From a virus: DNA of 23,456 nucleotides. Positions 1 through 23,456 of the stretch are shown piece after piece. Both the position numbers and the translations under genes were made by a program. Under the pieces are notes generated by a model. The model was not told the origin of the DNA, did no database searches, and saw nothing but the letters and a program-made list of their open reading frames with translations. The stretch is taken from the IMG/VR virus record IMGVR_UViG_3300049736_000651, positions 1 to 23,456 of that record. One strand, 5' to 3'. How positions within the stretch are numbered: position 1 is the stretch's first letter; each line of letters begins with the position of its first letter.

Positions 1-1
1 A

Positions 2-100
2 TTTACTAGATTTATGGATCAGGAAATAGCTGATTTTATTTATGAAAAAGATAATATAATTTTTAAATTAGGTAACTATAATAAAGATAGTTGGAAATGA
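2..100 (+). CDS. 3' end of an unidentified gene upstream of the polymerase fragment
   Basis: An open frame runs in from the window edge and ends at a TGA at 98-100. Its last residues read FTRFMDQEIADF, then end LGNYNKDSWK. The stop overlaps the ATG of the polymerase fragment (ATGA at 97-100), so the two are probably translated in sequence. The tail lacks the GQ-containing helix that precedes the DTDS motif in T4-type polymerases, so it does not look like the missing piece of gp43. A homing-endonuclease gene or another inserted gene is possible, but 32 residues are too few to tell. I do not recognise it. Confidence 0.55.
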   Translation, partial: FTRFMDQEIADFIYEKDNIIFKLGNYNKDSWK

Positions 101-1032
101 AGCATTTAGAAGAAACACCTTGGTTTATTTGCGATAAAGAAGACACAAATTATTGTGCTTATGTGGATACAGACTCAAATTACTTTAATGCTGAACCAAT
201 ACTTTTACATTTATTTCCTAATTTTGAAAATTTATCTGATGAAGAAAAAGATGGTAACTTAGAAAAAGTAGCTTTAGCTTATCAAGATATAATAACAGAA
301 GATTATAATAGGTTAGCTCGTGAGACCTTCAACGTCACGAATCACAGACTTGAAATGAAAACTGAATGTGTTATTCGTTCAGCTTATTTCAGGGCAACAA
401 GAAGATACGCACAATGGATTACAAAGCAAGAAGGTATAAACAAAGAAGTCTTGGATATCAAAGGTCTAGAGTTTATGAAAGCAAACTTTCCACCTATTTT
501 GGGGGAATTTTTCAACGATATCCTTCAACAAGTTCTAAAGGGTGAGAAAAAGGATAATATAATAAAACAGATTAAGGATTTTAAACATAAAATAATTAGT
601 GGTAAAATACCATTAACTAAATTAGGTAATCCTACTGCTGTAAAAAAATTACAAAAATATTCTGGACATTCAGCTAGAGCTGGAGAATTATTTACTGAAA
701 TATTAAAGGGAGCACCTGCACCTGTTCGTGCAGCTATTCGTTATAATGATTTACTTAAATTATGGAAATTAGATAGAAAATATAATCTTATTACTATGGC
801 TGATAAAGTTAAATGGATCTATCTAAAAGATAACCCATATAAAATAGAGGCACTAGCATTTTTTGATTATGACATGCCAGATAAGATTAAGGAATTTTTA
901 AATGCTTATGCTGATAGACAAAAAGTATTTGAATCTATATTATTAAATAAATTAGAAGGATTTTTTAGTGATTTACAATGGAGTTTAGATTTAAACCCCT
1001 ACATAAATGCATTTGATTCCTTTGAGGTATAA
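97..1032 (+). CDS. 43: Family B DNA polymerase, C-terminal fragment (palm motif C and thumb)
   Basis: This is the C-terminal third of a T4-type replicative DNA polymerase, 311 residues if started at the ATG at 97. The catalytic motif C, YVDTDSNYF, lies at about residues 22-30 and supplies the metal-binding aspartates. The thumb follows, and the protein ends in FDSFEV, which resembles the clamp-binding tail of T4/RB69 gp43 (LFDMFDF). The exonuclease domain and palm motifs A and B are absent. A TTG start at 91 is possible, but an in-frame TAG at 88-90 rules out anything earlier. The ATG at 97 overlaps the stop of the preceding gene. The rest of the polymerase must be encoded upstream, so the gene is split or interrupted. 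Family assignment is firm; how it becomes a working enzyme is not visible here. Confidence 0.9.
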   Translation: MKHLEETPWFICDKEDTNYCAYVDTDSNYFNAEPILLHLFPNFENLSDEEKDGNLEKVALAYQDIITEDYNRLARETFNVTNHRLEMKTECVIRSAYFRATRRYAQWITKQEGINKEVLDIKGLEFMKANFPPILGEFFNDILQQVLKGEKKDNIIKQIKDFKHKIISGKIPLTKLGNPTAVKKLQKYSGHSARAGELFTEILKGAPAPVRAAIRYNDLLKLWKLDRKYNLITMADKVKWIYLKDNPYKIEALAFFDYDMPDKIKEFLNAYADRQKVFESILLNKLEGFFSDLQWSLDLNPYINAFDSFEV

Positions 1033-1051
1033 AGAAACTTACGTATATTGA
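1021..1051 (+). promoter_or_regulatory. Promoter A, before the clamp gene
   Basis: TTTG at 1021-1024, 19 bases, then TATATTGA at 1044-1051, preceded by CG. If the second box is centred at -7, transcription would begin at about 1055, right at the gp45 ATG (1056). The -33 box lies inside the last codons of the polymerase fragment. Confidence 0.6.
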
Positions 1052-1055
1052 CGAT

Positions 1056-1778
1056 ATGATAAACAAAAACACACTACAATCTTTTATTGCAAAATATTAC
1101 ATTAATGGATTAAATAATCAGGTTAAATGGAGAATCAAGGATAATACATTAACTGTTTATGCTGGTGAATCAGGTAGGGTATGTAAAGTAGTTTTAGATA
1201 ATTTTGAATTTGAGGATTGTGAAGTAGGAGTATTCGATACAAATAAATTAATAAAACTTTTAGCTATTACAAATGGTGATTTATTATTATCATCTGAAAA
1301 ACAAGGTGAATTACATACCAAATTAAACATATCAGATACTAATTTTGAACTAGCTTACGCTTTAGCTGATACACTTATCATGGGAAAAACACCTTGGTAT
1401 AGTGATCCAGATGAAGGTTTTGAAATTGAATTAGACTTAGAAAGAGAAGAAGTAGATAATTTAATTAAAGCTAAAAATGCTTTAAATGATGTAGACAATA
1501 TGTTAATTCAATCAACTAAAGATTTAGATGGAAATTTAGTTTGCCAATTTTTATTTGGTGATAATACAGGATTTTCAAATAAAATAGAGTACCAATTACA
1601 AGGAATTATAAAAGATAGTGATGTAAAATTACCATTTAATTCTGATATATTTAAAGATATTTTAAATGCAAATAAAGATATAGATAATTGTTCTATTAAA
1701 ATCTCTAAACAAGGGATGATGAAAATTGCATTTGAAGGAGATATAAACAGTATTTATTATATAGCACGAAACGAATAA
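1056..1778 (+). CDS. 45: Sliding clamp (DNA polymerase processivity factor)
   Basis: T4 gp45-type clamp of 240 residues, close to the 228 of T4 gp45. It would form a ring around DNA that tethers the polymerase and, in T4, also activates late transcription. The evidence is overall pattern: an N-terminal start MINKNTLQSFIAKY, the 'V.DTNKLIKLLAITNGD' stretch at about 59-75 that matches the gp45 'YDLNGFLGILSLVNDDA' region, and a closing 'KIAFEGDINSIYYIARNE' like T4's 'AKFEGEHANYVVAL'. It follows the polymerase fragment after 23 bases that hold promoter A. The clamp-loader genes gp44 and gp62 lie 4-6 kb downstream, a looser arrangement than in T4. The ATG falls almost on the predicted transcription start, so the message may be leaderless. 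Confidence 0.85.
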   Translation: MINKNTLQSFIAKYYINGLNNQVKWRIKDNTLTVYAGESGRVCKVVLDNFEFEDCEVGVFDTNKLIKLLAITNGDLLLSSEKQGELHTKLNISDTNFELAYALADTLIMGKTPWYSDPDEGFEIELDLEREEVDNLIKAKNALNDVDNMLIQSTKDLDGNLVCQFLFGDNTGFSNKIEYQLQGIIKDSDVKLPFNSDIFKDILNANKDIDNCSIKISKQGMMKIAFEGDINSIYYIARNE

Positions 1779-1788
1779 ATTAAAAACT

Positions 1789-2469
1789 ATGAGTAAAATT
1801 AAAAGAGTAGATTCTGCACCAGATAGCCAGTGGGGTCAAATTTATACTAATGAATTTAAACCTAATCCTGAACCAAAACCTAGAATGTGGATTGTAGACA
1901 ATTTCTATGAAGATCCAGATGCTATTAGGGAATTTGCCTTAAAACAATATTACTTTGATGACCCAGGTTATTTAGGTATGAGAACCAGAAAACAATATTT
2001 ATTTGATGGGGTTAAAGAAAGATTTGAACAGATTATTGGCTCAAAAATTGTTGGTAGAGAAATGTGGGAAGATTATGGTATGAATGGAAGATTCCAATCT
2101 GCTAGCTCAGGTACTTCTTTAGTTTACCATTGTGACCAACAAATGTGGGCAGGAATGATTTATTTAACTCCAAATGCTCCTGTTGCTTCAGGTACAAGAT
2201 TGATGCAACATAAAGAAACTAAAATAAGACACAGTCAAGAACCAGTAAATGGTAAAAATATTGATCATGCTTTTAATCAACATACATTTGTTGATCCTCA
2301 TCCTTATGAAGATGTTGATGTTGCAGGAAATGTTTACAATAGATTAGTTATTTTTGATGCTAAATGTATTCATGCAGCTCAGGATTATTTTGGGTGGGAT
2401 ATTGAGTCTGGTAGATTATGGCATATGTTTTTCTTTGATACAGAATTATTGCCAGGTCAAATAAAATAA
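1789..2469 (+). CDS. 2-oxoglutarate/Fe(II) oxygenase-like protein (DUF6445-like), copy 1
   Basis: A 226-residue protein with the layout of an Fe(II)/2-oxoglutarate dioxygenase. A likely iron triad is H114-x-D116 (VYHCDQ) with H195 (CIHAAQDYFG), and R209 is placed to bind 2-oxoglutarate. It resembles the DUF6445 type common in marine phages (WIVDNFYEDPDAIREFAL at 34-51, YLTPNAPVASGT at 125-136). A related protein is encoded at 22225-22788. Both share the YLTP.AP..SGT, VGN/AGNVYNR and H-A/S-A-.-.-Y-F-G blocks. The substrate is unknown; a glycan, a protein side chain or a nucleobase are all possible. It begins 10 bases after gp45 without a Shine-Dalgarno site and probably shares its transcript. 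Confidence 0.7.
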   Translation: MSKIKRVDSAPDSQWGQIYTNEFKPNPEPKPRMWIVDNFYEDPDAIREFALKQYYFDDPGYLGMRTRKQYLFDGVKERFEQIIGSKIVGREMWEDYGMNGRFQSASSGTSLVYHCDQQMWAGMIYLTPNAPVASGTRLMQHKETKIRHSQEPVNGKNIDHAFNQHTFVDPHPYEDVDVAGNVYNRLVIFDAKCIHAAQDYFGWDIESGRLWHMFFFDTELLPGQIK

Positions 2470-2501
2470 TTTGGAGAAGTGAATTTTCCTTATTATATTG
2501 A
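2470..2501 (+). promoter_or_regulatory. Promoter B, before hsp20
   Basis: TTTG at 2470-2473 starts directly after the oxygenase stop codon. Twenty bases later is TATATTGA (2494-2501). A start near 2504 would give the hsp20 message a leader of about 85 bases, holding a UUCG hairpin. The downstream bases ATATGTATAAT also occur after promoter F (8826-8836). Confidence 0.55.
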
Positions 2502-2558
2502 TATGTATAATAAACAAAACATTGTAGCTAGGGCACAAGTTGTGTTTTTAAATTAACC

Positions 2559-2573
2559 GGGAGCTTCGGCCCC
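2559..2573 (+). terminator. UUCG-capped hairpin in the hsp20 leader
   Basis: GGAGC-TTCG-GCCCC forms a short GC-rich stem closed by the stable C(UUCG)G tetraloop, with one A-C mismatch. It stands out in very AT-rich surroundings. T4-like phages use C(UUCG)G hairpins between genes as terminators or RNA-stabilising ends. No T-run follows it (CATAAAATAAAATG does), so a leader element that protects or controls the hsp20 message is as likely as a terminator. Confidence 0.45.
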
Positions 2574-2588
2574 ATAAAATAAAATGAT

Positions 2589-3011
2589 ATGAGTACATTA
2601 GAAATCTTTGAAAGGCATATAAGTCCTTTCGACATCCTTTTTAGGAATCACTTTAAATCTGACAGCACATTTCAACCTGTTGGAAATTTCAAACAACCAC
2701 ATCCCGTTAATATTTTTTTCAATGATGCAGGACTTCATTTTGAAGTAGCTTGTACGGGTCTTACTAAAAAAGACATTGTAGTAGATATTGAAGGGGATAT
2801 TTTAAAAATTAGTTATACTAAACTAGAAGATGAGAAATTCCATGATGGAATGATTCATAATGGTTTATCTAAAAAATCATTTGATTTAAGATACAAAATA
2901 GCACCTAAATTTGATTTAAGTGGTATTGATGCTATTTTAGAAAATGGTCTATTAGATATTTTTATACCTTTAGCTGATGAAGCTAAACCAAAATCTATTA
3001 AGATTAAATAA
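2589..3011 (+). CDS. hsp20: Small heat-shock protein, Hsp20/alpha-crystallin family
   Basis: A 140-residue small heat-shock protein, an ATP-independent holdase that keeps unfolding proteins soluble. The alpha-crystallin domain covers about residues 38-128. It includes FFNDAGLHFEVACTGLTKKD, the strand KISYTK, and the family's L-E-N-G-L-L-D-I signature at 117-124. The C-terminal IKIK (137-140) is the I-x-I motif that links subunits in the oligomer. Hsp20 genes are frequent in marine T4-like phages. Here it sits just before groES and groEL, making a folding cluster. Start ATG at 2589: the preceding ATG at 2584 is out of frame. No Shine-Dalgarno is visible; the leader contains a UUCG hairpin. Confidence 0.88.
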   Translation: MSTLEIFERHISPFDILFRNHFKSDSTFQPVGNFKQPHPVNIFFNDAGLHFEVACTGLTKKDIVVDIEGDILKISYTKLEDEKFHDGMIHNGLSKKSFDLRYKIAPKFDLSGIDAILENGLLDIFIPLADEAKPKSIKIK

Positions 3012-3021
3012 AAGTTTTACT

Positions 3022-3051
3022 GAAAAAACGTGTCCTAGCAAATGTTTTTTC
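3022..3051. promoter_or_regulatory. Inverted repeat filling the spacer of promoter C
   Basis: GAAAAAAC (3022-3029) and GTTTTTTC (3044-3051) are perfect reverse complements. The pairing continues two more steps inward (one G-T), leaving a loop of about 10 bases. The left arm touches the -33 box and the right arm abuts the -7 box of promoter C. It could be an operator for a repressor, or in RNA a weak T-rich terminator for the hsp20 transcript. Confidence 0.5.
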
Positions 3052-3060
3052 GTATATTGA
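3029..3060 (+). promoter_or_regulatory. Promoter C, before the groES-groEL operon
   Basis: CGTG at 3029-3032, 20 bases, TATATTGA at 3053-3060, with TTTTTTCG directly before the second box. The predicted start (about 3064) coincides with the ATG at 3065. The -33 box keeps only the TG of the TTTG consensus. Confidence 0.55.
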
Positions 3061-3064
3061 CGTT

Positions 3065-3370
3065 ATGAAAAAAAGCAAACAACTTACAATTATAGAAGAT
3101 CCTAAATTGGATCCTTACTTTATAACAAAGGATGACCATTGTTATACTGTACAAGAACGTATTAAACCTAATGCTGACCATTTTAGAACAAAAGGTAAAG
3201 GAAAGGAATATAGTAAACCCCAAACTTACCATCCCAATTTGGGAAGTGCATTAGAATCTATTTCAAAAATGCAATTGCATACGAAAGAAAATTATACATC
3301 TATTGATGATGTTATAGAAAATTATAAAAAAATCGAATCAAATATTAAACAATACATTACACAATTATGA
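3065..3370 (+). CDS. Unknown 101-residue protein leading the chaperonin operon
   Basis: I do not recognise this protein. It is 101 residues long, soluble, rich in lysine, and has no signal peptide or membrane segment. Visible blocks are an N-terminal 'DPYFITKDDHCYTVQE' at about 16-31 and 'YHPNLGSALESISKMQL' at about 55-71. A charged, probably helical tail (IDDVIENYKKIESNIKQY) follows. It is the first gene after promoter C, with an almost leaderless ATG. Its TGA overlaps the groES start (ATGA at 3367-3370), which argues for translational coupling with the chaperonin genes. A role with the chaperonin is conceivable but nothing in the sequence shows one. Confidence 0.7.
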   Translation: MKKSKQLTIIEDPKLDPYFITKDDHCYTVQERIKPNADHFRTKGKGKEYSKPQTYHPNLGSALESISKMQLHTKENYTSIDDVIENYKKIESNIKQYITQL

Positions 3371-3723
3371 ACTTAGAAGCACTATTTGACGCAGTTATTG
3401 TTAAACCTATTGAAAATGAGGAAGTTACTTATGGGGGTATTATTGTACCAGACATGGGTAAAGAATTAAATGAAGTAGGTGAAGTTATAGCTGTAGGTCC
3501 TGGAAAGCATACACATTCAGGAGAATTTTTACAAACAATTATTAAGGTGGGAGATAGAATTGTCTTACCAACTATGGGATTCACTAAACTACAATTTGAT
3601 GGTGAAGAATATTATGTTGGTCCTGAGAATCAAATCTTAGCCAAAGTAACTGTACCAGTAGAAGATGTACTGGCGGAAACAGAAGTAAGTGAAATTGATA
3701 AAGAACATTTAACAGATATATAA
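3367..3723 (+). CDS. groES: GroES-type co-chaperonin
   Basis: A 118-residue co-chaperonin that would form the heptameric lid of the GroEL cage. The core covers residues 4-94: LFDAVIVKPI at the start, a mobile loop with GGIIVPD at 23-29, the GEVIAVGPG turn at 38-46, and VGDRIVLP at 61-68. The hydrophobic IIV of the mobile loop is what contacts the GroEL apical domain in the E. coli pair. It is about 20 residues longer than bacterial GroES (97) because of an acidic tail after residue 94. T4's own co-chaperonin gp31 is much more diverged; this one still looks like cellular GroES. It starts inside the stop of the upstream gene, and groEL follows 2 bases after its stop. Confidence 0.92.
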   Translation: MNLEALFDAVIVKPIENEEVTYGGIIVPDMGKELNEVGEVIAVGPGKHTHSGEFLQTIIKVGDRIVLPTMGFTKLQFDGEEYYVGPENQILAKVTVPVEDVLAETEVSEIDKEHLTDI

Positions 3724-3725
3724 AA

Positions 3726-5372
3726 ATGATTATGAAAAAAGTAGAATTTGGCAAACAAGCCAGAAAAAATTTAATTAAAGGTATAGATATTTTAGCTGAT
3801 GCTGTAGTTTCAACTTTAGGACCTAACGGAAGAAATGTTGTTATAGGTAAGGGTATTATTGACCCACCTCAAAGTACTAAAGATGGTGTTACAGTTGCTA
3901 GAAATATTGTATTAAAAGAAACTAATCAAGAACTTGGAGTTCAATTAGTTAAGTATGCTGCAATTAAAACAGCAGATAAGGCTGGTGATGGTACAACTAC
4001 ATCAACATTATTGGCTAGAGAAATCATTAAAAATGGTTTAACAGCTCTAGATAATAAAGAAAATGCAGTTCAAATCAAAAGAGATATTGACCAATCAGTA
4101 AAAGAAGTTGTTTCACAATTGAAAAAATTATCTGAGGATATAGGTGAAGAAAATCAATTAGAACAAATTGCTACAGTTTCAGCTAATAATGATAATGAAG
4201 TAGGAAAATTAATTGCTACTGCAGTAGATAAAGTTGGTCAACAAGGTGTAGTTCATATTGAATCATCTAGAACAGCAGATAATTATATTGAAACTGTGGA
4301 AGGAATGCAATTTGCTAGAGGTTATAAATCTCCATATTTTGTTACTAACAACAATGATATGACTTCAGTACTTGAAAATCCTGCTATTCTTATTGTTGAT
4401 GGTAGATTATCTTCAGTTAAAGAATTACTTCCAATTTTAGAAGCAGTAGGTGCTCAAGGTAAATCTTTATTAATAATTGCTGAAGATATAGATAATGAAG
4501 CATTAGCTACTCTTATAGTTAATAAAATGAGAGGTACATTAAGTGTTTGTGCTGTTAAAGCTCCCGATTTTGGAGATAGAAGAAAACTTATCTTAGAAGA
4601 TATAGCTATTACTACAGGTGGTACTGTATTTAGTAAAGATAAAGGAATGAAGTTAGACAAATTTAGTTGGGATTGGTTTGGTGAAGCTAGAATAGTAACT
4701 GTAGAAAAAGAACAAACTACTATAGTTGATGGTAAAGGTGAAGTTGAAAAAATTGAATCAAGAATTGAAGAAATTAAAGTTCAACTTGATAAATCAAAAA
4801 CACCTTATGAAACTGAACAGTTACAAAATAGATTAGCTAAATTTGTAGGTGGTGTCGCTATTATTCATGTAGGTGGATTTACAGAAACTGAAATGAATGA
4901 AAGAAAAGATAGAGTTGATGATGCATTACATGCTACAAAAGCTGCAATTGAAGAAGGAATACTCCCAGGTGGTGGTGTTGCTTTACTTTATGCTAGAGAA
5001 GCTATTAAAAATAAAGAAAGTATTGGAGCTGAGATTGTATATAAAGCATGTGGTAAACCATTTGAACAAATATTACTTAATGCTGGTTATGATTCAACTG
5101 AAGCACAATTACTAGGTAAATATAAACTAGTAGATTCAGGTAATGATCATTGGGCAGGAATTCACATTGATGAAGGAAAAGTAATAGATTATAAGGAAGC
5201 AGGAATTATTGATCCAACTAAAGTTACTAGATTAGCATTACAAAATGCAGCTTCAGTAGCAGGTACAGTTTTATTAACAGAATGTACTATTATTGAAGAT
5301 AAAGATAGTGATGAGTTTAAAGATAGAGGTTATGAAAATAATGGAGTACCTCAATCAGGACTTGGAATTTAA
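3726..5372 (+). CDS. groEL: GroEL-type chaperonin, full length
   Basis: A complete 548-residue group I chaperonin, the same length as E. coli GroEL, which folds proteins in an ATP-driven double-ring cage. ATP-site residues are present: TKDGVTVA at 51-58 (D53), the GDGTTT loop at 87-92 (D88), and the hydrolytic aspartate at 399 in VDDALHAT. The signature AAIEEGILPGGG is at 406-417. Apical hydrophobic residues that bind substrate and GroES are kept (ELLPILEA at 233-240, ALATLIVNK at 259-267). The usual C-terminal GGM repeats are missing; the protein ends NNGVPQSGLGI. Start is ATG at 3726 or 3732 (MIMKK). It follows groES by 2 bases. A full GroEL in a phage is uncommon; the gene is intact and has the same base composition as its neighbours. 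Confidence 0.95.
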   Translation: MIMKKVEFGKQARKNLIKGIDILADAVVSTLGPNGRNVVIGKGIIDPPQSTKDGVTVARNIVLKETNQELGVQLVKYAAIKTADKAGDGTTTSTLLAREIIKNGLTALDNKENAVQIKRDIDQSVKEVVSQLKKLSEDIGEENQLEQIATVSANNDNEVGKLIATAVDKVGQQGVVHIESSRTADNYIETVEGMQFARGYKSPYFVTNNNDMTSVLENPAILIVDGRLSSVKELLPILEAVGAQGKSLLIIAEDIDNEALATLIVNKMRGTLSVCAVKAPDFGDRRKLILEDIAITTGGTVFSKDKGMKLDKFSWDWFGEARIVTVEKEQTTIVDGKGEVEKIESRIEEIKVQLDKSKTPYETEQLQNRLAKFVGGVAIIHVGGFTETEMNERKDRVDDALHATKAAIEEGILPGGGVALLYAREAIKNKESIGAEIVYKACGKPFEQILLNAGYDSTEAQLLGKYKLVDSGNDHWAGIHIDEGKVIDYKEAGIIDPTKVTRLALQNAASVAGTVLLTECTIIEDKDSDEFKDRGYENNGVPQSGLGI

Positions 5373-5392
5373 TAAATAATTTCGTATATTAT
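5361..5392 (+). promoter_or_regulatory. Promoter D, before the gp44 operon
   Basis: CTTG at 5361-5364, inside the last codons of groEL, then 20 bases and TATATTAT at 5385-5392, preceded by TTCG. The predicted start falls at about 5396, one base before the ATG at 5397. Confidence 0.55.
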
Positions 5393-5396
5393 AGTT

Positions 5397-5663
5397 ATGT
5401 CAAAAAAGAAGGTTATAGAAGAGAATATTTTAATTGCTCGCAGGGTACCACCAGGTGATAAGTGGAGACTTATTGCAAATGAACCTGATGGTCCTATCCA
5501 TAAAACGCTTACTGATGCCTTAGAAGCTTATATGGTGAAAACTGGCTTTAAAGGGGAGTATAGGTTAGCTCCCCTAAAAAGTGAGTTATATGCTATTTCT
5601 ACAACTGAAGAAGAAGTAAAACCTGAACCAATTAAACAATATTCAATTTATGGAGAATACTAA
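5397..5663 (+). CDS. Unknown 88-residue protein leading the clamp-loader operon
   Basis: Not recognised. It is a small soluble protein of 88 residues with no membrane segment. Residues 7-62 look like a compact alpha/beta domain (ILIARRVPPGDKWRLIA, then LTDALEAYMVKTGF), and the acidic and proline-containing tail 'TTEEEVKPEPIKQY' is probably flexible. It is the first gene after promoter D, with a near-leaderless start. Its end overlaps the gp44 start by 14 bases, so it is probably translated together with the clamp loader. Confidence 0.7.
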   Translation: MSKKKVIEENILIARRVPPGDKWRLIANEPDGPIHKTLTDALEAYMVKTGFKGEYRLAPLKSELYAISTTEEEVKPEPIKQYSIYGEY

Positions 5664-6564
5664 TCATAGTTTACTAGTAGAAAAATACAGACCAGTAAAA
5701 TTAAAAGATTATGTTGGTAATGAGAATTTAAAATCTTCCATTGCATCTCAATTATATAATAATGATATCCAAAATTTTATATTTTATGGACCTGCTGGTA
5801 CAGGTAAAACTACATTAGCTAAATTAATAGTTAATAATTTAGACTGTGACCATGTTTATATAAATGCTTCAGATGAAAGAGGTATTGAAACTATTAGAGA
5901 TAAAGTATCTAGCTTTGCTTCCGTAGCATCATTTAAACCACTTAAAGTAGTTATATTAGATGAAGCAGATTTTCTTACTATACAAGCCCAAGCATCATTA
6001 CGTAATATAATAGAAACATTCTCCAGAACTACTAGATTCATTTTAACTTGTAATTATGTGGAACGAATAATAGATCCACTACAATCAAGATGTCAAGTAT
6101 TAAAAGTAGTTCCACCAAGCAAAAAACAAGTTGCTTACCATTTATCTTGGATTATGGATCTAGAAAAAATTGCATTTGATATGGACAGTTTAGGATCCAT
6201 AGTATTACAATTTTATCCCGATTTAAGAAAATGTATTAATACAATTCAAGCTAATACAGTTAATGGTGAACTTAAATTAGATAAATCAGTTTTATTTTCA
6301 TCTAATTATATAGATGGAATTATAGATGAATTAAAGAAATCTAAACCAAATTTTAAAAATATTAGACAAATAGTTGCTAACGCTAATACAGATGATTATG
6401 AAGATCTATTTAGAACTTTATATGATAAAGCAAGTGATTATATGCCTGGTAAAGAAGGTACAGTAGCTATTTTAGTTAATGACCATCAATACAAAGCTAA
6501 TTTCCGAATTGATAAGGAAATTAATATAATGAGTTTAATTAATAATTTAATAAATAATAAATAA
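5650..6564 (+). CDS. 44: Clamp loader ATPase subunit (gp44)
   Basis: A 304-residue AAA+ ATPase, matching T4 gp44 (319). Four copies with one gp62 would open the gp45 ring and place it on primer-template DNA. It has an N-terminal EKYRP box at 11-15, Walker A GPAGTGKTT at 47-55, Walker B VILDEAD at 101-107, sensor 1 TCN at 133-135, and the SRC arginine-finger motif at 146-148. The C-terminal collar domain covers about 200-304. The ATG at 5650 is chosen because it gives the family's N-terminus; it overlaps the previous gene. The gp62 subunit follows after one small gene. Confidence 0.93.
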   Translation: MENTNHSLLVEKYRPVKLKDYVGNENLKSSIASQLYNNDIQNFIFYGPAGTGKTTLAKLIVNNLDCDHVYINASDERGIETIRDKVSSFASVASFKPLKVVILDEADFLTIQAQASLRNIIETFSRTTRFILTCNYVERIIDPLQSRCQVLKVVPPSKKQVAYHLSWIMDLEKIAFDMDSLGSIVLQFYPDLRKCINTIQANTVNGELKLDKSVLFSSNYIDGIIDELKKSKPNFKNIRQIVANANTDDYEDLFRTLYDKASDYMPGKEGTVAILVNDHQYKANFRIDKEINIMSLINNLINNK

Positions 6565-6565
6565 T

Positions 6566-6838
6566 ATGAGAGGAAGTGCAGGTGGTGCTACACCACAACA
6601 ACCACAAGTAAATGTTGATTTAACATCAACTAAACCAGTTAAAAATTCTAAAGGTACAGACATTTGGAAGTCAAGAGTTATCCTTAGAAAAATTTCAAAA
6701 TACGTTGCAGGTACTGAAAGCGATGCTATCATGCCTATTCCAGTTTTTGTTGATCCTTATACTGATAAGATATTAGCAGATGGATTACCAATGGAGTTAA
6801 GAGAAGAATTAGCTGATTCAAGTATTTTATCTGAGTAG
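6566..6838 (+). CDS. Unknown 90-residue protein between gp44 and gp62
   Basis: Not recognised. The first 25 residues are Gly/Gln/Pro/Thr rich (RGSAGGATPQQPQVNVDLTS) and probably disordered. The rest looks folded: GTDIWKSRVILRKISKYVAG, then 'MPIPVFVDPYTDKILADGLP', then an acidic helix. The 'FVDP-T-KILADGLP' wording suggests a conserved phage family but I cannot name it. It starts one base after the gp44 stop and ends one base before gp62, so it lies firmly inside the clamp-loader operon. There is no signal peptide or membrane segment. Confidence 0.7.
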   Translation: MRGSAGGATPQQPQVNVDLTSTKPVKNSKGTDIWKSRVILRKISKYVAGTESDAIMPIPVFVDPYTDKILADGLPMELREELADSSILSE

Positions 6839-6839
6839 A

Positions 6840-7253
6840 ATGGTTAAAAATGTTTGGGATTGGTTAAAACAGATTAATTCAATTAAATCCGATCCCTCAT
6901 CATTCTCAGATAAAGATTGGGAACTTTGGAATAGTTATATGATTCATAGATTTATGTCTATGAATAGTGACTTTTTGGAGTTAGTAAATGAAGCTCAGAA
7001 AATTCACCCTCAAAATAAGGAACAAATATACTCAATTTATAGAGAATATATTCCTAAGAATAATAAATGGAATAAGTATATTAAATCTAATATCAAACAA
7101 CAAAAAACAGAGTTATTAGTATATTTATCTAAATATTGGGAATGTTCACAAAATGAAGTAAGAGAATATTTGAACTTTTTGGGAGATGACGAAATTTTTC
7201 GTATATTGGAGCGTATGGGAATACAAAAAAAAGAAATAAATAAATTATTATGA
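6840..7253 (+). CDS. 62: Clamp loader small subunit (gp62)
   Basis: A 137-residue protein that fits the short gp62 of marine T4-like phages (T4's own is 187). It opens with a helical WDWLKQINSIKSD segment. A central region rich in K, W and Y follows, and the C-terminal part carries 'YWECSQNEVREYLNFLGDDE', which resembles the 'YFGYSNEKAKQALKILSDEQ' pattern of cyanophage gp62. It would be the single non-ATPase subunit of the gp44/gp62 loader. Position after gp44 supports the call. Sequence conservation in this family is low, so context carries much of the weight. Promoter E lies within its last 25 codons. Confidence 0.75.
   Translation: MVKNVWDWLKQINSIKSDPSSFSDKDWELWNSYMIHRFMSMNSDFLELVNEAQKIHPQNKEQIYSIYREYIPKNNKWNKYIKSNIKQQKTELLVYLSKYWECSQNEVREYLNFLGDDEIFRILERMGIQKKEINKLL
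7178..7209 (+). promoter_or_regulatory. Promoter E, inside the end of gp62
   Basis: TTTG at 7178-7181, 20 bases, TATATTGG at 7202-7209, preceded by TTTTTCG. It lies wholly in gp62 coding sequence. A start near 7213 would give the 7250 gene a leader of about 37 bases. An in-frame gp62 ATG at 7215 sits at the leaderless distance. Confidence 0.5.
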
Positions 7254-7477
7254 AATTAGAAGTTTACAAATTTTTAAAATCCGAAGCAGAGGCGGATAAA
7301 AATAAAGCTCTAGCTAGTGTTGAATTATTAACAAATAATCCTGCAGGTATAGGTGATCACTCAACAAAAGATTATTGGGACAACTGTACTGAAGCACTTA
7401 AATTACTTGCTTCATCTGAAGAAAGATTAGAGATTTTAGAGAAATATTTTAAACCTAAAGCACAAGTTAATGGGTGA
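7250..7477 (+). CDS. Unknown 75-residue helical protein
   Basis: Not recognised. The 75 residues look almost all helical and charged: 'LEVYKFLKSEAEADKNKALA' at 3-22, then 'YWDNCTEALKLLASSEERLE' at 39-58, with two likely paired helices. There is no cofactor or catalytic motif. Its ATG overlaps the gp62 stop (ATGA at 7250-7253), and its end overlaps the DUF1599 gene by 8 bases. Promoter E gives it a possible separate start of transcription. Confidence 0.65.
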   Translation: MKLEVYKFLKSEAEADKNKALASVELLTNNPAGIGDHSTKDYWDNCTEALKLLASSEERLEILEKYFKPKAQVNG

Positions 7478-7892
7478 TAGTGTAAAAAAACATTTTGAGT
7501 TAGTAAGCGAAGCAGAATTCGATAAAGCAGTTGAAAAAGAAAATACTATTGCAGGTTTAGGAGTAGTTGAAGTATTTGAAACATCATATCCAGAGTTATC
7601 TAGTGAATTTAAAAAAATTCAAGATGAAATGTATGAGATGTTTGCTCGTAAGCATATGGATTATGGTTTAAATAATATTGCTTTAGGTGGTGATTTAAAA
7701 AATGAAGCAGATAAGAAATTTTCACTTACTGGTTTATGCATCAGATTAACTGATAAAATTTCAAGACTAAAAAATCTTCTTAATAACGGTAAAAACTTTG
7801 TTAAAGGAGAAGGAATGGAAGACACGTTTATTGATATAGCTAATTATGGAATTATTGGTTTATTAGTAGGACGTGATAAATGGAAAAAATAA
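7470..7892 (+). CDS. DUF1599 / nucleotide-modification-associated domain 1 protein
   Basis: A 140-residue protein with the DUF1599 (Nmad1) pattern. Residues 46-69 carry 'EFKKIQDEMYEMFARKHMDYG' followed by the N-N-I-A box, with RLTDKISRLKNLL at 92-104, and the acidic DTFIDIANYG at 118-127. The spaced acidic residues on helices recall all-alpha (MazG-like) nucleotide pyrophosphohydrolases. The domain is named for its occurrence near phage base-modification genes; its exact reaction is not established. If it acts here, nucleotide-pool control or modified-base synthesis is likely. It overlaps its upstream neighbour and is followed by the nuclease gene after 3 bases. Confidence 0.75.
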   Translation: MGDSVKKHFELVSEAEFDKAVEKENTIAGLGVVEVFETSYPELSSEFKKIQDEMYEMFARKHMDYGLNNIALGGDLKNEADKKFSLTGLCIRLTDKISRLKNLLNNGKNFVKGEGMEDTFIDIANYGIIGLLVGRDKWKK

Positions 7893-7895
7893 GTT

Positions 7896-8801
7896 TTGGC
7901 TAAAAAAATACCTAAAATAGTTAAGGAAATTCAAAAGAATCTTCCTGAGAAGTTAAACTATGCATTTCAAAAGAATGTATCTTATTCTCAATTGACAATG
8001 TACAAGCAATGCCCACATAAATGGAAGTTGCAGTACAAAGATAAAATCAATCAAAGAGAACCTAATATTTACATGATTTTTGGTATTGCTATTCATGAAA
8101 CAATTCAAGAATATTTAACTGTATTTTATGGTAAGTCTAAAGTTGCGGCACAAGCATTAGATTTAGAAGAAAAATTCCAAACAGTATTGATGGATGAATA
8201 TCAAACTCAATACAAGAAAAATAATGAAACTCATTTCTCATCAGCTGTTCAAATGAGAGAATTTTACGAAGATGGAGTTGAAATACTTAAATTCTTTAAG
8301 AAAAAAGTGGGTGGTTATTTTTCAAAACGAGGTACTCATTTAGTAGGAATTGAGTTACCTATTCTTAATCGTCCTAATAAAATGTTAAATAATTTATTTT
8401 ATAGTGGATTTTTAGATGTTGTTTTATATAATGAAAATAGTGATACATTTGATATTATTGATATAAAAACAAGTACTAAAGGTTGGGGTGATAGAATGAA
8501 AAAAGATGAAGATAAACAATTTCAATTAATATTATATAAGCAATACTTCTCAGAACAGTTTGGTATTCCTTTAGATAAAATTGATATTAAGTATTTTATA
8601 GTTAAAAGAAAAATCTGGGAAAAAAGTGATTGGCCCCAAACTAGAATACAAGAATTTAAACCCGCAAGTGGAAAAATAAAATTGAATAAAGCTAAAAAAG
8701 CTATTACTGATTTTATTAATGAAGTATTTAATTCAAAGGGTGAAATTAAAGATATGAAATATCCTTGTAAGTGTGGACAATGCCAAACTATTTGGACTTA
8801 G
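7896..8801 (+). CDS. PD-(D/E)XK nuclease, RecB/Cas4-like, with four-cysteine pattern
   Basis: A 301-residue nuclease of the PDDEXK_1 type. It has an N-terminal SYSQLTMYKQCPHKWKL block at 29-45, GIAIHETI with H67 and E68, E153 in GIELP, D174 in GFLDVV, the catalytic IDIKT at 188-192 (D189, K191), and the QLILY motif at 210-214 (QxxxY). C39 together with C291, C293 and C296 matches the one-plus-three cysteine layout of iron-sulfur nucleases such as Cas4 and AddB. It probably cuts or trims DNA during replication or recombination. The start is TTG at 7896, three bases after the previous stop; the first in-frame ATG falls inside the conserved block, at M35, and is too late. Confidence 0.85.
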   Translation: MAKKIPKIVKEIQKNLPEKLNYAFQKNVSYSQLTMYKQCPHKWKLQYKDKINQREPNIYMIFGIAIHETIQEYLTVFYGKSKVAAQALDLEEKFQTVLMDEYQTQYKKNNETHFSSAVQMREFYEDGVEILKFFKKKVGGYFSKRGTHLVGIELPILNRPNKMLNNLFYSGFLDVVLYNENSDTFDIIDIKTSTKGWGDRMKKDEDKQFQLILYKQYFSEQFGIPLDKIDIKYFIVKRKIWEKSDWPQTRIQEFKPASGKIKLNKAKKAITDFINEVFNSKGEIKDMKYPCKCGQCQTIWT

Positions 8802-8822
8802 ATATTTATTTTTATATATTTA
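8791..8822 (+). promoter_or_regulatory. Promoter F, before the small RHH-like gene and sugar island
   Basis: TTTG at 8791-8794 in the last codons of the nuclease gene, 20 bases, TATATTTA at 8815-8822. A start near 8826 leaves a leader of about 42 bases before the ATG at 8868. The bases ATATGTATAAT at 8826-8836 repeat those after promoter B and contain a second TATAAT-like box. Confidence 0.5.
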
Positions 8823-8867
8823 CATATATGTATAATCAAATATAAATGTTATTAAATAATTAAGATT

Positions 8868-9056
8868 ATGAGTAATAAAAAACCAATGACACTTACAAGT
8901 GTAAAAGTTCAAGCTGGCCTATTCGAAAATTTTAAAATTGAATGTGTAAAGAGAAAATTCTCATTCCAAAAACTTGCTGATAGAGCAATCTTTTTGTACC
9001 TTACAGATGAAGATTTTAGAAAACAAATAACAAACCAAACTAATATAGAACTTTAA
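8868..9056 (+). CDS. Small ribbon-helix-helix-like protein
   Basis: A 62-residue protein with a short strand (LTSVKVQAG), a helix (LFENFKIECVKRK), a turn, and a second helix (SFQKLADRAIFLYL). This is the outline of an Arc/MetJ ribbon-helix-helix DNA-binding protein, which would act as a dimer on an inverted repeat. It stands alone under promoter F, at the head of the sugar island. It could regulate that island or the phage promoters, but this is inference. Without a profile search the fold call is moderate. Confidence 0.6.
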   Translation: MSNKKPMTLTSVKVQAGLFENFKIECVKRKFSFQKLADRAIFLYLTDEDFRKQITNQTNIEL

Positions 9057-9067
9057 ACAAAAAATTA

Positions 9068-10516
9068 ATGAATAAAAGTTATAAGTATCTTCCTAAGGAT
9101 AAAAGGAAGAAAATATTATTAATCACAGATGATATAAGAGTACATTCTGGTGTTGCTACAGTAGGTAAAGAAATTGTATTAGAGACTTGTCACCATTATA
9201 ACTGGGTGCAGTTAGCTGGAGCATTAAAACACCCAGATAAAGGCAAAAGATTAGATATTAGTAATGATTGTTCTAAACAAGCTAATATTAAAGATGCTAG
9301 TGTATTTCTTTGGTGTGTAGATGGATATGGAACAGCAGATCTATTAAGACAAGTAATGGCAACTGAAAAACCAGATGCTATTTTACTTATTACAGATCCA
9401 AGATATTTTACTTGGGTATTTAATATGGAACATGAAATTAGAAAAGTATGTCCTATTACTTATCTAAATATTTGGGATGATTATCCAGCTCCAATGTATA
9501 ATAAACCATTTTATGAGTCTTGTGATATGTTAATGGGTATTTCAAAACAAACAGTTAATATTAACAAGCTTGTTTTAGATGATGTTGATAATAGCAAAAG
9601 AGTATTTAAATATGTTCCTCATGGTTTAAATTCCGAACATTACTACCCAATAGATAAAAAAGATAAAAAATATTTAGCTTTTAGAAAGCGAGTATTAGGT
9701 AAAGATGATAACAAAACAAAGTTTGTTGCTTTCTTTAATTCTAGAAACATTAGAAGAAAACAAATTCCAGATACAATGATGGCTTTTAGAGTATTTTTAG
9801 ATTCATTACCTAAAGAAGAAGCTGAAAGTTGTAAATTAGTGTTACATACTGAAGTAATATCTCAACATGGAACTAATTTAGCTAAAGTTAACGAATTTTT
9901 ATTTGGAGAAAAATATCCAAACGCTGTATTATTTTCAACTAACAAATTATCCAGGGAAGAGTTAAATTATTTTTATAATTTAGCTGATGTCCAAATGTTA
10001 TTAACCTCAAATGAAGGTTGGGGATTAACTATAACTGAAGCTATCTTAGCTGGAACACCAATTATAGCTAACACAACAGGTGGAATGCAGGATCAAATGA
10101 GATTTGTAGATGAAAATGGAAAATGGTTTACTCCAAGTCCTGATGTACCTTCTAATCATAGAGGTACTTATAAAGAACATGGTGAATGGGCATTCCCAGT
10201 TTATCCATCGAGTAGATCAGTTCAAGGTTCACCTCCAACACCTTATATTTTTGATGATAGATGTAAATGGGAAGATGCAGTTGATAGATTAACTGAAGTA
10301 TATAATTTATCCCCAGAAGAAAGAAATAAAAGAGGATTGGCAGGTAGAGAATGGGCTATTGGTGATGAAGCTGGCTTTACAGCTAAACATCAAGGTCAGA
10401 GAGTTTTGGAGGCATTTGATGAATTATTTCAAATTTGGGAGCCAAGACCTAAAATGTCGATTACAAACCTTAATGAGTATAAAGGTAAATTTTTAAATCA
10501 TAAATTAATATATTAA
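9068..10516 (+). CDS. Glycosyltransferase, GT4-like (GT-B fold)
   Basis: A 482-residue GT-B glycosyltransferase. The N-terminal acceptor half includes DDIRVHSGVATVGKEIV at 21-37 and a WDDYPAPMY segment at 146-154. The C-terminal half starts near KYVPHGLN at 181-188. It has RNIRRKQ at 226-232, which supplies the basic residues that contact the donor phosphates, and the EX7E motif at E316-E324 (EGWGLTITE). It would transfer a sugar from a nucleotide-activated donor in the cytoplasm; there is no signal peptide or membrane segment. It starts 11 bases after the RHH-like gene, and its stop shares bases with the next GT4 start (TAATG). Confidence 0.87.
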   Translation: MNKSYKYLPKDKRKKILLITDDIRVHSGVATVGKEIVLETCHHYNWVQLAGALKHPDKGKRLDISNDCSKQANIKDASVFLWCVDGYGTADLLRQVMATEKPDAILLITDPRYFTWVFNMEHEIRKVCPITYLNIWDDYPAPMYNKPFYESCDMLMGISKQTVNINKLVLDDVDNSKRVFKYVPHGLNSEHYYPIDKKDKKYLAFRKRVLGKDDNKTKFVAFFNSRNIRRKQIPDTMMAFRVFLDSLPKEEAESCKLVLHTEVISQHGTNLAKVNEFLFGEKYPNAVLFSTNKLSREELNYFYNLADVQMLLTSNEGWGLTITEAILAGTPIIANTTGGMQDQMRFVDENGKWFTPSPDVPSNHRGTYKEHGEWAFPVYPSSRSVQGSPPTPYIFDDRCKWEDAVDRLTEVYNLSPEERNKRGLAGREWAIGDEAGFTAKHQGQRVLEAFDELFQIWEPRPKMSITNLNEYKGKFLNHKLIY

Positions 10517-11817
10517 TGAGTAAACCAACGTTTTATATAAGCTGTCCTTTTGATACCTATAGTGGTTATGGGGCACGTTCTAGAGATATTGTTAAAGCTA
10601 TTATTGAGTTAGATCAATATGATGTTAAACTATTACCTCAAAAATGGGGTGATACAACATGGGGTTTTTGTGCTAAACATGAAGAGTGGAAATTTTTATG
10701 GGATCATGCAGTTCAAGGAGTACCTCAAGGCATCCAACCAGATGTATGGATGCAAATTACTATTCCAAATGAATTTCAACCTATAGGAAAATTTAATATT
10801 GGTTGTACAGCAGGTATTGAAAGTACAGGTTGTACTGGTGATTGGATTGTAGGTTTAAATAGGATGAATATGAACTTTGTTTCATCTAAACACAGTAAAC
10901 ATATATTTGAAAATATTGAATTTGATGCTTTAGATAAGGCTGGAAAGTCTACAGGGCAAATGATTCGTAACCAAAAACCAATTCATGTTGTTTTTGAGGG
11001 TGCAGATTTAGATATTTATAAACATTTACCTTCTAAAGATAATAAATTAAAACTAGATGAAATTAAAGAATCATTTTGTTTTCTATTTGTTGGTATGTGG
11101 ATGGAAGGTGCTGTAGGACATGATAGAAAAAATGTTGGTTTAATGATTAAAAATTTCTATGAAACATTTAAAAATAAAAAAGGTACTAAACCTGCTTTAA
11201 TTTTAAAAGCATCAACTGGAGTAGATAATCATATCAGTAAAGATACTATACAAGATAGAGTTAAAGAAATTAGAGATTCCATAGGCGGAAATGATTTACC
11301 TAATGTTTATTTATTACAAGGTGATTTTACAAACCAAGAAATGAATGAATTATATAATCATTCAAAAGTAAAAGCTATGGTTTCTCATACTAAGGGAGAA
11401 GGTTATGGTAGACCTTTAATGGAATTTTGTTTATCTAAAAAACCAGTAATTGCTTCTGGTTGGTCAGGTCAATTAGATTTTTTACACCCTTCATTTGCTT
11501 ATTTATTACCAGGTAAGATGGAAAATGTACACCCATCAGCTGCTAATAAATGGCTATTAAAAGATTACCAATGGTTTAGTGTTGATCAAGGACATGCTAG
11601 TAAAGCATTTAAAAATGTATTTAGTAATTATAAAAAATATATAGTATCAGCTAAACAACAGGGTCATCATATAAGAACTAATTTTAGTAAAGATAAAATG
11701 AGGGAATTAGTAGGTAATATATTAAAACATAATATACCTGAATTTCCTAAACAAGTAGATTTAAAATTACCTACTTTAAACCCTAAAACAAACGTAGAAT
11801 TACCTAAAATAAATTAA
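10516..11817 (+). CDS. Glycosyltransferase, GT4-like (GT-B fold)
   Basis: A 433-residue GT-B glycosyltransferase. It opens with TFYISCPFDTYSGYGARSRD at 5-24, a glycine loop typical of the GT4 N-terminal domain. The donor half shows FVGMWMEG...RKN at about 191-206, LLQGDFTNQEM at 276-286, and EX7E at E295-E303 (EGYGRPLME). Sugar and acceptor cannot be told from sequence. The ATG overlaps the stop of the preceding GT4 gene by one base; the pair probably act one after the other. The C-terminal tail after about 395 is proline- and lysine-rich (PEFPKQVDLKLPTLNPKTN) and unlike a catalytic domain. Confidence 0.86.
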   Translation: MSKPTFYISCPFDTYSGYGARSRDIVKAIIELDQYDVKLLPQKWGDTTWGFCAKHEEWKFLWDHAVQGVPQGIQPDVWMQITIPNEFQPIGKFNIGCTAGIESTGCTGDWIVGLNRMNMNFVSSKHSKHIFENIEFDALDKAGKSTGQMIRNQKPIHVVFEGADLDIYKHLPSKDNKLKLDEIKESFCFLFVGMWMEGAVGHDRKNVGLMIKNFYETFKNKKGTKPALILKASTGVDNHISKDTIQDRVKEIRDSIGGNDLPNVYLLQGDFTNQEMNELYNHSKVKAMVSHTKGEGYGRPLMEFCLSKKPVIASGWSGQLDFLHPSFAYLLPGKMENVHPSAANKWLLKDYQWFSVDQGHASKAFKNVFSNYKKYIVSAKQQGHHIRTNFSKDKMRELVGNILKHNIPEFPKQVDLKLPTLNPKTNVELPKIN

Positions 11818-11819
11818 TT

Positions 11820-12263
11820 ATGCAATACGATGAAATTATAAATTGTCCTAAGTCAGGAGGTGACTTATGTTATAAAGTTGAAATAAGTAAAGATATAACT
11901 AACTATTTAAGTTTATCTTGTGGTTTTTGGACAAATACTTTAATGAAAGAAGGTTCTGAATTTTATAATGAACAATTAATTACATTACCCGAACTTTATA
12001 AAGATTTAGCTTGGGAAGATCCAGATACTAAACTAATTTGGATTCCAAATACTATTAACCTTCCAGAATCAGGAATGGTTTTTGCTAATGGTGCAAGTAA
12101 AGATGAATGGAGTTGGGCTGGTGTAAAAGCTGTAAAATTAGAAGAAGGAGATGAAGCAAAAGTAGAAGGACAAACACACAAAATGGATATGTCTACATTG
12201 AAATCATTTACAGAACGTGATTATATGGAAGCTCTTTCGTATATTGGAGTATTACCTGAATAA
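11820..12263 (+). CDS. Unknown 147-residue protein in the sugar island
   Basis: Not recognised. It is a soluble acidic protein of 147 residues, opening with 'YDEIINCPKSGGDLCYKVEI'. The region at about 30-70 is aromatic and the second half is rich in beta-type sequence (IPNTINLPESGMVFANG, WAGVKAVKLEEGDEAKVEG). C9 and C17 are the only notable cysteines apart from C34. Its position between a GT4 and a GT2 gene, with 2-3 base gaps, places it in the glycan operon. Its last codons contain promoter G, so the 3' end serves two purposes. Confidence 0.65.
   Translation: MQYDEIINCPKSGGDLCYKVEISKDITNYLSLSCGFWTNTLMKEGSEFYNEQLITLPELYKDLAWEDPDTKLIWIPNTINLPESGMVFANGASKDEWSWAGVKAVKLEEGDEAKVEGQTHKMDMSTLKSFTERDYMEALSYIGVLPE
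12216..12247 (+). promoter_or_regulatory. Promoter G, inside the glycan operon
   Basis: CGTG at 12216-12219, 20 bases, TATATTGG at 12240-12247, preceded by TTTCG. It lies inside the coding end of the preceding gene. A start near 12251 would give the GT2 at 12267 a leader of about 16 bases, making a second transcription unit within the island. Confidence 0.45.
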
Positions 12264-12266
12264 ATT

Positions 12267-12890
12267 ATGAAGATAAGTTACGCAATAACAGTTTGTAATG
12301 AGTTAGATGAAGTAACAAAATTACTAAATTTTCTTATTAAGAAAAAACGTAAACAAGATGAAATAGTTATTTTATTTGATAAAGCTAGCGGTTCTCCTGA
12401 AGTATGGGATAGATTAGCTGAATTAAAAGGAGATGATTGTTGTACTTATCATGCTAAAACATTTAAAAAACATTTTGCGGATTGGAAAAATCACCTAACT
12501 ACTTTATGTAGTGGTGATTATATTTTTCAAATTGATGCCGATGAAATACCTCATACTATTTTAATTGAAGCATTACCTGAAATACTTGAGAGCAACCCTG
12601 ATAATGAAGTATATTTAGTACCGCGAGTTAATACTGTCAAAGGTTTATTAACAGAACACGTAAAAAAATGGGGTTGGAGAGTATCAAATGAAGGATGGGT
12701 AAATTGGCCTGATTATCAATGGAGAATTTGGAAAAACAAACCAGAAATAAAATGGGTAAATAAAGTACATGAAAAATTAGATGGATTCTTAACTTATGCA
12801 CCTTTACCCAAAGCAGAACAATATGCATTATATCATCCTAAGACAATAGAAAAACAAGAAAAACAAAACGCATTTTATGAAACCATCTGA
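12267..12890 (+). CDS. Glycosyltransferase family 2 (GT-A fold)
   Basis: A 207-residue GT2 protein, shorter than the usual 240-300 but with the catalytic core. It opens ISYAITVCNELDEV, the GT2 nucleotide-binding start. D90-A-D92 (FQIDADEIP) is the metal-binding DxD motif. It resembles the LPS beta-1,4-glucosyltransferase/SunS-like branch of GT2. Residues W106-onward carry several tryptophans (WGWRVSNEGWVNWPDYQW) that may line the acceptor site. It lacks a membrane anchor. It follows the previous gene by 3 bases and overlaps the aminotransferase gene by 14. Confidence 0.85.
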   Translation: MKISYAITVCNELDEVTKLLNFLIKKKRKQDEIVILFDKASGSPEVWDRLAELKGDDCCTYHAKTFKKHFADWKNHLTTLCSGDYIFQIDADEIPHTILIEALPEILESNPDNEVYLVPRVNTVKGLLTEHVKKWGWRVSNEGWVNWPDYQWRIWKNKPEIKWVNKVHEKLDGFLTYAPLPKAEQYALYHPKTIEKQEKQNAFYETI

Positions 12891-14073
12891 AACAATACCT
12901 TTATTTAAAGTTTTTATGGCTGATACAGCCGCCCCTGAAGTTACTAAAGTACTTAATAGTGGGTTTATAGGTCAAGGACCAAAAGTAGATCAATTTGAAA
13001 ATCAATTACAAGATTACTTTGGTCATAAACATATTCAAACTTTAAATGCTGGTACTTCTGCTTTACATATGGCTCTTCATTTGCTAAAAAAACCTAAACC
13101 TCACTGGGATGAAGATGTATTTCAAGGTGTAGCTTGGGTATCTCATAATTGGCCTGGTTTAGAACCTGGTGATGAAGTATTATGTACAGCAATGACTTGT
13201 ACAGCTTCTAATTGGCCAGTTTTAGCTAATGGTTTAAAAATAAAATGGGTAGATATAGATCCAAAAACATTAAATATGGATCTTGATGATTTAAAAAGAA
13301 AAATAACACCAAAAACTAAAGTAATAATGGGTGTTCATTGGGGTGGTTATCCTATTGATTTAGATGAATTAAGAAAAATTAGAACTAGTTTTAGAGGTGA
13401 ATTTGGTTGGGCTCCTGCTGTTATAGAAGATGGTGCTCATTCATTTGGGTCTAAATATAAAGGTAAATTTATTGGTACTAATGATAATTTAACTATGTTT
13501 TCTTTACAAGCTATAAAACATATTACTTCTATTGATGGTGGTTTATTATTTAGCCCTCATAAAGAATTACATGATAGAGGTAAATTAATTAGATGGTATG
13601 GTATTGATAGAGATGGTGATAGAAAAGATTTTAGATGTGAAGCTGATATACCTGAATGGGGTTATAAATTTCATATGAATGATGTTTGTGCTACAGTAGG
13701 AATGGAAAACTTTAAACATTTAGATAATATAATTTCTAAACATAAAGAAAATGCTGCTTACTATGATGAACATTTACAAAATACCCCAGGAGTAACTTTA
13801 TTAGAAAGAAAAGAAGGATTTGAATCCGCATTTTGGATTTATTCTATGTTAGTAGATGATAGAGATGGTTTTTATAAATACATGGATGAATGTAAAATTT
13901 CAGTATCCCAAGTACATGAAAGAAATGATAAACATAGCTGTGTAAAAGAATTTAAATCTCAATTACCTAATTTAGATAAAACAATTGGTAAAATAGTAAA
14001 TATACCTGTTGGGTGGTGGGTTACACCTGAACAAAGAGAATATATCGTAAAATGTATTAGAAAGGGCTGGTAA
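12877..14073 (+). CDS. DegT/DnrJ/EryC1-type PLP sugar aminotransferase
   Basis: A 398-residue PLP enzyme that would add an amino group to a keto-sugar nucleotide. It has the family N-terminus (IPLFKVFM, then LNSGFIGQGPKVDQFE at 26-41) and the NAGTSALHMAL segment at 57-67, where the cofactor phosphate binds. D185 and H188 of EDGAHSF and the PLP-binding lysine K214 (FSLQAIKHITSIDGG) are present. About residues 71-100 hold an unusual tryptophan-containing stretch (PHWDEDVFQGVAWVSHNWPG) not typical of the family. A partner 4,6-dehydratase is not visible here, so the keto-sugar may come from the host. The ATG at 12877 gives the full N-terminus despite overlapping the GT2 gene. Confidence 0.9.
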   Translation: MKPSETIPLFKVFMADTAAPEVTKVLNSGFIGQGPKVDQFENQLQDYFGHKHIQTLNAGTSALHMALHLLKKPKPHWDEDVFQGVAWVSHNWPGLEPGDEVLCTAMTCTASNWPVLANGLKIKWVDIDPKTLNMDLDDLKRKITPKTKVIMGVHWGGYPIDLDELRKIRTSFRGEFGWAPAVIEDGAHSFGSKYKGKFIGTNDNLTMFSLQAIKHITSIDGGLLFSPHKELHDRGKLIRWYGIDRDGDRKDFRCEADIPEWGYKFHMNDVCATVGMENFKHLDNIISKHKENAAYYDEHLQNTPGVTLLERKEGFESAFWIYSMLVDDRDGFYKYMDECKISVSQVHERNDKHSCVKEFKSQLPNLDKTIGKIVNIPVGWWVTPEQREYIVKCIRKGW

Positions 14074-15524
14074 TGAGAAAAGCTTGGGAAATTAAAACAT
14101 TTGATTATGTTGTAAATTTTTGGTTTGGTCCTAGATCAACAAAAAAAAGATATAAATACGATCCTAAGAGTAAAACAGCTAAACAATTAGCTCTTGTTTA
14201 TGGTCAATGGTACCAACAAGTTCACCATTATTATCTAGTTAATGCTCATTGTAAATTTATTAAAAATAATAATATAGATAATTTAAATAAAGTTTATTTT
14301 GTTATTAATGAGTGGGAAGAACAAGATAATTCAAAAGTATATTACGAAGTATTAGAAGTAGTTAAATGGTATGGGTTAGAAGGTAAAATTAAAGTTATAT
14401 TTCATGATAATACTAATCATTCTTATGGTGCTTGGAATAAAGGAATTAAACAATTAATTGAAGATGGAAGTAAATCTGATTATGCATTTTTATGTGAAGA
14501 TGATTATTTACCTGTTGATGAAGAATTTTACAAACCATTCTTTTTTAAATTTGATAAAGACAAAAGTAATAATGTTGGGTATATAGCTCAACATATAGAT
14601 GATGTTAAGTATCATAGAAATGTTTATAAAAAAGGTGTAGGTAGTATAAATACCCACCATACTCAAAAACATGCCGCTGTAAGTAATGGATTTTTAAATT
14701 TAAACATAGCAAAAACTATTCTTAAAAAATATAAAAATGTATTTGAATTTAACCTATCAGATTTTGAAAATGCTAATTTATCTACCAGAGCTAAAGAACA
14801 AATAATATTTACTAATTATATTACAGATGAGGGTTATAAATTAAAAAGTATTAGTGATATATGTTATGTTCCTTTTGATATTCAGAATAATAATAAAATA
14901 AAAGATTTTGGTAATATATCAGATTATTGCCCAATAAAACCTTATGAGTATGGTCCACCAAAAACAGTTTTATCTAATGGGCAAGAATTAGTAAATGATG
15001 ATAAGGAAATTAAATTTAGAGATATGACTGAATCTGATTTAAAGTGGTTTTTAGAGGTAAGAAATGATGATTCAACTAGAAATTTTTTATTAGATAATAG
15101 TATATTTAGTTTAAATGAAGCTCAAGAATGGTTTAAAAATTTAGACAAAACACTATTCCCATATCAGATTATATCACGTATAGAAAGAAAGTATATTCAA
15201 AATGAAGGAAATTATTTACGTCAAAAATCTAATTTTTTTGAAATTGAACTTCCTATTGGTTATACTAGAAGATATATGACTGAAATTAATGGCGAAGAAA
15301 TAATTGAATTAGGATGTGACATTCATCCTAAACATAGAAGAAAAGGATATGCTAAAAAAGCTTATATTCATATGTTATCTCAACTTGAAACTGCCTCTTT
15401 ATGGGTTTTTGAAGATAACTTTGCTCGTAATCTATATTTTGAATTAGGTTTTAGAGATAATGGAGTAACTAAAATAAACAGAGGTAGAAAAGAATATCAA
15501 ATGGTATGGAAAAGAAAGATTTAA
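14073..15524 (+). CDS. Fusion: GT-A-like glycosyltransferase plus GNAT acetyltransferase
   Basis: A 483-residue two-domain protein. Residues 1 to about 300 look like a GT-A domain: YGAWNKGIKQL at 118-128, then FLCEDDYLP with acidic E142-D143-D144 as the metal site, and a 'HAAVSNGFLNLNIAK' segment. Residues about 312-483 are a GNAT domain: EIKFRDMTESDLKWFLEVRN at the start, the acetyl-CoA-binding HPKHRRKGYAKKAY at 418-431, and ARNLYFELGFRDNG near the end. This would allow one protein to transfer a sugar and acylate it. Its GT half resembles the C-terminal half of the fusion at 18103-19569. The start shares bases with the previous stop (TAATG). Confidence 0.8.
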   Translation: MRKAWEIKTFDYVVNFWFGPRSTKKRYKYDPKSKTAKQLALVYGQWYQQVHHYYLVNAHCKFIKNNNIDNLNKVYFVINEWEEQDNSKVYYEVLEVVKWYGLEGKIKVIFHDNTNHSYGAWNKGIKQLIEDGSKSDYAFLCEDDYLPVDEEFYKPFFFKFDKDKSNNVGYIAQHIDDVKYHRNVYKKGVGSINTHHTQKHAAVSNGFLNLNIAKTILKKYKNVFEFNLSDFENANLSTRAKEQIIFTNYITDEGYKLKSISDICYVPFDIQNNNKIKDFGNISDYCPIKPYEYGPPKTVLSNGQELVNDDKEIKFRDMTESDLKWFLEVRNDDSTRNFLLDNSIFSLNEAQEWFKNLDKTLFPYQIISRIERKYIQNEGNYLRQKSNFFEIELPIGYTRRYMTEINGEEIIELGCDIHPKHRRKGYAKKAYIHMLSQLETASLWVFEDNFARNLYFELGFRDNGVTKINRGRKEYQMVWKRKI

Positions 15525-16303
15525 AATTTTTAATTATATTTTTTTATTATAATAGACCTGATATGGTCAGGAATGCTTTAAATAGTATTAATAAATTAAC
15601 CTACAAAAACTTTGAAGTAGCATTTATTGATGACGGAAGTGAAACAGCGGGAGAACCCATTGTTAGAAGCATTTTAAAACCTAGTTTTCTAAAGAAAGTA
15701 AAATTTATTAATACAAATGATACAATTGAAGCTAAAATAGCTAGAGAAGGTAGTGAAATAGGAAAATATGCAAATGAAGCAATTAAAGAATCTGATGCTG
15801 ATATAGTTTTAATGTTATGTGATGATGATGCATTAGTTCCTGATTATTTAAACAGTCTAAACCGTTTTTATCAGTATAATCCTAAAATTCATTATGCTTA
15901 TTGTAAATTAAAATATTATAACCCAACAGAAACGAGTTATACACGAGCTAAACCGAATGAAGAGGATATAACTAATAAATTAATAAATCCAGTTACCAAC
16001 CTAGATTCATCTCAGGTAAGTTGGAGAAGACAAAGTATGTTAGATAAAGACTTTTGGTTTCCACACCCTAGAACTAGAAATTTAGACGCAGTAATGTTTG
16101 TGCATCTATGGCATCATTATAAACATTGTGCACCATTAAAAGAATATGGTCAATATAAAGCAATTTTTGATGATCAATTAGGTAATAGAAACCATGGATT
16201 CTACCAGTTAGATAAATGGACTGATTATAGTAAGTATGCGGGTGTTGAAAAATCACCTTTAGATAATGATCCTTATGAAGAATACAGAATCACCTCCAGA
16301 TAG
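15506..16303 (+). CDS. Glycosyltransferase family 2 (GT-A fold)
   Basis: A 265-residue GT2 protein. LKFLIIFFYYNRPDMVRNAL at 6-25 and FIDDGSE at 40-46 (D42, D43) form the nucleotide-binding part. MLCDDDALVPDYL with D106-D108 is the metal-binding motif. The C-terminal region (DAVMFVHLWHHYKHCAPL) would face the acceptor. The hydrophobic N-terminus is a beta strand of the fold, not a signal peptide. The ATG at 15506 overlaps the end of the upstream fusion gene, and the gene's 3' end overlaps the sulfotransferase by up to 38 bases. Confidence 0.85.
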   Translation: MEKKDLKFLIIFFYYNRPDMVRNALNSINKLTYKNFEVAFIDDGSETAGEPIVRSILKPSFLKKVKFINTNDTIEAKIAREGSEIGKYANEAIKESDADIVLMLCDDDALVPDYLNSLNRFYQYNPKIHYAYCKLKYYNPTETSYTRAKPNEEDITNKLINPVTNLDSSQVSWRRQSMLDKDFWFPHPRTRNLDAVMFVHLWHHYKHCAPLKEYGQYKAIFDDQLGNRNHGFYQLDKWTDYSKYAGVEKSPLDNDPYEEYRITSR

Positions 16304-17204
16304 AAGGTCAAATTTCCTTCATTATTATGCGGAACCAAATTTCCGTATTAATGATTCGTTATGGAAGTATTGTCCTTCTGATCATTTACTTCATATTCAT
16401 ATTCCTAAATGTGCTGGTACTTGGTTAAAACAAATCGTTTATAATTCTCAATCTGGTACTCATAGATTTAATCATGGTCACCTTCCTGCTGGAATACAAA
16501 AGAAAATGTTAGAAGAAAGAGGTTTTAAATGGGATCAATTTAAACCTTGGGCTATTGTAAGAAATCCTTGGGATAGATTATGGTCAGCTTATAAATATAC
16601 TAAATGGGGTGGGTCCGAAGTTAATTTAAGACCTGTAATGGAGACAAGAGGTAAAATGCAATGGAGAGGTCAAAATTGGAAAAGAAATGGAGAAGTATTT
16701 ATAGGTTATAAAGGTGTTTTACCAATCCACCACTATAATTTGCAACATTTATTTGATATGGAAAAGGAATCTACAGAAAAAGTAGAACTTGGTTGGTTAA
16801 AGAATTCAACTATAGGCCATAATTTTAAATCTTATGTTACTAATTTATATAACAGAATCCCAGGTAAAAGTATAAGTAAATCTGATAATATTCCTTGGTG
16901 GCGACAAATAGAAAAAAATATTTATTTAGATCCTCAACTTTGTTTTTTAAGGGAAATGCCTGAAAAAGGTGAAGTGATTGTTCCACATTTATTTCGTTCT
17001 AATGAAATTAAAAAGTTTTTAAAATGGGCACAAGATAATAGTAAGGATAAGTTTATGACACAAAGATCATCTGATAAGAAATCTTATAATAAATCATCTA
17101 ATCAAATTCACTATACTAATGTTTATGATGATGATATGATTAATATGGTAGGTGAATTATATAAGAAAGATATTGAATATTTAAATTACAGTTTTGAAGA
17201 ATAA
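16266..17204 (+). CDS. Sulfotransferase (PAPS-dependent)
   Basis: A 312-residue sulfotransferase, which would move sulfate from PAPS to a hydroxyl, most likely on a sugar. The 5'-phosphosulfate-binding motif is HIPKCAGTWLKQ at 45-56. The 3'-phosphate-binding motif is WAIVRNPWDRLWSAY at 95-109. HLF at 234-236 with RSNE is a typical later block. Start is ATG at 16266 or 16275; later methionines (from residue 81) would remove the PAPS site, so the overlap with the GT2 gene is real. PAPS itself would have to come from the host, since no ATP sulfurylase or APS kinase is present here. Sulfated glycans are common in marine bacteria and algae. Confidence 0.85.
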   Translation: MILMKNTESPPDRRSNFLHYYAEPNFRINDSLWKYCPSDHLLHIHIPKCAGTWLKQIVYNSQSGTHRFNHGHLPAGIQKKMLEERGFKWDQFKPWAIVRNPWDRLWSAYKYTKWGGSEVNLRPVMETRGKMQWRGQNWKRNGEVFIGYKGVLPIHHYNLQHLFDMEKESTEKVELGWLKNSTIGHNFKSYVTNLYNRIPGKSISKSDNIPWWRQIEKNIYLDPQLCFLREMPEKGEVIVPHLFRSNEIKKFLKWAQDNSKDKFMTQRSSDKKSYNKSSNQIHYTNVYDDDMINMVGELYKKDIEYLNYSFEE

Positions 17205-18103
17205 TGTTACAGTTTAAGTTATATAAAGATAAAATTTACAATTCAGGTGAAGTTGAAAAACTAGGCATAGCAGTAGAAAAACTTTTACCTGAATATACAT
17301 TACCAAAAGATTATAGTGGTTGGTTTCCATTTACACGTTTATGTTTTTCTTTAGGTGATTGGGCTATTATCAGTGGGTTACCTGAGGCATTAAAAATAAA
17401 ATATCCTAAAATAAAAATTGCTTTACCATCTAATGAATATTTAACTAAAATTTTTGATAATTTGGATACTTGGAGTTATGGTAATAATAATCCATTAGAT
17501 TATTTAGATATAATATTTAAAAATAATCCTTATATAGACTATAGATTTAACCCAGGAGATTTTGATATAATTTATACGGATCATGATAGAGCTTATACAA
17601 ATGATATTAACATACCTTTAGCTGAACAAATATTATTAAGATTTGGTTTAAGTCAAGATGAAGTTAATAATGTTGACTGTAGGCCTAATTTATTTTTTGA
17701 TAGAGATGAAATACCAAATCCTGACATTAAAGATGAATATGGGTGTTTATTATTTGCTTCTAGAATAGATAAATTAAAAGGCAGATGGGATGATAAAAAC
17801 TTGATTAAAGAAGCTAGGAAATACAAAGATATTCCCGTATATTATTATAGTGAATTTGATTTGAAAGATACTGAATGGGATGAATTATTTCCTATTCGTT
17901 ATGATTTATCAAGATTAAATTTAAGAGAACAATTAGTTATTAAATCTAGAGCAAAATTTAATATAGGTTATCAAGCAGGAATGAATGATGCTGTTAGTAG
18001 ACATTCTAATAATATTATTTTAACTCCTTATGATAATGTAAAAGAAAATATAATAAGAAATGTTAAATACATCCATCTTGATGGAAAAATAAAACAAATA
18101 TAA
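17204..18103 (+). CDS. GT9-like (heptosyltransferase-type) glycosyltransferase
   Basis: A 299-residue protein with the outline of a GT-B transferase of the GT9/heptosyltransferase type. Near residues 48-76 is 'CFSLGDWAIISGLPEALK' followed by KYPKIKIALPSNEY, which matches the glycine-containing first loop and second strand of GT9. The C-terminal half begins near 'GCLLFASRIDKLKGRWDD'. It ends with 'KSRAKFNIGYQAGMNDAVSR' and 'NNIILTPYDN', the donor-site part where GT9 proteins have S/G-x-x-H/A-G. Identity to the family is low, so a related GT-B class is possible. It shares its start base with the sulfotransferase stop (TAATG). Confidence 0.65.
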   Translation: MLQFKLYKDKIYNSGEVEKLGIAVEKLLPEYTLPKDYSGWFPFTRLCFSLGDWAIISGLPEALKIKYPKIKIALPSNEYLTKIFDNLDTWSYGNNNPLDYLDIIFKNNPYIDYRFNPGDFDIIYTDHDRAYTNDINIPLAEQILLRFGLSQDEVNNVDCRPNLFFDRDEIPNPDIKDEYGCLLFASRIDKLKGRWDDKNLIKEARKYKDIPVYYYSEFDLKDTEWDELFPIRYDLSRLNLREQLVIKSRAKFNIGYQAGMNDAVSRHSNNIILTPYDNVKENIIRNVKYIHLDGKIKQI

Positions 18104-19569
18104 TGGCATACCTAACAAGTGAATTACAATCAAAATATCAATTTAATATTGATGTAGTTACCCAATTAGAAAAAGAATTTGGTGATGATTATTATGATCT
18201 AGAAGCTGAATTTAATGATTATTGGAATAATGTATTAATGAATCAAATTATCCATGAATCATCAGGTGGTCAAGGTAAATTTGCGGGTGCAGGTCCTATT
18301 GATTATAATGAAGCAAAAGTAATTTACTTTTATATTAGATTAAGAAAACCTAGAAATGTATTAGAAATAGGTTTTGCTAGTGGTGTAAGTTCTTCTTTAA
18401 TAGCTAAAGCTTTAGAGGTAAATGGTAAAGGAAAACTATACACTGGGGATTTGAATAGTGCCCCAGATCATAAATGGATAGTATCTGATTTTAAATATTA
18501 TATTGAAAAAGGTATTATCATACCTACTTACCCTATTGATGGGGTTCAATTTGTAGAAGAATTTGATAGTAAAATACCTATTGATTTAACATTTTCAGAT
18601 GCAAGCCATGAAAAATCATTTTGTTTTCATTTAGCTTGTTCATTAAGTGAAAAATATCCTGATGCTTTACATTTGTATCATGAATATTCATTTTCACCTT
18701 TGTCTACTGGTAGTTTTAAACAATTTATTAGTGCTAAGCATAACCACCAACATCAAACATTTTATGAACGTGAAGCGTTTGAAGAGCATTTTGATGAAGA
18801 TTACTATCACCATTATGGTTTTTATGGTAGTTGTGGTTTAGGTGTAGTTAAAAAAAGAGAACAAAGTGTAGCTATGAAAGTATATTATAGATTATCTAAT
18901 TTAGAAGCGAGTATTACTAAAAGAAAAATAAAAAACGCAACTAAAGAACATTGTTTAAATAATTGTATTTTTGAATTTGGTAAAGAAAATATAACTATAA
19001 TTGGAGATAAATTAAATGATGAAACTAGAGATTATGTTAATAGTTTAGATTTAAGATTAGTTGAAGTAAATAATGGAACGGGTGCTGGTACATTTAGAGA
19101 TGCATTAAATTTAGCTATTGAAGAAAATGATGATGATACAATGGTTTATTTACTAGAAGATGATTTTCTCCATAAACCAGGTTCTAAAAAATTATTAAAA
19201 GAAGGTATTAGACGTTATAAAATGTACACTACATTATATGACCACCCAGATAAATATATTAATGCTAGAGATGGAGGTAATCCTCAGATTGACATGAATG
19301 CTGAAATAACTAGGGTATCTAGAACAAAGTCCGTACATTGGAAGTTAACAAATAGTACAGTTATGAGTTTTGCTACTTATGTATCTAGACTTAAAGAAGA
19401 TATGGATTTAATTCAAAAGTATTCAAGTGATAAAATTACAGATTCATATGGTTTTTTCACTGAATTAATTAATACAAAACAAATAGGTGTAGTAAGTAGT
19501 ATTCCTGGTTATTCAACACATTGTGAAACTAATTGGCTATCACCTCTAACAGATTGGACAACAGTATGA
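18103..19569 (+). CDS. Fusion: SAM methyltransferase plus GT-A-like glycosyltransferase
   Basis: A 488-residue two-domain protein. Residues about 70-245 are a class I SAM-dependent methyltransferase: NVLEIGFASGVSSSLIAKAL at 85-104 is motif I, TGDLNSAPDH at 114-123 carries the acidic D116, and DLTFSDASHEKSF at 161-173 is motif IV. Residues about 270-488 resemble a GT-A glycosyltransferase: GAGTFRDALNLAIEEN, then VYLLEDDFLHKPG with E352-D353-D354, and a C-terminal HCETNWLSPL. The methyltransferase half resembles the sugar or cephalosporin-hydroxylase-type family. It probably methylates and extends the same glycan. The TGA overlaps the next ATG (ATGA at 19566-19569). Confidence 0.78.
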   Translation: MAYLTSELQSKYQFNIDVVTQLEKEFGDDYYDLEAEFNDYWNNVLMNQIIHESSGGQGKFAGAGPIDYNEAKVIYFYIRLRKPRNVLEIGFASGVSSSLIAKALEVNGKGKLYTGDLNSAPDHKWIVSDFKYYIEKGIIIPTYPIDGVQFVEEFDSKIPIDLTFSDASHEKSFCFHLACSLSEKYPDALHLYHEYSFSPLSTGSFKQFISAKHNHQHQTFYEREAFEEHFDEDYYHHYGFYGSCGLGVVKKREQSVAMKVYYRLSNLEASITKRKIKNATKEHCLNNCIFEFGKENITIIGDKLNDETRDYVNSLDLRLVEVNNGTGAGTFRDALNLAIEENDDDTMVYLLEDDFLHKPGSKKLLKEGIRRYKMYTTLYDHPDKYINARDGGNPQIDMNAEITRVSRTKSVHWKLTNSTVMSFATYVSRLKEDMDLIQKYSSDKITDSYGFFTELINTKQIGVVSSIPGYSTHCETNWLSPLTDWTTV

Positions 19570-20366
19570 TAAGTTTAATTATACCAACATATAGAAATCC
19601 TGATTATTTACATTTATGTTTACGATCAGCTATTGAACAGCAAAAAAATAAAAATGAAATTATTGTAGCTGTAGATGGGTTTATGGAAGAATCTAGAGAT
19701 GTTCTAGATGATTTTATTGATGATATAAAAATTTTAGATTTAGGTCATAATCAAGGCATGCAAACAGCCCTTAATTTAGCTGTTATGAATGCCACTAATG
19801 AAAAAATTTGTATTATTAACGATGATAATGTTTTATGTAAAGGTTGGGATGAAATAATTGAATCGGAATTAAATGAAAAACAAGTATTAACTATAAATCA
19901 AATTGAACCTACTGGACCTGGTATATTTAACTTCCCAGTTAAAGATTTAGGACGTACTCCAAAAGATTTTAAGTATGATGAATTTATAGAATATGAGTTA
20001 AGATTAAGAGAAAAAGATATATTAACTAGAGATGGAGGAATATTTCCATTTGCAATGTATAAAAAAGATTATATGATTGTAGGTGGATTTGATACAATGT
20101 ATCAATCACCCTTTATTTGTGATTGGGATTTTTTCCTAAAATTAGATCTTAATAATATTGCTTTTTATAGAACACATTCAGGACATTTTTATCATTTTGG
20201 TAGTACAGCTACTAAAAATGGTAAAGAAGGAGAAAAATTTAGAGCTACTGAAGGACCAGCAGCTGAAATATTTATGTATAAATGGGGTATTCCACCTAGG
20301 TTATTTAAAAATTTATCACATAACCCAAAGGACAATAAAGTAGTAAAAGGTATTAAATATGAGTAA
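19566..20366 (+). CDS. Glycosyltransferase family 2 (GT-A fold)
   Basis: A 266-residue GT2 protein. MISLIIPTYRNPDYLHLCL at 1-19 is the classic GT2 opening, AVDGF at 35-39 (D37) contacts the nucleotide, and CIINDDNVLCKGWDE with D86-D87 is the metal site. 'GGFDTMYQSPFICDWDFFLK' is the usual acceptor-side block. The ATG at 19566 is preferred to a TTG at 19533 because it places the IIPTYRN strand at the N-terminus and gives the ATGA coupling seen elsewhere in this cluster. The 3' end overlaps the epimerase start by 8 bases. Confidence 0.9.
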   Translation: MISLIIPTYRNPDYLHLCLRSAIEQQKNKNEIIVAVDGFMEESRDVLDDFIDDIKILDLGHNQGMQTALNLAVMNATNEKICIINDDNVLCKGWDEIIESELNEKQVLTINQIEPTGPGIFNFPVKDLGRTPKDFKYDEFIEYELRLREKDILTRDGGIFPFAMYKKDYMIVGGFDTMYQSPFICDWDFFLKLDLNNIAFYRTHSGHFYHFGSTATKNGKEGEKFRATEGPAAEIFMYKWGIPPRLFKNLSHNPKDNKVVKGIKYE

Positions 20367-21384
20367 AAAAACAGTTTTAATTACAGGTGTAGCAGGTTTA
20401 CTAGGTAGTAGGCTAGCTGATTGGATTATTGAAAATAAATCTGATGAATATGAAGTCATAGGTGTAGATGATTTAAGTGGAGGTTATAAAGAAAACATAC
20501 ATCCAGATGTTAAATTTTGGCAAATGGATTTAGTTAACCATCCAATTGAAAATATATTTGAAGCACATAAAATTGACTATGTATATCATTTTGCTGCTTA
20601 TGCTGCTGAAGGATTATCGCCTTTTATACGTGGATATAATTATGATAATAACTTAAAGGCAACCGCTCGCATAGTTAATGAATGTATAAAAAACGACGTT
20701 AAAAGATTGGTATTTACGTCTACAATGGCTGTTTATGGTCATGGAGAAGGTGGTATATTTCATGAAGATATGATAAGAAACCCAATTGATCCTTATGGTA
20801 TTGCTAAAATGGCGTGTGAAAGAGATATTGAAGTCGCAAATGAACAACATGGTTTAGATTATTGTATAATCAGACCCCATAATGTGTTTGGTGCTAAACA
20901 AAATATTTGGGATAAATATAGAAATGTACTTGGTATTTGGATGTATTATATTTTAAATAAACAACCTATTACTATTTTTGGTAATGGTACTCAACGTAGA
21001 GCTTTTAGTTATATAGATGATTCAGTAGAGCCTTTATTTAATGCTCATTTAGAACCCAAAGCATCAAAACAAATTATTAATTTAGGAGGTACAATTGATT
21101 ATAGTATATTAGATTGTTCTATTGCCCTAAAAAATGTTGTTGCTAAAGATACAGGTAAAAGACCTGAAACAGTATTTTTAGAAAAAAGACATGAAGTACA
21201 TACAGCTGTTCCTACTTGGCAAAAGTCAGTTGATATATTAGGTTTTGAACATAAAACATCATTAGAAGATGGTTTAGCTAAAATGTGGCAATGGGCTAAA
21301 GCACAACCAATGAGAGAAAGATTTGTATGGGAAAATTATGAAATAGAAAAAGGTATATATAGTTTTTGGAAAAATAAAAAATAA
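20359..21384 (+). CDS. NAD-dependent sugar-nucleotide epimerase/dehydratase (GalE-like SDR)
   Basis: A 341-residue extended short-chain dehydrogenase. It has the NAD-binding GVAGLLG at 10-16, D37 in VDDLSGG, HFAAYAAE at 77-84, the catalytic STMAVYG at 121-127, and Y146-x3-K150 (YGIAK). The 'RPHNVFGAKQN' and 'GNGTQRRAFSYIDD' blocks are typical of UDP-glucose/UDP-GlcNAc 4-epimerases and related enzymes. It would invert or dehydrate a nucleotide sugar to feed the glycosyltransferases. It is adjacent to a UDP-glucose dehydrogenase-like gene, so a uronic-acid branch is plausible. The exact substrate is not clear from sequence. Confidence 0.9.
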   Translation: MSKKTVLITGVAGLLGSRLADWIIENKSDEYEVIGVDDLSGGYKENIHPDVKFWQMDLVNHPIENIFEAHKIDYVYHFAAYAAEGLSPFIRGYNYDNNLKATARIVNECIKNDVKRLVFTSTMAVYGHGEGGIFHEDMIRNPIDPYGIAKMACERDIEVANEQHGLDYCIIRPHNVFGAKQNIWDKYRNVLGIWMYYILNKQPITIFGNGTQRRAFSYIDDSVEPLFNAHLEPKASKQIINLGGTIDYSILDCSIALKNVVAKDTGKRPETVFLEKRHEVHTAVPTWQKSVDILGFEHKTSLEDGLAKMWQWAKAQPMRERFVWENYEIEKGIYSFWKNKK

Positions 21385-21387
21385 ATT

Positions 21388-22224
21388 ATGAATATAGGAA
21401 TAATAGGTCAAGGTTTTGTTGGTAATGCTATTTACCAAAAATTAAGTAAATATTATAAAGTATTTACTTATGATATTCAAGCTAAATTATGTAATAGTGA
21501 TTTGCCTGAAGTATTAGAAAGATGTAAAATTATATTTGTGTGTTTACCAACACCAATGAATAAAGATGGTTCTTGTAATTTAGATATATTAGATGGAACT
21601 TTAGAAGAAATTAATAGAGCAAGTAAGGAAGTAGAAGATAGAATAGTAGTAATTAAATCTACTATAATACCTGGTTCAACAGATAATTTTCAACTAGATT
21701 ATCCTTACATAGATATAGTTTTTAATCCTGAATTTTTAACTGAAGCTAATGCCGTTGATGATTTTGAAAATCAAACAAGATTATTATTAGGAGGACGTAA
21801 AAAAGCTACTACTAAAATTAAACAAATATTTTCTGCTGCATTTAGAAAAACACCTAGAATAATTAAAACAGATGCTAAAACAGCTGAATTGGTTAAATAT
21901 GTTACAAATACATTTTTAGCTACTAAGGTTTCATTTGCTAATGAAATATATCAATTATGTGAAAGCCTAGATTTAGATTATGATAAAATAATTGAATATG
22001 CTACTCTAGATCCTAGATTAGGTGATTCACATTGGGGTGTTCCAGGACCAGATGGTGATTTTGGTTTTGGAGGACATTGTTTCCCTAAAGATTTATCTGC
22101 AATAGTAGAGATAACTAAACAAAAAAACATAACTAATAATGTATTAAAAGCTGCTCAAACAACTAATAATACTGTTCGTACGAATAGAGATTGGGAAAAG
22201 ATGAAGGGCAGAGCAATCGTATAA
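21388..22224 (+). CDS. UDP-glucose 6-dehydrogenase-like protein, short form
   Basis: A 278-residue nucleotide-sugar dehydrogenase; usual members have 390-450 residues. The NAD domain (IGIIGQGFVGNAI at 3-15, FVCLPTPMNKDG at 50-61, KSTIIPGST at 90-98) and the central domain are present. Catalytic residues appear intact: E115 (NPEFLTEA), K170 and N174 (ELVKYVTNTF), and the nucleophile C231 with K234 and D235 (GGHCFPKD). The C-terminal UDP-binding domain is missing. The stop is followed at once by the next ATG and no remnant of that domain is visible. It may work on a different substrate, depend on a partner, or be inactive. A healthy epimerase gene precedes it, 3 bases away. Confidence 0.85.
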   Translation: MNIGIIGQGFVGNAIYQKLSKYYKVFTYDIQAKLCNSDLPEVLERCKIIFVCLPTPMNKDGSCNLDILDGTLEEINRASKEVEDRIVVIKSTIIPGSTDNFQLDYPYIDIVFNPEFLTEANAVDDFENQTRLLLGGRKKATTKIKQIFSAAFRKTPRIIKTDAKTAELVKYVTNTFLATKVSFANEIYQLCESLDLDYDKIIEYATLDPRLGDSHWGVPGPDGDFGFGGHCFPKDLSAIVEITKQKNITNNVLKAAQTTNNTVRTNRDWEKMKGRAIV

Positions 22225-22788
22225 ATGGCTGAATTAATTATATTAGAAGATTTTTATTCTGACCCTGATTATGTTAGAAATTATGCTCTAAATGAGTTAG
22301 AATGGCATGATAAAAAAGGTAATCATCCTGGTAGAAGATCAGATCCGGATAGACATCCATCAGTAAAAAAATTATTAGAAGATACTATACAAAAAGAAGT
22401 TACTGATTGGGATGTTGAATGGAATTATTCCAATGGTGCTTATAATTTATGTAAAGCATGGGATAAATGTTGGATTCATTCTGATTGGGGTACTACTTAT
22501 GCCTGTGTGGTTTATCTCACACCTGATGCACCTATTGAATCAGGTACTGCTTTATACAAACATAAAAAAACTGGTTATAGAGTAAGACCAGAGGATGAGG
22601 AATTAGCTAAACAATTAGATCAAGATTCTAATGATTTTACTGCTTGGGAAATGACTGATTATGTAGGTAATGTATATAATAGGGCAGTAATTTATAAAGG
22701 TAAATATTACCATTCAGCTGTACAGTATTTTGGTAATACCGATGAATATTGTAGAATGCACCAAACATTTTTCTTCTCCACGAAATAA
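22225..22788 (+). CDS. 2-oxoglutarate/Fe(II) oxygenase-like protein (DUF6445-like), copy 2
   Basis: A 187-residue protein related to the one at 1789-2469 but about 40 residues shorter. Shared blocks include ILEDFYSDPDYVRNYAL at 6-22, VYLTPDAPIESGTALYKHK at 96-114, VGNVYNR at 147-153, and H-S-A-V-Q-Y-F-G at 163-170. The predicted iron ligands H85-x-D87 and H163 and the 2-oxoglutarate-binding R177 are all kept. Substrate unknown; hydroxylation of a glycan, protein or base would each fit. It starts right after the dehydrogenase stop, at the end of the sugar island. Like copy 1 it is followed at once by a promoter with AATAATTTGGA. Confidence 0.7.
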   Translation: MAELIILEDFYSDPDYVRNYALNELEWHDKKGNHPGRRSDPDRHPSVKKLLEDTIQKEVTDWDVEWNYSNGAYNLCKAWDKCWIHSDWGTTYACVVYLTPDAPIESGTALYKHKKTGYRVRPEDEELAKQLDQDSNDFTAWEMTDYVGNVYNRAVIYKGKYYHSAVQYFGNTDEYCRMHQTFFFSTK

Positions 22789-22820
22789 TTTGGATACCTG
22801 AAGAAGGGTTCGTATATTTA
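22789..22820 (+). promoter_or_regulatory. Promoter H, before the GIY-YIG gene
   Basis: TTTG at 22789-22792 directly follows the oxygenase stop. Then 20 bases, and TATATTTA at 22813-22820, preceded by TTCG. It is the closest of the set to the Bacteroidota TAnnTTTG box. A start near 22824 leaves a leader of about 17 bases. Confidence 0.6.
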
Positions 22821-22840
22821 GCCAAATTTAAAAATAGGTT

Positions 22841-23395
22841 ATGAACATACAAGCTAGTAGGGATTTAATCGATTATGAAAGAGATAAAAGACACGAAGCT
22901 CTAAATCACTATGAAAATAATAAAAATTGGATTAAAATCAAAAACATTAATCCAAAATCTACATCAGTTAAACAATTAATTGAAGCATTTTATAGTATTC
23001 CTAAACATGTTGAATGTGTTTATACTATTAAACCTTCTCAAAAATGTAAAATATCACTTGAAGATTGGGTTAGACATGATAAGGTTTGTGATGATAAAGA
23101 TACATTAACACCTAGACGTAATAAAAATCAAGAAGAATCTAGATGTTTATATATTGGTTCTTCATTATCACCATTTAAAAGAATGATCCAACATTTTACA
23201 TCTCATAATATTAAGGTAGATAATACATTAGGAGCTAAACATGCTGGTACATGTTTAAGGTTAGGAGAATGGTGTAAAACATCAGTAGATATTACAATTC
23301 ACCAATTACCAGGTGTAGGTAAAGATGCTATACAATATGTAGAGCGTCAAATGAAAGATAGTAGATCAGTTAGTATAGGTAGAAAAGAAAATTAA
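22841..23395 (+). CDS. GIY-YIG-type nuclease
   Basis: A 184-residue protein with GIY-YIG nuclease features in its second half. VYTIK at 60-64 stands for the GIY strand, and LYIGSS at 103-108 for YIG, then R114 and H118 (PFKRMIQHF) as the catalytic helix, and E168 (YVERQ) as the metal-binding glutamate. A 38-residue insertion between the two strands (about 65-102) is longer than usual. The first 55 residues are helical and charged. No DNA-binding repeat such as NUMOD is visible. It could be a free-standing homing endonuclease, a repair enzyme or a host-DNA degrading nuclease. Promoter H lies 17 bases upstream. Confidence 0.72.
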   Translation: MNIQASRDLIDYERDKRHEALNHYENNKNWIKIKNINPKSTSVKQLIEAFYSIPKHVECVYTIKPSQKCKISLEDWVRHDKVCDDKDTLTPRRNKNQEESRCLYIGSSLSPFKRMIQHFTSHNIKVDNTLGAKHAGTCLRLGEWCKTSVDITIHQLPGVGKDAIQYVERQMKDSRSVSIGRKEN

Positions 23396-23419
23396 TATTA
23401 AAATTAAAAGGTTATATTT

Positions 23420-23456
23420 ATGGAGAGTACATTATTAAATCAAGCAACTATGAAAA
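23420..23456 (+). CDS. Start of a further gene, cut by the window end
   Basis: An ATG at 23420 opens a frame reading MESTLLNQATMK to the window edge. It follows the GIY-YIG gene by 24 bases of A/T-only-type sequence, as other genes here do. Too little is present to identify it. A TATATT at 23413-23418 lacks a matching -33 box. Confidence 0.45.
   Translation, partial: MESTLLNQATMK

What the first reader, a model, noticed from the sequence alone, without database searches (positions are those of the whole stretch)
1..320. DNA polymerase split just before the catalytic DTDS motif
The polymerase reading frame begins about 20 residues before YVDTDS, directly after another gene whose stop overlaps its ATG. 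The palm domain is therefore divided between motifs B and C, not between exonuclease and polymerase domains. The upstream tail lacks the GQ helix expected before motif C. The YGDTDS region is a known insertion site for inteins and other mobile elements in B-family polymerases, so an inserted homing gene or intron is likely. The clamp-binding tail is intact, suggesting the product is used.
Basis: partly seen in the sequence, partly recalled or inferred. Interest (0 to 1): 0.75.

Follow-up and report, generated by a model that had tools for sequence, protein, structure and literature searches.

The report
Virus DNA polymerase with cargo inside
A large group of ocean and lake viruses that infect bacteria makes its DNA-copying enzyme as two separate proteins cut right beside the catalytic site, and most of them use the space between the two half-genes to carry a changing set of other genes, mostly for sugar-coat chemistry, with no sign of the homing element usually blamed for such splits.

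Summary
The window is a 23.5-kb fragment that starts inside the gene upstream of the C-terminal polymerase gene (43B, 97-1032). A contig of the same virus (99.97% nt over 6 kb) supplies the missing part: 43A (567 aa; exonuclease, motifs A and B, the GQ-type helix) lies 1.24 kb upstream. Between the halves are three complete, head-to-tail genes: an 87-aa ORF, a DUF6165/DUF4254 protein and a sulfotransferase-like protein.

Across 97 distinct relatives the cut is at the same place (T4 gp43 residue ~609, nine residues before catalytic D618). It forms one clade (100/100) of T4-like viruses, keeps all catalytic residues in every row scored, and both halves are under purifying selection. The gap is -4 to 4214 bp, while 43B-clamp spacing is about 23 bp. 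I found no homing endonuclease, intron or intein in any gap examined. Four relatives have the halves abutting at an ATGA overlap with nothing between; L307 carries one gene exactly there.

So: a two-subunit polymerase whose intercistronic junction is a cargo slot. Split gp43 is known in Aeromonas phages 44RR, 25 and 65, but for 44RR and 65 the cut is ~100 residues away, in the fingers. Subunit association and activity are inferred.

The parts
2..100 (+). C-terminal 32 codons and stop of the cargo gene directly upstream of 43B: a 206-aa sulfotransferase-like protein, complete in L002/L003 at 4384-5004
   Evidence: frame translation; complete gene in the 99.97% identical contig; weak Pfam sulfotransferase match E=0.02-0.03
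97..100 (+). ATGA junction: 43B start codon overlaps the TGA stop of the upstream gene
   Evidence: sequence; across 97 relatives the last cargo or 43A stop overlaps the 43B start by 4 nt in 43 and by 1 nt (TAATG) in 28
97..1032 (+). 43B: C-terminal subunit of a T4-type family B DNA polymerase (palm from motif C onward, plus thumb), 311 aa
   Evidence: PHROG 262 positions 565-842; AlphaFold2 model matches RB69 gp43, Foldseek probability 1.00; dN/dS 0.03-0.18
97..159 (+). lineage-specific N-terminal extension of 43B (MKHLEETPWFICDKEDTNYCA), which makes the helix-to-motif-C stretch about 20 residues longer than in unsplit relatives
   Evidence: 47-49 residues against 28-29 in unsplit relatives
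160..177 (+). motif C, YVDTDS (catalytic aspartates D24 and D26 of 43B, equivalent to T4 D618 and D620)
   Evidence: alignment; DTDS invariant in 48 of 48 split rows
1056..1778 (+). sliding clamp (gp45-like), 23 bp after 43B
   Evidence: PHROG 223 DNA polymerase processivity factor, E=8e-6; spacing conserved in most relatives
5650..6564 (+). clamp-loader large subunit (gp44-like AAA ATPase)
   Evidence: Pfam AAA / DNA_pol3_delta2; same gene order in Microcystis phage Mel-JY01
6840..7253 (+). probable clamp-loader small subunit (gp62-like)
   Evidence: position only: aligned in order with the clamp loader A subunit annotated in Mel-JY01; no Pfam match; inference

Best explanation
The gene is one half of a genuinely two-subunit T4-type DNA polymerase. 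43A (exonuclease, motif A, fingers, motif B) and 43B (motif C, KxY region, thumb) are translated as separate proteins and, by inference, assemble into one enzyme. The chain break lies in the short loop between the helix after motif B and the strand that carries the catalytic DTDS, a place where a break leaves all secondary structure elements whole. The break is an old, clade-wide trait and does not need a mobile element: in some members the two ORFs simply overlap by ATGA. That intercistronic junction then acts as a neutral landing site: whole genes with overlapping stops and starts enter and leave it while both polymerase halves stay intact, so it has become a cargo slot for an 87-aa ORF of unknown function and for glycan and small-molecule enzymes. 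Translation through the array is probably by coupled termination and reinitiation at the ATGA/TAATG overlaps (inferred). Shown: gene order, split position, conservation, selection, empty and filled sites. Inferred: subunit association, activity, translational coupling, and which came first, the split or the cargo.
For: 43A upstream of 43B on one strand in all 73 first-scan loci that reach it and in 97 distinct split polymerases. 43A and 43B together cover gp43 without loss. Catalytic residues D112, E114, D219, D324, D408, K557, D618 and D620 conserved in every split row that covers them. dN/dS 0.02-0.23 for both halves in 11 informative pairs. One split clade, support 100/100, next to unsplit PolBs. 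No complete PolB and no PolA in nine records of 44-119 kb. Gap -4 to 4214 bp with median 649, against a median 23 bp between 43B and the clamp. Empty sites L283, L293, L302, L329 and the filled counterpart L307, which is 93-97% identical to the three freshwater empty sites on both flanks. 43B that is 98% identical flanks cargo of 264 bp in one virus and about 1000-1400 bp in another. No Rfam hit. No homing-nuclease family among the gap clusters scanned.
Against: No biochemical or proteomic evidence that 43A and 43B bind or polymerise. The records are metagenomic fragments, so a second polymerase elsewhere in the genome is not fully excluded. The 87-aa ORF sits in 92 of 97 gaps, which is more constant than neutral cargo should be. 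Three gap clusters with no Pfam match and two very short clusters were judged only by eye. The LR756508 huge phage, with inteins at motifs B and C and a split in the same loop, keeps an intein-mediated origin open.
Confidence: 0.85

Rival explanations
1. The split arose when an intein or a free-standing homing endonuclease gene invaded the motif C region, split the gene and was later lost, leaving two chains; the cargo moved in afterwards.
For: Motif C is a known intein site: the split PolB16 OarG intein is tested with the extein SGDTD (PMC10189870), and jumbo phage MIJ3 PolB is split by a split intein with an HNH gene between (PMC6892783). Huge phage LR756508 has inteins at motifs B (327 aa) and C (312 aa) and is split in the same loop with four genes between. 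Split archaeal PolB3 genes have been attributed to erratic intein excision (PMC4104785).
Against: No intein remnant: 43A ends about 14 residues after the helix and 43B has an uninterrupted DTDS. The cut is about 25 residues upstream of the motif C intein site. No endonuclease in any gap examined, and the split is carried cleanly without insert in L283, L293, L302 and L329. LR756508 groups with the unsplit relatives in the careful tree (92/81), although the AU test did not reject joining it to the split clade.
Confidence: 0.3
2. 43A and 43B messages or proteins are rejoined (group I intron splicing, trans-splicing, split intein or programmed frameshift), so the working enzyme is one chain.
For: Zero-insert members have a 4-nt overlap (-1 frame), formally compatible with a frameshift; group I introns and split inteins occur in other phage PolB genes.
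Against: Most gaps are packed with complete ORFs that end in their own stops; no Rfam intron in 13 loci; no intein sequence in either half; no obvious slippery heptamer at the overlap; each half has its own conserved stop and start.
Confidence: 0.04
3. 43B is a decaying pseudogene or a defective-genome artefact and a different polymerase replicates the virus.
For: The records are fragments, so another polymerase could lie outside them.
Against: Strong purifying selection on both halves, all catalytic residues kept, more than 100 contigs, no second PolB or PolA in nine records up to 119 kb.
Confidence: 0.03
4. The 87-aa protein is a third subunit or assembly factor of the split polymerase, and the other genes are passengers.
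For: Present between the halves in 92 of 97 distinct split polymerases, and the only insert in the smallest filled gaps of about 260-285 bp.
Against: Absent from the empty-site members and from L307; at least 3 gains or losses on the tree; occurs away from any polymerase in L104, between a cupin and queC. Its model has no PDB match and only moderate confidence.
Confidence: 0.15

Closest known systems
Split gp43 (43A/43B) of Aeromonas phages 44RR2.8t, 25 and 65
   Same: T4-type PolB encoded by two cistrons on one strand; for phage 25 the two products are reported to co-purify with polymerase activity (PMC2988022), so a two-chain gp43 can work
   Different: In 44RR and 65 the cut maps to T4 residues 510-514 in the fingers, before motif B, not 609 between B and C. 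The spacer is an untranslated sequence (44RR), a seg endonuclease gene (25) or nothing (65); no metabolic cargo. They lie elsewhere in the PolB tree.
Unsplit PolB of Microcystis phage Mel-JY01 and related aquatic viral contigs
   Same: Closest unsplit relatives (about 34% identity), same replication gene order
   Different: One chain of about 840-850 aa; no 20-residue extension before motif C; nothing inserted
PolB of uncultured huge phage LR756508
   Same: Split in the same loop before motif C, with four unrelated genes between the halves
   Different: Carries inteins at motifs B and C; probably a separate event (92/81 with unsplit relatives), not settled
Split-intein PolB of jumbo phage MIJ3 and the PolB16 OarG intein
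   Same: PolB gene broken into two ORFs, PolB16 in motif C
   Different: There the halves carry intein fragments, and MIJ3 an HNH gene; here no intein or endonuclease
DNA polymerase of OM43 phages MEP401/MEP402
   Different: A different phage lineage related to Zobellviridae; no variable cargo described in the passages read

Membership tests
T4-type (gp43) family B DNA polymerase | exonuclease and polymerase motifs with catalytic carboxylates | tested here: met
   All conserved in every split row that covers them; PHROG 262 covered end to end by 43A plus 43B
T4-type (gp43) family B DNA polymerase | single polypeptide | tested here: not met
   Two ORFs in all relatives of the clade; a known variation (44RR, 25, 65)
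T4-type (gp43) family B DNA polymerase | C-terminal clamp-binding peptide | tested here: inconclusive
   SFEV in the window, FFSF or FFNF in basal members
Split gp43 of the Aeromonas phage type | break at the same place | tested here: not met
   T4 residue 609 here against 510 and 514
Split gp43 of the Aeromonas phage type | two subunits form an active complex | not testable with these tools
   needs expression and assay
Gene split by a homing endonuclease or mobile intron | endonuclease gene or intron at the junction | tested here: not met
   No such family in gap ORF clusters scanned with Pfam; no Rfam hit
Split-intein gene | intein N and C fragments at the two broken ends | tested here: not met
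   43A tail and 43B start hold no intein; DTDS uninterrupted

The most novel reading that the evidence does not exclude
A whole clade of aquatic T4-like viruses has fixed a replicative polymerase broken between motifs B and C, and uses the break as a dedicated integration slot in which accessory genes are exchanged by ordinary recombination, without any mobile element, protected because the flanking half-genes are both essential and highly conserved.
Probability: 0.5. Interest if true: 0.8.

Novelty: new variant of a known kind. Interest (0 to 1): 0.66.

Why it matters
It is a natural two-chain version of one of the best-studied replicative polymerases, cut within ten residues of the catalytic aspartates, and stable enough to define a clade. 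It gives a ready test of how a palm domain can be assembled from two chains. It also suggests a route for gene gain in viruses that differs from homing: conserved half-genes flanking a junction give homologous ends for swapping whatever lies between. Empty and filled sites in near-identical viruses make the order of events testable.

Tried and rejected
Homing endonuclease, intron or intein at the junction: searched for and not found. Assembly error: rejected on more than 100 contigs. Second polymerase: none in nine records. Same event as the Aeromonas splits: rejected by position and tree. Structure of the 87-aa protein: moderate-confidence model (pLDDT 70) with no PDB match. A scan of viral contigs with the LR756508 C-terminal half found no relatives. 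One dN/dS pair (L248/L128, 43A) gave 1.2; both rows are the same length and were compared without gaps, so I suspect compensating indels and left it out; not rechecked. 43B beginning with ATGA in 97 of 97 was set aside as evidence of overlap, since the second codon nearly always begins with A; the stop-to-start distances were used instead. The quick tree and the AU test disagree on LR756508, so its split is left open. Literature searches of open-access papers found no description of this clade, but most subscription papers, including the 2010 gp43 paper itself, are not held.

Full report
What the window shows. The window is a linear 23,456-base virus record. Its first complete gene, 97-1032, encodes 311 residues beginning MKHLEETPWFICDKEDTNYCAYVDTDS. 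The ATG at 97-99 shares ATGA with the TGA of the frame before it. The gene matches the end of T4-type polymerases: PHROG 262 positions 565-842 of 856. It is followed by a clamp-like gene and clamp-loader genes.

The missing half. Contig L003 (44 kb) and L002 are 99.97% identical to the window over 6,029 bases. There, 43A (567 aa) lies upstream on the same strand; it covers PHROG 262 positions 57-569 and contains the exonuclease motifs, motif A, motif B (KILLNSLYG) and the GQ-type helix. Its end maps to T4 residue 609; motif C begins at T4 D618. The 1,238-bp gap holds three head-to-tail ORFs: 87 aa, 123 aa (DUF6165/DUF4254) and 206 aa (weak sulfotransferase match). The tail seen at the start of the window belongs to the last of these, which is why it has no GQ helix.

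How general it is. A scan of viral contigs gave 477 relatives, of which 80 were fetched; all begin 43B at the same Met, and 43A is upstream in 73 of 73 that reach it. After further scans, 97 distinct split polymerases have a measurable gap, from -4 to 4,214 bp. In a tree of 26 polymerases under a mixture model the split clade has support 100/100, next to unsplit polymerases of the Mel-JY01 type; the 77 loci scored intact come from that scan. Four of ten split records carry a T4-type gp23 capsid gene, so these are T4-like viruses.

What lies between. The gap ORFs fall into 21 clusters. The 87-aa ORF is in 92 of 97. The rest include DUF6165/DUF4254 (64 loci), a mannose-6-phosphate isomerase-type cupin (20), sulfotransferase-like, DegT aminotransferase, glycosyltransferase, epimerase, formyltransferase, GNAT, methyltransferase and DUF2452 proteins, and cytidylyltransferase in the first set. 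No homing-nuclease family was found. Three clusters have no Pfam match beyond what is listed and two short ones (47 and 53 aa) were not scanned. Rfam found nothing in 13 sources. Coding fraction was near 1.0 in most gaps. The DegT gene of the window itself (12877-14073) is about 80% identical to the copies in the slot of L284 and L157, so the same kind of gene occupies different places.

Empty and filled sites. L283, L293 and L302 (one freshwater-type group) and L329 have no insert: 43A stops and 43B starts within ATGA. L331 overlaps by 1 nt and L332 has 9 nt, but both are cut off within 43B. L307 is a near-identical filled version: its flanks match the three empty sites at 93-95% (last 86 bp of 43A) and 96-97% (first 900 bp of 43B), and one 123-aa DUF2452 gene sits exactly at the ATGA. 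More widely, viruses with 43B 98% identical carry gaps of 264 and 999 or 1,398 bp. By contrast, the gap between 43B and the clamp is 23 bp at the median with an interquartile range of 23-32. The junction is thus a relative hotspot for gene exchange. The 87-aa state needs at least three changes on the tree, so whether the ancestor was empty cannot be decided.

Function. In 48 split rows all scored catalytic residues are kept wherever the row covers them; KKRY of T4 is TRRY in nearly all. dN/dS was 0.02-0.23 in 11 of 12 pairs for both halves; the twelfth 43A value is discarded as a suspected misalignment. An AlphaFold2 model of 43B alone is confident in the thumb (blocks above 80-90) and poor over residues 1-30, where motif C lies, as expected if that strand needs 43A; it matches RB69 gp43 with probability 1.00. 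Nine related records of 44-119 kb hold only 43A and 43B as PolB, and no PolA. From this I infer, but have not shown, a working two-subunit enzyme.

Comparison. Split gp43 is known in Aeromonas phages. Review text states that 43A and 43B of phage 25 co-purify with polymerase activity (PMC2988022). I fetched 44RR and 65: their cuts map to T4 510 and 514, in the fingers, about 100 residues from this one, and they sit apart in the tree. Motif C is a known intein site (PMC10189870) and PolB of MIJ3 is split by a split intein with an HNH gene (PMC6892783), but no intein is present here. LR756508 is split in the same loop and has two inteins; the careful tree puts it with unsplit relatives (92/81), a quick AU test did not reject joining it to the split clade. 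An intein-loss origin remains possible.

Verdict. The split is real, old, clade-wide and selected; the homing explanation is not supported for the present-day inserts; the junction works as a cargo slot. It is a new variant of a known kind (split gp43), with the position of the cut, the absence of a mobile element and the variable metabolic cargo as the new points. Host is unknown; four of seven genome-collection hits were in Flavobacteria-labelled bins, which is weak evidence because such contigs are easily mis-binned.

Noticed in passing
window 9068-22224: A long run of glycosyltransferase, aminotransferase, acetyltransferase, sulfotransferase, methyltransferase, epimerase and UDP-sugar dehydrogenase genes: a glycan-building island downstream of the replication genes.
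   Followed up: partly
window 2589-5372: Hsp20, GroES-like and GroEL-like chaperone genes next to the replication genes.
   Followed up: no
window 22841-23395: ORF with a weak GIY-YIG match (E=0.008, below the Pfam cut-off), about 22 kb from the polymerase; not linked to the split.
   Followed up: partly
L104:6001-6264: The 87-aa gene away from any polymerase, after a cupin gene and before queC, so it can travel with cargo.
   Followed up: partly
L084:2-6852 and L339: Huge phage LR756508: PolB split before motif C with four genes between, plus inteins of 327 aa at motif B and 312 aa at motif C.
   Followed up: partly
L026, L029, L040, L070, L332: 43A has an extra C-terminal tail (for example ...IKEQPRPMW) in several lineages.
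   Followed up: no
all split loci, 43B residues 102-104: The KKRY motif of T4 (702-705) is TRRY in nearly all split polymerases but KKRY-like in most unsplit ones compared.
   Followed up: no

Follow-up and report, generated by a model that had tools for sequence, protein, structure and literature searches.

The promoter-like sites described here are, on balance, probably prereplicative promoters of an Immutovirus-like clade of T4-related phages; judged from sequence comparison, they would be read with a host sigma factor and be followed by a gp55-like late switch. The prereplicative class is assigned because of the results with shuffled sequence, the strand bias, the conservation at orthologues and in codons, the clustering in early regions, and the different element at structural genes. 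The window (the whole stretch of DNA analysed, positions 1-23,456 of IMG/VR virus record IMGVR_UViG_3300049736_000651, one strand) was assigned to a T4-like phage by an earlier sequence-only reading, and this is borne out by gp43, gp45, gp44, and gp62 in the window and by T4-type structural proteins (gp20, gp21, gp23, sheath, and tube) in its relatives; the window itself is without head genes. The N-terminal part of gp43 is a separate ORF in the relatives. The clamp loader block has profile matches to phrog_168 (E 1e-76) and phrog_225 (E 2.2e-12), and neither an Rfam nor a tRNA scan of the window gave a match. The genes and sites, in order along the window, are:

97..1032, + strand, C-terminal half of a split family B DNA polymerase gp43 (phrog_262, E 1.3e-43, profile 565-842)
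1021..1049, + strand, promoter 1: TTTG 1021-1024, 19-nt spacer, CG 1042-1043, TATATT 1044-1049; upstream of gp45, ATG 1056
1056..1778, + strand, sliding clamp gp45 (phrog_223, E 8e-6)
2470..2499, + strand, promoter 2: TTTG, 20-nt spacer, TATATT from 2494, without CG; Hsp20 89 nt downstream
3029..3058, + strand, promoter 3: CGTG, 20-nt spacer, CG, TATATT from 3053; heads the 3065-GroES-GroEL operon
3367..5372, + strand, GroES (3367-3723) and GroEL (3726-5372) genes
5361..5390, + strand, promoter 4: CTTG, 20-nt spacer, CG, TATATT from 5385; heads the 5397-gp44 operon
5650..7253, + strand, clamp loader block: gp44 (5650-6564), gene 6566, gp62 (6840-7253)
7178..7207, + strand, promoter 5: TTTG, 20-nt spacer, CG, TATATT from 7202; gene 7250 42 nt downstream
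8791..8820, + strand, promoter 6: TTTG, 20-nt spacer, TATATT from 8815, without CG; 62-aa gene 8868 47 nt downstream
12216..12245, + strand, promoter 7: CGTG, 20-nt spacer, CG, TATATT from 12240; upstream of glycosyltransferase 12267
22789..22818, + strand, promoter 8: TTTG, 20-nt spacer, CG, TATATT from 22813; upstream of gene 22841

When the sequence was re-read, all eight sites had their boxes in place, with a spacer of 20 nt in seven and 19 nt in the first, and with CG directly 5' of TATATT in six (missing at 2470 and 8791). Their description as lying shortly upstream of a start codon holds only loosely: the next annotated start follows TATATT after 6, 89, 6, 6, 42, 47, 21, and 22 nt, and two sites lie within the gene before them, 7178 in the 3' end of gp62 and 12216 in that of gene 11820. 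Promoter 8 reads TTTGGATACC...GGGTTCGTATATT, the full early-type form, and fits the extended form TTTGGNTACC-N9-GTTCGTATATT known from relatives. A seventh CGTATATT of the window, at 17836, is intragenic, 259 nt from the next start, and outside the eight sites. The genome is AT-rich (28.7% GC), and plain TATATT occurs 47 times on the window's + strand, which would favour a chance likeness selected by eye. Shuffles do not reproduce the two-box model: [TC][TG]TG-N19/20-TATATT occurs 8 times forward and 0 times in reverse (200 dinucleotide shuffles: mean 0.99, maximum 5), and the model with CG and a 20-nt spacer has 5 matches (shuffle mean 0.00). For the CG sites these shuffles, together with the strand bias and the orthologue and codon tests below, refute chance, which is scarcely credible as an explanation of the whole. 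Promoters 2 and 6, both without CG, remain weak.

In the relatives the sites amount to a single strand-specific element, YKTG(G)-N19/20-(TT)CG-TATATT, in which CG-TATATT mostly sits within TTCGTATATT. Across 80 related gp44 loci there are 238 CGTATATT in forward and 7 in reverse orientation, and in relatives 217 of 245 CGTATATT lie no more than 60 nt before an ORF start. The upstream box of 126 non-redundant sites shows GG at -21 in 83 and TGG at -22 in 61, the remaining offsets reaching 0-8 sites except at -27, where GG peaks again with 23; TTG stands at -23 in 56 of the 126. The box of G036 is mostly different, GGA[AC] at -27. Long contigs were chosen for the strand count of TTCGTATATT because they hold the extended form; among them the probably complete G037 has 43 on one strand and 0 on the opposite strand, and G042 just 1/1. 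A strand-biased TTCGTATATT was absent from five other Bacteroidota phages tested. The box-to-TTCG pattern, scored in 10 phage records, gave 8/0 in immuto, 5/1 in Mel-JY01, 1/0 in RM378, 0/1 in Panino, and 0 in six, and a control with the gap one base longer gave 1 match among the 10 records and 0 in immuto. The 10-base strand-specific tag with its fixed-spacing box marks early genes and certain replication genes on contigs of uncultured viruses and gives their orientation. No earlier report of the element was found among the literature matches listed, as far as titles and the beginnings of abstracts tell, and an earlier report is possible.

The element is conserved at fixed places. CGTATATT was found upstream of five fixed genes in 198 of 254 orthologues, versus 0 of 736 for 15 other tested genes; the test covered 21 of the 30 window genes, leaving out nine between 14073 and 22224, and it yielded no testable orthologue for gene 22841. 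At gp45, CGTATATT precedes 26 of 34 orthologues, with the ATG exactly 6 nt away in 24 of the 26 and 20-nt spacing in 0 of 33. At promoter 3 it precedes 48 of 55 orthologues (6 nt from the ATG in 5 of them) and the two-box form 53 of 55; at promoter 4 it precedes 51 of 64, at an ATG distance of 6 nt in 27, 5 nt in 4, and 0 nt in 20. Promoters 5 and 7 are kept in 58 of 73 and 15 of 28 orthologues, respectively. The two-box form of promoter 2 precedes 7 of 44 Hsp20 orthologues (at least four of them from close relatives), and that of promoter 6 just 3 of 44, which is therefore poorly conserved. Rare codons are held where the element overlaps coding sequence. At the 3' end of gp62 (promoter 5) the codons are CGT-ATA-TTR in 64 of 64 R-I-L tails, and all 61 anchored intact sites have Leu TTG at the upstream box; among 18 scored gp62 tails whose CGTATATT is not intact, 11 still have this Leu TTG, so there is no clear covariation between the two boxes. 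At promoter 7 the Ser codon is TCG in 18 of 26 S-Y-I tails, versus a background of 2.7%, and all 18 TCG tails also carry CGTGAY at the box.

Bacteroidota -33/-7 promoters are laid out with a spacing of 19-20 nt, and [CT][TG]TG stands at 19 or 20 nt in all eight sites of the window. The E. coli sigma70 promoter is TTGACA-N17-TATAAT, and that of T4 late genes is TATAAATA, read with gp55. The earlier distinction from both stands, as the phage sites consist of YKTG(G), a 19/20-nt spacer, and TATATT, and the T4 late promoter is without an upstream box. The primary-sigma promoter of F. johnsoniae is TTTG/TAnnTTTG at -33/-7 with a nearly invariant G-5 (PMC6847099). It shares with the phage element a TTG box about 20 nt before a TAnnTT element and a plausible start 4 nt past the octamer; the phage element differs by CG at -14/-13 and by a strong upstream box, barely evident in the host. 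A full match to the host form, as claimed by the sequence-only reading, was not found: T-6 is variable, G-5 mostly replaced, CG foreign to the host, and the -33 box far stronger. T-6 and G-5, both nearly invariant in the host form, occur in 15 and 10 of 61 sites of the window family; G037 has T in 36 of 43 and A at -5 in 39 of 43, and immuto T in 8 of 12 and A at -5 in 11 of 12. Mel-JY01 comes nearest to the host (T 7/11, G 9/11), and its sites frequently read TATATTTG.

The suggestion that the CG extension is phage-specific is supported. Host promoters at 21 Flavobacteriia loci are without CG and have a weak upstream box, and there was no excess of TTGG-N15-TTCGTATATT in 395 Bacteroidota genomes (18 matches in 17 genomes; reversed control 18) or of TTCGTATATT in 8 Flavobacteriaceae genomes (93 versus 245 in the control). 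Because CG is absent from host promoters, G-5 mostly lost, and the 395 genomes at control level, the element is not simply a host promoter. Ordinary host-type TTTG/TAnnTTTG promoters with an incidental CG would account for the box identity and the 19-20-nt spacing, which agree with the published layout, and for TATATTTG in Mel-JY01, but are improbable given that CG is kept even in codons such as the Ser TCG above, that the G of TTTG is lost in the window family, G037, and immuto, and that hosts show no excess. An ECF-sigma promoter, suggested by a CGTA core and a spacing like those of some ECF promoters, was rejected, since no host genome had an excess.

In the favoured reading, the host primary sigma would bring RNA polymerase to the sites, as in T4 early transcription, with the upstream box as -33 element, TATATT as -7 element, and CG as an extra contact in place of the host TG (-6/-5). 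In T4 the early promoters keep close to the sigma70 elements of the host and are conserved past the host core elements (PMC2988021). The present sites are likewise many, strand-uniform, placed upstream of small early-type genes and certain replication genes, and conserved past the host core; unlike T4 early promoters they depart from the host consensus, which poses a sharp question. Transcription would start about 12 nt past the first T of TATATT. The 6-nt ATG distance at gp45 agrees with the -7-to-start spacing of F. johnsoniae, which was inferred from RNA-seq (PMC6847099). The predicted +1 coincides with the ATG at three window sites, 1056 (gp45), 3065, and 5397, which suggests leaderless mRNAs for these genes. 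A leaderless reading of every site was rejected: the distance is 6 nt in just 37 of 277 box-bearing sites and 0 nt in 25. Against the favoured reading, the ATG of gene 5397 abuts TATATT in 20 of 51 sites, where a +12 start would miss it. The predicted exact starts and leaderless mRNAs can be checked in the cultured phage immuto.

A Bacteroidota host, as first proposed, is likely. The closest phage GroEL (58% to that of the window) and a shared gene order are found in Flavobacterium phage immuto, and Shine-Dalgarno sites are indeed missing, SD-like 4-mers preceding 0 of 28 window genes versus 6% of random places; G037 and immuto share this Bacteroidota-like lack. The window GroEL, scanned as a single protein against genome contigs, found no relative, and the GroEL alignment found at least 80 loci, 48-52% identical and spread over many phyla; Bacteroidota are common among them, though not decisive. 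Mel-JY01, deposited as a Microcystis phage (cyanobacterial host), is SD-rich yet carries the element, so that the element alone is no proof of a Bacteroidota host. The element-bearing group of T4-like phages probably infects Bacteroidota.

The departure from the host consensus and the sharing among phages of apparently different hosts would both be explained if the same promoter class depended for its recognition on a specificity factor made by the phage or brought in with the virion, either a sigma or a redirector of the host sigma. Such a factor, rather unlikely overall, is favoured by the absence of CG from host promoters and of an excess in the 395 genomes, and by the presence of the element in Mel-JY01 with its different translation signals. 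Nor is plain TAnnTTTG over-represented between the genes of the phages (sense/antisense 9/11, 2/10, 0/9, and 10/22), unlike in 13 host loci (60/23); the sense-strand deficit in the phages is not read as avoidance, because their intergenic regions are A-rich. The conserved 62-aa protein (gene 8868, immuto gp182), ribbon-helix-helix-like by eye, is a putative DNA-binding partner. Against such a factor, the very dense use among small early-type ORFs would need it to be present at injection. The PF04542 profile had no match in 28 records (27 contigs and immuto), with matches in 10 of 14 controls; this Sigma70_r2 search, blank for immuto, failed to pick up the weak gp55-like candidate of that phage as well. 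The candidate sits 3-4 kb upstream of baseplate genes and suits the late class no less well than an early factor. The host primary sigma is the likeliest reader of the sites, and a phage factor is possible.

The long genomes have the element clustered in early-type regions and nearly absent from structural genes. G037 has 29 of its 44 CGTATATT within the first 18.7 kb, a region of mostly small ORFs; G018 has a structural block of 25.7 kb without any site; and 80 gp23 loci gave 1/1 for TTCGTATATT and 431/78 for TATTTATAA. The distribution is that of T4-type prereplicative promoters (early and replication genes, not structural ones), with exceptions: the structural region of immuto holds two sites, three CGTATATT lie inside or near the head genes of G036, and G037 and G036 have no site at the SSB-RecA-helicase-reductase genes and none at gp45. 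Structural genes of the relatives are preceded by a different, single-box AT-rich element, NATATTTATAA, which seems to be the second signal, used for particle-building genes. It differs in sequence from TATAAATA, but the single box and the sigma-region-2-like proteins of three genomes make late control look T4-like. A divergent gp55-like sigma would then drive the late promoters.

A gp55 profile built from 7 phage proteins picked out the candidate for this sigma in G036 (E 4e-5) and, weakly, in immuto (gp118, E 0.017); the G037 copy was found by blastp. Sigma70_r2 matched only the G036 protein (E 0.0024, below the curated cut-off) and neither the immuto nor the G037 protein. The phrog_234 profile gave E 0.04 (G036) and 0.5 (immuto) against the candidates; it found nothing in the 28 records nor in any control genome, and so shows no absence. 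Profile-profile comparison of the candidate with gp55 gave a probability of 47.6% (E 0.00019), and Foldseek with the candidate model nothing below E 1. Sigma factors head the VIA list for the model of a relative (1or7_B, Z 9.5, rmsd 2.6, 91 residues), a weak match to sigma region 2, since by the tool's own note Z below about 13 is weak for helical models. The element is accompanied by a divergent late-sigma candidate and a likely late promoter.

Terminator-like hairpins overlap 11 of 136 non-redundant sites. A phage-owned early specificity with nothing host-type about it, which a clade of T4-like phages would carry into hosts of differing translation signals and which would work through a virion-delivered or immediate-early phage factor able to reprogram host RNA polymerase, followed by the gp55-like sigma and NATATTTATAA, with some promoters nested in terminators, is a doubtful extension of these results. 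The hairpins would also suit an element working in RNA, or as a repressor or replication binding site, the promoter reading being drawn from sequence; this is very improbable for two boxes at fixed spacing, on one strand and upstream of genes, with the constant distance to the ATG at gp45.

The window is an entire IMG/VR record; its 23,456 bases (28.7% GC) carry 30 genes on the + strand, including those listed below.

Window genes, + strand: C-terminal half of gp43; gp45; Hsp20; GroES; GroEL; gp44; gp62

All eight promoter-like sites proposed in the sequence-only reading (1021, 2470, 3029, 5361, 7178, 8791, 12216 and 22789) were found in place with the boxes, spacers and CG it described: a [TC][TG]TG box, a spacer of 19 or 20 nt and TATATT, directly preceded by CG in six. 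This two-box model matched eight times on the forward strand and never on the reverse, against a mean of 0.99 and a maximum of 5 in 200 dinucleotide shuffles, and TTCGTATATT alone gave 5 matches versus 0.02 in dinucleotide shuffles. Sites 2470 and 8791 lack CG and are poorly conserved (two-box form in 7/44 and 3/44 orthologous upstream regions, respectively); sites 7178 and 12216 lie within the 3' end of the preceding gene. The six CG sites are very probably members of a real phage promoter class. The GroES-operon site (3029-3039 in the window, and in relatives) keeps CGTGTCCTAGC past the box, and TGTCCTAG occurs within 60 nt before ORFs in 53/80 loci; the retained CGTGTCCTAGC suggests an additional function of the spacer.

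The element recurs on one strand in related phages. The best 80 gp44 loci of an IMG/VR scan held CGTATATT 238 times forward and 7 reverse, and TTCGTATATT 179 times forward and once reverse. With the window added, the site ended at most 60 nt before an ORF start in 217 of 245 cases, 8 more lay within 100 nt and 14 farther, and 6 had no ORF downstream. Forty non-redundant sites mostly read [CT][TG]TG[GT] at -24 to -20 from TATATT, with TT ahead of CG. A set of 126 non-redundant sites, drawn from loci and long contigs, has TTG at -23 (56 sites), TGG at -22 (61) and GG at -21 (83); counts at other offsets are 0-8, except for GG at -27 (23), and GGA[AC] at -27 (20/126) is a common form in the related contig G036. 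The 20-base extended form was present in at least 119 IMG/VR stretches. The gp45 site keeps its 19-nt spacer, the 20-nt form occurring in 0/33 orthologues. CGTATATT was sought within 90 nt upstream of the orthologues of 21 window genes (30 in all), one of which had no testable orthologue. It preceded gp45 in 26/34, gene 3065 (ahead of GroES-GroEL) in 48/55, gene 5397 (ahead of gp44) in 51/64, gene 7250 in 58/73 and the glycosyltransferase gene 12267 in 15/28, and 0/736 orthologues of the 15 other genes tested; the orthologues are related, and the counts are therefore not independent events.

Where a site overlaps coding sequence, synonymous codon choice is constrained. Among 80 gp62 tails (16 without R-I-L), Arg is CGT in 64/64 R-I-L tails (15.3% overall). 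At the upstream box, 61/61 anchored intact sites encode Leu by TTG, three seemingly mis-anchored intact sites being left aside, as do 15/15 after removal of near-duplicates; TTG makes up 5.6% of Leu overall and 21% elsewhere in gp62. Among the 18 scored tails that lack an intact CGTATATT, 11 retain TTG; losing one box thus does not clearly release the other. The S-Y-I tails of gene 11820 use TCG for Ser in 18/26 cases versus 2.7% overall, with CGTGAY at the upstream box in 18/18 TCG tails; 7/10 other scored sequences have CGTGAY or nearly so, keeping CGTG.

In the relative G018, the element is absent from the 25.7-kb structural block and stands upstream of a polA-like gene, SSB-RecA, genes near DpdA, the gene that follows gp43, GroES and gp44. 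The contig G037 (168,099 bases) has a 127-base terminal overlap and so is probably complete. It carries 43 TTCGTATATT, all on the same strand; of 44 CGTATATT, 29 fall in the first 18.7 kb, where most ORFs are small, and the other 15 past 116.9 kb, with none in the intervening stretch of structural genes plus SSB, RecA, helicase and reductase. Within the first 18.8 kb, 15/22 gaps of at least 60 bases have a CGTATATT site. Across 80 gp23 loci (1.14 Mb), forward/reverse counts were 1/1 for TTCGTATATT and 23/19 for CGTATATT. Exceptions are two sites in the structural region of Flavobacterium phage immuto (128570 and 130566) and CGTATATT at 45083, 45595 and 51527 in or near head genes of G036.

The same gp23 loci contain TATTTATAA at 431/78, and 98 non-redundant upstream sites have the form NATATTTATAA[TC]AAAA without an upstream box; NATATTTATAA sites are late-promoter candidates before structural genes. 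A divergent gp55-like, sigma-region-2-like family, lying 3-4 kb before baseplate genes, would serve this class.

L088, 28174-28869: gp55-like candidate (immuto gp118)
L420, 14862-15596: gp55-like candidate
L418, 4818-5615: gp55-like candidate

The candidates of immuto, G036 and G037 are 44-49% identical; gp55 matches are weak, as is the sigma region 2 match in G036. Relatives occur in at least 595 IMG/VR stretches (595 of the 600 matches listed), and sigma factors head the VIA list for a structure model (mean pLDDT 78.9) of one of these relatives.

The nearest phage GroEL to that of the window is from immuto (58%), and both share the order GroES-GroEL ... PD-(D/E)XK nuclease, two glycosyltransferases, small gene, GT2, aminotransferase. 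Longer relatives and immuto have in common gp20, gp21, gp23, sheath, RecA, DnaB-type helicase and ribonucleotide reductase. Shine-Dalgarno (SD) 4-mers, already noted as missing, precede 0/28 genes of the window and 2% of those of G037, 2.9% of those of immuto and 7.1% of those of G036; comparison values are 3.1% in Flavobacteriia loci and 47% in Pelagibacter phage HTVC008M. The likeness to immuto and the few SD 4-mers make the proposed Bacteroidota host likely, short of proof. Mel-JY01 (PP395634.1; gp23 54% identical to that of immuto) has the element despite its deposit as a Microcystis phage and high SD use (31%). Its sites, before the gene preceding RecA, before a gp44-like gene and elsewhere, often read CTTGCATA...CGTATATTTG, and 9/11 have G at -5. 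This calls for a revision either of the host assigned to Mel-JY01 or of the link from the element to Bacteroidota sigma.

The proposed match to the Bacteroidota -33/-7 promoter holds at most in part: phage sites lose G-5 and add CG, and host genomes show no excess. According to PMC6847099, T-12, A-11, T-8, T-7, T-6 and G-5 are nearly invariant in F. johnsoniae, and the -33 box stands out much less; in contrast, A replaces G-5 in 39/43 G037 and 11/12 immuto sites, and only 10/61 window-family sites have G there. The 77 intergenic TAnnTTTG sites of 21 Flavobacteriia loci (380 kb) have a weak upstream box and no CG, in keeping with a possibly phage-specific extension, and these loci hold TTCGTATATT once. 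Eight Flavobacteriaceae genomes gave 93 TTCGTATATT versus 245 for the reversed control, and 395 Bacteroidota genomes 18 two-box matches, in 17 genomes (control 18). Judged by sequence, the element is not a host promoter. Other Bacteroidota phages gave TTCGTATATT counts of 0/0 (DAC16), 0/1 (elemo), 0/0 (Calle_1), 0/0 (phi14:2) and 1/1 (Panino), and the element is unreported among the literature matches listed, including an excerpt of PMC8375218.

Provided that the six CG sites form a real promoter class, it is moderately probable that the host primary sigma would read them, much as T4 early genes are read by host polymerase (PMC2988021). Many predicted F. johnsoniae starts lie 4-5 nt past the octamer (PMC6847099), which places them 12-13 nt after the first T. 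This position is the A of the ATG for window gp45, gene 3065 and gene 5397, and 24/26 gp45 orthologue sites hold exactly this distance, which suggests leaderless mRNAs for the three genes and independently supports the promoter reading. The ATG directly adjoins TATATT in 20/51 gene-5397 sites, which does not fit a start at this distance. Hairpins of at least 6 pairs between -38 and -4 overlap 11/136 non-redundant sites (shuffle mean 0.4, maximum 2; control stretches 3 upstream, 1 downstream), and promoters nested in terminator-like hairpins are thus a minor but real layout.

Sites nested in terminator-like hairpins: L033, L037, L060, G013, G018, G037, G036 and immuto; in some, upstream box in loop or stem and T-run running into TTCG

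Three further features were observed. The gp43 gene is split in the window (C-terminal half at 97-1032) and in G013, G018, G026, G007, G015 and G027: at least one small gene separates an N-terminal ORF of 566-583 aa from a C-terminal ORF of 310-311 aa, while in G036 the gene is a single one of 909 aa. The 62-aa protein at window 8868-9056, which by eye looks ribbon-helix-helix-like and resembles immuto gp182, averages 85% identity among 44 relatives, matches nothing in Pfam or PHROG at E 0.01 and is possibly a phage regulator. G013 (L171-L172) and relatives have DpdA-, QueC-, QueD-, QueE-like and GTP cyclohydrolase genes, a set that suggests 7-deazaguanine DNA modification.
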